Positions 1 through 64,000 of a DNA stretch of 64,000 bases are shown one piece after another. Every line of letters begins with the position of its first letter. The stretch's first letter is position 1. The position numbers were made by a program, and so were the translations under genes. The notes under the pieces were generated by a model. It was not told the origin of the DNA. It was given only the letters and a program-made list of their open reading frames with translations, and searched no databases. This DNA comes from Terriglobia bacterium (GTDB lineage Bacteria > Acidobacteriota > Terriglobia > Acidiferrales > UBA7541), in assembly GCA_020072785.1 (NCBI GenBank), contig JAIQGG010000008.1:1-64000 (forward strand), given 5' to 3'.

Positions 1-31
1 TCGGCGCGGCGATCTTCGCTGGCTTGTCCAT
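1..31 (-). CDS. 5' end of an unidentified gene running off the left edge
   Basis: An ATG on the minus strand at 31 opens a frame that stays open to the window edge and reads MDKPAKIAAP. It is preceded by a strong ribosome binding site, GGATCGAGGAGTTTC, with GAGGAG four bases from the ATG. Only ten codons are visible, so the product cannot be identified. The call rests on the start signal alone. It would be the next gene downstream on the same strand as the PPK2 gene. Confidence 0.4.
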   Translation of the reverse strand, partial: MDKPAKIAAP

Positions 32-263
32 GAAACTCCTCGATCCTCAGAATGGGCCGCGCCGGCCGGCACCCGCCGCCCCGGCGCACAAATGGCCTAA
101 GAAAACGCCAAACAAAAGTGTAATCATGCGCGAAGCGCACAGGATTTGCAAATTGGAAAACGCAAAACAACCCATTGCCATCGCGGGAGAATTCGCGGCG
201 AATCGGGCATCAGGACCCAGGACGGAAAACAAAGGGGATATTGCCTGTCATCTCTTCTCCGCT

Positions 264-1133
264 TTACTTCACAAGACCTTTACGGATGGATTCCAATTCC
301 TTCCGGCGCATTCTGCCTGCCTTCGGATAACTCATCCTGAGCTTCTTAAAGGTGTCGAGAATGACCTGGGAAATGATCAGACGCGCGTTCTCTTTGTCAT
401 CGGCGGGAACGATATACCAGGGTGCTGTTTTGGTGCTCGTCGCACCGAGACAGGCTTCGTACGCCTTCATATAATGCTTCCACAGCTTCCTCTCCGCGAC
501 GTCGGCCTGACTGAATTTCCAATTCTTTTCCGGATTATCGATGCGCGCTAGAAATCGCTTGCGCTGTTCCTCTTTCGACAGATGAAGAAAAAATTTGACG
601 ATCCGGGTTCCGTTTCGGTAGAGATGATTCTCCAGATCCACGATGGAACGATACCGCTCCTCCCAAATAGTCTTCTCGTCGAGCAGATCATCTGGAAGTC
701 CCTCGCCGTGGAGAATCTCCGGGTGCACGCGAACAACCAGAACTTCCTCGTAATAAGACCGATTAAAGATGCCGATCCGCCCGCGCTCCGGCAGACGGCA
801 GGTGCTGCGCCATAGAAAATCGTGGTCCAGTTCCTCGGCACTCGGGTGCTTGAAGCTGAAAACCTGGCAGCCTTGCGGATTGATGCCCGACATGACGTGC
901 TTGATGGCGCCGTCCTTCCCGGCGGCATCCATCGCCTGAAAAATCAGGAGGAGCGAATAACGGTTGTATGCGTAAAGGAGGCTCTGCATCGAGCTCAACT
1001 TCTGAATATGTTCTTCGAGAAGTTTCTGATACTGTTCCTTCGATTTGTAAAGAGGCTTCACCACCGTCGGCCACTTTTTGAGTGTGATGTCTTTCCCTTC
1101 TCGCACGCGAAAGTCTTTCGAATCGATTTTCAT
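264..1133 (-). CDS. PPK2-family polyphosphate kinase (polyphosphate:nucleotide phosphotransferase)
   Basis: PPK2 enzymes transfer phosphate between polyphosphate and nucleoside mono- or diphosphates in the cytoplasm, usually regenerating ADP/ATP or GDP/GTP from stored polyphosphate. The 289-residue protein is a single PPK2 domain of normal length. A Walker A-like loop AMDAAGKDG lies at about residues 67-75, the Walker B region [14 protein letters not shown] at 119-132, and a basic lid segment with [15 protein letters not shown] in the C-terminal third. The substrate class (AMP, ADP or both) cannot be assigned from sequence alone. It stands alone on the minus strand with 462 gene-free bases upstream, close to other stress-type genes, which suits a role in energy supply during starvation. 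Confidence 0.93.
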
Positions 1134-1595
1134 CTTTATCCCCTCGGGGTGCTGGCCGTCTCAACTGCGTTTGCCCACTCATATCCTGTTGGAGAATGCC
1201 GAGTGCGCCCTCCCCGTGGAGAAGCCGCTCTCGATTCTCTGCCATAAATGACAGATAGAAGATTGCATAGAAGAACGCAAAAAGATATTGCTCGAAGAGT
1301 TGCGGATAAAGCTCCGAAGGAGGCAAGTTGAGAAGCGGCGGAAATGTAAATCCTTCGATCTTCAGGACAGTGATTCGTGGCCGACTAGAATGTTGAGAGT
1401 GAAGAATCTTCATTGCAGCTTAGGAATGTTTGGATGGTGCGCCTGAATCAATCCCTGTTTGTCAAAATGCCCAGAAGTTGTCCGTCCACCCGCGAAGATG
1501 CGGGCGATGCCGTGACGGATTTTGCAAATGGGCACAGAAAACCGTGCATACTTATGATGTGCAAGTAATTCCCACTGGTTGTCACGGGAAGAGAA
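1134..1595. other. Intergenic region between divergent ppk2 and Mut7-C genes
   Basis: This 462-base stretch separates two divergent genes and should hold promoters for both. Short open frames exist on the minus strand at its left side, but none has recognisable similarity or a convincing start. No RNA gene, strong terminator or repeat was recognised. The last bases carry CGGGAAGAG as the ribosome binding site of the gene at 1596. Confidence 0.6.
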
Positions 1596-2366
1596 ATGAA
1601 ACAAGCCTACGTTCGATTTTATGCTGAGTTGAACGACTTTCTTCCGCCAGTGCGACGAAGGCGGGCGACCGCTTATTCTTTTGTAGTCAGCGGGTCGGTC
1701 AAAGACATGATCGAAGCCCTGGGTGTTCCGCACACGGAGGTCGATGTCATCCTCGTCAACGGCGAATCCGTGGATTTCTCTTGCCGCGTGCAGGATGGGG
1801 ACCGGATCAGTGTCTATCCGGCATTTGAATCGATCGATGTAGCGCCTGTGATCCGCCTGAAACGTCAGCCGCTTGGCGAGAAGTGCTTCGTTCTCGATAC
1901 GCATCTTGGCAGACTGGCCGCGTATCTACGGATGCTGGGTTTCGACACCGTGTACCGCAATGACTGCCAGGATGAAGAGCTGGCGCAAATCGCATCGCGT
2001 GAAGGGCGAATTCTCTTAACCCGGGATCAAGGATTGCTGAAACGCAATCTGGTCACCCGCGGTTATTGCGTGCGGGCAACGCTCCCGCGCGAGCAGGTGG
2101 CCGAGATAGTGGAACGCTTTGCACTGGCAAGACTGATTGTTCCATTTCAGAGGTGCGTGCACTGCAATGCTTTGCTGCAACCGGTGCGCAAGGAATTGGT
2201 GCTTCACCGGCTGTTGCCGGAGACCCGGCAACATTTCGAGGAGTTTTACATTTGTCCGGCTTGCGAGCGGATCTATTGGAAAGGCTCGCACTATCGCCGG
2301 ATGAGCCATCTCATTGAGACCATCCGAGCCAGGTCCCAGCGACAGCAGGAGGACAATCATCCCTGA
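1596..2366 (+). CDS. Mut7-C RNase-domain protein with N-terminal ubiquitin/ThiS-like fold
   Basis: The 256-residue protein has the two-part layout of the Mut7-C family. Residues 1-85 look like a beta-grasp (ThiS/MoaD-like) domain, with VDVILVNGESVD and GDRISVYPAFES. Residues 97-240 form the PIN-like Mut7-C domain, with acidic residues in FVLDTHLGRLAAYLRMLG (D101) and RILLTRDQGLLKR (D144). A zinc ribbon is formed by CVHC (187-190) and CPAC (220-223). The family is predicted to be a ribonuclease acting on RNA or tRNA, but this is inferred from fold rather than shown for bacterial members. The start is chosen because GGGAAGAG sits just upstream of the ATG. Confidence 0.88.
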   Translation: MKQAYVRFYAELNDFLPPVRRRRATAYSFVVSGSVKDMIEALGVPHTEVDVILVNGESVDFSCRVQDGDRISVYPAFESIDVAPVIRLKRQPLGEKCFVLDTHLGRLAAYLRMLGFDTVYRNDCQDEELAQIASREGRILLTRDQGLLKRNLVTRGYCVRATLPREQVAEIVERFALARLIVPFQRCVHCNALLQPVRKELVLHRLLPETRQHFEEFYICPACERIYWKGSHYRRMSHLIETIRARSQRQQEDNHP

Positions 2367-2602
2367 GGCCGGGGCGTTGCGCGCGGCTAGTACTATGAAT
2401 GCCTCTCGGCCATCGGCAACAGAGCGAGAAAAAACACAAGTCGGGTGAAATTGCTCATCTTGAGCGGTTTGCCACTAAACTGGAATCCGCGTATCCCCCG
2501 CAGAAAGAATGCTTTGCGGAATCTGGGCGGGTTTCAGCTCTGGCCCTCGGAATGCTCCCATCATTTGGGCAATATGGCCTAGCATAGATAGAGCGAACTC
2601 CA

Positions 2603-3835
2603 ATGCTGAAGCCCGGTCTCCTCCGGTCTCTTCCCGCAATTCCCTCCCCCGTTCTTACCGTCTATTTGGACACGGACCGAGCTGATTCCGATAATCGCAA
2701 GCTCACTCCCGCCTACAGGACCTGGTTACGGTCCCAGGCCACTGCCCTAGCTGGGACTGTAACTCCAAGAGAGAAAAAACTCTTTCTCGAACAACTGGCG
2801 CGGGTCGAAGAATACCTCCGAGCCCATCGGCCACGCGAGCGCGGCCTTGCCATCTTTGCGGGTCCCACAACCTGGGAAGTCGTGTCTCTTCAATTGAAGC
2901 TCAGGAACGATCTCTCCTGGGGTCGTCCGTCGCTATCCCAATTGTTGTGGCTGATGGATGAGCATAGGGCGTGCGGAACCGTGGTTGTGATCCGAAAGGG
3001 CGCGCGCTTTTATCTGTACTGGCTCGGAGAACTAATCGAACTGGAGAAAAAAGAGTTCGTGGCAGACGTTTTAGAGTGGAAGAAGAAGGATCTCGGAAAA
3101 TTTGAGCGCACCGGAACACGTACGCTCCCCGGAATACACAAGCCTCGAGGGTCGCAGCACGATGTTTTCGACCATCGCATGGACGCCCAATACCAGCACT
3201 TTTATCGTGAAGTCGCCGAAGGCATTCAGCTTCACTGGGCAGAGAAGGGCAGTCAGCGCACCGTGTTCTTGGTCGGGCTGGAGGAAATGGCGAACGGTGT
3301 TCTGGAAGAACTTCCAGAAGCGTTCAAAGACCGTGTTGTTCCAGTCCGAGAAGATCTGGGGTGGGGCTGGATCTCCCGCGCGGAACTGCAACGTCGCCTT
3401 GAACCGATAATCCAGCAGTGGGAGCGGCAGCGAGAAGTCGCGCTGGTCGAGGCTTTACTCAGCAGTGAGCGTGGCGTCGTCCTGGGCATAGACGAAACGC
3501 TGGTTCGTCTCCAGCAAGGGACTGCGCGCAATCTAGTTGTCGAGAACGATTTAGAGGCAGGCCTGCATCGGTGTGAAAAATGCGGATGGCTGGACCGGGT
3601 CGCAGGCCCTCCTTGCACCGTTTGCGGTGGGGAGCGCCAGGCTGCCAGTTTGCGAGAGACACTGCCCGAATTGGTGCGCCGCTTCGGGACATCGATCGAA
3701 ATCGTGGCCGGTGAAGCGGCTCGCAAATTGCATGAAGCAGGCGGAATGGGTGCCTGGCTTCGGCAGGCCGAAACCGCATCCCTTCCACGGGAGACTGAGA
3801 GCAGCGCTGTCTTACGAGGAACCATTGCAGAGTGA
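2603..3835 (+). CDS. Bacterial eRF1/Pelota-like protein (baeRF family 10 type)
   Basis: This 410-residue cytoplasmic protein resembles the bacterial archaeo-eukaryotic release-factor-like family (baeRF/VLRF1 group), which shares folds with eRF1, Pelota and Vms1 and is suspected to act on ribosomes. The N-terminus carries the typical SPVLTVYLDTD strand. The middle has VVVIRKGARFYLYWLGE and HDVFDHRMDAQYQHFYREVA, as in the eRF1 domain-2-like part. The C-terminal part holds a treble-clef-like zinc motif, CEKC (324-327) and CTVC (338-341). No GGQ peptidyl-hydrolase motif is visible. The ATG at 2603 opens on LKPGLLRSLPAIPSP. The stop overlaps the start of the next gene, which implies translational coupling. 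Assignment to family 10 is from memory of the family pattern. Confidence 0.75.
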   Translation: MLKPGLLRSLPAIPSPVLTVYLDTDRADSDNRKLTPAYRTWLRSQATALAGTVTPREKKLFLEQLARVEEYLRAHRPRERGLAIFAGPTTWEVVSLQLKLRNDLSWGRPSLSQLLWLMDEHRACGTVVVIRKGARFYLYWLGELIELEKKEFVADVLEWKKKDLGKFERTGTRTLPGIHKPRGSQHDVFDHRMDAQYQHFYREVAEGIQLHWAEKGSQRTVFLVGLEEMANGVLEELPEAFKDRVVPVREDLGWGWISRAELQRRLEPIIQQWERQREVALVEALLSSERGVVLGIDETLVRLQQGTARNLVVENDLEAGLHRCEKCGWLDRVAGPPCTVCGGERQAASLRETLPELVRRFGTSIEIVAGEAARKLHEAGGMGAWLRQAETASLPRETESSAVLRGTIAE

Positions 3836-4358
3836 TGCCACACAAGCGCGTCCTCTTCGCCGCAAGCAACTTCGGCGGCTGCATGCCTTGTGGCATCGCT
3901 GGACTGGCCGGCTGCGGCTATCGCACGAAGCTGATCGCGACTTGCGCCATTACTGCATCGAGCGCTTCACTGCCGGCCGGGCGCGAGAAACGCGCGAGCT
4001 GACGGAAAGCGACGCGGATTGCGTCATCCAATGGCTGATGAAATTGGTGCATCACGCGGAGATGCGCCTGGATCAGGCTGCAGGAACTGCGGGACGCCAT
4101 GGTTATCCCAAGAGCGGGCGTGTGCCACCGAATGCGGCAGCCTGGCGTGCACTATGGGGCTGCGCCGCAGCGCTCGGAATGAACCGTATGGAATTGGAGA
4201 AGTTCGTCCAGAGGCACTATTCTGGAGTCGGTCTGCGTGGTTTGGACAACGTGCGCACAATGGCGGACCTGAACCGTATTCTTTGGGGTCTGAAGGCAAT
4301 GCTGCGGCGCAGGTCGGACAAGGAACCATCACTGCGAACACAAATGCTGGCAGCGTAG
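3825..4358 (+). CDS. GemA/gp16-like (DUF1018-like) protein overlapping the baeRF gene
   Basis: The frame is open well upstream, so the start must be chosen. I prefer the TTG at 3825 because GAGGA lies four bases before it and the overlap with the upstream stop is short; an ATG at 3732 in the same frame would overlap by about 100 bases. The product (about 177 residues from 3825) contains two related helical units. The first is LRRKQLRRLHALWHRW followed by ELTESDADCVIQWLMKL. The second is AWRALWGCAAALGM followed by MADLNRILWGLKAMLRR. This pattern resembles phage Mu GemA/gp16 proteins and similar chromosomal proteins of unknown function. No other phage gene is present. The function is unknown; coupling to the release-factor-like gene suggests a shared role. 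Confidence 0.62.
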   Translation: MQSDATQARPLRRKQLRRLHALWHRWTGRLRLSHEADRDLRHYCIERFTAGRARETRELTESDADCVIQWLMKLVHHAEMRLDQAAGTAGRHGYPKSGRVPPNAAAWRALWGCAAALGMNRMELEKFVQRHYSGVGLRGLDNVRTMADLNRILWGLKAMLRRRSDKEPSLRTQMLAA

Positions 4359-4421
4359 TGCCGCTACTCCGATGCCAGCAAGGATTCGGCCTCTGAAGTT
4401 TCCAATAGCAGGAGGTGTGAA

Positions 4422-4709
4422 GTGGCAACCTATGTGATTCTCAGCCGTTTTTCCCCGGAAGCGTTCCGAGATCCGAAGGACTTCAAGAAATTAGCCGATG
4501 CCGTGTCCAACAAGATCAAGAAGGAATGCCCGAATGTGGAATGGAAGCATAGTTTCGCAACCATGGGTCGGTTCGACGTCGTGGATGTAGTTGAGTCCAA
4601 CGATCCCAAACAGATCGAAAAAGCGGCGATGCTCATCCGCGCCTATGGACACTCGACGACCGAGACACTTTTTGCAACGCCCTGGAAGGAATTCCTCGAC
4701 ATGCTGTAA
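4422..4709 (+). CDS. GYD-domain protein
   Basis: A 95-residue protein matching the small GYD family (ferredoxin-like fold, function unknown). It has YVILSRFSPEAF at the start, the central MGRFDVVDVVESND strand where the family usually carries a GxYD-type turn, and a closing ETLFATPWKEF. It starts with GTG at 4422, supported by AGGAGGTG seven bases upstream; the next in-frame ATG would remove the first strand of the fold. It follows the GemA-like gene by about 60 bases on the same strand and may be co-transcribed with it. Confidence 0.85.
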   Translation: MATYVILSRFSPEAFRDPKDFKKLADAVSNKIKKECPNVEWKHSFATMGRFDVVDVVESNDPKQIEKAAMLIRAYGHSTTETLFATPWKEFLDML

Positions 4710-4830
4710 GAGGATCCCGGCTTGACCGTCCTTGCGCAGGCCCAGGAGGAAGGCCTCTGGCCCACGGGTCCCAAGGCATTTTTGTTCCAGAAAAGTGGGA
4801 AATTTCGCTGCGAACACTGCGGGGTAAATC

Positions 4831-5277
4831 ATGAGAATTCTGCTGGCGATCGATGACTCCAAGTTCTCGGAAGCGGCCGCGCAAGCGGTGGTCGCGCAGG
4901 CCCGGCGGCCGGATACGGAAGTCCAGGTTTTGCATGTGATAGAACCGCCGACCATATTGGTCGCCCGGGAAATGGGGGCCTATGCCTCTGCCATGGAGGC
5001 GGAATGGCAGAAACATCGCAAGCAGGCGGAAGAATTGGTGGCGAATACCGCCAAAATGCTGCGCGAGGCTGGTTTGAAGGCGAGCACGGCCGTCGAGCAA
5101 GGCGACCCCAAATCCAGAATCCTCGACCTCGCCACGGAATGGCAAGCCGATTTGATCGTCCTCGGCTCGCATGGGCGAAAAGGCCTGGACCGTTTTCTGC
5201 TGGGAAGCGTTTCGGAGGCCGTGGTGCGCCACGCTCCCTGTTCAGTGGAAATTGTTCGAATTCGCTCAGGACAGTGA
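4831..5277 (+). CDS. Universal stress protein (UspA family)
   Basis: A 148-residue single-domain universal stress protein. The ATP-binding signature G-2X-G-9X-G(S/T) is complete: G112, G115 and G125-S126 in GSHGRKGLDRFLLGS. The N-terminus reads MRILLAIDDSKFSEAA, with the expected early aspartates. Such proteins are cytoplasmic, bind ATP and are induced by starvation, redox stress or low oxygen. It lies 121 bases after the GYD gene. Its stop overlaps the end of the convergent carbamate kinase gene by 12 bases. Confidence 0.95.
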   Translation: MRILLAIDDSKFSEAAAQAVVAQARRPDTEVQVLHVIEPPTILVAREMGAYASAMEAEWQKHRKQAEELVANTAKMLREAGLKASTAVEQGDPKSRILDLATEWQADLIVLGSHGRKGLDRFLLGSVSEAVVRHAPCSVEIVRIRSGQ

Positions 5278-6237
5278 ATCTTCGTGAACGGTCAGAGAAG
5301 GGGGAAGGATTTCGGTGCCCTTCTCACCGCGCAGGGCCTCAACTATGTCTTCCGCGCAGGTGATCACGGCGCGGAGTCCGCCTGCCTCGAGAAACTCCAG
5401 GGCTGCTTCAATCTTCGGCCCCATGCTGCCCGGAGGGAACTCACCTTGCTGCAAATACTGATTCGCGCGCTCCGCGGTGAGACGCTCAAGCGGCAACTCA
5501 TCGGCCTGACCGAAATGCAAGGTGACTCGATCCACGCCGGTCACGAACAAGAGCAACTCAGCCCCCAGGTTTCTAGCCAGCAAGGAGGAGACGCGGTCTT
5601 TGTCGATCACTGCTTCGATCCCTTCCTGGCCTCCCCGCTGGCGCACGACCGGGATGCCTCCCCCGCCGGCACCGATCACGACGATACCTGAGTCCAAACA
5701 AGCCCGGATGGCATCGAGCTCGATGATTTCCAGGGGGCGCGGAGAAGCCACGATCCGCCGCCACCCGCGGCCGGCGTCTTCGGCAATTGTCCAGCCGAGA
5801 GTCCGCTTGCGCTGCGTTGCGATCTCAAGGGAGAAAAAAGGCCCGATGGGTTTGCTGGGGTTGCGGAATGCCGGATCCTCTGGATCCACAACCACCTGCG
5901 TGACCATGCTGACCACGCCGGAACGTAGTCCGCGTTCGGCCAGTGCGTTCTCCAAGGTCTGCTGCAGCAGGTAGCCAATCAGGCCCTGGGTTTCCGCGTC
6001 GCAAACATCCAGGCGCAGCGGCGACAACGCTGGCTGTGCCAGCTCGCTGCGCAGCAGCGCATCGCCCACCTGCGGCCCGTTTCCATGCGTCAAAACCAGG
6101 CGATAGCCCGCAGCCAATACCTCCGTTAGCCCTTTGCAGATGGTGCGCGCACGGCTTAGCTGTTCCTCGAACGTTCCCCGCTGGCCCGGAAGAACCAGCG
6201 AATTACCGCCGATGGCGATGACCGCAATGGGCTTCAT
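5266..6237 (-). CDS. arcC: Carbamate kinase
   Basis: Carbamate kinase interconverts carbamoyl phosphate plus ADP with carbamate plus ATP, the energy-yielding step of ornithine/citrulline catabolism. The 323-residue protein has full family length and the expected motifs: AIGGNSL at residues 8-14, THGNGPQVGD at 50-59, VIGAGGGGIPV and VIDKDRVSSLLA. It is the last gene of a three-gene operon and follows the ornithine carbamoyltransferase gene by 18 bases. No arginine deiminase gene is in the window, so the source of citrulline or carbamoyl phosphate is unclear. The gene ends inside the last codons of the convergent usp gene. Confidence 0.95.
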   Translation of the reverse strand: MKPIAVIAIGGNSLVLPGQRGTFEEQLSRARTICKGLTEVLAAGYRLVLTHGNGPQVGDALLRSELAQPALSPLRLDVCDAETQGLIGYLLQQTLENALAERGLRSGVVSMVTQVVVDPEDPAFRNPSKPIGPFFSLEIATQRKRTLGWTIAEDAGRGWRRIVASPRPLEIIELDAIRACLDSGIVVIGAGGGGIPVVRQRGGQEGIEAVIDKDRVSSLLARNLGAELLLFVTGVDRVTLHFGQADELPLERLTAERANQYLQQGEFPPGSMGPKIEAALEFLEAGGLRAVITCAEDIVEALRGEKGTEILPPSLTVHEDSLS

Positions 6238-6255
6238 TGTTTCTCCGCAGCCAGC

Positions 6256-7245
6256 TCAGTCGGGTGCTTCTGCCAGCAAGGACAACAAGATAGCCTTGTG
6301 TGCGTGTAAACGGTTCGCGGCCTGTTGCAGCGCCACGGATTGCGGGCCGTCCAGCACTTCGGTCGTCACCTCTTCGCCGCGATGCGCCGGCAAGCAGTGC
6401 AGAAAGACGGCGTCCGGTTTGGCCAGCGCCAGCAGCGACGCGTTCACCTGGTAGGCTGCGAAGATGATTTTGCGCTCTTCGGCTTCTTGCTCCTGCCCCA
6501 TGCTGGCCCATACGTCGGTATAGACAGCATCGGCATCCCGAACGGCTTCGGCCGGGTCATTCATTACGCGGATAGTCGCGCCTGTGGCGTTTGCGTCCGC
6601 GAGCGCCTGCATCAGAATCGTGGATGCTGGTTCGAAGTTCGGTGGGGACGCGATGGTCAGGTGCAAACCAACTTTAGCAGCGCCATGTGCCAGAGAGTGC
6701 GCGACATTATTGCCGTCGCCGATAAACGCAACCCGGAGCCCTTGGAGTTGCCCTTTGCACTCGCGGAGTGTGAGCAAATCCGCGACCGTTTGGCAGGGAT
6801 GCAAGAGATCCGAGAGCGCGTTGATGACCGGGATGCGTCCCTGCAGGGCCATGTCTTCCAGGATACGCTGCGAGAACGTGCGCATCACCAGCGCATCTAC
6901 CCAGAGAGCCAGATTCCGGGCCACATCTTTCACGGCCTCCCGCTTACCCAGTCCAATGTCGGCCGGCGCGAGATAGATGCCGTGTGCGCCCAACTGCAGT
7001 AGACCCACTTCGAAGGACACGCGGGTGCGCAACGAAGGTTTTTCAAAGATAAGTGCCGCCGTCCGGCCCTCCAGAGCCCCCGCAAAAGCAGATGGGTGAG
7101 CTTTCACTTCCGCCGCGTGATCGAGCAATGCCGCCATTTCCGTTACCGACAGGTCGTGCAGAGACAAAAAATCGCGCTTCTCAACTCCGGGAGCCCGGCC
7201 AAAAGGCCGGAATGGAATCGGAGAGGTGTGCAGGACTTGTGACAT
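6256..7245 (-). CDS. argF: Ornithine carbamoyltransferase
   Basis: The 329-residue enzyme transfers the carbamoyl group between carbamoyl phosphate and ornithine, giving citrulline, or the reverse in catabolism. The carbamoyl-phosphate loop is FEKPSLRTRVSFE (SLRTR at 71-75). The ornithine site is DVWASMGQE and the cysteine loop is FLHCLPAHRGEEV, which together indicate a true ornithine enzyme rather than an aspartate or unusual transcarbamylase. The frame extends 12 codons further upstream, but the ATG at 7245 is preferred because GCGAGG precedes it and it gives normal length. It lies 16 bases after the cPGS-like gene. With arcC next door a catabolic role is plausible, although an anabolic one is not excluded. 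Confidence 0.93.
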   Translation of the reverse strand: MSQVLHTSPIPFRPFGRAPGVEKRDFLSLHDLSVTEMAALLDHAAEVKAHPSAFAGALEGRTAALIFEKPSLRTRVSFEVGLLQLGAHGIYLAPADIGLGKREAVKDVARNLALWVDALVMRTFSQRILEDMALQGRIPVINALSDLLHPCQTVADLLTLRECKGQLQGLRVAFIGDGNNVAHSLAHGAAKVGLHLTIASPPNFEPASTILMQALADANATGATIRVMNDPAEAVRDADAVYTDVWASMGQEQEAEERKIIFAAYQVNASLLALAKPDAVFLHCLPAHRGEEVTTEVLDGPQSVALQQAANRLHAHKAILLSLLAEAPD

Positions 7246-7261
7246 ATAGAAGCCTCGCAAA

Positions 7262-8596
7262 TCATGCGGTGACCGGCGCATGTTCCGCCACGAATTCCCG
7301 GAGCACCTGCGCCAAAGTGAGCGTGCTTCGCTCGACCACGTCGTAGGTCACGCGCACAGTCGGTTTGGAAATTTGAACGATCCGTCCCAGATCGATCGGA
7401 GTGGCGATCACGACAACGTCACAGGGTGTCCCACGGATCGTCTCCTCGAGTTCACTGAGTTGCCTCTGGCTATAACCCATAGCGGGAAGCAGGGGGCCGA
7501 TGTGCGGAAAGTGCGCAAAGACCTCGCGTAGGCTTCCGACCGCGTAGGGCCTGGGGTCCACCAACTCGGCTGCGCTTTCCCGGCGGGCTGCAATCACGCC
7601 CGCGCCGTATGCCATTCCGCCATGAGTCAGCGTCGGGCCATCCTCAATGATCAAGGCGCGCGCGCTCCGCAAGCTTTCGGGATGATCCACCGCGATGTGC
7701 GAGACGGTCTCGATCAGGCGTGCTTTCGGGTTGCGTTCCCGGACATTGTGCCGAATGATTTCAACATTTTCATCGACAGCCGTATCTACTTTATTGATCA
7801 CAATCACACCGGCTCGCAGCAGGTTGACCTCGCCTGGATGGTAAAGCAATTCGTGTCCGGCGCGATGCGGATCCGCCACTACGATTTCGAGGTCGGAGCG
7901 GAAAAACGGCGTGTCGTTGTTGCCGCCGTCCCAGACAATGACTCCGGCTTCCTTTTCCGCCTCCGCCAGAATCCTTTCATAGTCCACGCCGGCATAGACG
8001 ATAGTGCCGGCTTCCAGGTGCGGTTCGTATTCTTCGCGCTCTTCAATGGTGCAATGATGCCGGTCCAGATCGGCGAATGCGGCAAAACGTTGCACGGCCT
8101 GACGGGCCAGGTCGCCATAGGGCATGGGATGCCGGATGACGACCACTTGCACCCCCATTTCTTTCAGGAGTTGGACAACTCGGCGGGAAACTGGTGTCTT
8201 GCCGCAACCCGTGCGCACGGCACAGACGGAAACGACGGGTACGCGGGATTTCAACATCGTGCGATCGGCGCCCAGCAGCAGGAAGTCTGCCCCGGCGGCG
8301 ATCGCGCGCGAAGCCAGATCCATCACCTGGTTGTGCGAGACATCGCTATACGAGAACACCACCAGGTTCACCTTTTCCGTCACGATCAAATGTTCCAGTT
8401 GTTCCTCCGCGACGATGGGAATGCCATTCGGGTAGAGTGGCCCCGCCAGTTCGGGTGGATAGCGGCGGCCGGCGATCTCCGGGATTTGCGCCGCTGTGAA
8501 AGCGATCACGCGGTATTGAGGATCCTCGCGAAAGCAGACATTGAAGTTGTGGAAGTCCCGGCCCGCCGCACCAAGAATAGCTACGTGCCGCTGCAT
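7262..8596 (-). CDS. Cyclic 2,3-diphosphoglycerate synthetase-like P-loop protein
   Basis: The 444-residue protein resembles archaeal cyclic 2,3-diphosphoglycerate synthetase and its bacterial homologues of unproven activity. It has an N-terminal Rossmann-like start (HVAILGAAGRDFHNFN, residues 4-19). A P-loop, CAVRTGCGKTPVSRR, lies at about 125-139. A GTPase-like V-I-N-K-V-D motif (VIVINKVD) is also present. The start at 8596 is set by a perfect AGGAGG five bases upstream; the frame is open 30 codons further up without support. It is the first gene of the operon with ornithine carbamoyltransferase and carbamate kinase. In that setting a nucleotide-dependent role linked to carbamoyl phosphate or ornithine metabolism is as likely as cyclic phosphoglycerate synthesis. 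Confidence 0.8.
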   Translation of the reverse strand: MQRHVAILGAAGRDFHNFNVCFREDPQYRVIAFTAAQIPEIAGRRYPPELAGPLYPNGIPIVAEEQLEHLIVTEKVNLVVFSYSDVSHNQVMDLASRAIAAGADFLLLGADRTMLKSRVPVVSVCAVRTGCGKTPVSRRVVQLLKEMGVQVVVIRHPMPYGDLARQAVQRFAAFADLDRHHCTIEEREEYEPHLEAGTIVYAGVDYERILAEAEKEAGVIVWDGGNNDTPFFRSDLEIVVADPHRAGHELLYHPGEVNLLRAGVIVINKVDTAVDENVEIIRHNVRERNPKARLIETVSHIAVDHPESLRSARALIIEDGPTLTHGGMAYGAGVIAARRESAAELVDPRPYAVGSLREVFAHFPHIGPLLPAMGYSQRQLSELEETIRGTPCDVVVIATPIDLGRIVQISKPTVRVTYDVVERSTLTLAQVLREFVAEHAPVTA

Positions 8597-8896
8597 GAGA
8601 ACCTCCTGAAGAGCCCGCCTCGCGATCTGCCTCTTATCGGCCGACAAGGGCACAACGTTGCCGCGCCCTGTGACTCCGACCCTCATTGGAGCAGTTGGCT
8701 GCCCAGCTCAAAACTAAATCTCTGGCCCACCATAACCAATTGCAAATAAAAGACTTGTCACTTCCTGAAGAGGGAAATAAAGGTGGGACTTATAGCAACT
8801 ATTTGAGCGAAGCAGCCCAGATTAGTGCGGGAGTGGTGCGCGAAATAACCCAAGACGCGCGGATTTGGCCATCGGACTTGGCCAAAGGATTAGAAG
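8597..8896. other. Intergenic region between the cPGS-like operon and tRNA-Arg
   Basis: About 300 bases, AT-rich in the middle, that must carry the promoter for the cPGS-like/argF/arcC operon. No coding gene is supported. A ten-base direct repeat, AGTGGTGCGC, occurs at 8832-8841 and again at 8895-8904, where it runs into the 3' end of the tRNA gene. It is too short to be called an attachment site by itself. Confidence 0.5.
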
Positions 8897-8973
8897 TGGT
8901 GCGCCCGGGGGGACTCGAACTCCCGACCTTCTGGTTCGTAGCCAGACGCTCTATCCAGCTGAGCTACGGGCGC
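8897..8973 (-). tRNA. tRNA-Arg (anticodon ACG)
   Basis: Read on the minus strand this is a complete 77-base cloverleaf. The acceptor stem GCGCCCG pairs with CGGGCGC, and the D-arm contains GCTCAGCTGGATAGAGC. The anticodon stem-loop is TCTGG-CTACGAA-CCAGA with anticodon ACG. The T-arm contains GGGAGTTCGAGTCCCCC. The discriminator A is followed by an encoded CCA. Only the position of the 3' end relative to flanking DNA is unusual: the block of stress-type genes begins directly beyond it. Confidence 0.97.
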
Positions 8974-8986
8974 ACTGTGTAAAAAA

Positions 8987-8992
8987 ATTCTA
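8987..8992 (-). promoter_or_regulatory. Possible -10 element of the tRNA-Arg gene
   Basis: On the minus strand TAGAAT, preceded by TGTGG, lies 13 bases before the mature 5' end of the tRNA. It is followed by a T-rich run. The spacing fits a tRNA promoter. No convincing -35 box was found, so the call is weak. Confidence 0.3.
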
Positions 8993-9038
8993 CCACAGCC
9001 CCGCGCTTGCTGCCAGCCGGCCGGACGGCTCGGATTTC

Positions 9039-10292
9039 TCACCCTGCGGGAGCTGCACCTTCCCGGAGTGCACTGTCCGGCGCGGCTGTGCGCAGAAAGC
9101 TGCGCCCACGCGCCTCCGTACCGATGAGCAGGAGCATGGCCAGAGAGACAAGGGTGACGATCTCAAAGCCGGCAAGGGCCCACTGATAACCGATATGGTC
9201 GCGCAAGGCATACTGGATGGAATTAGTCGGCGCGGCAAAGAGAATACCCAGTTGGTAGGCCATCCCGGGCATTAAACCGCGCGCCGCGTCTGCCGCCAGC
9301 TCATTCAAGTGCACGGGGATGACGCCCCACGCGCCCTGCACGCCCATCTGCATCAGGAAAGCACCGAGGACCAGCACACCGAGACTCCCGCCGAATGCCC
9401 ACAGCGGAATCGCCGCCAGGGAAAGCGCCAGCGCCGCCATCATGCTTTTCCTGCGTCCCGCCAGTTCGGAAAAATGCCCGAAGATGACCGCGCCTACGAT
9501 CGCGCCCACGTTGTACAGCATGGCCATATTCGCGCGCATCGCCTGCGACACGCGGTGAACCTCCTGCAGAAAGTCCGGGTAGAGATCCTGCGTGCCGTGC
9601 GAGAGAAACATCATGAAGGTCATCAGCACCACGAGGTAGGCGAAGCGCTTCCATTCGCCGGCCACGACGCGCAGAACCTTTCCCGTGCTCTCCGCGCGGT
9701 GCTGCCGCCAGGCTTCGGACTCCGGCACCTTGGTGCGGATATACAGCGCCAGCAGCGCGGGCAGCGCGCCGATCCAGAACATCGGGCGCCAGCCCCAGTG
9801 CGGCAGGATGAAGCGCGCCGCAATGGCCGCCAGCAGGTAGCCGATGGAGTAGCCGCTCTGCAGGATGCCGCTCAGGACCCCGCGCCAGCGCACTGGCGCC
9901 GCCTCCATCGCCAGCGACGCACCGACGCCCCATTCGCCGCCCATGCCGATGCCGAACAGCGCGCGAAGCACCAGAAAAAAACTGTAGTTCGGCGCGAAGC
10001 CGCACAGCAACTCGATCACCGAAAAGAAGATCACGTTGGCCATCAGCGGCACGCGCCGGCCGAAGCGGTCCGCCAGCAGGCCGAAGAGCAGCGCGCCGAT
10101 CGGGCGCATCGCCAATGTCGCCGTGGTCGTCAGGACGATCTCTTTCTTGCTGACCCCAAACTGGTGCGCCAGCGTGTCGATCAAAAAGACGACGACGAAG
10201 AAGTCGAAGGCATCCAGCGTCCAGCCGAGAAAGCCGGCCAGGACGGCATGGTGCGCTTTGGAGCCTTTTGTCGTGGAAGTGGCGAGTGGCAA
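9039..10292 (-). CDS. MFS transporter (NanT/monocarboxylate-like sugar-acid or carboxylate:H+ symporter)
   Basis: The 417-residue protein has about twelve hydrophobic segments and the major-facilitator loop motif LFGLLADRFGRR after the second one. The segments RALFGIGMGGEWGVGASLAMEA and WIGALPALLALYIR resemble the sialate/lactate/cis-aconitate symporter branch, so an organic-acid substrate is most likely. The exact substrate cannot be read from sequence. It follows the exported amidohydrolase gene by 35 bases on the same strand. The two probably form an operon in which the hydrolase releases a product that this permease imports. Confidence 0.88.
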   Translation of the reverse strand: MPLATSTTKGSKAHHAVLAGFLGWTLDAFDFFVVVFLIDTLAHQFGVSKKEIVLTTTATLAMRPIGALLFGLLADRFGRRVPLMANVIFFSVIELLCGFAPNYSFFLVLRALFGIGMGGEWGVGASLAMEAAPVRWRGVLSGILQSGYSIGYLLAAIAARFILPHWGWRPMFWIGALPALLALYIRTKVPESEAWRQHRAESTGKVLRVVAGEWKRFAYLVVLMTFMMFLSHGTQDLYPDFLQEVHRVSQAMRANMAMLYNVGAIVGAVIFGHFSELAGRRKSMMAALALSLAAIPLWAFGGSLGVLVLGAFLMQMGVQGAWGVIPVHLNELAADAARGLMPGMAYQLGILFAAPTNSIQYALRDHIGYQWALAGFEIVTLVSLAMLLLIGTEARGRSFLRTAAPDSALREGAAPAG

Positions 10293-10327
10293 CGGTGAAC
10301 GATCCCCCTGGTTTCGGCCGCGAAACT

Positions 10328-11812
10328 CTACTTTGTGAACGGGGCGCGGGCCGCGCGCCCCGGAAACACCCCGTCCACAGACTTGCCGTCGCGCACGACG
10401 GGCACGCCGCTGACAAGGACAAACGAAATGCCGTCGGAGGCCTGCAGGGGTTCCTCGAACGTGGCCCTGTCAATGACCCGCCCAGGATCGAAGACGGTGA
10501 TGTCCGCATCGGCCCCCAGGCGAATCCGGCCCTTGTCGCGGAAGATTGCGGCGCGCTTTTCCAGCCGCTGTGCCGGAAGCAGGGTCATCTTGCGCAGTGC
10601 GGTCATCAGATCCAGCGCCTTTTCCTCGCGCACGTAGTGCCCCAGCACGCGCGCGTAGCTTCCCTGCCCGCGCGGATGAACCTTCGCTCCGGTGATGGGC
10701 ATGCCGTCGCTTCCGATCATCACCACGGGGTCGGCCACGGCCATGCGCGCGGCCTCTTCGGGAATCGCGTGGATCACCACCACGCCCCCCTGCTTGCGGT
10801 ATTTCTCAAACGTCTCCGCCGTCAGCCGCTCCCCCGTCGCGGCCCACTGAATGTCCTTGTAGGTGATGCCCATCCGCTCCTGCCAGCCGGGATCGAAGAT
10901 GGCCGACTCCAGGCTCGTGCTCGCTGCGGTGTAGGGATAACACTCCGTAGTGACGTCCAGGCCGCGCTTTTGCGCCCCTTCGATCATGGCCAGGAGCTGC
11001 GGCGTGTGCTTCAGGCCCATGCTGGTGATGTGCACGACGTGCAGCGGCGCGCCCGTCGCAGCCGCTGCCGCAATTACTTCTTCCAGCGCCGCCAGCCCCG
11101 TTTCCGGCTCTTTCCCGCCGGCGTAGCGCAGGTGCACGTGCACCGGCGCGCCATATTTCGCGGCCAGCTGGAACATCTCCACGATCTCCTGGTGCGACGC
11201 GCCCGGCGTGTAGTTGATGCCCATGCCTTCGCCGAGAGCCCCCTCCCGGAAACCCTTCTCCATCTGCTCGCGGATCTTGACCATCTCTTCCGGCGTGGCC
11301 TCCCGATGATTGGCCGCCTCCATCGCAGCGATCTCCGGTCCCGTGGCCATTACCCGCTCGCGCACCGGGATATGCCCGATGCTCACGCCAAAATTGATGA
11401 GCGCCTTCCCCTCGCGCTCGGCGTACCACGCTCCCACATCTTCCGTGCCGCCCTCCAGTTCGAGCGAAGTCGTCACACCGTCGTGCGCCTGAAACGCGTA
11501 ATTCCGCGGCTCCTGCCCGTGCTCGTGGAGATCGATGAACCCCGGCGCGACCACCAGTCCCCGCGCCTCCAGCGCCACCTTTCCGCGCAAGGGCTGCGTG
11601 GAAATGGCGCGAATCTTGCCGCCCGTGATGCCGATATTGCGCACCGCGTCCAGCTTCGATTCCGGATCCATCACCCGGCCGTGCAGGATCACCACGTCGT
11701 AGCCGCCCGCGGCGGTGCTGCGACCCGCGGCGATCAGCGCCGCCGCCGCGGCCAAACACGCCCCCGCCAGCATCAGGATGCGCACACGCACCCGCCGTTC
11801 CCATTGCACCAT
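10328..11812 (-). CDS. Exported N-acyl-D-amino-acid deacylase-like amidohydrolase
   Basis: The 494-residue protein begins with basic residues and a hydrophobic signal segment ending near GRSTAAGGYD, so it is probably exported. The mature part is a metal-dependent amidohydrolase of the D-aminoacylase group. It has the VILHGRVMDPES start, the HxH metal motif in GFIDLHEHG, the HVHLRYAGG and HVVHITSMG strands, and IGSDGMPITGAKVHP near the C-terminal side. D-aminoacylases cleave N-acyl-D-amino acids, but related enzymes act on other amides, so the substrate is open. The downstream MFS gene suggests uptake of a cleavage product. Confidence 0.87.
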   Translation of the reverse strand: MVQWERRVRVRILMLAGACLAAAAALIAAGRSTAAGGYDVVILHGRVMDPESKLDAVRNIGITGGKIRAISTQPLRGKVALEARGLVVAPGFIDLHEHGQEPRNYAFQAHDGVTTSLELEGGTEDVGAWYAEREGKALINFGVSIGHIPVRERVMATGPEIAAMEAANHREATPEEMVKIREQMEKGFREGALGEGMGINYTPGASHQEIVEMFQLAAKYGAPVHVHLRYAGGKEPETGLAALEEVIAAAAATGAPLHVVHITSMGLKHTPQLLAMIEGAQKRGLDVTTECYPYTAASTSLESAIFDPGWQERMGITYKDIQWAATGERLTAETFEKYRKQGGVVVIHAIPEEAARMAVADPVVMIGSDGMPITGAKVHPRGQGSYARVLGHYVREEKALDLMTALRKMTLLPAQRLEKRAAIFRDKGRIRLGADADITVFDPGRVIDRATFEEPLQASDGISFVLVSGVPVVRDGKSVDGVFPGRAARAPFTK

Positions 11813-11975
11813 TGCCTGGCCTCTCCCGGTTGGCCCGGCGCGGACGATGCTACGTTCCGCTCCGGCTGCCTAGTGTCATCAGCGCGTGCCCCGCTGTCAA
11901 AGGAAAACTCGCCCCCGCGTCTTCCCGGCAACTCCGCTCTTGACCCCGGGCGCGGCGAGCGATAGAACGGCGTAC

Positions 11976-13073
11976 ATGGCCAAGCGGCAGAAAACTCCCT
12001 CGATTGTCTGTTTATCCGATTACCAGCAGGCGGCACAGAACAAGATGAGCGCCGTCGCCCGCGAGTACCTCGACAGCGGCGCCGCCGATGAGATCTCCCT
12101 GCGGCGCAACCGCACGGCCTTCGACGAACTCCTCCTGCAGCCGCGCGTCCTGCGCGACGTCAGCAGCCTGGACACCACGCTCGAGCTCTTCGGCCAGAAG
12201 ATGGAGCACCCCATCCTTCTCGCTCCCGCCGCATACCACAAGCTGTTTCACAAGCAGGGCGAGCTGGCCACGGTGCGCGGCGCGGGGAAAGCCGCCGCCA
12301 CGCTGGTGGTCAGTTCCTTCGCCACCATCGCTCTCGAGGAGCTCGCCCGCGCCGCAACCGCGCCCCTCTGGTTTCAGCTGTACATGCCGCCTGACCGCGC
12401 CATCTCCAGGGACCTGGTGCAGCGCGCCGAAGGCGCCGGCTACCGCGCCATCTGCATGACCGTGGACCTGCCGGTGCTCGGCGTGCGCAACCGCGAAATG
12501 CGCACCGGTTTTGGCCTGCCGCGCGGCGCCCAGCGCGCCAATCTCAGCCGCTACAATACCGCCATGGTCACCGCGGCACATTTCGACGAGACCGGAGCAA
12601 CCATTGCCACGCTGGACGCTTCGTTAACCTGGAAAGACTTCGAGTGGGTGCGCTCGCTGACCAAGCTGCCGGTGCTGGTCAAGGGCATCCTCGCCCCCGA
12701 AGACGCGCGCCTCGCCGCGGAGCACGGCGCCGCCGGAATCATCGTCTCCAATCACGGCGCGCGAAACCTGGACACCACGCCCGCCACCATTGAAGTTCTG
12801 CCGCGCATCATGGAAGCCGTGCCCGCAGACTTTCCCGTACTTCTCGATGGCGGTATCCGCCGCGGCACCGACGTGGTCAAGGCCTTGGCCCTGGGTGCGC
12901 GCGCCGTGCTGATTGGCAGGCCGTATCTGTGGGCTCTGGCGGTGCACGGTGAAGCCGGGGTGGAGCGCGCCGTGCGCATTCTCCTCGACGAGCTGCGCGC
13001 GGTGCTGGCCCTCTGCGGCCGCGCCTCGCTGGCCGCAGTGGACCGCAGCATCCTCTGGACGAAGGAAAACTAG
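11976..13073 (+). CDS. FMN-dependent alpha-hydroxy-acid oxidase/dehydrogenase
   Basis: The 365-residue protein belongs to the glycolate oxidase/lactate oxidase/mandelate dehydrogenase family, which oxidises 2-hydroxy acids to 2-oxo acids with FMN. Seen motifs include AREYLDSGAADE near the N-terminus, LAPAAYHKLFH, the signature SNHGARNLD with catalytic histidine and substrate-binding arginine, and LLDGGIRRGTDVVKALALGA for the FMN phosphate site. The ATG at 11976 gives normal family length; the open frame upstream of it is spurious. No membrane-anchor segment is present. It is divergent from the amidohydrolase gene, with 163 bases between. The exact hydroxy acid cannot be assigned. Confidence 0.92.
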   Translation: MAKRQKTPSIVCLSDYQQAAQNKMSAVAREYLDSGAADEISLRRNRTAFDELLLQPRVLRDVSSLDTTLELFGQKMEHPILLAPAAYHKLFHKQGELATVRGAGKAAATLVVSSFATIALEELARAATAPLWFQLYMPPDRAISRDLVQRAEGAGYRAICMTVDLPVLGVRNREMRTGFGLPRGAQRANLSRYNTAMVTAAHFDETGATIATLDASLTWKDFEWVRSLTKLPVLVKGILAPEDARLAAEHGAAGIIVSNHGARNLDTTPATIEVLPRIMEAVPADFPVLLDGGIRRGTDVVKALALGARAVLIGRPYLWALAVHGEAGVERAVRILLDELRAVLALCGRASLAAVDRSILWTKEN

Positions 13074-13100
13074 CGGCGCAGATCCCGCGCGCGCTGCTGC

Positions 13101-14798
13101 TCAGGGCTTCTGGCTCGCTTTGCGTGCCGGCTCGAACTCATCGCCGGGCTGCCAGCTGGCCAGTCCCGGCAGCGTGGCGGCTTTCCATCCCAGCGCGAAG
13201 CCGAACCGCGCCATCTTCGCATCGCCCGTGAAATCCATCTCCGGCTTGTACTCGTCCGTGGGCTGATGGTAGTAGTGCTCGTTGTAATCCTTGTGCTGCG
13301 CCAGGCCCCATTCCGCCGTATGCCCCGCGAATTTTACGCCTTCGTTGACCGAGAAGGACGGAATCCCCACGCGGGCCAGGCTGAAGTGGTCGGAGCGGTA
13401 GTAGTGCCCGGCCTCGGGCTGGGCATCGGGCGCAATGGCCATACCGAAGCTCTTGGCCGTCTCCTCGACCGCCGGATAAAAGGTTGTGCGCTCCGCGCCG
13501 TTCACTTCCACCTCTTCCGGGTCGCCCAGCGGCGGCAGGTCGTCGTAGTTCAGATCCAGTGTGATCCTGGACGGCGCGATTGGTGTGTGTTTGCCCAGAT
13601 ACTCCGAACCGAGCAGCCCCTGTTCCTCGGCGGTCACCGAAGCGAAATAGATCGACCGCGCCGGAGCCTCTTTCAACGAGGCGTAGGCGCGCGCCAATTC
13701 CAGCAGGATCCCGCAGCCTGTCGCGTTGTCCAGCGCCCCGTTATAGATGTTGTCGCCGGACATCGCCGGATCGATTCCCAGATGGTCGTAGTGCGCTGTG
13801 TAGAGCACCCCCTCGCCGCGCCGCTGCGCATCTGTCCCTGGCAACATCGCCAGCACGTTATGCGAGACGAACGGGCGCAGATGGCTGGCCAGATGCGCCT
13901 TCAAACGTACGGGCAGCTCGATCGGCTTGAAATCGCGCGATTGCGCCGCCTGAAACAGCTTGTTCAGATCGTACCCGCCAAAGCCCACCAGCCGGTTCGC
14001 CACATCCCATTGAATCCAGGCCGCCGCCTCCAGCTTCGGCGTGCCGTCGCGCTGCAGGTAGGAATGCTCGCCGCCCCAGGAGCTGCGCACCACCTCCCAG
14101 CCGTAGCTGGCCAGGTCCCGGCGGTGAATCACCAGCGCTGCCACTGCGCCCTGCCGCGCCGCTTCCTCGAACTTGTAGGTCCACCGCCCGTAGTAGGTCA
14201 GCGCCTTGCCCTTGAAAAACTTGGGATCGTCCGACGACGGTTCCGCGACGAACATCACCACGACTTTGCCGCGCAGGTCCACGCCCTTGAAATCGTCCCA
14301 GTTGTACTCCGGCGCCTGAATGCCGAATCCCACGAAGACCACCGGGGCGTCGATCTCCGCCGTTTCCGTCTGGCTTTCGTTGTTGGTCACGAAGTCGTCC
14401 AGCAGCTTCAGCCGCACCGGCTCGCCCTGAGCCGGCGTAAAGGTAAAGGATGTCTCCGGCAGGGTACGCACGCCTACCATGGGCACCTTCTGCATATACG
14501 AGCCGTGATCGCCCGCCGGCTTCAGTCCATACAGCGCGAACTGCGTCGCAATATATTCCGCCGCGATGTCCCCGCCGCGCGCGCCCGTGCCGCGCCCCTC
14601 CAGCAGGTCGTGCGAGAGGAAGCGCACGTGCGCGCCGATCTTCTGCGCGTCAATTCCCCGCATCGCCGCCCCCGCCGCCGCGGGCAGCCCCGCGGCCTCT
14701 TCCCCGGCGGCCCAAACGGCAAGATAGCCCGTGGCTCCGCCCAGCAGCAAAACGAACAACAGCCTGGCAAGACCCAGACGGGTCCTCTGCAATCGCAT
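13101..14798 (-). CDS. M28-family zinc aminopeptidase with PA domain, exported
   Basis: The 565-residue protein starts with a signal/anchor segment (RLLFVLLLGGATGYLAVWAA). It contains a protease-associated insert (APVVFVGFGIQAPEYNWDD to about residue 270) and then an M28 peptidase domain. Metal and catalytic motifs are visible: TAHYDHLGI, NGALDNATGCGILLELA, VTAEEQGLLGSEY and YYRSDHFSLARVGIPSF. Such enzymes remove N-terminal residues from peptides outside the cytoplasm. I chose the ATG at 14798, with GGGAGA seven bases upstream, rather than the TTG five codons earlier. It ends 28 bases from the convergent hydroxy-acid oxidase gene. Confidence 0.93.
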   Translation of the reverse strand: MRLQRTRLGLARLLFVLLLGGATGYLAVWAAGEEAAGLPAAAGAAMRGIDAQKIGAHVRFLSHDLLEGRGTGARGGDIAAEYIATQFALYGLKPAGDHGSYMQKVPMVGVRTLPETSFTFTPAQGEPVRLKLLDDFVTNNESQTETAEIDAPVVFVGFGIQAPEYNWDDFKGVDLRGKVVVMFVAEPSSDDPKFFKGKALTYYGRWTYKFEEAARQGAVAALVIHRRDLASYGWEVVRSSWGGEHSYLQRDGTPKLEAAAWIQWDVANRLVGFGGYDLNKLFQAAQSRDFKPIELPVRLKAHLASHLRPFVSHNVLAMLPGTDAQRRGEGVLYTAHYDHLGIDPAMSGDNIYNGALDNATGCGILLELARAYASLKEAPARSIYFASVTAEEQGLLGSEYLGKHTPIAPSRITLDLNYDDLPPLGDPEEVEVNGAERTTFYPAVEETAKSFGMAIAPDAQPEAGHYYRSDHFSLARVGIPSFSVNEGVKFAGHTAEWGLAQHKDYNEHYYHQPTDEYKPEMDFTGDAKMARFGFALGWKAATLPGLASWQPGDEFEPARKASQKP

Positions 14799-14829
14799 GT
14801 TTGCTTCTCCCAAGAGCGCGGCGGACCGG

Positions 14830-15294
14830 TTACTTCTTCGTCCGATCCTTCAGCAGCCCCTTCAGCTCGGACATGAATTCCTTCACGTCCTTGAAATCCA
14901 TGTACACGGAGGCGAAACGCACATAGGCGACCTTATCCAGCTTTTTCAGCCGGTGCATGATCATCTCGCCGATTTCCGTGGTGGTCAGCTCGCGCTCGGT
15001 AGCTTCCTGCACCACGCCCTCGATTTCGTCGACAATGCCCTCGAGCTTGGCAGTCGGCACGGGCCGCTTCTCACAGGCTTTGAGCAGCCCCTGCAGAATC
15101 TTCTGGCGGTCGAAGCGCTCGCGCCGCCCGTCCTTCTTGATCACCATGTAGGGAATTTCGTCGATGCGTTCGTAGGTGGTGAACCGCCGGCCGCATTTGA
15201 GGCATTCGCGGCGCCGCCGAATCGTATCGCCGGTGCGGCCTTCGCGGGAGTCGATCACCTTGTCGTCAAGATGCGCGCAAAAGGGACATTTCAC
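14830..15294 (-). CDS. nrdR: Transcriptional repressor NrdR
   Basis: NrdR represses ribonucleotide reductase genes by sensing ATP and dATP. The 154-residue product has the N-terminal zinc ribbon (CPFC and CLKC, with the typical VIDSREGRTGDTIRRRREC between) and then an ATP-cone with VIKKDGRRERFDRQKI. Length is normal. Translation starts at GTG 15294, directly before KCPFC; the frame is open further upstream, but that extension has no family similarity. No nrd gene is in the window. It lies between the M28 peptidase gene and a membrane protein gene on the same strand. Confidence 0.97.
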   Translation of the reverse strand: MKCPFCAHLDDKVIDSREGRTGDTIRRRRECLKCGRRFTTYERIDEIPYMVIKKDGRRERFDRQKILQGLLKACEKRPVPTAKLEGIVDEIEGVVQEATERELTTTEIGEMIMHRLKKLDKVAYVRFASVYMDFKDVKEFMSELKGLLKDRTKK

Positions 15295-15323
15295 TCGGCC
15301 GCCTCTCCCCGCCGCCCTGCCGT

Positions 15324-16385
15324 CTAGGCGGCTTCCTTTTCTTCGCGCCCAACCATCCGGCGCAACTCCCCGAACGACAAACCTTCCTGGATCAGCAGCG
15401 GCACACCAGCCAGGCTGCAGGCCGCAAACGTAATCAGCCACACCACCACCGCCGCCACCACCGCCGGCTCTCTTTCTACTCCAAAGATTGCCGTGTAAGC
15501 AAGAATAGAACCGATCTGCGATCCCCCGCCCACTGCGGGCAACTGCACCACCGAGCCCACCAGCGTGAACGCCATCACCACCGTCGCCTCGCTGAAGGTG
15601 ATCGCGCCGAGGCGGCCTCCGAAGCTGTGCGAGACCCAGTAATAGACCATCGCCACCAGCACCCAGTGCGCTCCCGAATAGAACACCGCGGACGCCAGGT
15701 CCCCCCAGCTGCGGATGGTCTGGATGCCGCGCACAAATCCCAGGACAATGTGCGCCAGCGTCGCCCGCCAGCCGTGCGCCGCCCGCCAGCCCTGCAGCCG
15801 CCGTTCCAGCATGGCTGTGCCGTGCAGCCGCAGATAGACGAGGAAGGCCACCATGCCGAAGACCCCGGTGAAGAGCAGTGTCCCGGCCGTCCGTGCCGCA
15901 TGCTCCAACGCTCCCGCCGCGCCCGCCGTTCCGGTATGCACCGGCAGCAGGAACAGCCCGACCGCCGCAATCACGGCCATACTCGCCGCGTCGAACAGCC
16001 GCTCCAGGGCATAAATGCCAAACGTATCCGCCACTGGCTGCCGCTCCTTGCGCGCCAGCAGCAGCGGACGGAGCGGCTCCCCGGGCCTCCCGAACAGAAA
16101 GAGCAGGGAAAAGCCGGCCAGAGTCATGCTGTAGATGTTGCGGAAGGAGACCGGTCCGAGGTGCCGCGAAAAGCGCATCCAGCGCAGCGCGCGCAAGGCA
16201 TAGCAGGCGTAGATGGCCGCCAGCCCGAGCAGCAGCAGCTCAAGGCGCGTGTGGTGCAAGGCCTGCAGCATCTCCCCGGCGTGAAATTCCCCGTGCTTGA
16301 GGCGGCCGCTCGCGTGGTAGAACACCGCGCCCAGCAGCACAATCCCCAAGCCGATCAAAATACCCCTGCGAGTCCCCGAGCGCAT
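15324..16385 (-). CDS. Lysylphosphatidylglycerol synthase-like/flippase-like membrane protein
   Basis: The 353-residue protein has about eight hydrophobic segments and fits the integral-membrane family that contains the flippase half of MprF and related proteins. Typical features are RALRWMRFSRHLG after the second segment, FLFGRPGEPLRPLLLARKER in the conserved cytoplasmic loop, ALERLFDAASM, and the glycine-rich LPAVGGGSQIGSILAY near the end. No catalytic aminoacyl-lipid synthase domain is attached. Members are thought to move lipids or lipid-linked sugars across the membrane; the cargo here is unknown. It sits 29 bases upstream of nrdR on the same strand. Confidence 0.85.
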   Translation of the reverse strand: MRSGTRRGILIGLGIVLLGAVFYHASGRLKHGEFHAGEMLQALHHTRLELLLLGLAAIYACYALRALRWMRFSRHLGPVSFRNIYSMTLAGFSLLFLFGRPGEPLRPLLLARKERQPVADTFGIYALERLFDAASMAVIAAVGLFLLPVHTGTAGAAGALEHAARTAGTLLFTGVFGMVAFLVYLRLHGTAMLERRLQGWRAAHGWRATLAHIVLGFVRGIQTIRSWGDLASAVFYSGAHWVLVAMVYYWVSHSFGGRLGAITFSEATVVMAFTLVGSVVQLPAVGGGSQIGSILAYTAIFGVEREPAVVAAVVVWLITFAACSLAGVPLLIQEGLSFGELRRMVGREEKEAA

Positions 16386-16624
16386 GAGGTGTCAGCGTAC
16401 TGGCCGAGGGCTGGAAGGTCAAGAGCGGCTTGCCCTGGCCCTCTCCGGCAATCCTCGTAATCCCAAATACTTAGCCCAGGCTTGTACCCCGGCTCGGGGG
16501 TGGGTAAGATGCCGCCGAGGGGGGCCCCTTACCAGGTCCGCCAGCAGGGAACATTCCAGGAGCAGTTTGCGTTCCATAGTGTGGCAGGCCGAAAGACCTA
16601 GCAGGATTCGAGGCTAATGCAACG

Positions 16625-17194
16625 TTGGAGCAGGATGCCCAACTGGTCCAGCAATGCCTCCAGGGCGATGGTTCGGCCTGGGAGGAACTCGTGCGCCGCC
16701 ACACCCGGCGCGTGTATAACCTTTGCTATCGCTTCACCGGCAATGGCAGCGAGGCCGAGGATCTGGCGCAGGAGGTTTTTTTGAGGATTTACCGCACGCT
16801 CGCCACTTACCGCTCCGCCCACGGCGGCTTTGCCACCTGGATGACCAGCGTGACCCGCAACCTCCTCATTGACCACTACCGCCGCACCAAGCGCGATCGC
16901 CTCACCGATTCCCTCGACTACGCCATGCCCGTGGTCGAGAACAAGGAGTCCTCGGCGCGCCGCCCCGATGAGCAGGCGCTGCTCGCTGAACTCAGCGCGC
17001 AGATTCAGGCTGGCCTGCAGAAGCTTTCTCCGGAACTGCGCGAAGCGGTTATCCTGCGTGACTTGCAGGGTCTGGAATATGTCGAAATTCGGACGGTACT
17101 TGGAGTGCCCGAAGGAACGGTAAAATCGAGAATCAACCGCGGCCGGATCGAACTGGCGCGCATTCTTCAGCAGATGGGAGTGCGGCCTCATTAG
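16625..17194 (+). CDS. ECF-type RNA polymerase sigma factor
   Basis: The 189-residue protein has both core sigma domains. Region 2 covers residues 10-85, with WEELVRRHTRRVYNLCYRFT, DLAQEVFLRIYRTL and FATWMTSVTRNLLIDHYRR. Region 4 follows, with LSPELREAVILRDLQGLEY and the helix-turn-helix VPEGTVKSRINRGRIELA. It belongs to the RpoE-like group controlled by zinc-finger anti-sigma factors, and such a gene follows 24 bases later. The frame begins with TTG at 16625. The region upstream has no clear ribosome binding site at the best distance, so the exact start is uncertain. It is the first gene of a five-gene operon. Confidence 0.95.
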   Translation: MEQDAQLVQQCLQGDGSAWEELVRRHTRRVYNLCYRFTGNGSEAEDLAQEVFLRIYRTLATYRSAHGGFATWMTSVTRNLLIDHYRRTKRDRLTDSLDYAMPVVENKESSARRPDEQALLAELSAQIQAGLQKLSPELREAVILRDLQGLEYVEIRTVLGVPEGTVKSRINRGRIELARILQQMGVRPH

Positions 17195-17218
17195 GGAGAT
17201 GCTAGCGCGGAGCGAACC

Positions 17219-17926
17219 ATGAGCTGGACCTGCGAACAAATCGAAACGAGCCTCAGCGATTACCTCGACGGCTTGCTCTCTCCCGCCGACCGCGAGGCTT
17301 TTCTCGCGCACGCCAGCTCCTGTGCGCAGTGCGCTCCGCTGGTAACCAGTCTCCCGCAGCTCCTGGCCGGACTTCACACTCTCGCGCCGGTGGAGACGCC
17401 CCCGCACCTCGTCTACAACATTCTCGACAAGACCCTCGGTCCGCGCGAATCGTCTTCCCCCTGGCGCTTCCTCCGCGATTTCCTGCGCGGCCTGGCGTCG
17501 CCGAAATTCGCTTATGGCGCCGCCTCCGTCCTCGCCACCTTGGCCGTGGTCCTGACCGCCGCGGGTTTCTCCTGGCGCAAGCCCCGCCTCGCGGAACTGC
17601 ACCCGGTTACCCTCTACCGCAGCGCCGACCGTCAGGCACACCTGGCCTACGCCCGCGGCTCCAAATTCATCAGCGATCTGCGCGTGGTCTATGAGATCCA
17701 GTCGCGTCTGCGCCCGGATACCGAGAACCCCGCCGCCCCGGAAAACTCCGCTCCACCCTCCGCTCCGCCATCGGGTCCGGACGACCAGCCGGGCATTTCC
17801 AACACTCCGCGGCATTTCAATCGAACTTACGGCAATCGCCCCGGCCTGACCGTTCTGGCGACCATCTTGACGCCCTTCAGCCAGTTGACCGCTTCGCGGT
17901 CACGCATGCAAAGGAGCCTCCCATGA
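17219..17926 (+). CDS. Zinc-finger anti-sigma factor, membrane anchored
   Basis: The 235-residue protein has an N-terminal anti-sigma zinc finger (CEQIETSLSDYLDG with HASSCAQC). One membrane segment lies at about residues 98-118 (FAYGAASVLATLAVVLTAAGF). A proline-rich periplasmic tail follows. It should hold the ECF factor at the membrane. The last codons are odd: a copy of the dispersed palindromic repeat at 17884-17908 is read through and encodes LTASRSRM, which suggests the C-terminus was extended or replaced by repeat insertion. The TGA stop overlaps the ATG of the next gene. Confidence 0.9.
   Translation: MSWTCEQIETSLSDYLDGLLSPADREAFLAHASSCAQCAPLVTSLPQLLAGLHTLAPVETPPHLVYNILDKTLGPRESSSPWRFLRDFLRGLASPKFAYGAASVLATLAVVLTAAGFSWRKPRLAELHPVTLYRSADRQAHLAYARGSKFISDLRVVYEIQSRLRPDTENPAAPENSAPPSAPPSGPDDQPGISNTPRHFNRTYGNRPGLTVLATILTPFSQLTASRSRMQRSLP
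17884..17908 (+). repeat. Dispersed palindromic repeat inside the anti-sigma gene end
   Basis: GTTGACCGCTTCGCGGTCAC followed by GCATG, taken here as the type copy. Stem TGACCGC (17886-17892) and GCGGTCA (17896-17902) pair perfectly around TTC. It is translated as part of the anti-sigma factor C-terminus. Confidence 0.9.
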
Positions 17927-18537
17927 ACTGCGCGGTCCATACGGAACACGAAGCCGTCGGCTACTGCCGCAACTGTGGCAAGGCCCTGTGCGCCGCCTGC
18001 ACGCGCCCGGTCCGCGACGTTCTCTACTGCGAGGACTGCCTCGCCGCGGTCATGGGCCATGCCGCTCCCCCCGCCGCTCCGGCCGCTCTGCCCCCGGCAG
18101 CTTCCGGCTCCAACCCAGCCGTGGCCTTTATTCTCGGCTTCTTTCCCGGCTTGGGCGCCATCTACAACGGCGAATACAATAAAGGGCTGATTCACATCCT
18201 TGTTTTCGCCGCACTCGTGATCGGTCTCAGCACCGTAACCAACGAGAACCTGGAGCCGGTTCTTGGTCTTTCCCTCGCCGGCTTCATCTTCTACATGGCC
18301 TTCGACGCCATGCGCACCGCGCAGGCCCGCCGCGCCGGTCAGGCTGCTCCCGATCCCCTCGAAACTTGGGTCAAGGAAAAACCCATCGGCGCCATTCTGC
18401 TGATCGTGCTGGGCGCGCTCTTCCTGTTGAGCAATTTTGGCTGGTTTCCCTGGGACCGCCTGGGACAGCTCTGGCCGCTGATTCTCATCGTGGCTGGGAT
18501 CCTGATGCTGCGCAAGCGCCTGGGACGCGCCGCGTGA
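17923..18537 (+). CDS. B-box zinc-finger membrane protein with TM2-like segment
   Basis: A 204-residue protein. The N-terminus is a B-box-type zinc finger, CAVHTEHEAVGYC then CGKALCAAC and CEDC. A proline/alanine linker follows, then several hydrophobic segments. The first pair, AVAFILGFFPGLGAIYNGEY, resembles the TM2 domain. A C-terminal pair (GAILLIVLGALFLLSNFGWF and LWPLILIVAGILMLRKR) resembles the LiaF-type membrane unit of the next two genes. The function is unknown. It overlaps the anti-sigma gene by four bases (ATGA) with AGGAG upstream, so the two are translationally coupled. Confidence 0.85.
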   Translation: MNCAVHTEHEAVGYCRNCGKALCAACTRPVRDVLYCEDCLAAVMGHAAPPAAPAALPPAASGSNPAVAFILGFFPGLGAIYNGEYNKGLIHILVFAALVIGLSTVTNENLEPVLGLSLAGFIFYMAFDAMRTAQARRAGQAAPDPLETWVKEKPIGAILLIVLGALFLLSNFGWFPWDRLGQLWPLILIVAGILMLRKRLGRAA

Positions 18538-18550
18538 GAGGAGTCTGACA

Positions 18551-18808
18551 ATGGCTGATCGAATCCGCTGTGCGTGCCAGCGCTGCATGCTGCACGGGCT
18601 GATGGGCCCGGCTGTGCTCATCACTCTGGGCGTGCTCTTTCTGCTCAACGAGTGGCGTGGCGACTATTTTGGCTTCCACTACACCTGGCCGGTCCTGCTG
18701 ATCGTCATCGGCCTGATCAAGCTGGCCGAATCGCTGGCCTCCACGGAAGGCCACGGCGCGGCCAGGGTGCAACCGCCGGCGCCGGGCAACCCGGGACAGG
18801 GGCGATAG
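18551..18808 (+). CDS. Small membrane protein, LiaF/DUF5668-like
   Basis: An 85-residue protein with two hydrophobic segments (LMGPAVLITLGVLFLLNEW and FHYTWPVLLIVIGLIKLAE). It matches the short two-helix unit found in LiaI/LiaF-type envelope-stress proteins and in both neighbouring genes. The N-terminus has three cysteines (CACQRC). Function is unknown. It lies 13 bases after the B-box gene and six bases before the DUF4097-type gene, so it is part of the ECF operon. Confidence 0.78.
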   Translation: MADRIRCACQRCMLHGLMGPAVLITLGVLFLLNEWRGDYFGFHYTWPVLLIVIGLIKLAESLASTEGHGAARVQPPAPGNPGQGR

Positions 18809-18814
18809 ATCCTC

Positions 18815-20167
18815 ATGGCCGCCAACCGCACACGCCGCAGTTCACTCTTCAGCGCCTTGGTACTGCTTCTCTTCGGCGTACTCTTTCTCATTCATAATTA
18901 CCGCGGCGGCCTCGACTTTGGCCACCTCTTCCGCCACTGGTGGCCCCTGCTCCTGATTCTCTGGGGGCTCACCAAGCTCTACGAACGCACCGCCGCCCGC
19001 CGCCTGGGCGCCGCCGGCTCCGGCGCCATCACCACCGGCGAAGTTTTTCTCGTGCTTCTGCTGCTGGCCCTCGTCGGCATTTTTGCCGCCAGCGATTTTG
19101 TTCTGCGGAAGAACCCCGAGATTGGCGACGTCTTCGGCAACTCCTACACCTACGACCTGGACGTCGCTCCCCGCGCCGTGCCCGCAAACGCACGCATCAC
19201 CATCCGCAACGGACGTGGCGATATCCGCGTGCGCGCAGGCGACACCGCGCAGATCCGCCTTTCCGCCAAGAAGAACATCCGCGCCTGGAGCAAGAGCGAA
19301 GCCCAGCGCTTGGCCGCTCCGGCCTCCCTGCAGATCGTTCAGGAGGGCGACGCCTACGAGGTCCGGCCCGCCGGCTACGATCCCGGCGACCGCCGCATCG
19401 CCATGGACCTGGACGTCGAGGTGCCGCGCAAGGCCATCCTCACTATCCGCAAGGAAGGAGGCAATGTGGAAGTTTCCGACGTCGCCGGAGAGATTGACAT
19501 CACCTCGCAGACGGGCGATATCGAAGTCCGCGAGGCGGGCTCCGACGTCAGCGTGGACCTTCGCCGCGGCGACGTGAAAGTTTCGGGCGTGAACGGGGAT
19601 GTAAAACTTTCCGGGCGGGGCGGCGAAGTCGAAGTGATCAACGCCACGGGCGGGCTGACGCTCGACGGCGAGTTCTACGGCCCGATCCGCGCGGAGAAGG
19701 TCGCCAAGGGCGTGCGTTTCATCTCCCACCGCACCGATTTGACGCTTACTCAGCTCGCCGGCCATCTCGAAGCCGGCTCCGGCAACCTGGACATCTTCGA
19801 TTCCACCGGCAACCTGACCCTGCGCACCAATTCCTACGACATCACCCTCGACAACGTCACTGGCAAGCTCAAAATCGACAACCGCGACGGCGACGTCAAG
19901 CTCCGCTTCGCCTCGCCCCCCAAGGAAGACGTCGAAATCACCAACAAGTCCGCGGGCATTACCCTCATGCTCCCCGCGGCTTCCGCCTTCACCATCGCGG
20001 CCGACTCCCACTCCGGCGACATCGACTCCGAATTCGACGCCGCCTCCCTCAAGAAGACCACCACCGAATCCGGCGACGCGCATCTCGAAGGTCAACTCGG
20101 CGCGCACGGCCCCAAAATCACCCTGAAGACCAGCTACGGCTCCATCGCCCTCCACAAGGGCACCTAA
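18815..20167 (+). CDS. DUF4097-type beta-solenoid envelope protein with LiaF-like membrane region
   Basis: The 450-residue protein begins with LiaF-like hydrophobic segments (LFSALVLLLFGVLFLIHN, HWWPLLLILWGLTKLY and VFLVLLLLALVGIFAASDFVL). Residues from about 120 to the end form a repetitive beta-strand domain with short repeats such as GGNVEVSDVAGEIDI, TGDIEVREAGSDV, GDVKVSGVNGDVKL and GNLTLRTNSYDITL. This is the pattern of the DUF4097/toast-rack putative adhesin fold, likely outside the cytoplasm. It is the last gene of the sigma/anti-sigma operon and is a plausible output or sensor of that envelope-stress system. No terminator was recognised after it. Confidence 0.85.
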   Translation: MAANRTRRSSLFSALVLLLFGVLFLIHNYRGGLDFGHLFRHWWPLLLILWGLTKLYERTAARRLGAAGSGAITTGEVFLVLLLLALVGIFAASDFVLRKNPEIGDVFGNSYTYDLDVAPRAVPANARITIRNGRGDIRVRAGDTAQIRLSAKKNIRAWSKSEAQRLAAPASLQIVQEGDAYEVRPAGYDPGDRRIAMDLDVEVPRKAILTIRKEGGNVEVSDVAGEIDITSQTGDIEVREAGSDVSVDLRRGDVKVSGVNGDVKLSGRGGEVEVINATGGLTLDGEFYGPIRAEKVAKGVRFISHRTDLTLTQLAGHLEAGSGNLDIFDSTGNLTLRTNSYDITLDNVTGKLKIDNRDGDVKLRFASPPKEDVEITNKSAGITLMLPAASAFTIAADSHSGDIDSEFDAASLKKTTTESGDAHLEGQLGAHGPKITLKTSYGSIALHKGT

Positions 20168-20268
20168 AAAGAGTTCACGAGTACAAGAGCCGGAAGAGTC
20201 CAGTCATTTGCAGTCACCGTCTCTTACACTCTCATGCTTTTGAACTCTTCTACTTTTTGCTTTTGAAC
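20168..20268. repeat. Intergenic CT/GA-rich tract with short inverted repeat
   Basis: The gap between the DUF4097 gene and convergent aroA is made of short CT- or GA-rich words, such as GTCTCTTACACTCTC and TTTTGAACTCTTCTAC. AGAGTTCA at 20170-20177 is the inverse complement of TGAACTCT at 20241-20248. A similar CT-rich tract occurs at 61607-61690. No gene or strong terminator was seen. Confidence 0.4.
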
Positions 20269-21579
20269 TTACCTCTCCGCCAGCCGTTCCAGTTCCTTGT
20301 AGAACTCCGGATAAGACACCCCCGCGCACTCCGCATCCCGTATCCGTGTCGCTCCCTCCGCCGCCAGCCCCGCCACCGCAAACGCCATGGCAATCCGATG
20401 ATCCCCGTGCGGCTCGATCTCCGCTCCGCGCAGGCGCCCCGCGGCGCGGCCCTCCACGCGCAGCCCGTCCGGCCGCTCTTCCACTCGCGCGCCCATGCGC
20501 TTCAGATTCTCCGCCAGCGCCGCGATGCGGTCGCTCTCCTTCACGCGCAGCTCTTTGGCGTCCCGGATCTCGATGCCCTGCTCGGTGAATGGCCCAAGCG
20601 CCGCGAGCATCGGCAGTTCGTCGATCACCAGCGGCACCGTCTCTCCTTCGATCACCCCGCCCTTCAGCTCCGAGCCGCGCACCACGATATCGCCGGCAAT
20701 CTCCCCGTTGGCCACCCGCGGCGAAACAATATTGATGGTTCCCCCCATGGACGCCAGCAGGTCCAACACCGCCGTGCGCGTCGGATTCAGCCCGACGTTG
20801 TGGATCAGCAGGTTCGATTCCGGCAGCAGCAGCGCCGCGGCGATGAAGAAAACAGCGGAGGAAAGATCGCCCGGCACATCGAGCTGCCGCGCCTCCAGCC
20901 GCCCGCCGCCCTTTCCGAAGACCAGGCCCTGCACGCTCACCGTCCGCCCTCTTTTTTCCACGGGCACCCCGAAGGCCTCCAGCGCCAGTTCCGTGTGATC
21001 GCGCGTGCGCGCCGGCTCGCTGACCGACGTCGTCCCGTCCGCAAAGAGGCCCGCCAGCAGCACCGCGGACTTCACCTGCGCGCTGGCCATGGGCATCACA
21101 TACTCGATCGGCCGCAGGTCCCCGCCGCAAATCTCCAGCGGCGCGAAATTATCCTCGCGCGCTTTGATCTCCGCACCCATTTCGCGCAAGGGCGCAATCA
21201 CCCGGCGCATCGGCCGCCGCCGCAGTGAAGCGTCCCCGGTCAGTGTGGACGTGAATCTCTGCCCGCAAAGAATCCCCGCGAGCAAGCGCATCGTCGTGCC
21301 CGAGTTGCCCGCATCCAGCGCGCGTTTGCTCCCGCGCAGCCCCCGTGGTCCATGCCCCGTGACCCGCGCCAGGTCCTTCTCGCGCTGCACCGCGGCGCCC
21401 AGCGCGCGCATGCACTCCAGCGTGCTCTGGCAGTCCGCCGCGGAGGAAAAATGCCGCAACTCGCTCGTGCCCTCGGCCAGCGCAGCAAACATCGCGTAGC
21501 GGTGGGATATGGATTTGTCGCCGGGCGGCTCGAGGCCCCCGCTGATCAATCTTGCCGGTTCGACAGTATGTTTCCCCAT
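20269..21579 (-). CDS. aroA: 3-phosphoshikimate 1-carboxyvinyltransferase (EPSP synthase)
   Basis: EPSP synthase joins shikimate-3-phosphate and phosphoenolpyruvate in aromatic amino acid and chorismate synthesis. The 436-residue protein is of normal length and shows GDKSISHRYAMFAALAEG, DAGNSGTTMRLLAG, RRPMRRVIAPLREMGA, VKESDRIAALAENLKRMG and PHGDHRIAMAFAVAGL. These cover both domains and the substrate-binding residues. The ATG at 21579 is supported by the MGKHTVEPA lead into the first strand. It is monocistronic here, with the other aro genes elsewhere. Confidence 0.97.
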   Translation of the reverse strand: MGKHTVEPARLISGGLEPPGDKSISHRYAMFAALAEGTSELRHFSSAADCQSTLECMRALGAAVQREKDLARVTGHGPRGLRGSKRALDAGNSGTTMRLLAGILCGQRFTSTLTGDASLRRRPMRRVIAPLREMGAEIKAREDNFAPLEICGGDLRPIEYVMPMASAQVKSAVLLAGLFADGTTSVSEPARTRDHTELALEAFGVPVEKRGRTVSVQGLVFGKGGGRLEARQLDVPGDLSSAVFFIAAALLLPESNLLIHNVGLNPTRTAVLDLLASMGGTINIVSPRVANGEIAGDIVVRGSELKGGVIEGETVPLVIDELPMLAALGPFTEQGIEIRDAKELRVKESDRIAALAENLKRMGARVEERPDGLRVEGRAAGRLRGAEIEPHGDHRIAMAFAVAGLAAEGATRIRDAECAGVSYPEFYKELERLAER

Positions 21580-21754
21580 CGGCTCAGTGTATCACGCACT
21601 TTTTACGGTCATGCCCCATGCAGCCTGCGTTATCGCCATCCCCTTGCCCCCTTCCTTGCCCTTTGGGCCAGCTATGCGATTGTGGAACACCGCCGCGAAC
21701 GCCTTGCTATTCTCTGGCGCCCTGTTGCGTAACATGGTCAGGGGGAAAACGGGT

Positions 21755-22579
21755 ATGACCTCTCACACCTGGATTCGACACATCACCAGAGCCCTGTTGA
21801 CCGTCTGCGGATTGCTCGCGCTCGCCGTGCTGCTGGCGGCCATGCCCGGCCGGCGCTCTCCCGAGCTTCCGCAGCAGGAGCCTTCTCCCGCGCAGGTCCC
21901 CGCGCCGCAAGCCATCGAACACAGCGACGCCATGCAACACGATCAGATGCCCGGCATGGACATGAGGGATGAAAAAAGCACCGAGGGGAACGCCGTCAAC
22001 GACATGATGCACCGCCATGCAGCCGGTCCGCACATGCACCTGACTGCGCCCCGGCCGCGCAACGAGGCCGATGAGCAGCGCGCCGCCCAACTCGCCGCGC
22101 AGTTGCGCGAGGCCATCGCCAAATACAAGGACTATCACGCGGCGCTCGCCGACGGTTACAAGATCTTCCTGCCCGGCGTTCCGCAGCCCGAATATCACTT
22201 CACCAACTACTGGCACGGCTTTCTCGAAGCCCTGACTTTCGACCCCGCGCGTCCCACTTCCCTCCTCTACAAGAAAATCTCAGGAGGCTACGAATTGGTC
22301 GGCGCCATGTACACCATGCCGAAAAGCGCCACCGAGGAGCAATTGAACGCGCGCGTCCCGCTCAGCATCGCGCGGTGGCATTTGCACACCAATCTTTGCC
22401 TGCCCCCGCGCGGCCAGAAAAAGTCCGCTGACTGGACCAGGTTCGGCCTGCACGGCTCGATCAGCACGCAGAGAGCCTGCGATGCCGCCGGCGGCCGCTT
22501 CCGGCCCTCGGTCTTCGGCTGGATGGTCCACGTTTACCCTTTTGAGGATTCTCCGGAAAAAATCTTCGGCATGCACTAG
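21755..22579 (+). CDS. Exported Met/His-rich protein of unknown function
   Basis: A 274-residue protein with a hydrophobic signal or anchor at residues 8-28 (ITRALLTVCGLLALAVLLAAM). A low-complexity Met/His segment follows (MQHDQMPGMDMRDE and MMHRHAAGPHMHL), typical of periplasmic copper or other metal binding. The C-terminal 170 residues look globular, with HAALADGYKIFLPGVPQPEY, HFTNYWHGFLEALTF and SIARWHLHTNLCLPPRG, rich in His, Trp and Tyr. I do not recognise the family. The ATG at 21755 is preceded by AGGGGGAAAA; the frame is open much further upstream, but only this start gives a clean signal peptide. It is divergent from aroA. Confidence 0.78.
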   Translation: MTSHTWIRHITRALLTVCGLLALAVLLAAMPGRRSPELPQQEPSPAQVPAPQAIEHSDAMQHDQMPGMDMRDEKSTEGNAVNDMMHRHAAGPHMHLTAPRPRNEADEQRAAQLAAQLREAIAKYKDYHAALADGYKIFLPGVPQPEYHFTNYWHGFLEALTFDPARPTSLLYKKISGGYELVGAMYTMPKSATEEQLNARVPLSIARWHLHTNLCLPPRGQKKSADWTRFGLHGSISTQRACDAAGGRFRPSVFGWMVHVYPFEDSPEKIFGMH

Positions 22580-22664
22580 CACACAGAGTGATCTTTTGGG
22601 CCGCAGAGGCACAAGGGCTGTGCCTGCCCTTACTTGTTAGCTGTGGAGCGCGTACTGTTCTTGC

Positions 22665-22700
22665 GTTCACCGCATTGCGGTCACACTTATCGGTGACCGC
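22665..22700 (+). repeat. Degenerate copy of the dispersed palindrome plus inverted repeat
   Basis: GTTCACCGCATTGCGGTCAC at 22665-22684 differs from the family core at a few positions. Its right arm GCGGTCAC (22677-22684) also pairs perfectly with GTGACCGC at 22693-22700 across eight bases. It lies between two convergent genes and could form a hairpin at the end of either transcript. Confidence 0.55.
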
Positions 22701-22708
22701 TGAAAAAT

Positions 22709-23326
22709 TCAGCCAACCGGGTTCGACTTGCTGGTTTTGCTTTTGTGTTCGGGAATGATTTCACCCATTGCCCCGCGTTTCCACGGCCGGTCGACTACCA
22801 GCTCAGGATGCTCGTGCCGGAAAGTTTCCGCGATGTGGCAGTCCCAGCAGACCGGCCAGTGCGTTTCAAATACTTCCAGCAGGCGCTCCGCGGGAATCTC
22901 ATTCCACTGCACTGTCTTCCGATCCGGGCCCACCAGCGCCGGCCGGTGATCGTGCCAGTGGATCTCACCGAAGGGCTTATGGCAGTACGCGCAACTCTGC
23001 CCCGCATACCAGTTCGCAACCTTCGTCCACACCAGGCAGTTCTCCGGATCGGCTTCGATCTGGGTTAGGCATTCTTGTCCGCAGTTCTTGCGCTCCGGCC
23101 AGCGCGAGCATTCCTCTAGCCAGATATGCCCGTGGCCCAGCACGGACTCACGAACCGCCTGTCCAGTATTCACGCTCACCGCGGCAGGCTTCCCCGTTTC
23201 CGGGCAGGTCACCAGCATCTTCCCCCGATACCGCAAGTAAGTACGCACACCGACGATGCATCCGACCAGGAGCACTCCCGCAGCCACAACCAGCGTTGCA
23301 AGGAGCAGAAAGTTTCCCAGAATCAT
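22709..23326 (-). CDS. Membrane-anchored protein with two CXXCH haem-type motifs
   Basis: A 205-residue protein with one N-terminal membrane segment (FLLLATLVVAAGVLLVGCIVG, about residues 6-26). The rest is rich in cysteine, histidine and tryptophan. Two CXXCH motifs, CAYCH (112-116) and CWDCH (160-164), are those used for covalent haem c attachment. Further cysteines lie at 41, 73, 82, 86 and 97. Nearby histidines (EIHWHDHRP, FRHEHPE) could be distal haem ligands. It may be a small di-haem electron-transfer protein; a zinc-binding role is the alternative. No cytochrome biogenesis genes are adjacent. Confidence 0.75.
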   Translation of the reverse strand: MILGNFLLLATLVVAAGVLLVGCIVGVRTYLRYRGKMLVTCPETGKPAAVSVNTGQAVRESVLGHGHIWLEECSRWPERKNCGQECLTQIEADPENCLVWTKVANWYAGQSCAYCHKPFGEIHWHDHRPALVGPDRKTVQWNEIPAERLLEVFETHWPVCWDCHIAETFRHEHPELVVDRPWKRGAMGEIIPEHKSKTSKSNPVG

Positions 23327-23692
23327 CGCAGCCTCCCTTTTCCGGCAGGAACCTCTGTCGGGGCCTTCCCGGGCATTTTACATAAAAGAGCACATCAGAG
23401 ACCAAAAATCGCACGCCGCCAATACAAGCTATCACGCTGCAGAGAAAGCAGTTGCGAAATCAGCGGGCAGCCCCCGCCGTTCTCCGGAGAGATGTCTACC
23501 GCCAAATAGCGCAATTCAGCGGGCTATCTCTCACCCGCAAGCCGACCATCGCTCCGGTCAGGACTGCGCGATGGAGTAGCTGCTGGTTGTCCTGGCCGAA
23601 ACGATGCGGGGCACCTCATCGCTCCAATTGCTTCCCGCTACCCTGCCAAGTATCATTGTAAATTCATGATGCCCGTCCAATCCCATCGAACC
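23327..23692. other. Intergenic region between the CXXCH gene and the S55 peptidase gene
   Basis: 366 bases between divergent genes, expected to hold both promoters. I see no coding gene, RNA gene or clear repeat in it. An in-frame ATG for the S55 protein also exists at 23666, inside this stretch. Confidence 0.5.
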
Positions 23693-25471
23693 ATGTCTCG
23701 CCCTATTTTGCATCGTCTTCTCGCCGCGCTTCTCGCGTTCGCGGGGAGCCTCAGCCTGGCCGCTGCCCTCTCCGCCGCCCCGAATGCCGGCGAGATTCTT
23801 CCTCTGGATCAGGTCCGCCCCGGCATGCAGGGCTATGCCTACACGATCTTTGCCGGGGACCAGATCGAAAAGTTTGACCTCGAAGTCATCGGCGTAATGC
23901 CCAATTTTCTCGGTCCGAAGCAATCGATCATTCTGGTCCAGCTCAAGGGCCCCAAGGTCGAGCACACCGGTGTAGTGGCCGGGATGAGCGGCAGCCCGGT
24001 CTATCTCGAAGGCAAGTTGGCCGGCGCGCTCTCCCTGAAACTCGGCATCTTCACCAAAGAGCCCATCGCTGGCGTCACCCCGATCCAGGACGTTCTCCAG
24101 CCGGAACCGGCTTCCGGCGAACTGCGCGCCGCTCTGCAGCCGTTTTCCCTGCCCGGCGACATCGCCAGCCATAACGCTCTCCCCAGCGGCTCTTCGCTCG
24201 AGCCCATCGACACGCCGCTGGTCTTCTCCGGCTTCCAGCCCGCCACGCTGCAGCAGTTTGCGCCGCAGCTCGCCGGATACGGCTTCGTCGCGGCGCAGGG
24301 CGGGACGGCGGCGCCCCGCGCCGATGACGCCCAGTTGCACCCCGGCGATATGGCCGGCATGGTGCTCGTGCAGGGCGACGCCTCCATCAGTTCGGCTTGC
24401 ACGGTCACCGCCATCCGCGACGGCCGCGTCTATCTCTGCGGCCACCCGTTCCTCAAACTCGGCAGCGTCAACCTGCCCATGGCCCGCAGCCGCGTCCTCA
24501 CCACGCTCTCCTCCGATCTCTCCTCGACCAAAATCGTGAACGTCGGCGGCCCCATCGGCGCTATCACGGAAGACCATCTCACCGCCGTCATCGGCAAACT
24601 GGGTCCCCCCCCGCCGCTCGTGCCCCTGGATCTGACGGTGGTCGCCGGCGCCGCCGAAAAAAAATATCATTTCGAGCTGGTGAACCACCCCAAGCTGACC
24701 CCGCTCCTCGTGGCCATCACCACCCTGAACGGCCTGACGCAAAACGCCCTCTACGGAGAAGGCACGACGCTGCGCCTGCAGGGTGAAGTGCGCATCAAAG
24801 GCCACTCCAGCGTGCACCTCGAAAACATCTACGCCCCCGGCGATACTCTTAGTCCCGACGGCTTCCCCGTGGCCATGAGCGTACAGAATGCCTTTGCCCG
24901 GCTCTTTGCCAACAGCTTCGAGGAGCCGTCCGTGGAAGGCATTGCGCTGCGCGTCGAAAGCACGCCGGGGCGTCGCTCCTACACCATCGAAACCGCCTGG
25001 CTGGAAAACGGCGAAGCGCACCCGGGCGAAACGCTGCGCGTGCGCGTCCTCTTGCGGCCCTATCGCGGGGCGTCGCGGATCCAGGAACTGGCCGTGCGCG
25101 TCCCGGAGCAGATCGTACGCGGCACCACGCTGCGCGTCGTCGTCAGCGACGCGGAATGGCTGACGCGCGCTTCGCGCGGCTTCTCTCCCGGCGGGGCCGG
25201 CTCCGAAGACGGCCTGGAACAGCTCATTTCGCAGCTGAACAGCGAGCGGCGCAACGACCGGCTGTATGCTGGCCTCTTCGTGCCCTCGCCGACACTGCTG
25301 TGGGCCGGCACGGAAATGCCCAACATCCCGCTGTCGCAGATCAATGTTCTCGACGGCCGGCCCGCGCCGGGCAGCGTCCGGATCCTGCCGGAATCGCTGG
25401 CTAGCGAGGATTCGGCGGAGCTCGGCGGCCCCGTTTCCGGGGTTATTTCGCTGACGCTTTCGGTGCGCTAG
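23693..25471 (+). CDS. Exported SpoIVB-type S55 serine peptidase domain protein
   Basis: The 592-residue protein has a signal peptide (LHRLLAALLAFAGSLSLAAALSA is the hydrophobic core). It then has an S55 peptidase-like domain: IFAGDQIEKFDLEVIGVMPN resembles the SpoIVB lead, and VAGMSGSPVYLEGKLAGA carries the expected serine at about residue 99. Unlike SpoIVB it has a long C-terminal half with beta-rich segments and no PDZ domain that I can see. Outside spore formers these proteins have no known role. The ATG at 23693 is preferred because it gives a cleaner signal peptide than the ATG at 23666. The beta-propeller gene follows by 45 bases, probably in one operon. Confidence 0.82.
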   Translation: MSRPILHRLLAALLAFAGSLSLAAALSAAPNAGEILPLDQVRPGMQGYAYTIFAGDQIEKFDLEVIGVMPNFLGPKQSIILVQLKGPKVEHTGVVAGMSGSPVYLEGKLAGALSLKLGIFTKEPIAGVTPIQDVLQPEPASGELRAALQPFSLPGDIASHNALPSGSSLEPIDTPLVFSGFQPATLQQFAPQLAGYGFVAAQGGTAAPRADDAQLHPGDMAGMVLVQGDASISSACTVTAIRDGRVYLCGHPFLKLGSVNLPMARSRVLTTLSSDLSSTKIVNVGGPIGAITEDHLTAVIGKLGPPPPLVPLDLTVVAGAAEKKYHFELVNHPKLTPLLVAITTLNGLTQNALYGEGTTLRLQGEVRIKGHSSVHLENIYAPGDTLSPDGFPVAMSVQNAFARLFANSFEEPSVEGIALRVESTPGRRSYTIETAWLENGEAHPGETLRVRVLLRPYRGASRIQELAVRVPEQIVRGTTLRVVVSDAEWLTRASRGFSPGGAGSEDGLEQLISQLNSERRNDRLYAGLFVPSPTLLWAGTEMPNIPLSQINVLDGRPAPGSVRILPESLASEDSAELGGPVSGVISLTLSVR

Positions 25472-25516
25472 ATGCCGGCAGCGCGCAAACTTACATGGAA
25501 CCAATCGAGGAAACCG

Positions 25517-27820
25517 ATGAAACCATCCCTTCGGCGCGGCATTTCCCTGGCCCTGGCGCTCGGCCTGCTCCTCGCGGGGGCCGCGGCGCTTCGCGCGGAG
25601 CGCACCCGCCGCTGGCGCCAGACGAGTTACGAGAACTTTCTGAAGGGCACGGCGCGCGGCATCGCTGTGCGCAGCGACGGGCACCTCGAACTGGCCCCGC
25701 GCATTCGCCTGATCGCCGATGCCGACGCCTCCTACCTCTGGTCGCTGCGCCTGGACGGCAAAGGCGGGCTCTATGCCGCGGGGGGTTCCCCGGCAAAAGT
25801 CTTCCGCTTCGATGCCGCCGGCAAGCCCTCCACGCTCTTTGAATCCACCGAACTCTCCGCACAAGCCATCGCCTTCGACGGCAAGGGCGGGCTCTACGTC
25901 GGCACCTCGCCCGACGGCAAGGTCTATCACGTTACCGCGCAGGGCGAAAAATCCGTCTTCTTCGAACCCAAGACGAAATACATCTGGGACCTGGTCACCG
26001 GACCCGACGGCACGCTCTATGTCGCCACCGGCGACAAGGGACAGATCTTCGCGGTGGCGCCCGGCGGCAAGAGCGAACTTTTTTACGCCAGCGACGAGGC
26101 GCACATCCGGGTCCTGGCGCTGGACGGCCGCGGCAACCTCCTTGCCGGCACCGAGCCCAGCGGGCGCATCCTGCGCATCGCCTTGGCCGCAGGCAATCCG
26201 GAACGCGGAGCCTTTGTCCTGCAGGAAACCTCCAAGCGCGAAGTCACCGCCTTGCTGGTGGCGCCCGACGGCAGCATCTACGCCGCGGCCATTGGCGAAA
26301 AACCGCGCCCCACTCCGGCTGGCGCGCCGCAGATCCAGACTCCTCCCCAGATGCAGCTTCCCGCCGGAGCCGCCACCGGAATTGTCGTTTCTTCCGGCGG
26401 CCTGCAGATGGCTGCTCCCTTCACGCCCTTTCCGCAGCTCATTTCCAGCAGCATCTACCGCCTCGCTCCCGACGGCGCTCCCGAAGAGATTTGGTCCTCG
26501 CGCGAAGAAACCGTCTATTCGCTGGGGCTGAACAGCGACGGCCGCGTCCTCGCCGGCACCGGCAACAAGGGCGCCCTGCTGGTGATTGACGGCCGCGGGG
26601 TCTTCGCGCAGCTCGCCAAGTCCGGCTCGGCGCAGATCACCGGGCTCGCGCGCGCCGCCGACGGCAAGGTCTATCTCTGCACCGCGAATCCCGGAAAAGT
26701 TTTCTCCGCCGGGCCGGAGTTCGAACCCGAAGGCACGTTCGAGTCGCAATCCTTCGATGCGCAGCTCTTTACCCAGTGGGGCCGCATCGAATGGTGGGGC
26801 CCGCCGCCGGCCAATGCGGCGAAGCAAGCCGCTGCCCCGGCAAGCGCCGAGCCGCGTATCTCCTTCTATGCGCGCTCCGGCAACACCGAAGATCCCGGGC
26901 GCGAGTGGAGCCCGTGGTCCGGGCCATACACAACATCGGGAGAAACCGTGCAGGCGCCGCCCGCGCGTTTCGTGCAGTGGAAGGCAGTGCTCCGCGACGC
27001 CCGGCCGGGCGCCGGCATCGACTGGGTAAGCATCGCCTATCTTCCGCGCAATGTCGCCCCGGTAATCGACGCCATCGTCGTGCAGGACCCCGGGGTGCGC
27101 GTACAGGGTGCGCCCTCTGGCAGCCCCATGCCCGGGCAGACGCCCGTCAACCTGAAGCTTCCTCCGGCCAGCAACGCCCCCGCCTCCCCCTTTCCCCAGC
27201 CGCTGCAGCGCGCGGGCGTGGCGAGCATGGAAGCGCCGCCCCAGGCCTTCGCGCAGAAGGGCTACCGCTCCGTCCTGTGGAGCACGCATGACGACAACGA
27301 CGACGAATTGCGCTACGCCGTCTACTACCGCGGCGAAGCCGAGACCCAGTGGAAGCTCCTGAAGGAAGGCCTGGAGCAGAGGCATTTCAGTTGGGACACC
27401 ACGGCATTCCCCGACGGCGCCTACTACCTGAAGATCATCGCGACGGATGTCCCGTCCAATCCGCCGGCGCTGGCGCTTACCGCAAGCCGCGAGAGCGAGC
27501 GCTTCGAGGTGGACAATACCCCGCCTGCCGTCGAACAGCTCCGCGCCGAAGCCGATACGAAGAAAGGCGCGGCCATGGCGCATTTCCTGGCGCACGACGC
27601 CGCCAGCGGAATCGACCGTGCGCAGTACAGCCTGGACGGCGGCGAGTGGACTCTGGTCGCACCTGTGGGCGGCATCAGCGATGCTCCCGAAGAGCGCTAC
27701 GAGTTGCCGCTCACCGGCCTCTCCTCCGGCGAACATACGCTCGCCCTGCGCGCCTACGATCGCTTCGAGAATGTAGGCAGCGCGAAGATCGTCTTCAGCC
27801 TGCCGGGCGCCAAACCCTAG
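25517..27820 (+). CDS. Exported beta-propeller protein of unknown function
   Basis: The 767-residue protein has a signal peptide (GISLALALGLLLAGAAALRAE). Repeated propeller blades with the pattern DGKGGLYAAGGSPAKVFRFD, DGKGGLYVGTSPDGKVYHV, DGTLYVATGDKGQIFAV and DGRVLAGTGNKGALLVI cover residues 60-400, as in NHL/SMP-30-like propellers. The C-terminal part (SVLWSTHDDNDDELRYAVYYRGE and VDNTPPAVEQLRAE) looks like fibronectin-III or Ig-like modules. No catalytic site is apparent. The start is fixed by GAGGA six bases before the ATG. It follows the S55 peptidase gene and may be its partner or substrate. Confidence 0.82.
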   Translation: MKPSLRRGISLALALGLLLAGAAALRAERTRRWRQTSYENFLKGTARGIAVRSDGHLELAPRIRLIADADASYLWSLRLDGKGGLYAAGGSPAKVFRFDAAGKPSTLFESTELSAQAIAFDGKGGLYVGTSPDGKVYHVTAQGEKSVFFEPKTKYIWDLVTGPDGTLYVATGDKGQIFAVAPGGKSELFYASDEAHIRVLALDGRGNLLAGTEPSGRILRIALAAGNPERGAFVLQETSKREVTALLVAPDGSIYAAAIGEKPRPTPAGAPQIQTPPQMQLPAGAATGIVVSSGGLQMAAPFTPFPQLISSSIYRLAPDGAPEEIWSSREETVYSLGLNSDGRVLAGTGNKGALLVIDGRGVFAQLAKSGSAQITGLARAADGKVYLCTANPGKVFSAGPEFEPEGTFESQSFDAQLFTQWGRIEWWGPPPANAAKQAAAPASAEPRISFYARSGNTEDPGREWSPWSGPYTTSGETVQAPPARFVQWKAVLRDARPGAGIDWVSIAYLPRNVAPVIDAIVVQDPGVRVQGAPSGSPMPGQTPVNLKLPPASNAPASPFPQPLQRAGVASMEAPPQAFAQKGYRSVLWSTHDDNDDELRYAVYYRGEAETQWKLLKEGLEQRHFSWDTTAFPDGAYYLKIIATDVPSNPPALALTASRESERFEVDNTPPAVEQLRAEADTKKGAAMAHFLAHDAASGIDRAQYSLDGGEWTLVAPVGGISDAPEERYELPLTGLSSGEHTLALRAYDRFENVGSAKIVFSLPGAKP

Positions 27821-27901
27821 CGCCGGGCGGCAAACGCTCCCTGCCGGCGCCTATGCGATAATGAAGCTGTGCGAGGACGCGTTCCTGCGCCACACAAAGC
27901 C

Positions 27902-28909
27902 ATGACCACCGCGCCTGCTCCGGAAACATACGACGGCAGCGGCCCCAGCCCGGCGGAGATCGCCGCGGCTCATGCACGCATCGCGCCGAGAATTCACCGC
28001 ACGCCGGTCCTGACCAGCGCTTCGCTGGACGCCCTGGCCGGGGCACGCCTCTATTTCAAGTGCGAGAACCTGCAGAAGACCGGGTCGTTCAAGATTCGCG
28101 GGGCGACGAATGCGATTTTTTCGCTGAGCGACGCGGAGGCGGCGCACGGCATCGTCACGCACTCCAGCGGCAACCATGCCGCCGCAGTGGCTTGCGCGGC
28201 GGGCTGGCGCGGCGTGCCGGCCTGGATTGTCATGCCCAGGAATGCTGCGGCGGTGAAGTGCCGCGCCGTCGAAGCCTATGGGGGAAAAATCACGTTCTGC
28301 GAACCCAAGGTTTCTGCGCGCACGGAAGCTGCCGCGCGCATCCAGCAAGAAACCGGCGCGGCGCTGATCCATCCCTACGATGACGACCGCATCATCGCCG
28401 GGCAGGCCACGGCCGCGAAGGAATTGCTCGAAGAAATTCCGGATCTGGACGCCGTGCTGGCCCCGGTCAGCGGTGGCGGGCTGCTCAGCGGCACGGCCTT
28501 GGGGGCCAAGGGCCTTCGCGCTACGGTGCGCGTCTTCGGCTGCGAGCCCGAGCGCGCCGACGACGCCTGCCGCTCGCTCACCAGCGGCACACTGCAGGGA
28601 CTCGACCACAGCGATACCATCGCCGACGGCCTGCGCGCTTCGCTGGCCCCGCGCACCTTCGCCATTTTGCGGCGCAATGTCGAAGGCATCCTGCTGGCGA
28701 GCGAAGAGGAGATCATCGCCGCCACGCGTACCGTCTGGGAGCGCATGAAGATCGTCATCGAGCCGTCGTCCGCGGTCGCCGTGGCGCCTCTGTTGAAGCC
28801 GGGCGGCGTGGCGGCGCTGCGCCTGCCGGCGCGCGGCGACGGCGCGGCGCCCAGGATCGGCGTCATTCTCTCCGGCGGCAACGTGGATCTCGCCTCCCTG
28901 CCCTTCTAA
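27902..28909 (+). CDS. PLP-dependent threonine/serine dehydratase-like enzyme
   Basis: The 335-residue protein belongs to fold-type II PLP enzymes of the threonine ammonia-lyase, serine dehydratase and serine racemase group. K64 in TGSFKIRGATNA is the PLP lysine. HSSGNHAAAVA is the substrate loop, VSGGGLLSGTA the phosphate-binding glycine loop, and VILSGGNVDL the C-terminal motif. There is no ACT regulatory domain, so it is not the allosteric biosynthetic IlvA form. Dehydratase and racemase activity cannot be separated by reading alone. ATG 27902 is chosen; a GTG at 27869 is an alternative with little effect on the domain. Confidence 0.9.
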   Translation: MTTAPAPETYDGSGPSPAEIAAAHARIAPRIHRTPVLTSASLDALAGARLYFKCENLQKTGSFKIRGATNAIFSLSDAEAAHGIVTHSSGNHAAAVACAAGWRGVPAWIVMPRNAAAVKCRAVEAYGGKITFCEPKVSARTEAAARIQQETGAALIHPYDDDRIIAGQATAAKELLEEIPDLDAVLAPVSGGGLLSGTALGAKGLRATVRVFGCEPERADDACRSLTSGTLQGLDHSDTIADGLRASLAPRTFAILRRNVEGILLASEEEIIAATRTVWERMKIVIEPSSAVAVAPLLKPGGVAALRLPARGDGAAPRIGVILSGGNVDLASLPF

Positions 28910-29000
28910 ACAGCGTTCTTCCGGTATCTTGCCGCCTCCTTTTTTCGACACACTGTAAAACCAAAAAATGGCGGCATAAACTCGCCGCTACAAAGCATTC

Positions 29001-29036
29001 GAAAAAGAAACGGCGCGGCTCGTCGTGAGCCGCGCC
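29001..29036 (-). terminator. Rho-independent terminator of the giant surface-protein gene
   Basis: GGCGCGGCTC (29012-29021) pairs perfectly with GAGCCGCGCC (29027-29036) across a five-base loop. On the minus strand the stem is followed by GTTTCTTTTTC. It lies 26 bases beyond the stop of the gene at 29063. Confidence 0.85.
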
Positions 29037-29062
29037 GGGAATGGATTCCGGCCTGTGAAGCT

Positions 29063-32000
29063 TCAGTTGACGACCAGCGTTACCGTTGCCCTGGACGTTG
29101 ACGCCCCTGACGTGCCGGTCACCGTAATCGTGTAAGTTCCCGCCGTCGTGCCGGTCGCTCCTCCCCCGCCGCCCCCGCCACTGCCACCACCGCAGCCCGC
29201 CGCCATGGCGGCAAGCAACAGGAGCAACCCTGCCAACGGCAGGGAAAATGCCAGAGCGTGCCGCGGCCGGCGCGCCACAGATACCGCGAAGAAGAGAACC
29301 AGAATGGCGAGAAGCCCGAGCGGGGCCCTGCGGCCGAGCGGACTATAGCGCCCGGGAAAACGCGGCGGCGGCAACGCGCCGCGCCGCGTGGTGGCCACGG
29401 TTACCGTCACGTTGGTGCTGCTGCCCAGTGTCACGGAGGTCGGATTGACCGAGCAGCTCGTCGCCGGCGCGGGCGAAGAGCAACTCAGCATCACGGTGCC
29501 GGTGAATGCGTTAGCCGGCGCGACCGCAATCGTATAGCTGGCCGAATTTCCGGCGGAGACCGTGACACTCGTAGGTGCCTGCGGGGTCAAAGAGAAGGGC
29601 GGCTGCCCAAACTGGAAATTGAGAACGCTCTTTCCGCCGAGCGCGATGGGGTTGGGATCGGGCGGGCCGAACGAGCTGACCATGATGTAGTAGGTCGTCC
29701 CGCCCGTGAGTGCTACCCCGCTCAATTGCGACTCGAGCACGATGCCCGGAGTGATGTCGTCGTTGCACCCGCCGGAAACGGCCGTCAGGCTGGCCTGCGA
29801 AGAACCGGTCCAGACCGAGAGGACGGAATCGTAGCTGCTTCCGATCGTGTCCAGATTCAACGTGCCGCCACTGCTCGGGGCCGTGAATTTGTACCAGATA
29901 GTGTTGTAGAGACCGTTTGCATAGGGGCCGTTATTCCCCCCCTGGCCACTGGTGAATTGATATACGCAAGCCGGAAGCGGATCCGCAGCCTCGGTCGTCG
30001 CGCCGGAGCTGTCCTTCGTGTCCGTATAGCTATTCACCGTAATGTTGATGGCGTTGGCGAAGTTGTCGTTCGGCGGTGCGGGCGCAACCACCGCAAAAGT
30101 CTTCGCGTTGGAAGCCCCGCCCCCTGGCGGCGGGTTCACCACGGTGATGTCGTCCGTGCTGCCGTAGGGCCCGAGGAGCGCGGCCGCAAGCTGCGCCTTG
30201 AGCGTCGTCGGCACACCCGTGGTATCCGTCACCGTGACATTCGCAGTCGAGCCGTTGAACGCCACCTGCGAACCGGAAGTGAAGTTTGTTCCGGTCAGCG
30301 TGATCGTCGCCGCTGCCGAACCTACAGTGACCTGCGCCGGCACAATGCTGGTAAGCGTAGGTGGGTTGCCCAGCACCGTAAACGTCAGCGCGTTGCTGGT
30401 ATTCGCGCCGGCAGTAACCGTAATCTTCGGTGTGCCACTCGCTGCTACCAGCGCCGCCGCGATTGTCGCCGTCAATTGCGTATCGCTCCCTCCGCCCTGC
30501 GTCACGTTTGTCGTCGAGCCATTCCACCGCACCGTACCGCCCGTCAGACCGCTTCCGGTGACCGTCAGGGTGAAAAGGCCATCGCCGGCATTGGCCTTGA
30601 AGGGTGCGATGGAACCTATCCGCAGGGCTGGTGTGCCCGCGGCAGGCCCCAGGTTGAGGTCCCAGACGCCGCGGCCGTGCGTTGCGGCCCGCAGGGTGCG
30701 CGAAGGATTGTGCAGCACCAGCGAGAGGATCTCCGAATTCGGCAGGGTGTTTGGCGCGCCCAGCACGGACCAGCTCGTGCCGCCGTCGGTGGTGAAAAAC
30801 GCGCCGACATCCGTGGCGATGTATAGCGTGTTATGCGTCGGATCGTCGGGGTCGATGACGATGTCGTTCACCGGAATGTCCGGAAGGGCGCCAGCGCCAG
30901 TGCCGCTTATATCTGTCCACGGATTCGCGGCCAGATTTGTCGCATCTGCACTCATGAAGACGTGGCCCTTGCCGTCGCAGATTATCGCCACATTGCTGCA
31001 GGTACCGAAGCCCGAAAACGCCACATAGGCTTTCTTCGAATTGGCGGGGTCTACGGCAACCTGCGTGATGCTGCGCCCCGGAAGAGCTGAGGTGGTCAGG
31101 CTCGTCCAGGTGCTGCCGCTATTGGTCGTGGCTTCGATCTCGCCGTTATCCGCGCCCGTGTAAATTGTCGTCGAGGCGCTGGGCGCAGCTGCAATCGCCG
31201 TCAGATTTCCGCCCGTCGTGCCGGAGCAACCGGCGGTATGGGCCGATGTGGTGACATCAGGCGAAATCGCATTCCAGGTGTTGGCGCCGTCCGTGGTCTG
31301 CCAGACGCGGCAGGTGCCGAAATAGATTGTCTGCGGATTGTTCTTGTCCAGCACCAGAGGAGGGATGAAGCTGCCGCGGTCCGTCGGATCGATCCCGGTG
31401 GTGGCCAAATAGCCCTTGCCCAGTATCCCGTCTCCCGCATAGGAAACGGCGATCACGAGAATGCCGCCGGGATTCGGAATGTACTCGCACTCCCCATACG
31501 TCGTGCTGGGAATTTGCGGATCGATGGCGGTAAAGCCGCCGTCGCAGCCCAGCCCCGTGTCCGTCCAGACCAGGCTGCCCGTATTGCCGGGATTATAAAG
31601 CTGCACGCCGTTGTCCTGCGTGCCGCCCAGCGCGAAATTCGGCGTCGAGGGGTGAATGGAAAGGCCGGGATAGAACTGCGTGATGTTCAGCGAGCCGTTC
31701 AGATTGTTCCAGTAGCCGCCGCTGACCGTGCCTTTCGGATCGTTGGTGCTCCAGACGCCGCCATCGTTGCCCACATAGAGAACGCTTCCGGTAGTGTTGA
31801 AGGCGAAGGCATGCGTATCCACATGCAGGGCATCCAAGGCGCCCGAGACGTTATTGCGGGAAATTTCCGTCCAGGTGGAACCACCATCTAGGGAGCGGAT
31901 GACCGTGGCGTTATTCGCCGCGCCCCCGGCGAATACCGTATTCGCGTCGGCCGGGTGCACGGCCAGCACCAGGTCGTAAAAGCATTGATCGTTGCAGAAT

Positions 32001-33418
32001 CCATTCGCAGCGTTCACCAGCGATGCCGTCAGTTGCGTCCAACTGGGAGTGGCGTTACTGGCGTTCGTCGTCTTGACCACGCCCAGCAGTTTGCTGGAGC
32101 TCGTGGAACTGTCCGCAATCGCCGCGTACAGCGTGTTGTTGTTGGAGGGAGCAATCGCCAGCGCGATTCGCCCGATCTTCGAGGCAGCGACGCCCGCGGG
32201 CAAGTTCTGCAGGGTCCAGGTGATCGTGCAGGACGTGACCGGGGCGCTGGATTTGTAGATGCCGTTATTGGAATCGCCGAAGGGAAACCCCAGAGCCGCC
32301 CATGCCGTCCCGTCGCTGCCGAAGGCCACGTCGGTTCCCGGATCTCCCGTCGCCGTCGGTGCGATGACGGGAAGCACGTGAGTCCAGTTCACCCCGCTGT
32401 CTGCCGAACACCACACCCCGGACTGCAACGCCGCCCCGCGGCCGCGGACCGCGGCGAGCAGGATATTGTTCGCACCTGCCTTGCGGTTCACCGCAATCGC
32501 GCCGATCATCGGCCCCGCGCGAGTGTCGTCCAGCGGAGGGTTACTGGGCAGGCCGAAAGCGGAAAACGTGTTGTCGCGGGTCCAGGTCGCGCCGCCGTTG
32601 GTGGACTTGAACACTCCGGCGCCGTAAATGTTGTCGCCGCCGAAATTGTCTTCGCCCGTACCCACGTAAACGACGGACGCTGCGCAAGTATGCGATGTGG
32701 GGTCGATGGCGATCGCGCCGACGGAGATCAGCGGCTGGTAATCGAAGAGCGGCGTCAATATCCCGCTGCCATTGGTCAGCTTCCAGACGCCGCCGTCGGC
32801 TCCGCCGAGAAAGAACGTATTGCCCGTCGCGTCGCAGGGGTCCACGGCTAGCGCGGTCACGCGCCCCGAGGTGTACGGCAGATTGAAGGTTGAAATTGTG
32901 GCCTGCGGGCCGATGGCCGCCCACGCCGCTCCGGTGCCGCTAGGCGGCGGCGCGAAACCGGGCCCGGTGCCGCTGCCGGGGGCCGCGAGTTGCGCGCTAC
33001 CCGAACCCGGGGCGCTCTGCGGCTGCACGGCCTGCAACTGCGCGCCCTGTATCGTGCCGCCCTGCGCCAACTGTTGCTGTTGCTGCATGCGGCGCACATG
33101 CGCCAGAGCCCGCTCGCGCGCCCCCGCGGGAATGAAGCCCAGGGGATAGGTGCGCGGGTGGAAGAACCACCGCTGGCGGCGCTGCAGAAAAGCCGCTCCT
33201 TCGCGCTCTTCGCCCGCCGCGTGCAGGGCGAGGATGCGGGGTCTTTCGGCCGTGGGTTTGCCGGCCGGGGGAGTCACCGCCGGCTTATCCTGCGCGCGCA
33301 AGCGCGGGGCGAACGAATCGCTGCCCAGGAGCAGCGCAGCAAGCAGCACCGCCATCCGACACAAGCGATTCATGTACATACGACGTGAGCCATCCAGTAC
33401 GGCGCGGTGCGGGTTCAT
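29063..33418 (-). CDS. Giant exported BNR/beta-propeller, IPT/TIG and Ig-like surface protein
   Basis: About 1450 residues. A signal peptide (RMAVLLAALLLGSDSFA) and a Gln-rich linker lead into a long BNR/sortilin-like propeller with blades such as TNGGATWTRDN, LDGGSTWTEIS, TNSGSTWTSL and TDGGTSWSVLG. Two IPT/TIG modules follow (FTLTVTGSGLTGGTVRWNGS and ITLTGTNFTSGSQVAFNGS). Next is a pre-peptidase-like module (TIWYKFTAPSSGGTLNLDT) and an Ig-like module. The C-terminus has two hydrophobic stretches, a Cys and poly-Gly run (AAGCGGGSGGG), and AGTYTITVTGTSG, a layout I associate with Acidobacteriota. Starts at 33478, 33418, 33379 and 33373 are possible; the first lies upstream of a dispersed repeat copy, so a downstream one is likelier. 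Confidence 0.85.
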   Translation of the reverse strand: MNPHRAVLDGSRRMYMNRLCRMAVLLAALLLGSDSFAPRLRAQDKPAVTPPAGKPTAERPRILALHAAGEEREGAAFLQRRQRWFFHPRTYPLGFIPAGARERALAHVRRMQQQQQLAQGGTIQGAQLQAVQPQSAPGSGSAQLAAPGSGTGPGFAPPPSGTGAAWAAIGPQATISTFNLPYTSGRVTALAVDPCDATGNTFFLGGADGGVWKLTNGSGILTPLFDYQPLISVGAIAIDPTSHTCAASVVYVGTGEDNFGGDNIYGAGVFKSTNGGATWTRDNTFSAFGLPSNPPLDDTRAGPMIGAIAVNRKAGANNILLAAVRGRGAALQSGVWCSADSGVNWTHVLPVIAPTATGDPGTDVAFGSDGTAWAALGFPFGDSNNGIYKSSAPVTSCTITWTLQNLPAGVAASKIGRIALAIAPSNNNTLYAAIADSSTSSSKLLGVVKTTNASNATPSWTQLTASLVNAANGFCNDQCFYDLVLAVHPADANTVFAGGAANNATVIRSLDGGSTWTEISRNNVSGALDALHVDTHAFAFNTTGSVLYVGNDGGVWSTNDPKGTVSGGYWNNLNGSLNITQFYPGLSIHPSTPNFALGGTQDNGVQLYNPGNTGSLVWTDTGLGCDGGFTAIDPQIPSTTYGECEYIPNPGGILVIAVSYAGDGILGKGYLATTGIDPTDRGSFIPPLVLDKNNPQTIYFGTCRVWQTTDGANTWNAISPDVTTSAHTAGCSGTTGGNLTAIAAAPSASTTIYTGADNGEIEATTNSGSTWTSLTTSALPGRSITQVAVDPANSKKAYVAFSGFGTCSNVAIICDGKGHVFMSADATNLAANPWTDISGTGAGALPDIPVNDIVIDPDDPTHNTLYIATDVGAFFTTDGGTSWSVLGAPNTLPNSEILSLVLHNPSRTLRAATHGRGVWDLNLGPAAGTPALRIGSIAPFKANAGDGLFTLTVTGSGLTGGTVRWNGSTTNVTQGGGSDTQLTATIAAALVAASGTPKITVTAGANTSNALTFTVLGNPPTLTSIVPAQVTVGSAAATITLTGTNFTSGSQVAFNGSTANVTVTDTTGVPTTLKAQLAAALLGPYGSTDDITVVNPPPGGGASNAKTFAVVAPAPPNDNFANAINITVNSYTDTKDSSGATTEAADPLPACVYQFTSGQGGNNGPYANGLYNTIWYKFTAPSSGGTLNLDTIGSSYDSVLSVWTGSSQASLTAVSGGCNDDITPGIVLESQLSGVALTGGTTYYIMVSSFGPPDPNPIALGGKSVLNFQFGQPPFSLTPQAPTSVTVSAGNSASYTIAVAPANAFTGTVMLSCSSPAPATSCSVNPTSVTLGSSTNVTVTVATTRRGALPPPRFPGRYSPLGRRAPLGLLAILVLFFAVSVARRPRHALAFSLPLAGLLLLLAAMAAGCGGGSGGGGGGGATGTTAGTYTITVTGTSGASTSRATVTLVVN

Positions 33419-33440
33419 GGGCGAAAAAGACCTCATTAGT

Positions 33441-33460
33441 GTGACCGCGAACCGGTCAAC
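33441..33460 (-). repeat. Dispersed palindromic repeat, copy upstream of the surface-protein gene
   Basis: On the minus strand GTTGACCGGTTCGCGGTCAC, one base different from the family core. It lies 22 bases before the chosen start of the giant surface-protein gene, in the space where its leader would be. Confidence 0.75.
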
Positions 33461-33609
33461 ACTCAGGGCGCTCTGCATTCAGATGGTCCGGAGGCGGCGG
33501 TGGTTGGCCGGGCCACCCAGCAAGAAAGCCACCCCGCGAGAGGTTACACCACTCTCTGCGTGGCAACAAAGTAAAGAATAGGCGCTCTCGTGAGGAAATA
33601 AACTGGCGT

Positions 33610-33999
33610 TCAGCTTCCCGATGGGGGGAAAAAGATGTTCCAGAAGGCCGGGGCGCGCGCCGCAAACTCCACGGGAACGAGCGAGCCTTCGGAACTGAAT
33701 TGCGGGGCGCGGGTGACGCTGGCGCCGAGGCGCTTCTGCGACGTGGGATTTTCCACGATCAGCCTGGTACCCAGGGGCAGCGGCTCGGAAAGCACCAGCA
33801 TGGCCCCCAGTTCGTTCACGGCCACGGTCATGCCGTTGATCGAGTTCTGCTTGCCGGGCACGTGCAGGATCACCGGCATGCGCAGCATCACCCGCTGGCT
33901 GCGGCGGCGCTCTTCCAGCAGCATGGCGGGCTTCGTGGGCCCTTCGTCGGCCCTCGCGGGTCTTTGCAGTTTCTGCGGCGTTTTTTCCGGCAGTTTCAC
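33610..33999 (-). CDS. PilZ-like domain protein (second of a pair)
   Basis: A 129-residue PilZ-like protein. LLEERRRSQRVMLRMPVILHV matches the basic RxxxR start of PilZ, and VAVNELGAMLVLSEPLPLGTRLIVEN the first strands. The D/N-x-S-x-x-G motif is reduced to NELG, so binding of cyclic di-GMP is doubtful. It begins with GTG at 33999 within GTGA, overlapping the stop of the upstream PilZ gene, with GGGGGTTGG before it. Translation is therefore coupled to that gene. Confidence 0.75.
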   Translation of the reverse strand: MKLPEKTPQKLQRPARADEGPTKPAMLLEERRRSQRVMLRMPVILHVPGKQNSINGMTVAVNELGAMLVLSEPLPLGTRLIVENPTSQKRLGASVTRAPQFSSEGSLVPVEFAARAPAFWNIFFPPSGS

Positions 34000-34340
34000 A
34001 GTTCCAACCCCCAGAAATCCATCTCCGGCGAGATCAGTTCCACGCCGTATTCCCAACCCTCCGGCCGTGCCTTGCCCTTCCAGACGACGACGGCGACGTT
34101 GCTGCTCTGCGTCGCCAGATTGGTGAGCGCCAGGCGGTGCTCGATCTCCAGAGACTGCGGCAGCACCACCATGCAGCCATAAGGATTGACGACCCGCGTA
34201 TGGGCTTCCAGACGAATGCGCTTGCCGTCGGCGGCGTCCCATTCCAGGCGCACCGGCACGCGGGAGTTCATCCGCCTGCCACGGCGGCTTTCATTCGCTG
34301 GGAGTTCGATCTTGCGTCCTTCTCGTGTAGGCACAGCCAT
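33996..34340 (-). CDS. PilZ-like domain protein (first of a pair)
   Basis: A 114-residue protein with a basic RRGRRMNSRVPVRLEWD start, VVNPYGCMVVLPQSLEIEHRLAL and a closing WEYGVELISPEMDFW. This fits a single PilZ domain. The usual D/N-x-S-x-x-G is NPYG, again degenerate, so it may not bind cyclic di-GMP. It overlaps the second PilZ gene by four bases, and the two proteins probably act together. No flagellar, pilus or GGDEF gene is nearby. Confidence 0.78.
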   Translation of the reverse strand: MAVPTREGRKIELPANESRRGRRMNSRVPVRLEWDAADGKRIRLEAHTRVVNPYGCMVVLPQSLEIEHRLALTNLATQSSNVAVVVWKGKARPEGWEYGVELISPEMDFWGLEL

Positions 34341-34472
34341 TCTCGGGACCCACTGACCATGCTAGAGTTGGCATTCGATGCGGTCAATAGTACCGGGTCG
34401 TAAGATACATAGCTGTACCCAGGGACAGCGCACCCGGCCGCTCGCCGCTTGGATTCAGACACGGACATCTGT

Positions 34473-34496
34473 ATGCGCGACCGCGAAGCGGTCAAC
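34473..34496 (-). repeat. Dispersed palindromic repeat abutting the hpnK start
   Basis: On the minus strand the copy reads GTTGACCGCTTCGCGGTCGC followed by GCAT. It ends two bases before the TTG start of the YdjC/HpnK-like gene, so it replaces the usual ribosome-binding region. Confidence 0.85.
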
Positions 34497-34498
34497 TC

Positions 34499-35386
34499 TT
34501 GAAAGCACTCATCGTCAACGCCGATGACCTTGGCTGGACCGAGGACGTGAACCGCGGCATCGCCGAGGCTCACCGCCACGGCATCCTCACCAGCGCCTCC
34601 CTGCTGGCCAATGGCACGGCCTTCGCCGGCGCGGTGCAGCTGGCGCGCCTCGAAACGCGGCTGGGCGTGGGCGTGCACCTCAACCTGAGTGACGGACCGC
34701 CCATTTTGCCGCCCGGGGAAGTGCCCAGCCTGGTCAACGGCGAAGGGATGCTGCGCGCCGGCCCGGGAACGCTCTTCGTGCGCCTGCTGCGTGGGCGCCT
34801 GCATCGGGCCGAAGTCGAACGGGAATGGGAGGCGCAGGTACGCAAAGTGCGCGACGCCGGTATTGCGCCCACGCATCTCGACGGGCACAAGCACGTGCAC
34901 ATGCTCCCGGGGCTGTTCGAGATTGCCGTGCGCATCGCGCGGCGCCACGGCATCCGCGCTATCCGCGTCGCGCTGGAAGCGCCGCAGCTCAGCGCGCTGT
35001 TGGACAAGGGCGCGCCGCGCGTTACGCCCGGCCCCGCCAGGCGTTTCACCAAGGCGCTCGCAGTGCGCGGCCTGCGTCTGCTGGCCAGGGACGCCCGGGA
35101 GGAGGCGCGCCGCGCGGGCCTCGTGACCTGCGATTTTTTCTGCGGCATCACGCAGACGGGCTTGCTGACGGAGAGTGGCGTGGCCACTCTGCTCGCCAAC
35201 CTGCCGCCGGGCCTGACCGAGCTGATGACCCACCCCGGCTACGCCGGGGAGGAGCTGCGCCGCACCCCCACCCGCCTGCAGGACTCCCGCCAGGCCGAGC
35301 TGGCTATTCTGACGGCACCGGGGATTCGAAATCTTGTCGCCAGCCAGGGCATCCGCTTGCTACACTACGGCCTTGCAGCCGATTGA
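34499..35386 (+). CDS. hpnK: YdjC/ChbG-family deacetylase, HpnK-like
   Basis: A 295-residue carbohydrate deacetylase-like protein of the YdjC/ChbG family, of which HpnK is the hopanoid-associated member. Metal-site motifs are visible: NADDLGWTEDVNRGI at residues 7-21, ASLLANGTAF, GVHLNLSDGPP, HLDGHKHVHMLPGLFE, and LMTHPGYAGEELRR near the end. It starts with TTG at 34499 directly after a dispersed repeat, and no usual ribosome binding site is visible. A glycosyltransferase follows two bases after the stop. The hpnK symbol rests on family resemblance and this pairing; no other hopanoid gene is in the window. Confidence 0.82.
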   Translation: MKALIVNADDLGWTEDVNRGIAEAHRHGILTSASLLANGTAFAGAVQLARLETRLGVGVHLNLSDGPPILPPGEVPSLVNGEGMLRAGPGTLFVRLLRGRLHRAEVEREWEAQVRKVRDAGIAPTHLDGHKHVHMLPGLFEIAVRIARRHGIRAIRVALEAPQLSALLDKGAPRVTPGPARRFTKALAVRGLRLLARDAREEARRAGLVTCDFFCGITQTGLLTESGVATLLANLPPGLTELMTHPGYAGEELRRTPTRLQDSRQAELAILTAPGIRNLVASQGIRLLHYGLAAD

Positions 35387-35387
35387 C

Positions 35388-36410
35388 ATGAAAAGCGAAA
35401 ACGCCATTCAATATTCTCTGGTCGTCCCGTTCTTTAACGAACAGGAGAACATCCCGCAGCTCTATCTGCACCTCACCGAAGTCATGGATGGGCTCGGCGG
35501 GACGTATGAGCTGGTGTTCATCGACGACGGCAGCCGGGACAATACCTACAAGGTGCTCCAAGACATCTTCGAGCACGACCGCCGGGTCAATCTGGTGCGG
35601 CTGCGCCGCAACTTCGGGCAGACCGCGGCGCTGAAGGCGGGTTTCGATTTCGCGCGGGGCGACGTGATCATCTCCATGGACGGCGACCTGCAGCACGATC
35701 CCGACGAGATCCCCAAATTCATCGAGAAACTGGAAGAGGGCTACGATCTGGTGAGCGGGTGGCGCGTGGCGCGCAAGGATCACTGGCTCACGCGGCGCCT
35801 GCCCAGCCGTGTCGCCAACTGGATGATGGCCAAGCTCTCCGGCGTCCCGGTGCACGATTTCGGAACCACCTTCAAGGCCTACCGCCGCGAGATCATCCAG
35901 GAAATCCAGCTCTACGGCGAGCTGCATCGCTTCATTCCCGCGCTGGCGGCCTCCGCCGGAGCGCGCATCGCGGAAGTGCCCATCGTCAATCTGGAGCGCA
36001 AGAACGGGAAATCGAATTACGGCATCGGGCGCACCATCCGCGTCTTTCTGGACCTGCTGATCGTGAAGTTTCTCCTGGACTACTCCACGCGGCCGCTGCA
36101 GTTCTTCGGGCTGATGGGGATGTTCGGCTCGGGCACGGGGCTGCTGATCTGCCTGGTGCTGGCCTTCAAGAAGCTGTTCTACCATACGCAGTTGCTGGCG
36201 CAGCACGGCCCCTTGCTCCTGCTGGGCATCGCGCTGTTCGTGAGCGGAATTCAGTTCATGTCCATGGGGCTGCTCGGCGAGATGATGGCGCGCACCTACT
36301 ACGAATCGCAGAACAAGCCGATTTACTCGCTGCGCGAAGTGAAGAGCCACCGCAAGGAGATGGGCGACTCGGCCGAGTCCGCCCGCCCCTCCGGCAGTTC
36401 CGACCGCTAG
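35388..36410 (+). CDS. GT2-family glycosyltransferase, polyprenyl-phosphate sugar synthase type
   Basis: The 340-residue protein has a GT2 catalytic domain and two C-terminal membrane segments. This is the layout of dolichol- or undecaprenyl-phosphate glycosyltransferases such as GtrB and ArnC. Motifs are VVPFFNEQENIPQLY, VFIDDGSRDNTY, MDGDLQHDPDEIPKF (DXD) and FGTTFKAYRREII. The membrane parts are FFGLMGMFGSGTGLLICLVLAF and LLLLGIALFVSGIQFMSMGLLG. The ATG at 35388 lies two bases after the hpnK stop, so the two genes are coupled. The sugar and lipid acceptor are not readable from sequence. Confidence 0.9.
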   Translation: MKSENAIQYSLVVPFFNEQENIPQLYLHLTEVMDGLGGTYELVFIDDGSRDNTYKVLQDIFEHDRRVNLVRLRRNFGQTAALKAGFDFARGDVIISMDGDLQHDPDEIPKFIEKLEEGYDLVSGWRVARKDHWLTRRLPSRVANWMMAKLSGVPVHDFGTTFKAYRREIIQEIQLYGELHRFIPALAASAGARIAEVPIVNLERKNGKSNYGIGRTIRVFLDLLIVKFLLDYSTRPLQFFGLMGMFGSGTGLLICLVLAFKKLFYHTQLLAQHGPLLLLGIALFVSGIQFMSMGLLGEMMARTYYESQNKPIYSLREVKSHRKEMGDSAESARPSGSSDR

Positions 36411-36482
36411 CCCGCCCGCGGCGCTTCCCCGCTGCCGCATCCTTCCGGATTCAATGACAATTGGAGCTTTCCTGCGGCGGGA

Positions 36483-39400
36483 TTAGTCCGCGGTCTGCTG
36501 CGCGGCCTGCGGGGTTCCTCTGCGGAAGCTGCGCGTGATCCAGCTTTCGAATTGATCCATGTAGATGAAGACCGCCGGCGTCAGGTACAGCGTGACCACC
36601 TGCGAGAGCAGCAGCCCCCCCACCACGGCCAGGCCCAGCGGGCGGCGCGATTCCGCACCCGCGCCGTAGCCCAGGGCGATGGGCAGGGTGCCCATCAGCG
36701 CGGACATGGTGGTCATCATGATGGGGCGGAAGCGCACGATGCAGCCCTTGAAGATGGCCTCCGCGGGAGCCAGGTTGTCGTGGCGCTGCGCTGCCAGCGC
36801 GAAGTCGATCATCATGATCGCATTCTTCTTTACGATGCCCACCAGCATGATCACGCCTACGAAACCGTACAGGTTCAGGTCGTAGTGAAACAGGTACAGC
36901 GTGAGCAGCGCCCCGAAACCCGCCGAAGGCAACCCGGAGAGAATCGTCAGGGGATGAATGAAGCTCTCGTAGAGAACTCCGAGAATAATGTAAATGACCA
37001 GGATGGACATGAGCAGGAGTACGCCCAGCCCGGCGACCGAGGATTCGAAGGCCTGCGCGGTGCCCTGAAAACTGGTGGTGATGGTCGCGGGCAGTGTCGT
37101 TCGCGCCAGCTCGCTGACCTGGGCCACGCCGGTGCCCAGCGCCACGCCAGGCTTCAGGTTGAAGGAAAGCGTGACTGCGGGAAGCTGCCCGAGATGCGTG
37201 ACCGCCAGCGGCCCCACCGACGGGCGCAGCCGCGCCACGGCGTCCAGGGGCACAAGCTGTCCCGTGCCAGAACGGATGTAAAGCAGCGGCAGGGCCGCGG
37301 GATCCCTCTGGTAGCGCGGCTCAAGCTCCATGATGACCCGGTACTCGTTCGTCGGGGTGTAGATGGTGGAAATCTGGCGGGCGCCGTAGCTGGTGTACAG
37401 CGCGTCTTCGATCTGTGCCGCGGTCACCCCCAGCGCGGAGGCCTTGTCGCGGTCGATCAGCACGTCCACCTGGGGATTCTTGATCTGCATGTCGGTGTTG
37501 ACGTCCTGCAGGCCGGGCAGCGTACGCGCCTTGGCTTCGAACTCCGCGGCCGCGCGGTACAGCGCGGTGGTCTCGGTGCTCTGCATGGTGAACTGGTAGA
37601 GCGCCTTGGTGAGCTGCCCGCCGATGCGGATGGGCGGCAGATTCTGCGGATAGGCGCGGATCCCCGGCACCACGGCGAGCTTCGGACGCAGATCCTCGAT
37701 AATGCGGTCCACGTGGGGCCGCGTGTTGCGCGGCGTCAGCCGAATGAACAGCCGGCCGGAGTTCGATCCGCCGGCGGCGCCCGACGAGCCGCCGCCGATG
37801 CTCGAGAAAGCGTTGGCCACGTAAGGCTGCTGCTGCACGATGGCCATGAGCTGCTTCTGATGCTCGGCCATGGCTTCGAAGGAGATGCCCTCCTGCGCTT
37901 CGGTAAAGATAAATACCTGGCCGGTATCCTCGCTGGGCAGGAAGCCCTTGGGGATCACCCGGAAGAGCTCCACCGTCCCGGCCAGCATCAGCACGGAGAG
38001 CAACACCGTGGCCAAGCGGTGGCGCAGGGCGAAGCGCAGCGAGCCTTCGTAAGCGCGCTCCACCGCCTGGTATCCGTTTTCGAAGGAATTGTAGAGCCAA
38101 CCGTGCTTCTGCTCGTGCGCGGAACGCAGGAAGCGGCTGCAGAGCATGGGCGTCAGGGTCAAGGAGACAAACCCGGAGACGAGAATGGCCATGCCGATGG
38201 TCACCGAGAATTCGTGCAGCAGCCGGCCCAGAATCCCGCCCATGAACAGCACCGGCAGGAACACCGCGGCCAGCGACAAAGTCATCGACAGAATGGTGAA
38301 GCCGACCTCGCGCGCCCCGCGGAAGGCCGCCTCCATCACCGGCTCACCCGCCTCCATGTGGCGGACGATGTTCTCCAGCATGACGATGGCGTCGTCCACG
38401 ACGAAGCCGACCGAGAGCGTCAGCGCCATCATGGAGAGGTTGTCCACGGAATAACCGAGCAGGTACATCACGGCAAAAGTGCCAATGATGGACATGGGCA
38501 CGGCCAGGCTGGGTATGACGGTGGCGGAGAGATTGCGCAGGAACAGGAAGATGACCAGGATGACCAGAGCGATGGTCAGCAGCAGCGTGGTTTTGACGTC
38601 GTGCACCGAATCGCGGATGGAGACCGAGCGATCATAGAGGATTTCGAGCTTCACCGAGGGCGGGATCTGCGCGCGGTAGACGGGCATGAGCCGCTTGATG
38701 GAATCCACGACCTCGACGGTATTGGTGCCCGGTTGCCGCTGCACGGCCAGAACGATGGCGCGTTCGCCGTTGAACCAACTGGCCACCTTATCGTTCTCCA
38801 CGCTGTCCAGGACGCTGCCGACATCAGCGAGGCGCACCGGCGAGCCCCCGCGGTAGGCCACGATGAGCGACCGGTAAGCCGCCGCGTTGGTGAGCTGCCC
38901 CGTGGCCTGCACGGTCACCGCGCGGTGCTGCCCCCAGAGCGTGCCCGTGGGCAGATTGACGTTGCCCTGCTGCACCGCCTTTTGCACCTCGTCCACGCCG
39001 ATGCCACGGCTGGCCAGCTTGCGCGGATCGAGCTGCACGCGCACGGCATACTTCTGCGCGCCGTAGACGCTGACCTGGGCCACGCCGCTGATGGTCGAGA
39101 TGCGCTGCGCCAGATAGGTCTCGGCGAACTCGTCCACCAGAGAAAGCGGCAGGCTCGGCGAGGACATCGCGATGTACAGAATGGGCTGGTCCGCCGGGTT
39201 GACCTTAAAAAACGACGGTGGGGCGGGCATGTTCTGCGGCAACTGCGCGCCCGCCTGGGTGATCGCGGTTTGCACGTCCTGGGCCGCGCCATCCAGGTTG
39301 CGGTTGAGGTTGAACTGCAGGGTGATCTGCGTGGTGCCGAGCTGATTCACCGAGGACATCGAATCCAGGCCCTGAATCGTGGAGAACTGCTTTTCCAGCG

Positions 39401-39590
39401 GAGTGGCCACGCTCGAGGCCATGGTCTCCGGGCTGGCGCCCGGCAGCGCCGCAAACACCTGAATCGTCGGAAAATCCACGTTGGGCAAGTCGCTCACCGG
39501 CAGGATGCGGTAGGCGAACAGGCCGAAGAATAGAATCGCCAGCATCACCAGGGTGGTGGCAATCGGGCGGCGAATGAAGAGATCAGACAT
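36483..39590 (-). CDS. RND-family efflux pump inner-membrane protein (HAE1/AcrB-MdtB type)
   Basis: A 1035-residue RND transporter with the two-fold repeat of twelve membrane helices and two large periplasmic loops. The N-terminus (SDLFIRRPIATTLVMLAILFFG), the proton-relay pair in VGFVVDDAIVMLENIVRH, and the second-half helix VGIVKKNAIMMIDFALAA are typical of hydrophobe/amphiphile efflux (HAE1) pumps. It follows the adaptor gene by 12 bases. No outer-membrane factor gene is adjacent, so TolC must be supplied elsewhere. The closest fit by motif is the MdtB/MdtC branch; substrates are unknown. Confidence 0.95.
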   Translation of the reverse strand: MSDLFIRRPIATTLVMLAILFFGLFAYRILPVSDLPNVDFPTIQVFAALPGASPETMASSVATPLEKQFSTIQGLDSMSSVNQLGTTQITLQFNLNRNLDGAAQDVQTAITQAGAQLPQNMPAPPSFFKVNPADQPILYIAMSSPSLPLSLVDEFAETYLAQRISTISGVAQVSVYGAQKYAVRVQLDPRKLASRGIGVDEVQKAVQQGNVNLPTGTLWGQHRAVTVQATGQLTNAAAYRSLIVAYRGGSPVRLADVGSVLDSVENDKVASWFNGERAIVLAVQRQPGTNTVEVVDSIKRLMPVYRAQIPPSVKLEILYDRSVSIRDSVHDVKTTLLLTIALVILVIFLFLRNLSATVIPSLAVPMSIIGTFAVMYLLGYSVDNLSMMALTLSVGFVVDDAIVMLENIVRHMEAGEPVMEAAFRGAREVGFTILSMTLSLAAVFLPVLFMGGILGRLLHEFSVTIGMAILVSGFVSLTLTPMLCSRFLRSAHEQKHGWLYNSFENGYQAVERAYEGSLRFALRHRLATVLLSVLMLAGTVELFRVIPKGFLPSEDTGQVFIFTEAQEGISFEAMAEHQKQLMAIVQQQPYVANAFSSIGGGSSGAAGGSNSGRLFIRLTPRNTRPHVDRIIEDLRPKLAVVPGIRAYPQNLPPIRIGGQLTKALYQFTMQSTETTALYRAAAEFEAKARTLPGLQDVNTDMQIKNPQVDVLIDRDKASALGVTAAQIEDALYTSYGARQISTIYTPTNEYRVIMELEPRYQRDPAALPLLYIRSGTGQLVPLDAVARLRPSVGPLAVTHLGQLPAVTLSFNLKPGVALGTGVAQVSELARTTLPATITTSFQGTAQAFESSVAGLGVLLLMSILVIYIILGVLYESFIHPLTILSGLPSAGFGALLTLYLFHYDLNLYGFVGVIMLVGIVKKNAIMMIDFALAAQRHDNLAPAEAIFKGCIVRFRPIMMTTMSALMGTLPIALGYGAGAESRRPLGLAVVGGLLLSQVVTLYLTPAVFIYMDQFESWITRSFRRGTPQAAQQTAD

Positions 39591-39602
39591 GCCGGAATCC
39601 GC

Positions 39603-40781
39603 TCAGGAACCGGACTTCGGGGCGACGTGCGAGCCGTTGAGGAGCCGGAGCTGCCCGTCGGTCACCACGGTTTCGCCGGCGTGCAGCCCTGCTTCCACGA
39701 TGGTTTCCCCGCCTACGGTGCGCCCCACGGTAACGTTGCGCATCTCCGCGGTGTTGTCGGGCTTGACCACGAAGACGAACGAGCCGCTCTGGCTAGTGCT
39801 GATCGCCTGCGACGGCACGACTAGGGCATGCGGCTGGGTCGTCAGCGTCAGGACCACGGTGACAAACTGCCCGGGCCACAATCGCCGCTGCGTGTTGGCA
39901 AAGGTGGCCTTCAGCCGGATCGTGCCGGTGGTGTAGTCCACGACGTTGTCCACAAAAGAGAGCGTGCCCTGTTCCGAGACATTCGGCTGATCAGGAATCA
40001 TAGCCGTCACGCGCATTTTGCGCTCGGCGTGGTAGCGCTTGACGTCGGCAAGATTCTGCTCGGGAATCGCAAACGTCACATAAATGGGCGTGATCTGGTT
40101 GATAGTCACCAGAATGGGCACGTCGTTGGCCTTGGTCAGGTTGCCGGGGCGGACCAGCACGCTGCCCGTGCGCCCGTTGATCGGCGAGCGGATTTCGCAA
40201 TACTGCAGATTCAGCCGCGCCGATTCGATGGCCGCGCGGTCGGACTGCACCACGGCTTCCTGTGCCTCGGCGTCGGCGCGTTGCGTGTCGTACTGCAGCT
40301 TGGGGACAATGCCCTGCTCGAAGAGGTTCTGATAGCGCTCGGCCAGCACGCGCGCATTCTGCGCTTTGGCCTGGTCGCGGGCGAGATCCGCCTGCGCCTG
40401 CTTCAAGGCCACTTCAAACGGGCGCTTGTCGATTTCGAACAGCAGCTCGCCCTTGTGGACGTCCTGGCCCTCCAGGAAATGCACAGCCATCACCGGGCCG
40501 GTCACCTGGGCCTTGATGGACACGCTGGCGAGGGCCTCCACATTCCCGATGGCGCGCAGCTCGACCGGAACGTCCTTCTCCACGGCCTGGGCGACCACCA
40601 CCGGCACGGCGGGCGCTGCCGGAGCCGCGGCCTGCGGCTTCCCGCAGCCGGCAAACAACAGCGCGGCGAACCCCAGACCCACAGCGGCCAGCGCGGGGCG
40701 CCTTACGGCGGCAGGCAGCCGCCGGACATTTCGAAACAAGGTCGACCGCTTCGCGGTCATGCATACGATTGAGGGCATCAT
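39603..40781 (-). CDS. RND efflux periplasmic adaptor, lipoprotein
   Basis: The 392-residue membrane-fusion protein has a lipobox (LLFAGC) after its hydrophobic signal. It has the lipoyl/barrel halves SVSIKAQVTGPVMAVHFLEG and IRSPINGRTGSVLVRPGN, and a coiled-coil between them (EVALKQAQADLARDQAKAQN). It links the pump to an outer-membrane channel. The start is uncertain: ATG 40781 or 40778 lie upstream, while ATG 40760 lies inside a dispersed palindromic repeat, so the repeat encodes MTAKRST. It is the first gene of a two-gene operon. Confidence 0.93.
   Translation of the reverse strand: MMPSIVCMTAKRSTLFRNVRRLPAAVRRPALAAVGLGFAALLFAGCGKPQAAAPAAPAVPVVVAQAVEKDVPVELRAIGNVEALASVSIKAQVTGPVMAVHFLEGQDVHKGELLFEIDKRPFEVALKQAQADLARDQAKAQNARVLAERYQNLFEQGIVPKLQYDTQRADAEAQEAVVQSDRAAIESARLNLQYCEIRSPINGRTGSVLVRPGNLTKANDVPILVTINQITPIYVTFAIPEQNLADVKRYHAERKMRVTAMIPDQPNVSEQGTLSFVDNVVDYTTGTIRLKATFANTQRRLWPGQFVTVVLTLTTQPHALVVPSQAISTSQSGSFVFVVKPDNTAEMRNVTVGRTVGGETIVEAGLHAGETVVTDGQLRLLNGSHVAPKSGS
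40741..40764 (+). repeat. Dispersed palindromic repeat at the adaptor N-terminus
   Basis: The copy reads GTCGACCGCTTCGCGGTCAT, followed by GCAT. On the minus strand it lies within the first codons of the RND adaptor gene and includes an in-frame ATG at 40760. Confidence 0.82.
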
Positions 40782-41056
40782 CTCGTCTTGATATCGGATT
40801 CGACTTGCGTCGGGAACGGCCTGGATCTCCGTCTGGACTTCCTGCTTAACCAGCAGTCACGGGCAGAAATATTCTCCTATCGCTCTTCCTACCACATAGA
40901 TGCGGCCAGCAACGAACCGGTTTCATGAAATCCGCCCCTCTATCCAAGGGGCTGACCGCTGCGCTCCGGGACGCCTGGCGCCGCGCTCGATCCTTTCTTT
41001 CGCAACCCGATTGCGCCAGCCTGTAGCCCGGGCAAGCTCGTTTTCCGGGGTGAAGT

Positions 41057-41581
41057 TCAGGATTCCGGAGCGAGGCGTCGGTATTTGCCCCGGAAGAAGA
41101 GCAGCGGCTCCCCGCCCTGGATTTCCGCGCTTTGCACTTCGGCGACGAAGATGGTGTGATCGCCGGAAACATGTTTGGCTACCACCTGGCAGGCCATCTG
41201 CGCGATCGTCCCTTCCAGGAGTGGAATGCCGTTTTCCGTCCAACGGTAGCGGATTCCCAGCTTCTCTTCGGTTTCGAGACTCTTCTCGCTCCGCGAGAAA
41301 TACCGCGAAAGGTCCTGCTGCTCCGCGGTAAGCACGGCAATGCCGAAACGTCGCTTCTTCTGCAGCAGCGGCAGCATCTTCGCCTGCTGGTCCACGCAGA
41401 TCAGCACCAGCAGCGGCTCCAGGGAAACCGAAGTGAATGAATTTGCGGTCATGCCATGGACCTGGCTCCGCGGGGCCGCCCCGGAACTCGTTGTGTCCTC
41501 GACGGTAACGACCGTGACGCCGGTGGCAAACTGCCCCACGGCGCGCCGAAACTCTTCCGGTGTCGGTGTGCGTGTGTTCAT
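41057..41581 (-). CDS. Flavin reductase-like FMN-binding protein
   Basis: A 174-residue protein of the flavin reductase-like family: FRRAVGQFATGVTVVTV at the start, MTANSFTSVSLEPLLVLICVD for the FMN loop, and GDHTIFVAEVQSAEI at the end. Such proteins bind FMN and reduce flavin with NAD(P)H, often for a partner oxygenase. Here the nearest neighbour is the divergent F420 oxidoreductase gene. Whether it serves F420 chemistry is only a guess from position. Confidence 0.88.
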   Translation of the reverse strand: MNTRTPTPEEFRRAVGQFATGVTVVTVEDTTSSGAAPRSQVHGMTANSFTSVSLEPLLVLICVDQQAKMLPLLQKKRRFGIAVLTAEQQDLSRYFSRSEKSLETEEKLGIRYRWTENGIPLLEGTIAQMACQVVAKHVSGDHTIFVAEVQSAEIQGGEPLLFFRGKYRRLAPES

Positions 41582-41744
41582 CTGGATTTTTCACACCATA
41601 CCATATCATCCGCCCCGGACGCGAAACCCGGCGCAAAACAGGCACGCGGAAGAAAACCCCGACTTCGCGTATAATCGGTGATTCTTTTCACCCCGCCGCG
41701 GGCCTCTGCTGCGGCGGAGCAAAGTACAAGGGGAGAAACCCATC

Positions 41745-42422
41745 ATGTCACGCATCGTTTCCATTCTCGGCGGCACCGGACCCGAAGGTTCGGGGCTCGC
41801 TTATCGCTGGGCGCGCGCCGGCGAGCACATTGTCATCGGCTCGCGCGACGCGCAGCGCGCCGCCGAAGCCGCGCGGCAACTCAAGGCCCGCATCGGCGCC
41901 GCCGCCAGCGTGGAGGGTGCGGACAACGCCGCCGCCGTGGCCAAGGGCGACATCGTGGTGCTCACCGTGCCCTTCGCCGGCCACGCCGCGCTGCTGAAAT
42001 CGCTCAAAACCGCCTGGAAGCCCGGCGCTATCGTCATCGACACCACCGTGCCGCTGGCCGCCACTGTCGGCGGGCCTCCAACGCGCATGCTCGGGGTCTG
42101 GCAGGGTTCCGCGGCGCAGCAGACGCAGGAGCTCGTCCCCGCGGGCGTCTCCGTCGTCGCTGCGTTTCAGAACCTCGGCGCGGAGATCCTGGCCACCGAT
42201 GCGCCGGTGGATTGCGACGTTTTGGTGTGCAGCGACGACGAAAAGGCTAAGCAGGCGGCCTCCGAGCTGGCGCTGAAGATTCCCGGCGCGCGCGCGCTCA
42301 ACGGCGGCAAACTGGAAAACGCGCGCATCGTGGAATCGCTGACCGCGCTGCTGATCGGGTTGAATATCCGTTACAAAGTGCACAGCGCGGGGATTCGCTT
42401 TACCGGACTGCCGGTGAAGTAG
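41745..42422 (+). CDS. npdG: NADPH-dependent F420 reductase
   Basis: The 225-residue enzyme transfers hydride between NADPH and coenzyme F420. The N-terminal Rossmann motif is SILGGTGPEGSGLAYRWARAG, and the NADP-phosphate site follows at VIGSRDAQRAAEAA. Later segments KPGAIVIDTTVPL and VVAAFQNLGAEIL fit the F420:NADP oxidoreductase family. The C-terminal segment ARALNGGKLENARIVESLTALLIGLN is also conserved in it. The start has GGGGAG upstream. Its stop codon overlaps the first base of a dispersed repeat. It is convergent to the cofD-cofG-cofE genes. Confidence 0.93.
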   Translation: MSRIVSILGGTGPEGSGLAYRWARAGEHIVIGSRDAQRAAEAARQLKARIGAAASVEGADNAAAVAKGDIVVLTVPFAGHAALLKSLKTAWKPGAIVIDTTVPLAATVGGPPTRMLGVWQGSAAQQTQELVPAGVSVVAAFQNLGAEILATDAPVDCDVLVCSDDEKAKQAASELALKIPGARALNGGKLENARIVESLTALLIGLNIRYKVHSAGIRFTGLPVK

Positions 42423-42446
42423 TTGACCGCTTTGCGGTCACGCATG
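42422..42446 (+). repeat. Dispersed palindromic repeat at the npdG stop
   Basis: GTTGACCGCTTTGCGGTCAC followed by GCATG. The first base belongs to the npdG stop codon. Together with the next copy it fills most of the 54-base gap between npdG and cofD. Confidence 0.85.
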
Positions 42447-42448
42447 AA

Positions 42449-42472
42449 GTTGATCGCTTCGCGGCCGCGCAC
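42449..42472 (+). repeat. Second, degenerate tandem copy of the palindromic repeat
   Basis: GTTGATCGCTTCGCGGCCGC, then GCAC, follows the first copy after two bases. The stem keeps pairing potential with one changed arm. The pair may act as a two-way transcription block between the convergent genes. Confidence 0.7.
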
Positions 42473-42476
42473 CACG

Positions 42477-43448
42477 TTATAACGCGAGGAGCGCGCGGGC
42501 GAGTTTGCGCTTCTGCGCCAGCGTGCTCATCACCGTGGGGATCACCGCTACCTCCATCCCCAGCGAGCGGATCGAGGTAGCCTGCGCCCGGTCCGCGGGA
42601 TCCACCACAAACGTACCCGTGAAATCGGCGTAGAGCCGCGCCACCCCGCGCGCGGAAACTTCGTAGCCCAGTTGCGCCAGCATGCGGTCTGAGGGGCCCT
42701 TCAGCGACTTCCCCCCGACGATCGGGCACACCGCGACCACGTCCTTCTTGCGCGCCTGCAGCGCCTCGCGCACTCCCCGCACCGCCAGGATTGGTCCGAT
42801 GCTGATCAGCGGATTGCTCGGGCAGATGATGATCCGCTGCGCCTCGCGAATGGCTTCCAGCACGCCCGGGGCGGGCGCAGCAGTTTCCACGTTTTCGAAG
42901 CGGATGCCGCGCACCACCGGCTCGGCGCGGCGTTTCACCAGATACTCCTGAAAGTGCAGCGGCCCCTCGTTCGAATCGATGATCGTGGGCACCGGCTGGT
43001 TGGACATCGGCAGGATGCGCGACTTCACTCCCAGCGCGAGGCGGATCGCCTGGGCCGCCTCGGCCAGCGTCCTCCCCTCGGCGAGCAGCGCGGTGCGGTG
43101 GAGGTGCGTGGCGAGATCGCGGTCGCCGAGGTTGAACCATCCCTCGCGGCCGTACGCGCGCAGCCGCTCCAGCACGTGAAATGTCTCCGCCGGAAAGCCC
43201 CAGCCCTTGGCCGCGTCCACGATCCCGGCCAGCGTGTAGGTGACGATGTCCAGGTCCGGCGAGATGCGCAGCCCGTGCAGGACGATGTCGTCGCCCGTAT
43301 TCACAATGACGTCCAGCTTGACCGGGTCGCACACCGCATACAGCCCGAGCAGAAGCTTCGAGGCGCCCACGCCGCCAGCCAGCGCGGCAAGTTTCAGGGA
43401 TGGCCGCCGCGCCCGCGGCACTTTTTTCCTCCCGGAGACGCCGCTCAT
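42477..43448 (-). CDS. cofD: 2-phospho-L-lactate transferase-type enzyme (F420 synthesis)
   Basis: The 323-residue CofD protein joins the deazaflavin Fo to a phospholactyl-type group from a GPPG-like donor. Family motifs are LAGGVGASKLLLGLYAV, VNTGDDIVLHGLRISPDLDIVTYTL, WFNLGDRDLATHLHRT, ICPSNPLISIGPIL and VVAVCPIVGGKSLKGP. The donor may be 2-phospholactate, phosphoenolpyruvate or 3-phosphoglycerate, which cannot be read here. The ATG overlaps the cofG stop by four bases. Confidence 0.95.
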   Translation of the reverse strand: MSGVSGRKKVPRARRPSLKLAALAGGVGASKLLLGLYAVCDPVKLDVIVNTGDDIVLHGLRISPDLDIVTYTLAGIVDAAKGWGFPAETFHVLERLRAYGREGWFNLGDRDLATHLHRTALLAEGRTLAEAAQAIRLALGVKSRILPMSNQPVPTIIDSNEGPLHFQEYLVKRRAEPVVRGIRFENVETAAPAPGVLEAIREAQRIIICPSNPLISIGPILAVRGVREALQARKKDVVAVCPIVGGKSLKGPSDRMLAQLGYEVSARGVARLYADFTGTFVVDPADRAQATSIRSLGMEVAVIPTVMSTLAQKRKLARALLAL

Positions 43449-44701
43449 GCCTTCCCCTGTACTACGGGCGTGCCACCCCGCAGGGCCACGGCGTCTTCGC
43501 GCGCGTAGCCCTCGCCATCTGTAAGGCGCAGCGCGCGCTCGCGCACGGCTGGCGCGAGAAACTCCGGGCGCGCCAGATACTCGGGATAGAGCGCCAGGCG
43601 CTCGCGCAGTGTGAAGCCGCGCGCCGCGCTCTCCTGGTGCAGGCGCGCGATCTGCGGCCAGGCCGCTTCGGGATTGATGAAGTCGCGCGTCACCGGCGAA
43701 ATGCCGCCCCAGTCGTTGATCCCGGCATCGAGCAAGCGCGGAAAATCGCCGTAGCTGAGGTTGGGCGGCGCCTGCAGGTTCATCTCCTCGCCGAGCACCA
43801 GGCGCGCGATGGCTACCGTGCGCAGCATCTCCTCAAGCGTGGGATCGGGGTGCCCGGCCATGGGAATATCGGGCTTGGCGCGAAAATTCTGCACGATCAC
43901 TTCCTGGATGTGGCCGTAGCGCTCGTGCAGCGCGCGGATCGCCAGCAGCGAATTCACGCGCTCTTCCGGCGTCTCGCCGATGCCGATGAGAATCCCCGTG
44001 GTAAAGGCCATGGAGAGCCGCCCCGCCTCTTCGATCGTGCGCAGCCGTACCGCGGGAACCTTGTCCGGGGCCTCCGCGTGCGGGCCGCCGTCGCGCACTA
44101 GCCGCGGACTGACGTTTTCCAGCATCAGGCCGACGCTGGCGTTCGATGCGCGCAGGCGCTCCAGCGCCGCGCGGTCCATCACCCCGGGATTGGCGTGCGG
44201 CAACAGGCCGGTTTCCTCCAGCACCAGCTCGCACATCGCCGCAAGGTAATCGAGCGTGCGCGCAAAGCCCTGCCCGCGCAGAAACTCGCGCGCCTCGGGA
44301 AAGATGCGCTCCGGCTGGTCGCCCAGGCTGAAGAGCGCCTCCTTGCAGCCGGCCTCCCGCGCGGCCTCCGCCGCGGACAGGACTTCCTCCGGGGTCATGA
44401 AGTGCGCACCGGGCTCGCCGGGATCTTTGCGGAAGGTGCAGTAGCTGCAGTAATCGCGGCAAAGCGTGGTCAGCGGAAGGAACACCTTTTTCGAAAAGGT
44501 GACGATGCGGCCCTTGCGCCGCGCGCGCACCTGGGACGCCGCGCGCAGCAGCTCTTCCGTGGGCGCCTGCGTGTAGAGAAACAGCGCCGCCTCGCGCGCC
44601 AGTCCGCGGCCTTCGCAGGCGCGCGCCAGGGCGGCATCCAGTGTTTGCTGATCCGCCGGCTTGGCGCCCGGCTGCGCTCCGTTTTGCAGACCCGTATTCA
44701 T
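43445..44701 (-). CDS. cofG: 7,8-didemethyl-8-hydroxy-5-deazariboflavin synthase subunit CofG
   Basis: CofG is the radical-SAM half of Fo synthase, which makes the deazaflavin ring of F420 together with CofH. The 418-residue protein has the CxxxCxxC cluster site CRDYCSYC (81-88) and HIQEVIVQNFRAKPDIPM. It also has MNLQAPPNLSYGDFPRLLDAGINDWGGISP, diagnostic of CofG rather than CofH. The start is the ATG at 44701; the open frame upstream is arginine-rich and unsupported. It lies ten bases after cofE. No cofH is present in the window, so it must be elsewhere if the pathway is complete. Confidence 0.95.
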   Translation of the reverse strand: MNTGLQNGAQPGAKPADQQTLDAALARACEGRGLAREAALFLYTQAPTEELLRAASQVRARRKGRIVTFSKKVFLPLTTLCRDYCSYCTFRKDPGEPGAHFMTPEEVLSAAEAAREAGCKEALFSLGDQPERIFPEAREFLRGQGFARTLDYLAAMCELVLEETGLLPHANPGVMDRAALERLRASNASVGLMLENVSPRLVRDGGPHAEAPDKVPAVRLRTIEEAGRLSMAFTTGILIGIGETPEERVNSLLAIRALHERYGHIQEVIVQNFRAKPDIPMAGHPDPTLEEMLRTVAIARLVLGEEMNLQAPPNLSYGDFPRLLDAGINDWGGISPVTRDFINPEAAWPQIARLHQESAARGFTLRERLALYPEYLARPEFLAPAVRERALRLTDGEGYAREDAVALRGGTPVVQGKA

Positions 44702-44711
44702 CCCATCTCGT

Positions 44712-45506
44712 TCAGCGGAAGAGGTCCTCGCGCGCCGGGCGGATGATCTTCGCCGCGGGCTCCGACGCCGGCGCAAACGGATATCCGCGGATGACCACCG
44801 CCGGCACGCCCTCGGCCTTGCCCATCAGCAGCCCGGCCGCGGCGGCCAGTTCATCGGCCACCGCCAGAATCGTAGCATGCAGGCGCTTGCCGGTGCGGTC
44901 CCGCTCCCCGCGCAGGTCGCGCAGCACCGGGAGCCCCGCGGCGCCGATAGCCACGTTCACCAGGCCTAACCGCCAGGCGCGGCCAAAGGTGTCGCTAATG
45001 ATCACCGCGACGCGTTTCTTGGTGCGCTTGCGCAGGGCCGCGGCCAGCCGCTTTGCCGAAGCGTCCGGGTCCCGCGGCAGCAGGGACACCACATTGCGCC
45101 CCGGCACGTTGGAACGGTCCACCCCGGCATTGGCGCAGACGAAGCCGTGGTGCGTCTCCACAATCAGCGCATGCGGGCTTTCGCGCACGATGCGCCGCGT
45201 CTCGCTCAGCACCACCTCGACAAACCGCGGATCGCTGTGCAGCGTCTTGCCCAGCGCGCGCGCCGCCGCGGACGGCCGCACCTGCGCCAGCGCCACGATG
45301 CACCCCTCGGCCTTGGAAACGATCTTCTGCGCCACGACCAAAACGTCGCCGTCTTCGAACGCCAGTCCTTGTTTCCGGGCGGCGCCGGCGATCGCGCTGG
45401 CCAGATCATCGCCCTTGCGGATCTCGGGCATCCCCGGCAAAGCAAGGAGCTGCACGGTGTCTTTCGGCCGGAGACCGGCGGCAACAGGTTTGATGGGTGC
45501 GCGCAT
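44712..45506 (-). CDS. cofE: Coenzyme F420-0:L-glutamate ligase
   Basis: CofE adds the glutamate tail to F420-0. The 264-residue protein has the family motifs LVVAQKIVSKAEG, ESPHALIVETHHGFVCANAGVDRSN, VIISDTFGRAWRLGLVNVAIG, RTGKRLHATILAVADELAAAAGL and GVPAVVIRGY. It is the stand-alone form without the nitroreductase-like domain fused in actinobacterial FbiB. The ATG at 45506 is used; the frame is open far upstream only by chance. It is the first gene of the cofE-cofG-cofD operon. Confidence 0.95.
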   Translation of the reverse strand: MRAPIKPVAAGLRPKDTVQLLALPGMPEIRKGDDLASAIAGAARKQGLAFEDGDVLVVAQKIVSKAEGCIVALAQVRPSAAARALGKTLHSDPRFVEVVLSETRRIVRESPHALIVETHHGFVCANAGVDRSNVPGRNVVSLLPRDPDASAKRLAAALRKRTKKRVAVIISDTFGRAWRLGLVNVAIGAAGLPVLRDLRGERDRTGKRLHATILAVADELAAAAGLLMGKAEGVPAVVIRGYPFAPASEPAAKIIRPAREDLFR

Positions 45507-45564
45507 GGCAAAGAACAAAATTGTACGCGAGCGGCGGGCGCAATTCACGCGGGAAAGCGGGCGC

Positions 45565-45612
45565 GAAAAACAAAACGGACGAAGCGCCGGTTGAACGTCC
45601 GGCGCCTCGTCC
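45565..45612 (-). terminator. Rho-independent terminator of the first FecR gene
   Basis: GGACGAAGCGCCGG (45577-45590) pairs with CCGGCGCCTCGTCC (45599-45612) with one mismatch and an eight-base loop. On the minus strand the stem is followed by GTTTTGTTTTTC. It separates the FecR gene from the F420 operon. Confidence 0.88.
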
Positions 45613-45732
45613 GCTTGGCTCGCGGGCTCGGCCAGTGGGACAGACACTGCTTCTGAGCGAAGTTGCAGCATTCCGGTCTGTCGCGTCTCCTCTGCGCGCC
45701 AGACCGCAGGAGCACAGCCAGGAATGCCTGTC

Positions 45733-47940
45733 CTACCGGTTGTCCTTGCGCTCGGAAGCCGGCGGCTTTTCCTTCTGCTTTTCCTTCTGTTTTTCCTGAG
45801 CCTTGTTCTTCTGCTGCTCTTTCTGCCGCTCCTTCTGCTGCTGACGTTGTGCCTGCTGGTCCAGCTTCTGCCGCTCGCGTTGCTGGCGTTCTTGCAGCTT
45901 CTCCTGTTCCTGCTGATGCTTCTGCTCCAGCCGCCGCTGCTGCTCCTCGTACTTCTGCCGTTCCCGCGTTTCACGTTCGATCTGCTGCGGGGGCTTCGGC
46001 GGACGGTCCACACGCTCGCTCGGCCGCGGCTGCTGCGGGCGCTCCTGGCTTCGGACCGGGGGAGGTGGCGCCGGCGTTACGGGCTTCTCCGGCTGTGCGG
46101 GCCTTGCTGCTTCGGGCTGTGCCGGCGGAGTCGGAGCCATTGGACGCTGCGCCGCGGGCGGCCGGCCCTCACGGATGCGCTCCGAGGGAGGTGGCTCCTG
46201 TGGTGCTGGTCTCTCCGGCTGCGCGGGCCTTGCCGTTTCGGGCTGCGCGGGTTGTATGGGAGCTTCCGGCGGCTTCACGGGCGGCTTCACCGGTGGCCTC
46301 GCCTGCGGCATCTCCCTCTGTTCCGGCCTCCTGGGCCGCGGCCGTGCCACCTTCTCTACCGGGACGGGCTTCGGAGCGGGCGGAGCGACGCGGACATTGG
46401 GGCGTGGAGCCTGCTGTTCAGCCGCCGGGCGCAGTCTCCTCATCTCTTCCGGATCGAGCGGCCGGCCTTGATTCGTCTGAAGCGCCTTTTGCTGCGCGGT
46501 GAACGGCACAGGCCGCGGCGGAGGCGGCGTCTTGGCGACCACCTCGCGATTCTGCAGCCTGGCAGGCGGCCGTGCCACGTTCGCTCCTTCCGCGCCTGCG
46601 CCGAAAACGCTCCTCTGCTCTGGCGCAATTGCGGCCCCCGGGCTCACCGGAGCCGACCTGATCTCTCGCTCGTTCACGCGCACGGCATTCCGGGACACCG
46701 GCTGCGCCGAAGCAAATACGTTCCGCGGCACGGCCGTCACCGCCCCGGGCGCGTCCCGGTTCACGTAGTGGATATCCATCACCTTCTTCGCCGTGTAGTT
46801 GTTATAGACATTCGTGACATAAACGTTGTTGACCGTCGTGTTCGTCACGTTGACGTTCGTCACGTAGGTGCGGCTCACCCGGTACGGCGGAATATAGACT
46901 TCCCGCGGGCCCAGTGGGAACCACGCCACTCCCCCGCCACGCCCAAACGTCAGCGTCAAGCTGAAGCGCGGTCCGCCCACCCAGGCGACCAGCGCGGGCG
47001 CGTACACCGGCCGCGCCACATGCGGGCAAGGTATCCAGCCCCAGCGGCCGCGCCAATGGACCCAGCGGCCATAGTGGAACGGTGCAAATCCCCACGGCGC
47101 GTCATCCACCCAGGTCCAGCCCCAGGGCCAGATCCACACCCAGTGGCCGAAGCGATACGGCGCCCAGCCAACGGCGACCGTGGTGGGCATCCAGATGTAC
47201 CCGTAGTCGGGCGCCGTCACCCACTCGCCGTATTCGTCCAGATCTTCGTAGCCGATCACGTCGCGGGAAACGTAGCGCGTGGAGAGCGCGCGATCCTCGC
47301 GGCGATCCCGGTCGCGGCACCACTCGTCGAAATCATCGTAGCCGCCCGCGTCATCCACGTCGGCCGTCAATTGCTCCGTGCCGGTAAAGGTGGCCCGCTG
47401 ATCGGCATGCACGGTAAGCGCCTGGCCGCCCCCGGTCATTTCGCCATCGCCGTCGCGCACGGTGATGATGGTCGCATCGCCGGTTTCATTTACCTCAATG
47501 CGGTATTCGCCGGGTCGCAGGAGTGAGAACGCCAGATTGGGCGTATCCACCTCAAACATCTCGTCGGGATCGAGCTGCCGCAGACGCACGCTGATGACGC
47601 CTTCGGTCAAGCGGATCTGCACAATGCGGTCGGTCAAATTCAGGAAACTGAAACCCGTTTCGCCTTTCAGCCGGATCGCTGCGGAACCCATGTGCAGCTC
47701 GGCGCGCGCGTCCCGGTCGGTCCAGAGCTTGTCCCCGGTCGTGATCGGCCGATTGACGACTGCGGAGACCCAATCGTCGGTCCCCGCCGGTTGGAATGAT
47801 ATTTGACCTTTGGTGTAGCTCAGCCGGGCTATGCGGCCGGGAGGATCATCTACGTCAGCCGCAGCGCGCTGCGGTGTCAGAAGGACCACAGCCAGCGCCA
47901 CGCCGAGCAGGCTTGCCCATTTCCACAGGTGCTTCCTCAT
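45733..47940 (-). CDS. Exported FecR-domain protein with W/Y-rich region and charged tail (DUF6600-like)
   Basis: The 735-residue protein has a signal peptide (LLGVALAVVLLTPQRAAA), then a FecR-like domain (ARLSYTKGQISFQPAGTDDW to about residue 190). An unusual aromatic region follows, with DYGYIWMPTTVAVGWAPYRF, GHWVWIWPWGWTWVDDAPWG and FAPFHYGRWVHWRGRWGWIP, as in DUF6600-type proteins. The rest is proline-rich and ends in about 80 residues of K/Q/E repeats with coiled-coil character. GGGAG precedes the ATG at 47940. It is a close paralogue of the upstream gene, but with a different tail. FecR domains sense or signal at the envelope; no FecI-type sigma gene is adjacent. Confidence 0.85.
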   Translation of the reverse strand: MRKHLWKWASLLGVALAVVLLTPQRAAADVDDPPGRIARLSYTKGQISFQPAGTDDWVSAVVNRPITTGDKLWTDRDARAELHMGSAAIRLKGETGFSFLNLTDRIVQIRLTEGVISVRLRQLDPDEMFEVDTPNLAFSLLRPGEYRIEVNETGDATIITVRDGDGEMTGGGQALTVHADQRATFTGTEQLTADVDDAGGYDDFDEWCRDRDRREDRALSTRYVSRDVIGYEDLDEYGEWVTAPDYGYIWMPTTVAVGWAPYRFGHWVWIWPWGWTWVDDAPWGFAPFHYGRWVHWRGRWGWIPCPHVARPVYAPALVAWVGGPRFSLTLTFGRGGGVAWFPLGPREVYIPPYRVSRTYVTNVNVTNTTVNNVYVTNVYNNYTAKKVMDIHYVNRDAPGAVTAVPRNVFASAQPVSRNAVRVNEREIRSAPVSPGAAIAPEQRSVFGAGAEGANVARPPARLQNREVVAKTPPPPRPVPFTAQQKALQTNQGRPLDPEEMRRLRPAAEQQAPRPNVRVAPPAPKPVPVEKVARPRPRRPEQREMPQARPPVKPPVKPPEAPIQPAQPETARPAQPERPAPQEPPPSERIREGRPPAAQRPMAPTPPAQPEAARPAQPEKPVTPAPPPPVRSQERPQQPRPSERVDRPPKPPQQIERETRERQKYEEQQRRLEQKHQQEQEKLQERQQRERQKLDQQAQRQQQKERQKEQQKNKAQEKQKEKQKEKPPASERKDNR

Positions 47941-48160
47941 TTTGACTCCCCTCACGGCCCCTCCGGTCAGCTTCCCGAGGAGCCGCACGGCTCCGTCTGC
48001 TTCTCCAACGAATTTGGTATGGGGCCGCCGCGCGCGTCCGGAGCCGGCGTCCTGCGGCAAGATGCCCTTACGCCGTCAGCATACTCCTGTTCATACCAAC
48101 ACGCAGTGGGACAAAGAGTTGTGGGTGCATCGGGAGGTGGATTCGGGTTCAAGGGACCCG

Positions 48161-48191
48161 CCAGAGGCCCCCGGGGACCGGGGGCCTCTGG
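48161..48191. repeat. Perfect 14-bp GC-rich hairpin between the FecR genes
   Basis: CCAGAGGCCCCCGG (48161-48174) pairs completely with CCGGGGGCCTCTGG (48178-48191) around GGA. It lies 22 bases beyond the stop of the upstream FecR gene. There is no T-run on either side, so it may stabilise RNA ends or attenuate rather than terminate. Confidence 0.8.
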
Positions 48192-48212
48192 AGAAGCTGG
48201 CTATCCGTTACT

Positions 48213-50504
48213 TTAGTGGGGACTGCGGTTCGACCCGCCCGAGCCACGCGAAGATGGTGCGGAAGAACCGCGCGAGCCGCCACCGGAGCTGCCACGCGGG
48301 GCGGAGTAGCCGCGGCCAGAACCGCCGGAACTCCGCGGCGGTGCCGAGTAGGAGCGCTCGCGCGGCGCGGAATACGTCCGCGGAGCCGAGTACGTACGCG
48401 GTGCGGGCGCCGAATAGCGCGGGCTGTCCGGCACGCGCGACCCCCGGTCATACGAAGGCGCTGGGCGCGAGTACACCGGCGGCTCATACGAGCGGCTTGG
48501 CCGCTCCACGGAGCGTTGCGCCGGGCTGTTTTCGTAGCGCGGTTGTGGCGCGCCTCGCTCGTACGACCGCTCATTTCTCGGTGACGTCTGCGGCGCTCTG
48601 GACGCGCCACGGTCCACGTTGCCCATGGGCCGAACGTCGGACACGCCAGCAGCCGAGCCGCCGCCGCGCGCCCACGGCGGACGATCGGCTTGGGTCATGC
48701 TCCCTGCGCGCATGCGCGGTGTTCCGGCGGGTTGCGATGCGGACGCCCGCTGGCTGTACCGTGCGTCATTATTCTGCACGCTCGGCGGCACGCCCGAGCG
48801 GACGCCGCCCGAATTGCGCACCTGCGACTGCGGCGAGATCATCGCGCCGCGGCTGTTCTGTCCGTAGCGCTGCGGCTTGTCCGTCGCCAGCTCGCGCTGC
48901 CGCGGCGACATCGGCGCCACGTCCGGCACCCCGGAACGCCCGGCTCTTGGCCCAACAGTGGGCCCGGCCTGGGGCCTGCCGAGCGGCCCGGCGTTTGGTG
49001 CTGCCGTCGGAGCGCGCTTCGCCGTCGGCCAGCCTGCATTGGCCGAACGCACGGGGAGATTGCGTGCCGCCGTGGCGGGCTGGGTACGCGTGAAGACCGC
49101 GCGGTTTTCGATGGCCCTCGGCGGCATCGCCACGCGCGCGCCTGCCGATGCGCCCAGCATGCTGCGCTGCGTCGGCACCGGCATGTTGGCCAGCCCGCGC
49201 GGATTGATTTGTGCGTTGCGCAACTCCCCCGGCGTCAGACGCAGCGCCGCACGATTCACGGCTTGGGCGTTGACGAAGGTGCGCTGCGGCACCGCCGTCA
49301 CGGCATTGACGTTCCGCGCGTTCGCGTAATGAAAATTCCTCCCGCCGTTCCCATTGATGATGTTGATGTTGTTGATCGTGGTGTTGGTGACGTTGACCCG
49401 CGTGATGTAGTTCCTGCTGGAGCGATACCAGGGATGGTACGGTTCGCCATAGCCCAGCGGGAACCAGCCCACTGCCCCGCCCCAGCCGCCGCCGAAGCCC
49501 AGCGAAACACCCCAGTGCGATCCGCCGATGAAGGCCACCAGCGCCGGCGCATATACCGGTCGCACATACATCGGGCCGGGGCACCAGCCCCAGCTGTTGC
49601 CGACATAGGCCCAGCGGCCGTAGTGGAACGGCGCAAAGCCCCACGGCTCGTAGTCAATCCACGTCCAGCCCCACGGGCCCACCCACGACCAGTAGCCATA
49701 GCGATACGGCGCCCAGCCCGCCGCTACCCCCGTGGGATACCACATCGGCCCGTAGCCTGGCACCACCCGCCAGGAGCCGTAATCGTCGAGATCTTCGTAG
49801 CCCACTACGTCGCGCGAAACGTAGCGCGCGGAAACCGAGCGCTCCTCGCGCACGTCGCGCTCCATCGCCCAGCGGTCAAACTTGTCCGGGCGCGGCGCCG
49901 GCAACACGCTGTATTCCAGCTTCTCTGTGCCCCGGAATTCTGCGCGTTCGCCTTCGCGCACCTTGTAGCTGCTCCCGCCGGCGGTGATCTCACCCTCGCC
50001 GCGGAAGACGCTCACCCCGGTGAAATCTCCGGCTTCGTTTACGTCCACGCGGAAGTCTCCCGCCTGGGTCACCGTAAACGCCAGGTTCGGCGTGTCCACT
50101 TCATCGAGATCGCCGCTGCGCAGTTCGCGCACCCGAAAATTGATCGCGCCTTCCGCCATGCGCATCTGCGTGGTGCGTTCATCCAGGTTGAGGAAAGAGA
50201 GCGCGGTGCTGCCGTCCAGGTGAATAGCCGCCGAGCCAGCTTGCAACTCAACCCGCGCGTCGGAGTCGCTCCACAGGCGGTCCCCGACGGTCACCGGGCG
50301 GTTGATCACCGCATTGCCCCACTCGCCCTCCCCGCCGGGCTGGAAGGAGACCGATCCATGCAGATAACTGATACGCGCCACGCGTGTGGGTGGATCGTTT
50401 TCGTCCGCACGGGCTGCGCTGGCAAAGCTCAGTAAACAGGTAAGACCCAGGACCGGGGCCAAAAGCATGGCCGGCAGTATCTTAGGGATGAAGGCGTTCT
50501 TCAT
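48213..50504 (-). CDS. Exported FecR-domain protein with W/Y-rich region and Ser/Arg/Gly tail
   Basis: A 763-residue paralogue of the neighbouring gene. It has a signal peptide, a FecR-like domain (ARISYLHGSVSFQPGGEGEW), and the same aromatic region: DYGSWRVVPGYGPMWYPTG, GYWSWVGPWGWTWIDYEPWG and FAPFHYGRWAYVGNSWGW. The N-terminal 400 residues align well by eye with the other copy. The tail differs completely: it is rich in S, R, G, P and Y and ends in GSSGGGSRGSS-type repeats. AGGGGG seven bases upstream supports ATG 50504. The pair arose by tandem duplication with independent tails. Confidence 0.85.
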   Translation of the reverse strand: MKNAFIPKILPAMLLAPVLGLTCLLSFASAARADENDPPTRVARISYLHGSVSFQPGGEGEWGNAVINRPVTVGDRLWSDSDARVELQAGSAAIHLDGSTALSFLNLDERTTQMRMAEGAINFRVRELRSGDLDEVDTPNLAFTVTQAGDFRVDVNEAGDFTGVSVFRGEGEITAGGSSYKVREGERAEFRGTEKLEYSVLPAPRPDKFDRWAMERDVREERSVSARYVSRDVVGYEDLDDYGSWRVVPGYGPMWYPTGVAAGWAPYRYGYWSWVGPWGWTWIDYEPWGFAPFHYGRWAYVGNSWGWCPGPMYVRPVYAPALVAFIGGSHWGVSLGFGGGWGGAVGWFPLGYGEPYHPWYRSSRNYITRVNVTNTTINNINIINGNGGRNFHYANARNVNAVTAVPQRTFVNAQAVNRAALRLTPGELRNAQINPRGLANMPVPTQRSMLGASAGARVAMPPRAIENRAVFTRTQPATAARNLPVRSANAGWPTAKRAPTAAPNAGPLGRPQAGPTVGPRAGRSGVPDVAPMSPRQRELATDKPQRYGQNSRGAMISPQSQVRNSGGVRSGVPPSVQNNDARYSQRASASQPAGTPRMRAGSMTQADRPPWARGGGSAAGVSDVRPMGNVDRGASRAPQTSPRNERSYERGAPQPRYENSPAQRSVERPSRSYEPPVYSRPAPSYDRGSRVPDSPRYSAPAPRTYSAPRTYSAPRERSYSAPPRSSGGSGRGYSAPRGSSGGGSRGSSAPSSRGSGGSNRSPH

Positions 50505-50716
50505 TGCAATCCCCCTCTTCTCGGCACTGGCTGAGAGCGGCCGAAACGAGTATCTCGCCACTTCTATCCACCTAAACCCGGCCGGGGGAAAGAAGTTGCC
50601 GCTGAAAATAGGCCGGAACCTAATAAATGCAGGATAAAAAGGGGGTTAGGCCAGCAAAATACTAGTACTCGCTAGGCAGACCACCCTTGAATCCTCATCC
50701 CGCACGCCCTCTGTCC

Positions 50717-51391
50717 CTACCTGCCCCCGCCAATCTGATAACCTACACCCCGCACAGTGCGGATAAGCGGTCGGGGAAAGCCTTCGTCCACCTTGCCGCG
50801 AACGTAGTTAATGTACACGTCCACAACGTTGGTGGGTGCTTCGCCCTTTAAACCCCAGACCTGCTCCACGATCGAGGTGCGGTTCACCGGCTGCCCGGAG
50901 TGCTGCATCAGGCACTCCAGCAGTGCGAATTCCTTGGGGGTGAGCTCGATGGGCCGCCCGCCGCGCTGCACCTTGCGCTCCACGCGGTCCAGTTCGAGAT
51001 CCTCCACCTGCAGATGAACGGAAAGCGGGCGGCTGCTGCGGCGCAGCAGCGCGCGGACGCGCGCCGCCAGCTCTGCGAAGGAAAAGGGCTTGCCCAGATA
51101 GTCGTCCGCGCCGGCATCGAGCCCGCGCACCCGCGCGTCCACGGGCGAATCGCCGGTCACGATGAGCACGGGCAGATCAGGCTTGCGTTCGCGGATGTGC
51201 CGGAGGACGCCGAGGCCGCTTTCCCCGGGCAACCCCAAATCCAAAATGAGCAGATCGAAGAGCTGCTCTTCGGCGCGGCGCCGCGCTTCGAGACCGTCGG
51301 ATACGACCTCCACCGTGAAATGTTCCTGCTGGAGGCGATCCTTTAGAAATTCCGCTAGCGGCTGATCATCTTCCGCAACAAGGATTCGCAT
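50717..51391 (-). CDS. OmpR/PhoB-family response regulator
   Basis: The 224-residue protein has a receiver domain, with acidic D8-D9, phosphoacceptor D51 in LILDLGLPGESG, T79 and K101 in GKPFSF. The C-terminal winged helix carries ELTPKEFALLECLMQHSGQPV, VVDVYINYVRGKVD and LIRTVRGVGYQI. The ATG at 51391 starts MRILVAEDD; the 16 codons upstream are not conserved. No sensor kinase gene is adjacent, so its partner must be elsewhere. Confidence 0.95.
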   Translation of the reverse strand: MRILVAEDDQPLAEFLKDRLQQEHFTVEVVSDGLEARRRAEEQLFDLLILDLGLPGESGLGVLRHIRERKPDLPVLIVTGDSPVDARVRGLDAGADDYLGKPFSFAELAARVRALLRRSSRPLSVHLQVEDLELDRVERKVQRGGRPIELTPKEFALLECLMQHSGQPVNRTSIVEQVWGLKGEAPTNVVDVYINYVRGKVDEGFPRPLIRTVRGVGYQIGGGR

Positions 51392-51676
51392 GGTCGGACA
51401 CTTCTGCTTGCAAGGCTTTCTGGAAGGGGGACAACCCAAGTGTGGCCGCTTGCCCCACGGAAGTCAACGCGGAGTGCGCCCGCACCCCGCGGCGGAGATG
51501 GCCGGCGGCAACTCTCCTGAAAACTTTTTCTGGCGGCATTTCCGTTGCCGCCTCAGGGCGCCTAACTGCCTCGCATTCATTACTTCCGCCGGCGCAAACA
51601 TAGAATTCAACTGCGTTCCCTCAGCGTGCTGGACAGGATCACCGAACGCTCCGGCCGGACTGGCAAGGGATCTCTC

Positions 51677-52096
51677 TTAAGAGTGCGAAACGAAAATGGA
51701 AAATTTCTTACTAACCGCGGAGAACTGAGTGAGGAAAGTTTTACCCAGCGCTGCCGTGCGCCGTTGGAACGTCATCTCGCAGATACCCTTGCCGCACGGA
51801 AACTGAAAGAGGATGCGGTGTCCCGGAGCAATCTTGGCCCGCGGACTCTCCTTCTTGTCGGCCAGCACCAGCCACTCCCCGATCACCAGGTAACTTCCTT
51901 CCCGCCCGTGGATTTCATACCGCCCATCCTCGGTCAGGATCAGCGGCTGGCTCTTGCACGGCACCGCCTTCCCTCGAATTTTGGCGCTCACACACTGATA
52001 GCGCCCGGATACCTTTGCCTGGGCGCGGCTGCACGGCGCCTGCAGAAAAAATGAGACGCCGAGAACAACCAGGATGGTCGAAGCGAGCCGGGGCAT
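51677..52096 (-). CDS. Small exported protein of unknown function
   Basis: A 139-residue protein with a signal peptide (LASTILVVLGVSFFLQAPCSRAQ) and four further cysteines, probably two disulfides (YQC, VPCKS, FPCGKGICEM). The body is predicted beta-rich. I recognise no family. GGGAGG lies 11 bases before the ATG. The coding composition and signal peptide support a real gene; it stands alone between the response regulator and gamma-glutamyltransferase. Confidence 0.65.
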   Translation of the reverse strand: MPRLASTILVVLGVSFFLQAPCSRAQAKVSGRYQCVSAKIRGKAVPCKSQPLILTEDGRYEIHGREGSYLVIGEWLVLADKKESPRAKIAPGHRILFQFPCGKGICEMTFQRRTAALGKTFLTQFSAVSKKFSIFVSHS

Positions 52097-52320
52097 GGGA
52101 AGGCAAACCTCCCGGCCGAGTCGCAGCTTTCCGAGCGCGAACCCGGGCGCCCAACGTACTGCAAGACCCGTTCCACACCGGCCCGCAATTATCTGCTTTA
52201 TTCAAAACAGTTTAGAGATACACGCAGGATTCTCAACCGCCCGGGCAACGGAACAGTGCTTCCTACCTGCATACTACGAGAAACCATTTGCCCTCTCCCG
52301 GGCCATCCCGGCCCCGGTTC

Positions 52321-54009
52321 CTACTCCGCAGGAAGCTCCGCCACCGCAGCTCCATCCTTGCGTGGGTCCGACGCCCCATAGTTCACCCCCGCCGCAAAAT
52401 CCCGCAGCACCGCCTGTCCTCCCCCCACCACGCTCCCGGCAAACGCTCCGCGCAGTTCGATCTGGTGCCCCTTGGCCGCCAGCGCCGTCCGCTCCTTCTC
52501 CGCAATGCGGTTCTCCATCGCCACATCGCAGCCCGCGAAGGTGTGCTTGCTGAATCTCGGCGCTTCCAGCGCCGCCTGTATGTTCATCTTGAAATCCACC
52601 ACGTTGGCCACGAACTGCGCGTGCGCTTGCGATTGGTTCCACCCGCCCATGATCCCGAACGCGATCCGCGTCTCGCCTTTTTCCGCGAACGCCGGAATGA
52701 TCGTGTGCAGCGGCCGCTTCCGCCCCGCCAGCGCATTGGGCGTCCCCGCCTCCAGGTTGAACAGCGCCCCGCGGTCTTGCAGCGCAAATCCCGTCCCCGG
52801 CGCCACCATCCCCGATCCGAAATGTTCATAGTTGCTCTGGATCAGCGACACCATGTTCCCCTCGCGGTCCACCACGCTCAGGTACGTCGTCTCGCTTCCC
52901 CCGCGAATCTCTCCCGCCCCCACATTACAATTGGCGTGCTCCGCATCGATCCGTTTCGCCCGCTCCGCCGCCCACTCCTTCGACAGCAGTGTCCCCACCG
53001 GCAGCTTCTGTCCCCGCGGCTCCCCGATGTACCGCGCCAGATCCGCGTATGCCAGCTTCTTCGCCTCGATCATCGCGTGCAGCGCCTTCGCCGAGCCGAA
53101 CCCGTACTCCCCTAGCGGAAACGTCTCCATAATGTTGAGCATCTCCAGCGCCGCCAGCCCCTGCCCGTTCGGCGGAAGCTCGTACACCGTCCACCCGCGG
53201 TACGTCGTGGCGATCGGCTCCACCCATTCGCTCGAATACTCCGCCAGGTCCTCGGCGGTCATCGTCCCGCCGTGGCTCTTCATCATCGCCAGAATTTTTT
53301 TCGCAATCGCTCCCTTGTAGAATGCGTCGCGCCCCTGCTCCCCAATCTGCTGCAGCGACCACGCCAGATCCGGATTGCGGAATACTTCGCCGATGCGCGG
53401 CGCGCGCCCCTGCATCAGATAGGTGGCCGCGGCGGCTTCGTTCTTCTGCAGAAGTTCAATAGACTCACCCCAGAAGCCGGCAGTCAGCTCCGTCACCGGG
53501 AAACCCTCCTGCGCCGTGCGCACCGCCGGCCCCAGGTCCTCCCCCAGCTTCTTCCGCCCAAACCGCTCCGCCAGTTTCTGCCAGCCATCCACCACGCCCG
53601 GCACCGTGATCGCCTGCACCCCGAACTGCGGCATCTCCGTAAATCCCTGCTGGCGCAGAAATTCGATGCTCAGCCCCTTCGGCGCCCACCCGCTGGCGTT
53701 CAATCCATAGAGCTTCCCGCTCTTCGCCTCATAGTAAATGACGAACAGATCCCCGCCGATCCCGTTCATCATCGGCGCCACCACGCCCATCATGGCGTTC
53801 GCCGCGATCGCCGCATCCGCCGCGTTCCCCCCGCGCTCCAGCATCCGCGCCCCGGCCTGCGCCGCCAGCGGCGATTCCGCCGCCACGATCCCGTCGCGCG
53901 AGATCACCATCGACCGCCCCTGCTCCCGGTCCTGCCCTTTCGCCATCGGTATCACCGCCATCCCCGCCGCCAAGCACAGAAAAACAATCAGCCTGCGAGA
54001 GTTACGCAT
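52321..54009 (-). CDS. ggt: Gamma-glutamyltransferase
   Basis: The 562-residue precursor removes or transfers the gamma-glutamyl group of glutathione and related peptides in the periplasm. It has a signal peptide (RLIVFLCLAAGMAVIPMA), the large-subunit motif VAAESPLAAQAGARMLERGGNAADAA, and the autocleavage site with nucleophile threonine in ETTYLSVVDREGNMVS. The small subunit has GIMGGWNQSQAHAQF. The ATG at 54009 has AGGAG six bases upstream; the open frame above it is not conserved. It lies after the terminator of the OmpA-like gene. Confidence 0.93.
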   Translation of the reverse strand: MRNSRRLIVFLCLAAGMAVIPMAKGQDREQGRSMVISRDGIVAAESPLAAQAGARMLERGGNAADAAIAANAMMGVVAPMMNGIGGDLFVIYYEAKSGKLYGLNASGWAPKGLSIEFLRQQGFTEMPQFGVQAITVPGVVDGWQKLAERFGRKKLGEDLGPAVRTAQEGFPVTELTAGFWGESIELLQKNEAAAATYLMQGRAPRIGEVFRNPDLAWSLQQIGEQGRDAFYKGAIAKKILAMMKSHGGTMTAEDLAEYSSEWVEPIATTYRGWTVYELPPNGQGLAALEMLNIMETFPLGEYGFGSAKALHAMIEAKKLAYADLARYIGEPRGQKLPVGTLLSKEWAAERAKRIDAEHANCNVGAGEIRGGSETTYLSVVDREGNMVSLIQSNYEHFGSGMVAPGTGFALQDRGALFNLEAGTPNALAGRKRPLHTIIPAFAEKGETRIAFGIMGGWNQSQAHAQFVANVVDFKMNIQAALEAPRFSKHTFAGCDVAMENRIAEKERTALAAKGHQIELRGAFAGSVVGGGQAVLRDFAAGVNYGASDPRKDGAAVAELPAE

Positions 54010-54057
54010 GTTTCTCCTCTGTCTTTTCACCCGCGTTTCGCATTCTACATCCGTCAC

Positions 54058-54090
54058 GCAAAAAGCCGGGAGCCTTCTCCGGCTCCCGGC
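54058..54090 (-). terminator. Rho-independent terminator of the zinc-ribbon/OmpA gene
   Basis: GCCGGGAGCC (54065-54074) pairs with GGCTCCCGGC (54081-54090) across six bases. On the minus strand it is followed by TTTTTGC. It lies 35 bases beyond the stop at 54125 and before the ggt start. Confidence 0.8.
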
Positions 54091-54124
54091 CTCCCGGGCC
54101 TTGCCATCACCGTTGATTCCACAC

Positions 54125-55747
54125 CTACTGCCGCGCCAGCTCCACCCTCCGGTTCCGCGCGCGCCCCTCCATCGTCTCGTTCGTGTCGGCAGGCCGCGAG
54201 GCTCCGTAGCCCGCCGTCGTCAGGTTGTTGGCTGGAATGTGGTAATCCTCCACCAGCGTTTTCTTCACCGCCGCCGCACGCTGCTCCGACAGTCCCTGGT
54301 TGAACGCGTCTCCGCCCACGTTGTCCGTGTGCCCTTCCACGCGCAGCACCCAGTCCGGATGCGCCTTCATCACTTCCGCGATTTCATCCAGCGTCGGCTT
54401 CGATTGCGGCCGGATCTTTGCGCTCGCGAAGTCAAAGTAGATGCCGTAGACCTTGACGTTTTCCTTCTTGGCCAGCTTCTCCTCCATCTGCTGAGCCTCC
54501 GTCGACCCGTTCCCCTCATTCTTTTCCGCGGGGGCATACCGGATGTTCACCACCTGCAGCCGGTCCGTGTCTCCCAGCTTCCAGGCCAGCGACAAGGGAT
54601 TATCCGGATCATCCAGGAAATAGAAATCGGCCTTCGTATCGTCATCCGAGGTGCACGTCGCCCGCACCGCCGGCAGCTCCACCGGTTCGTTGTTCAGCAG
54701 CACCGGAAACGCCGCGTCCTTATCCCCCACGCGTTTCAATTGGCAGCTCGCTTTCGACAGTTTCTCCATCTCGGCCTTCGACTTGGCCATCTCCTCCTTG
54801 TCCTTCGCGTTGCCTCCCATGCCGTCCGTCATCGCGCCGATCCCGTTCAGCAGACCGCCCAGCGCTCCCATCAACCCTCCCTGCTGGTAGCGGAACGCCG
54901 TCTCTCCCTTGGTCTTCAGGTCATTCAGTACCGCCGCCGAAACCCCGATCGCTGTCGAGCCCGGCAGCGTTTCCGGCATGCGTTCCCCGAAATTCTGCTG
55001 ATACTCCCGCGCATTCTGCAGATCCTCGCGCAGGATCCGCCGTGACGCGTGCACCGGCTGGTTTCCGGGCTTCGGCTTGGCCCCGCCGGCGGACTCCTCC
55101 TTCGCGAACGGGTTCTCCGGTTCCGGAACGTTGTCCGCCGAATACTTCAGGGTCACGCTGTCGTTCGTCACGCTCACGATTTCCTTGATCGACTCGTAGT
55201 CGCCGGCATACTGCGCTACCGCGGTGACCACCGTCAGCCCTTTGCGCAGCGGTACCAGCTCTGTCCCCGCCCCGGCACCGCCATTCCCCGCAGCCCCGGA
55301 AAGCGCACCGCCCGCTGGCACTCCTGCCGCGCCCGGCCACTCCTTGAACTCCGGAAACGCCTCCTTCAGCTTCTTCGACTCGCCCCCCGCCGGTGCTTTC
55401 CCCCCCAGCGCCTCCGCCATCTTCCCGATGTCGTTCGACTTGTAGGCCTGCTTGATCTCGTCCGCCTTCTTCTTCGCCCGGTACCCCACATAGACCAGGC
55501 CGCCAATCACCGCCACCAGCAGGAACACGAAGATCCCGGCCAGCACCAGCGCAACCTTGCCGCAGCCGCTCCCCTTCGCCGCGCCCGGCGCACCCCCTGG
55601 TGCGCCCCCTGTAGCGCTGCCCGCAGCAGCCGGCGCACTCCCGCTCCCTGCCGGACTCGTCTGCGCCCCCGCATCCAGCGGCCCGCCGCACGACTGGCAG
55701 AATCGCGTTCCCCCATCCGCCTTCGCTCCGCACTTCGGACAGAACAT
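54125..55747 (-). CDS. Zinc-ribbon, single-membrane-helix, OmpA-domain protein
   Basis: The 540-residue protein joins parts rarely seen together. Residues 3-20 are a zinc ribbon ([18 protein letters not shown]). A low-complexity G/A/P linker leads to a membrane helix ([25 protein letters not shown]). A long unassigned region follows, and the C-terminus is an OmpA peptidoglycan-binding domain ([28 protein letters not shown] and [15 protein letters not shown]). The zinc ribbon would be cytoplasmic and the OmpA domain periplasmic. GGAG precedes the ATG. Function is unknown; it may tether the inner membrane to the cell wall. Confidence 0.87.
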
Positions 55748-55998
55748 GGCCAGGACTCCCCCCGGTCAATTTTGTGCGCGCACTATACATCACCCGCCGC
55801 CCGTTTCCCACACTTTGCCTTCGCCACCGCTCTCCCCTCCTGCTACCCCTTTCTCCGCACACCCTCGCACCGGAACGTTTGGCAATTCCCCCGCAACACC
55901 CTAGAATTGATTGCTGGAGGCGGCAGGGCCCGCAGCACGCCGCGTCCATCTTCGTCCCGGAGTCACCCCCAGTGCCGGAGCCACGCACACCAGCGCCA

Positions 55999-58251
55999 AT
56001 GGAACGCCAGCCCGGCACACCTGCGCCGCACAGAAAATCACCGCTCGACGCTCAGATCGACGCCCTGCTCCTCGGCCGCAACTCCGATCCCTTTGCCCTG
56101 CTCGGCCCGCACCCTGCAACAGCTCCCGGCGACCGCGTCTGGTCCGTGCGCTTCTTCCTCCCCTGGGCCGAGGAAGCCAGCGTCCTCGTGGAAGGCACAG
56201 CGCGCGCCGTCCAAGCCCGCCGCCTCCGCCCCGAAGGCTTCTTCGAAGCCCTCGTCACCGGCCCGCCGCAGGGCGCCCTGCAACCCGCCGGCTACCGCAT
56301 CCTCTACCGCGCCAACTTCGGCGAACGCTTCGAACTCCATGACGCTTACGCCTTTCCCTTTCTCCTCTCGGACCTCGACCTGCACCTCATGGGCGAAGGC
56401 CGCCACTACGACACTTACGAAAAACTCGGCGCGCACCTGCACACCCTCGCCGGCGTTTCCGGCGTGCACTTCGCCGTCTGGGCTCCCAGCGCCCGCCGCG
56501 TCAGCGTCGTCGGCGACTTCAACCGCTGGGACGGCCGCGTCCATCCCATGCGCCCCCGCGGCTCCTCCGGCATCTGGGAGCTCTTCGTTCCCGGCCTCGC
56601 CGAAGGCGCCATCTACAAGTTCGAAATCATCTCCCCCGCCGATGAATTGCTTCCCCTCAAAGCCGATCCCTACGCCTTCCGTTCCGAACTCCGCCCCAAC
56701 ACCGGCTCCGTCGTCGCCCGCATGGACATCCACCCCTGGGCCGATGCCGGCTGGATGCGCCAGCGCGAGCAGAAGAACTGGTTCGAATCCCCCATCGCCA
56801 TCTACGAAGTGCATCTCGGTTCCTGGCGCCGCGTCCCCCACGAAGAACACCGCTGGCTCACCTATCGCGAACTCGCCGACCAGCTCATCCCCTACGTCAA
56901 GGAGATGGGCTACACGCACATCGAATTGCTTCCCGTCATGGAACACCCCTACGACGGTTCCTGGGGTTACCAGACCCTCGGCTATTTCTCCGCCACCAGC
57001 CGCTTCGGCTCCCCCGCCGACTTCATGGAGTTTGTGGACCGCTGCCACTGCGCCGGCATCGGCGTCCTCCTCGACTGGACTCCCGCCCATTTCCCCCGCG
57101 ACGAGCACGGCCTCGCCTTCTTCGACGGCTCCCATCTTTACGAGCACTCCGACCCGCGCAAGGGCGCGCACCCGGATTGGGGCACCCTGATCTTCAACTA
57201 CGGCCGCAACGAGGTGCAGAACTACCTCATCTCCAACGCCCTCTTCTGGCTCGACAAATACCACATCGACGGCTTGCGCGTGGATGCCGTCGCCTCCATC
57301 CTCTATCTCGATTACTCCCGCAGCGAAGGCGAATGGATCCCCAACGAATTCGGCGGCCGCGAAAATCTCGAAGCCATCTCCTTTCTAAAGCACCTCAACG
57401 AAGTCGCCCACTCCCGTTTCCCCGGCGTCCTCACCATCGCCGAGGAGTCCACCTCCTGGCCGGGCGTTTCCCGCCCCACTTATCTCGGCGGCCTCGGCTT
57501 CAGCCTCAAGTGGAACATGGGCTGGATGAACGACACTCTCAAATACTTTTCCGCCGACCCCATCCACCGCAAATACGAACACAACAACCTCACCTTCTCC
57601 ATGCTCTACGCCTTCAGCGAAAACTTCATCCTGCCTTTCTCCCACGATGAAGTCGTCCACGGCAAAGGCTCCCTGCTCAACAAAATGCCCGGCGACTTGT
57701 GGCAGCAGTTCGCCAACCTCCGCCTCCTCTACGGCTACCAGTACGCCCACCCCGGCAAAAAGCTCCTCTACATGGGCGGCGAATTCGGCCAGCGCCCCGA
57801 ATGGACCGAAGCTGCCAGCCTCGACTGGCATTTCCTCCAGTACGACTCCCACCGCGGCGTCCAGAAGCTCGTCGCCGATCTCAACCGCCTCTACGCCTCT
57901 GAGCCCTCTCTCCATCAGGTCGAATTCGACTGGCACGGCTTTCAATGGATCGACTGCCACGATGCCGATAACAGTGTTTTCTCCTTCCTCCGCCTGGGCA
58001 AGAATCCCCGCGATTTCATGGTCGTCGTCGTCAATTGCACTCCCGTCGTCCGCGATGCCTATGGCATCGGCGTCCCCCACCCCGGCTTCTACCAGGAGAT
58101 CCTCAACACCGACTCCGCCCTCTACGGCGGTTCCAACGTCGGCAATCGCGGCGGCGTCGCCGCTTCCTCCGAACCCTGTCACGGCCACCCCTTCTCCCTC
58201 CGCGTCACCTTACCGCCCCTCGCCGCTCTCTTCTTCAAGTGCCAACCGTAG
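55999..58251 (+). CDS. glgB: 1,4-alpha-glucan branching enzyme (GH13)
   Basis: GlgB cuts alpha-1,4 chains and re-attaches them by alpha-1,6 links in glycogen. The 750-residue protein has an N-terminal carbohydrate-binding part ([22 protein letters not shown]) and the GH13 barrel. Catalytic residues are visible: nucleophile D429 in GLRVDAVAS, acid/base E482 in LTIAEES, and D550 in [13 protein letters not shown] 55999 is chosen from family length; the open frame runs 75 codons further upstream, and no clear ribosome binding site supports either. No other glg gene is adjacent. Confidence 0.95.
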
Positions 58252-58262
58252 CTCTCCCGTAG

Positions 58263-58292
58263 CGCCGGCATGCAGCCGGCGGTTTTTCTTTT
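58263..58292 (+). terminator. Rho-independent terminator of glgB
   Basis: CGCCGGC (58263-58269) pairs with GCCGGCG (58275-58281) around ATGCA and is followed by GTTTTTCTTTT. It starts 11 bases after the glgB stop. Confidence 0.88.
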
Positions 58293-58452
58293 CCGTGGCG
58301 GCCACCGGCATATATCCCGGCGCAATCGGAGGACTGCGGCTTTCGCCGCTGAGGACACTTCACCCGCATTGCCGCACGGGCCTTCTTATTCCATTCTTGC
58401 GTGGAGTAACTTCGGGGCCTTCAACGAGGACAAAAACAACCATTACCCGGCT

Positions 58453-58803
58453 TCAACTTTTCATCCGCAGGATCAATCCGTATAGGGCAAACCCCAGCCC
58501 GGCCAGAAACAACAACGGTGTGAGGTATTCGAACACCACCGGGCTGATTGGAATCGGCAGCGTCAGTGCGCTATAACCACCGGCAAAGAAATGCACCACC
58601 GCGGCCAGCAGCATGTACAGCAGACCCCGCCGCACTTCCCGGCGCCCGTCCGATCCCGCAGGCGCGCTCGGCGCCGCAACTTTCTTGAGTTCCGGCAGTG
58701 CTTCGCGGCAATACGGGCACGTCGGGCGCGGCCCGGTCACCATTTTTCCGCAATACACGCACTGCCGCTTCATATCGGCCTGGCTCTGCCAAGGAGAACT
58801 CAT
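58453..58803 (-). CDS. Small zinc-ribbon membrane protein
   Basis: A 116-residue protein with an N-terminal zinc ribbon (CVYCGKMVTGPRPTCPYC) and two hydrophobic segments (LLYMLLAAVVHFFAGGYSAL and VFEYLTPLLFLAGLGFALYGLIL). The function is unknown. The start could be 58803, with AGG seven bases upstream, or 58773 (MKRQCVYC); the longer form is listed. It is a third membrane protein in this window with an N-terminal treble-clef-type motif. Confidence 0.72.
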   Translation of the reverse strand: MSSPWQSQADMKRQCVYCGKMVTGPRPTCPYCREALPELKKVAAPSAPAGSDGRREVRRGLLYMLLAAVVHFFAGGYSALTLPIPISPVVFEYLTPLLFLAGLGFALYGLILRMKS

Positions 58804-59176
58804 GTCGTGCCTGCCGCCTTTCCAGCCAAAGCCGTACCCAGCCCCATGCCCGCTCGCACCGCGTGCCCGGATCCCCGATCCCAAACAAGTTCTAGCCTAG
58901 GTTCGCCCCGCCGAATTCGTCAAGCTTCTTCGCGCCGGAGAGTAAACACACCTCCGCCTCGTCATCACAATCTGCTGCTGAATTTTTTAAAGGGAAAAAC
59001 GCCCGACTGCGTGTCCAGATCCGCTCCCGCGCCGGCACCCTGCGGATTGCCGTCGAGTCGCCGGAAGAATCGGTGCACATCGCGTGCCCGCTGGCCGCCC
59101 GTTGACCGCTTCGCGGTCGCTCAAAACATCGACGGCCTTTCCTCGGAGCTGGAGGCCCGCCGCCCCGCGGCCCGAC
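58804..59176. other. Intergenic region with one dispersed repeat
   Basis: 373 bases between the zinc-ribbon gene start and the stop of the ferredoxin-NADP reductase gene. Apart from the palindromic repeat at 59101-59122 I see no gene, RNA or terminator. Short open frames on both strands have no support. Confidence 0.5.
59101..59122 (+). repeat. Dispersed palindromic repeat, intergenic copy
   Basis: GTTGACCGCTTCGCGGTCGC then TC. The stem TGACCGC/GCGGTC- is kept, with one arm-end base changed. It lies 54 bases beyond the stop of the ferredoxin-NADP reductase gene. Confidence 0.82.
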
Positions 59177-59956
59177 TCAATGCCCGGCCGCGTCCGTCGA
59201 CGGGATGAAGTACACTTCCTCGCTGATCGTCTCTTTCTTCCACCCCGCGCGCTGCAGGATCCCCCGCCCGTGGTCCACCATGTTCGGATGCCCGCACAGG
59301 TACGCGCTGGTCTTTGCCGGATCCAGCCCCCACTGGTCGGTGTACTTGCGGATGATGTCGTCCACCCGCCCCGTCTCCCCCTTCCACGAGGGGTCTTCCC
59401 ACGGCCGGCTCACCGTCGCCACGTACTTCAGCCACGGCACTTCCGCAGCGATGCTCTCCAGTTCCTCGCGGAACCCGAATTCGTTCGAGTGGCTCGCTCC
59501 CTGCAGCAGGTAAAACTGGTGGTCGCCCGGCGTCTTCCCCTTCTTCCAGTCGTGATGAAACGTCCGGACGTAGCTGACAAACGGCGCTACCCCGGTCACC
59601 GTCGCCAGCAGCAGGTGGTTCGTCCGCCCGCTCTTCAGGTCCAGCGTGAAGCGGCCCTTGGCGATGCGCCGGATGCTCAGCGTCTCCCCGGGCTTCTTGT
59701 CGTAGAGATGCGGCGTCAGGGTCCCCTCGCGCACCAGTTCGATGAAAAACTCCAGATCCTGCTCATACGGCGAAGACGCGATCGAATACGCCCGCTCGAT
59801 CAGTTTCCCGTTCTTTTCTTCGCCCAGAGTGGCGTACTGCCCCGCCACGTAATGGAAATGGCCCCCGGGGTGCACTCGCATCACCCACAGATTCGGGGAA
59901 AGCTCCCTCCGGCCCGCGATCTTGGCCTTGTAGTGTTTCTCCGATGACTGCGTCAT
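59177..59956 (-). CDS. fpr: Ferredoxin/flavodoxin--NADP+ reductase
   Basis: The 259-residue protein is a bacterial-type ferredoxin-NADP reductase that moves electrons between NADPH and ferredoxin or flavodoxin. Motifs are YVAGQYATLGE and the FAD-binding RAYSIASSPYE. The NADP site follows as TVTGVAPFVSYVRTFHH, with AYLCGHPNMVDHGRGILQRAGW near the C-terminus. Start ATG 59956 is set by AGGAG nine bases upstream; the frame extends 21 codons above without support. It stands alone, with the orphan ABC permease gene upstream on the same strand. Confidence 0.92.
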   Translation of the reverse strand: MTQSSEKHYKAKIAGRRELSPNLWVMRVHPGGHFHYVAGQYATLGEEKNGKLIERAYSIASSPYEQDLEFFIELVREGTLTPHLYDKKPGETLSIRRIAKGRFTLDLKSGRTNHLLLATVTGVAPFVSYVRTFHHDWKKGKTPGDHQFYLLQGASHSNEFGFREELESIAAEVPWLKYVATVSRPWEDPSWKGETGRVDDIIRKYTDQWGLDPAKTSAYLCGHPNMVDHGRGILQRAGWKKETISEEVYFIPSTDAAGH

Positions 59957-60114
59957 AACCGGGTCTCCTGGCCGCCAAAGAATCGAAAATCCTACCAAAA
60001 AAAACCGCGGGCGGAGCATTTATTTGCCCCACCCGCTAAAAATTCTTTTGACGCTCTCGCTCTTGGCCTTGGACGCCCTCCTCAAAATCGCGCCGCCGCG
60101 CAAAAACCCGAGGC

Positions 60115-61236
60115 CTATTCGTAGGCCAGCGCCACTACCGGATCGTAACCCGCCGCCCGGACCGCCGGATAGACTGCTCCGGCGGATGCCCCCAGCAGCG
60201 CCAGGGCAATGGAAGAAAAAACCCAGCCCGGGGAGATCAGGATCATCAGACTCGGCGAGGTCTGCTTCAGAACCGCCTCCGCCAGAAACGTGATTACGAT
60301 GCCCAGCGCGCTCCCGCTCACGGCGATCACCAGCGTCTCCGTGAGCAGCAGCCGCACAATGTCGAAACGCGAAAAACCCAGCGCCTTCAGAATCCCGATC
60401 TCGCGCGTGCGCTCCTGCACCATGGTGTGCATCGTCAGCAGCACCACCAGAAAGCTGATCACCAGCCCCAGCCCCACCATGGTCCGGATAAATGGTTTCA
60501 ACTCCGGCAGCTTCGAGGAATTCATCAGCGTCACGTACTCCGTCGTCGAGCGGATGCTGTTCTTCGGCAGCAGCTTCACGATCTCGGCCCGCGTCCCCGC
60601 CGTGTCTCCCTTGCTGCGCACGTAGAACATGGACACCTTTTTCTCCGCGCTGGCGATGTCCTGCGCCGTGCTCAACGGGATGAAGAACCGCGCCCCCTTC
60701 CCGTGCGTCACAATTCCCGAAATCCGGAAGTTGTGATTCAGCAGCGTGATCGTATCCCCCACCTTCAGATGCTTCGTCTGCGCCACGATATCGTCGGCCA
60801 GCGCCTCGTCCGCACTCGCAAACGGCCCCCCTTCCTGGTACAGGAATCCCTGGCTCAAGGCGTTGAACCGCCGGTAGTCGATCCCATACACCACCGCGAA
60901 CTGCTTCTGATCCATTAGGATCAGCGTCGGCGCCACTTCATCCACGCCGGGCAGCTCCGCGATCGTGTCCCCGACCGATTCCTGCATCACCGCGCTCGAG
61001 AGGGCGAAGAAAATAGAGGAGTTGGGTGGCTGCACCAGGATGTCGGCGCCCACCCCTTCGACGCGCTTGCCCCATTCGGAGACCACCCCCGACGTCAGCC
61101 CCGCGATCATCAGCACCAGAATCACCTGAATGGCAATTGCCGTGATGGCCAGCACGGAGCGAAGCGGCCGGGCCAACAGATTGCCCCACAGCATCTGGAA
61201 GCGCGAGAAGTACACTTCAGTGTGTTCAGCGGTCAT
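60115..61236 (-). CDS. MacB/FtsX-type ABC transporter permease
   Basis: The 373-residue protein has the MacB-like layout. There is an N-terminal membrane helix (LRSVLAITAIAIQVILVLMIAGL) and a periplasmic core domain with SVGDTIAELPGVDEVAPTLI and ALADDIVAQTKHLKVGD. A C-terminal FtsX unit of three helices follows, with MVQERTREIGILKALGFSRFDIVRLLL. No ATPase gene is adjacent, so the partner is elsewhere or the gene has been separated. The start at 61236 lies 12 bases after a dispersed repeat with no clear ribosome binding site; ATG 61194 is an alternative. Confidence 0.88.
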   Translation of the reverse strand: MTAEHTEVYFSRFQMLWGNLLARPLRSVLAITAIAIQVILVLMIAGLTSGVVSEWGKRVEGVGADILVQPPNSSIFFALSSAVMQESVGDTIAELPGVDEVAPTLILMDQKQFAVVYGIDYRRFNALSQGFLYQEGGPFASADEALADDIVAQTKHLKVGDTITLLNHNFRISGIVTHGKGARFFIPLSTAQDIASAEKKVSMFYVRSKGDTAGTRAEIVKLLPKNSIRSTTEYVTLMNSSKLPELKPFIRTMVGLGLVISFLVVLLTMHTMVQERTREIGILKALGFSRFDIVRLLLTETLVIAVSGSALGIVITFLAEAVLKQTSPSLMILISPGWVFSSIALALLGASAGAVYPAVRAAGYDPVVALAYE

Positions 61237-61248
61237 TTGTATGTAGGC

Positions 61249-61268
61249 GTGACCGCGAAACGGTCAAC
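61249..61268 (-). repeat. Dispersed palindromic repeat upstream of the ABC permease
   Basis: On the minus strand GTTGACCGTTTCGCGGTCAC, one base different from the core. It ends 12 bases before the ABC permease start codon. Confidence 0.82.
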
Positions 61269-61398
61269 GCGGTTCTGTGCGTACTCTAACATCCCTGTTT
61301 CGAGCGGGTCAAAAAAACCGCGAGCAAAAAATGGCAGGGAGCGTCCCATGTGCAAGCCGTGTGCCGAACCCGCTGTCCGTATTTTTCTCTTCTGTAAA

Positions 61399-61418
61399 TT
61401 TCAACACTTGTGTTGAAA
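61399..61418. promoter_or_regulatory. Perfect palindrome, possible operator
   Basis: TTTCAACAC (61399-61407), a two-base centre TT, then GTGTTGAAA (61410-61418). It is a 9-base perfect inverted repeat in an AT-rich context about 160 bases upstream of the ABC permease start. Form and size fit a dimeric regulator site; no regulator gene is nearby. Confidence 0.45.
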
Positions 61419-61708
61419 ACCATGTGGAAAAGCACGCCTCGTTCCCCGCTAACTCTACGCGGCTCAACACCCTGATGCGGTTTGCACAATTAGAGGGCAA
61501 TGCCCAAGCAAGAAAGTTTCATCGCGTGACAGTTGGATCGTGAAAAGGTCAGGAACGGAACAAAACATTCCGCTGGGCAAAAAAAGTCGCTGCACACTGC
61601 CGCACGATTTGCTCTCTTCAACGGTTCCCCGGTTCAACCGTTCAACTCTTTCACTCTTCGACTCTTACTCTCTTGAACTCTGCGGCTTTTTTCTCTGCCG
61701 CCCGCGCC

Positions 61709-62125
61709 TCAGTACCAGCGCGGTGGCTTTTCGAGGTGTATTTGAATGGTCTGCTGCGGGTCGGTGATCTCGTACCAGCGTCCGTAAGTCTTCCAGCCTT
61801 CCGCAATCACCTGGATCAGAACTTTCCCGAGCGGCGCATCGGGCACGTGCGTGATGCCCTCGCGGTTGGTCTTGACGTTCAGCTCGTACTTCTTGTCCTT
61901 GATGAGCTTGCGCTCGATGACGAACTTCACGTACACGCTGGCATTTTCCACGGGAACGTTCTTCTCGCCGCCGGTGACTTCGATCGTCAGGCGGTTCAGC
62001 GCAGCGGGCGCTTGGGCTTTGGGCTTGCCCGCCGCCTGGTTCTTGTCTTGCGCACGTCCGGATCCGGCCGGCAGGGCCAAGACTCCCAGAATCATGATCG
62101 TGTAAAAGAGAGAAGACCGTCTCAT
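61709..62125 (-). CDS. Exported transthyretin-fold (carboxypeptidase regulatory-like) protein
   Basis: A 138-residue protein with a signal peptide (FYTIMILGVLALPAGSGRAQ) and a beta-sandwich of the carboxypeptidase-regulatory/transthyretin type. The features seen are VPVENASVYVKFVIER, ELNVKTNREGITHVPDAPLG and LIQVIAEGWKTYGRWYEI. Such single domains are common in Acidobacteriota and related phyla and have no known role. GGAG eight bases upstream supports ATG 62125; the longer frame is not conserved. Confidence 0.75.
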   Translation of the reverse strand: MRRSSLFYTIMILGVLALPAGSGRAQDKNQAAGKPKAQAPAALNRLTIEVTGGEKNVPVENASVYVKFVIERKLIKDKKYELNVKTNREGITHVPDAPLGKVLIQVIAEGWKTYGRWYEITDPQQTIQIHLEKPPRWY

Positions 62126-62474
62126 TTGCTGGACTCCATCCTCCACGGCCGGGCTATGCAGGTCAAGTGCCGCGTATACTCTTTTCGGATGCTCCCAGAA
62201 ACGCGCCGGCTGCTTGCCCGCGGGCATCGCCCCTTTCGATCTCTTGTCGCGCCGGCTCTGGGACAGCATCCTCTTGCCGCGGCACGGGCCAAATCGGACT
62301 ACGGCCCCTTTTTCCCTGCAATTGACTCTCCGCGACGGCTCTTGTAACTTCTCAACACTCTGCTGGTCCGGAAGTCGAGCGGGCTTGCCAGCCTGTACAT
62401 CCCGGGCGTTCCGTCATTTGCGGATTCGAGAACGCGGCGCCGCGCCTCTGGCGTCGCAACGCGAGGAGAACACC
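62126..62474. other. Intergenic region between divergent genes, with a weak promoter-like pair
   Basis: 349 bases between the transthyretin-fold gene and the cystathionine enzyme gene. TTGACT at 62322-62327 and TAACTT at 62345-62350 are 17 bases apart and could be a weak sigma-70 promoter for the latter. No known SAM riboswitch pattern was recognised. Confidence 0.4.
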
Positions 62475-63617
62475 ATGGGCTTTGCCACAGATGCCATCCA
62501 CGTCGGTCAGGAGCCGGATCCCTCCACCGGGGCGATCGTCGCGCCGATCTACCAGACCTCCACCTACGTGCTGCAGGAGTTCGGCAAGTACACCGCCGGC
62601 TACGACTACGCCCGCACCAACCATCCCAACCGCAAGGCCCTCGAGCGCTGCGTGGCTAAGCTCGAAGGCGGCCAGAACGCCTATGTCTTCTCCTCCGGCA
62701 TGGCCGGCATCGATGCCGTCTTCCGCCTGCTCCGCCCCGGCGACCACATCGTCGTCTCCGAGGCCGTCTATGGCGGCGTCTATCGCCTTTCCACGCAGTT
62801 CCTCGTGCAGTTCGGCCTGGAATTCAGCTTCGTGGACACTTCCTCGCAGGACAAACTGGCCGCGGCCCTGCGCCCCAACACCAAAATGATCTACCTCGAG
62901 ACCCCCACCAACCCCACCATCATTCTTTCCGACATCGCCTCCACCGCCGCTCTCGCCAACGCCCGGGGCATCACCCTGGTCGTGGACAACACCTTCCTCA
63001 GCCCCTACCTGCAGAATCCCCTGGCTCTCGGCGCGCACATCGTGGTCCATTCCATGACCAAGTACTTGAACGGCCACAGCGACGCCACCGGCGGCGCGGT
63101 CGTCCTCACCCGCCCCGCCGATGCCGAGAAAATCTACTTCATCCAGCGCTCCGCGGGCTCCGGTCTCGCCCCCATGGATTGCTTCCTCGTCTCCCGCGGC
63201 ATCAAGACCTTGGCCGTGCGCATGCTCCAGCACAATGCCAACGGTATCGCCGTCGCCAAGCACCTCGACTCCCACCCCAAAATCAAGAAGGTCTACTACC
63301 CCGGACTGCCCTCGCACCCGCAGCACGAACTCGCCCGCAAACAGCAGAAGGGTCCCGGCGCCATGCTCTCCTTTGAACTGGGCTCCGCCGAAGCCGCACG
63401 CGCCCTGCTCAACAACGTAAAACTCTGCTCCCTCGCCGAAAGCCTTGGTGGCGTCGAGACCCTCATCTCCCACCCCGCCTCCATGACCCACGCTTCCATT
63501 CCCGCCGAGATTCGCAAGAACATCGGCATCACCGAAGGACTCGTCCGCCTCTCCGTCGGCATCGAAGACGTCGCAGACCTCATCGCCGACCTCGACCAGG
63601 CCCTGCTGTACATCTAG
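62475..63617 (+). CDS. Cystathionine gamma-synthase/gamma-lyase family PLP enzyme
   Basis: The 380-residue enzyme is of the Cys/Met metabolism family. K196 in SMTKYLNGHSDATGG binds PLP. YARTNHPNRKALERC, FSSGMAGIDAVFRLL, VVDNTFLSPYLQNPL and AESLGGVETLISHPASMTH cover the rest of the active site. Synthase (from an O-acyl-homoserine and cysteine) and lyase (cystathionine to cysteine) cannot be told apart by eye. The ATG at 62475 has AGGAG upstream, within an open frame that begins earlier. It ends before the convergent cutA gene. Confidence 0.92.
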   Translation: MGFATDAIHVGQEPDPSTGAIVAPIYQTSTYVLQEFGKYTAGYDYARTNHPNRKALERCVAKLEGGQNAYVFSSGMAGIDAVFRLLRPGDHIVVSEAVYGGVYRLSTQFLVQFGLEFSFVDTSSQDKLAAALRPNTKMIYLETPTNPTIILSDIASTAALANARGITLVVDNTFLSPYLQNPLALGAHIVVHSMTKYLNGHSDATGGAVVLTRPADAEKIYFIQRSAGSGLAPMDCFLVSRGIKTLAVRMLQHNANGIAVAKHLDSHPKIKKVYYPGLPSHPQHELARKQQKGPGAMLSFELGSAEAARALLNNVKLCSLAESLGGVETLISHPASMTHASIPAEIRKNIGITEGLVRLSVGIEDVADLIADLDQALLYI

Positions 63618-63662
63618 CCGCCGGCGAAAAAAGGGGAGTCTGTCGTTCTGTGCCCATCCGAT

Positions 63663-63682
63663 GTTGACCGCTTTGCGGTCAC
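63663..63682 (+). repeat. Dispersed palindromic repeat between the cystathionine gene and cutA
   Basis: GTTGACCGCTTTGCGGTCAC, one base from the core. It lies 46 bases beyond the cystathionine-enzyme stop and 74 bases from the cutA stop, so it could end both transcripts. Confidence 0.85.
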
Positions 63683-63755
63683 CCAGAATGAGGTTGGGCG
63701 ATCGTGGATTCCGACTCCTGTCGGAAAGGATCTAACCCACCACCTCCGTGCCCGT

Positions 63756-64000
63756 TCATCGCGTGATACTCCCGCCTAGCCAGTGCAGATACTCGCGCGA
63801 ACCCGCCACAATGGGCAGCGCGATGAATTCCGGCACCTCGTAGCTGTGCAGCCGCTTCACTTCCTTTTCCATGGCGCCCAGGCGCTTGGCCGTCGTCTTT
63901 ATGATCAGCAGAAATTCGCGTGCCCGCTCCACCTTCCTTTTCCAGCGATAGACCGATTCCACCGGCGCGCTCACGATATTCGCGCATGCCGCCAAGCGCG
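63756..64000 (-). CDS. cutA: Divalent-cation tolerance protein CutA, 3' part only
   Basis: The frame is open to the right edge, so the N-terminus is missing. The visible part, ACANIVSAPVESVYRWKRKV, then EFLLIIKTTAKRLGAMEKEV and LHSYEVPEFIALPIVAGS, is the conserved core and C-terminus of CutA, a small trimeric protein linked to copper tolerance. About 81 of the usual 105-110 residues are present. The protein seems normal in the part that can be seen. Confidence 0.9.
   Translation of the reverse strand, partial: RLAACANIVSAPVESVYRWKRKVERAREFLLIIKTTAKRLGAMEKEVKRLHSYEVPEFIALPIVAGSREYLHWLGGSITR

Follow-up and report, generated by a model that had tools for sequence, protein, structure and literature searches.

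A mobile 27-bp palindromic repeat family with an RWNGA target motif in a genus of Acidobacteriota

The closest known kinds of element to the repeat described here are the cyanobacterial SDR elements, REPs and the Rickettsia RPEs. The SDRs of Nostoc are reportedly 21-27 nt long, hairpin-forming, dispersed and recently mobile, with no enzyme of their own, and an RNA intermediate is said to have been proposed for their movement. RPEs are much longer than 27 bp. Among REPs, families with GTAG and with CGTC tags have been described, and RPEs, like the CGTC repeats, end in a different tag (PMC3733652). In Pseudomonas fluorescens, single REPs are considered defunct (PMC3116915), and that article cites the work on SDR elements by Elhai et al. 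(2008; Genome Res 18:1484).

The repeat unit and its copies in the window

The initial annotation of the window (the whole 64-kb stretch of DNA analyzed here) described ten copies of a short palindrome, lying on both strands between genes or at gene ends and absent from the first 17.8 kb. A search of the window with the 17-bp core TGACCGCTTCGCGGTCA, allowing at most 3 mismatches, yielded 13 strand matches, which correspond to 10 places since three places match on both strands, and these are the ten positions annotated. Shuffled versions of the window yielded a mean of 0.62 core matches at this threshold and a maximum of 3. Positions 1-17.8 kb are indeed without copies, and both orientations occur. 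Counting across the source genome (G000; 3.73 Mb in 11 contigs), which had been proposed as a check, gave ~300 copies of the palindrome, or 302 matches with at most 2 mismatches (159 and 143 by strand), against 0 and 1 for the reversed pattern used as a control at the same threshold. The palindrome family is real and far above chance.

The unit was first annotated as 20 bases long but is exactly 27 bp, GTTGACCGCTTCGCGGTCAC-RCATANA, and occurs singly or in arrays where one unit follows the other head to tail every 27 bp. The logo of single copies (GTTGACCGCTTYGCGGTCAC RCATANA) comprises a 7-bp stem, a TTC loop, a GTTG tag of which every base is present in at least 90% of single copies, and a less conserved tail, with one hairpin per unit. 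Stem pair 3-19 covaries, with T-A to C-G double changes in 7 distinct units, a result reached by 1 of 5000 shuffles; covariation at the remaining stem pairs is weak. Folded as single-stranded DNA, both strands score better than shuffles (z about -3.3 to -3.5). A single unit is present at 71 of 106 sites. Spacings within arrays are 27 bp in 39 of 41 cases and 26 bp in the other 2, orientation being constant, and a first survey of 67 sites contained one cluster of mixed orientation. Because tails are only somewhat more alike within one array (3.2 differences in 7 bases) than between random units (4.1 in 7), arrays seemingly grow by both insertion and duplication.

All ten copies in the window match the core. 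The first, a plus-strand unit GTTGACCGCTTCGCGGTCACGCATGCA followed by AAGGAG (17884-17910), lies inside the 3'-terminal codons of a gene for a zf-HC2 (anti-sigma-like) protein (17219-17926), and the ribosome-binding site for the following gene comes just 3' of it. A degenerate plus-strand unit, GTTCACCGCATTGCGGTCACACTTATC, is intergenic (22665-22691). On the minus strand, GTTGACCGGTTCGCGGTCACACTAATG (33434-33460) falls in the 5' region of the gene at 29063-33478, and GTTGACCGCTTCGCGGTCGCGCATACA, followed by GATGT (34470-34496), falls between genes. The plus-strand unit GTCGACCGCTTCGCGGTCATGCATACG (40741-40767) is at the 5' end of an RND adaptor gene (39603-40781). Both copies annotated at 42422 and 42449 are present, although they are not separate elements: they form one head-to-tail array of two units on the plus strand (42422-42448 and, degenerate, 42449-42475). 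The gene at 41745-42422 takes the last base of its TAG stop codon from the first G of the first unit, and the second unit ends 1 bp short of a CofD gene on the opposite strand (42477-43448). The plus-strand unit GTTGACCGCTTCGCGGTCGCTCAAAAC, followed by ATCGA (59101-59127), is probably intergenic, as no Pfam family matches the ORF that overlaps it (58591-59208). Finally, GTTGACCGTTTCGCGGTCACGCCTACA on the minus strand (61242-61268) lies just 5' of an FtsX/MacB-like gene (60115-61236), and GTTGACCGCTTTGCGGTCACCCAGAAT on the plus strand, followed by GAGGT (63663-63689), lies ~46 bp 3' of a Cys/Met PLP-enzyme gene. Rfam matched the window only at a tRNA gene (8900-8973, minus strand).

Other identities were considered for the repeat. 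A terminator or attenuator was rejected as its main identity on the grounds that copies stand in both orientations, some of them inside genes, and that Rfam matched only the tRNA in the window. A CRISPR was rejected since the arrays consist of contiguous 27-bp units without spacers, and an integron attC site, which the GTT start might suggest, since the right flank does not start with TT.

Distribution, insertion sites and target motif

The hosts are soil bacteria of one Acidobacteriota genus, within which the 302 matches of the source genome are accompanied by 308 in a sister species (G007) and 133 in G005, which is likely to be AA85; most other genomes have fewer than 20. When 84,980 species were scanned for exact 20-mers, 82 stretches were retrieved, almost all of them belonging to MAGs of Acidobacteriota (SRVP_26; gp2 AA85, AA86 and AA95), and viral contigs gave no 20-mer match. 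The exceptions were one contig each in Paenarthrobacter and Blastocatellia, which are likely chance matches, and one Nitrospirae MAG contig (VBOL01000189.1), which is probably misbinned, judging by repeat flanks like those of Acidobacteria AA85.

The sister species belongs to the same genus and shares ~90% identical DNA with the source genome. With flanks aligned, exactly 27 bp are absent from it at C1:134032, C1:139681, C1:144881 and C2:899341 of the source genome, 54 bp at C1:139845 and 81 bp at C2:66828. The insertion sites are intact and empty in the sister, and target duplication is absent. The more distant outgroup G009 is also empty at C1:134032, cleanly, and at C1:139681, in a rougher alignment, so these two insertions are gains. 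Other sites hold copies common to both species. The evidence for insertion is limited to clean alignments, several comparisons being messy through diverged intergenic DNA. Array lengths differ between genomes by multiples of 27 bp (27, 108 and 162 bp), and at C2:229236 seven near-identical units are found in place of one, a difference that is due to slippage. The 27-bp element is almost certainly mobile, and it ranks among the smallest such elements observed. The original proposal of a palindromic family that is dispersed, mobile and present in high copy was right.

The bases 3' of the unit fit RWNGA. The fourth base is G at 82 of 106 sites (p 1e-20), and RWNGW is found in 52 of 106 right flanks against a background of 2.7% further downstream; the same right-flank motif was replicated in AA85, an independent genome. 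The left end of the unit, GTTGA, itself fits RWNGA, so that one unit can be the target of the next, which can account for the head-to-tail 27-bp arrays. Guide-target pairing, examined as tail versus target, gave weak covariation signals only, among 72 tests, with no visible pairing, and a comparison of orientation with GC skew, which is dominated by local gene strand, gave no clear signal of the replication-strand bias expected from a lagging-strand mechanism. Several parS-like TGTTCCACGTGGAACA sites surround one 27-mer copy at ~113.8 kb of C1, not far from gyrB, and the replication origin is probably near there. Long stretches of C2 (~302-382 kb and 502-662 kb) are free of the repeat and are possibly recent acquisitions or dense gene blocks.

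Intergenic enrichment, a further check proposed at the outset, is evident in that 79 of the 106 sites are intergenic (~20% expected), 8 overlap gene ends and 19 are intragenic. The placement between genes or at gene ends holds for the window, whereas genome-wide about one sixth of sites lie inside a called gene. We would like to note that these calls come from a simple codon-usage caller made for this analysis with uncurated start sites, and N-terminal cases are less certain. In several cases the unit is immediately followed by a ribosome-binding site or contributes bases to a stop codon (window 42422; C2:899341). The codon phase is the same at 16 of the 19 intragenic sites (p 7e-6 against one third; 2e-3 against two open phases); the triosephosphate isomerase and hydantoinase sites look native, and without both the phase preference has p = 5e-5 against one third. 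An intragenic copy adds nine residues, VDRFAVT.. or ..DREAVN, for instance in TilS and GyrB (protein names at these sites were assigned by reading the sequences), and the TilS and YdjM-like proteins of the sister species lack exactly these nine. Most insertions would survive between genes or at gene ends, and some in-frame insertions in proteins may survive because 27 bp makes nine codons and 4 of the 6 frames are stop-free.

Candidate enzymes and mechanisms

The source genome encodes three Y1 proteins (C2:747449, C1:420614 and C1:581615), each of which exceeds the NCBIfam cut-off for REP-associated tyrosine transposase (RAYT), and the sister species encodes one (C59:61346). Y1 proteins are present in all three highest-copy genomes and are of RAYT type in both that were checked with NCBIfam. 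Three of the four RAYT-type genes in the source genome and its sister stand between inverted repeats (GGGTGCCCCA../..TGGGGCACCC) and resemble the TIR-flanked transposases described in Acidobacteria (PMC3733652). The fourth (1258-2170 in G000:C1:419114-422428) has ~five copies of GTAG-GC-GCCGGGCTTTAGCCCGGC around it, and its locus is a complete REPtron of a family other than the 27-mer. In the outgroup G009, where 27-mers are few, there is instead a classic REP family of GTAG type (GTAGCCGCCCTCTTCAGAGGGCGG, 10 copies in 238 kb). The initial annotation had looked to a RAYT gene flanked by the same palindrome; this was found for 0 of 4 RAYT genes (three in the source genome, one in the sister), and at every Y1 locus examined the 27-mer is absent from the ends of the Y1 gene. 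A RAYT linked to the 27-mer was accordingly rejected: what flanks the Y1 genes examined is TIRs or another REP, of GTAG type. Across the genus, the number of Y1 copies shows no correspondence to repeat number, and G025 has 30 repeat matches and no Y1 match in an assembly that is 85% complete. A Y2 transposase was also rejected as the mover, Y2_Tnp having no match in the source genome or the sister. RAYT-type Y1 enzymes are the sole candidate mover found.

Our preferred reading, to which we give an even chance, is that the 27-mer is a non-autonomous mobile element inserted next to RWNGA and moved in trans by a host HUH (Y1) enzyme. The bottom strand of the element would be organized as TCNWY^TNTATGYG-[TGACCGC GAA GCGGTCA]-AC^. 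An HUH (Y1) endonuclease acting in trans, most likely a host enzyme of RAYT type, would recognize the hairpin in single-stranded DNA and cut at two places, behind TCNWY in the flank and behind the corresponding TCAAC at the 3' end. The 27-nt strand would then be pasted behind another TCNWY, in IS200/IS605 fashion. A new unit can adjoin an old one because TCAAC is itself a TCNWY-type site; 27-bp arrays would arise in this way, and slippage would then alter their length. That a Y1 enzyme moves the 27-mer in trans is argued by exclusion and by the logic of ends and target, and the odds seem to us about even. The mechanism is weakened by the finding that a GTAG to GTTG change abolishes cleavage by the TnpA-REP of S. 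maltophilia (PMC8266576), as well as by the lack of a linked Y1 gene among those examined, of agreement between Y1 and repeat numbers and of a clear strand bias.

Another kind of enzyme may instead be responsible: a tyrosine recombinase, for instance, could recombine the RWNGA core of a 27-bp circular form with RWNGA sites in the genome. The RWNGA-22 bp-RWNGA layout would also be expected from a circle with a short core, but a double-stranded circle of 27 bp would be physically strained, and we regard this route as unlikely. Quite unlikely, in our estimation, is an ordinary REP family that obeys the usual REP pairing and movement rules and whose RAYT has disappeared or diverged from its cognate repeat. 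The size, copy number and intergenic bias are REP-like and RAYTs are present, and to this extent the REP/RAYT reading of the initial annotation stands, with three RAYT-type Y1 transposases in the source genome outside the window; the GTTG tag, the lack of inverted pairs and the activity of single units do not fit it. An RNA intermediate, in which a transcript of the hairpin enters DNA by copying or splicing, as reportedly proposed for cyanobacterial SDR elements, would account for the SDR-like size class, the clean insertion without target duplication and the stable covarying hairpin. Nevertheless, RVT_1 has no match in the source genome (98.9% complete) or the sister (96%), the two highest-copy genomes, a reverse transcriptase was rejected as the mover on this basis, and we consider the RNA route decidedly improbable. 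It is very improbable that there is no dedicated mobility and that ancient repeats came to differ between species via deletion, slippage and gene conversion: slippage clearly alters array length (1 versus 7 units at C2:229236) and array neighbors are somewhat more alike than random units, but single units are absent from sister and outgroup with flanks intact, ~300 copies in each of two species compare with 4 matches in the nearest low-copy relative, and a target motif exists.

Comparison with known mobile repeats

It is an unsettled question whether a lone hairpin of the REP kind is able to move and which enzyme would move it; in Pseudomonas, single REPs are regarded as dead remnants. The comparison of two close species catches single 27-bp units in movement, with their ends and target motif defined, which makes the 27-mer, very small for a mobile element, a ready test for RAYT function. 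The in-frame insertions show that short peptides can be added to important proteins without destroying them. A tentative and somewhat doubtful further reading is that these are 27-nt mobile hairpins whose own end is the target motif, which move by an unrecognized single-strand mechanism and are tuned to spread a nine-residue peptide through the proteome; the nine codons, the stop-free frames and the codon-phase preference are the features behind it.

By analogy, the 27-mer appears to behave like a very small non-autonomous element of IS200/IS605 or SDR type. Like IS200/IS605 elements, it lacks a target duplication, and next to one of its ends stands a specific short site similar to the opposite end; it differs in having one hairpin rather than one at each end, and no autonomous partner with these ends was found. 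With REPs and BIMEs of the GTAG superfamily it shares a short perfect palindrome, a four-base foot tag, hundreds of intergenic copies and a genome with RAYT genes, and it is, as REPs are, a high-copy, mostly extragenic palindrome within 20-40 bp. In contrast, its tag is GTTG and not GTAG, it has no linked RAYT and the single unit moves. The moving unit of a REPIN is two inverted REPs, whereas the 27-mer occurs as single units or same-orientation arrays, and, unlike CGTC-tagged REPs, its consensus has no CGTC at the end. RPEs resemble it as palindromic repeats inserted in frame in protein genes. The SDRs are matched in size (27 bp within 21-27 nt), hairpin formation, dispersal and clean species-specific insertion; the 27-mer belongs to another phylum and has another sequence, and is distinguished by its defined RWNGA target, its self-adjacent arrays and its in-frame insertions in proteins.
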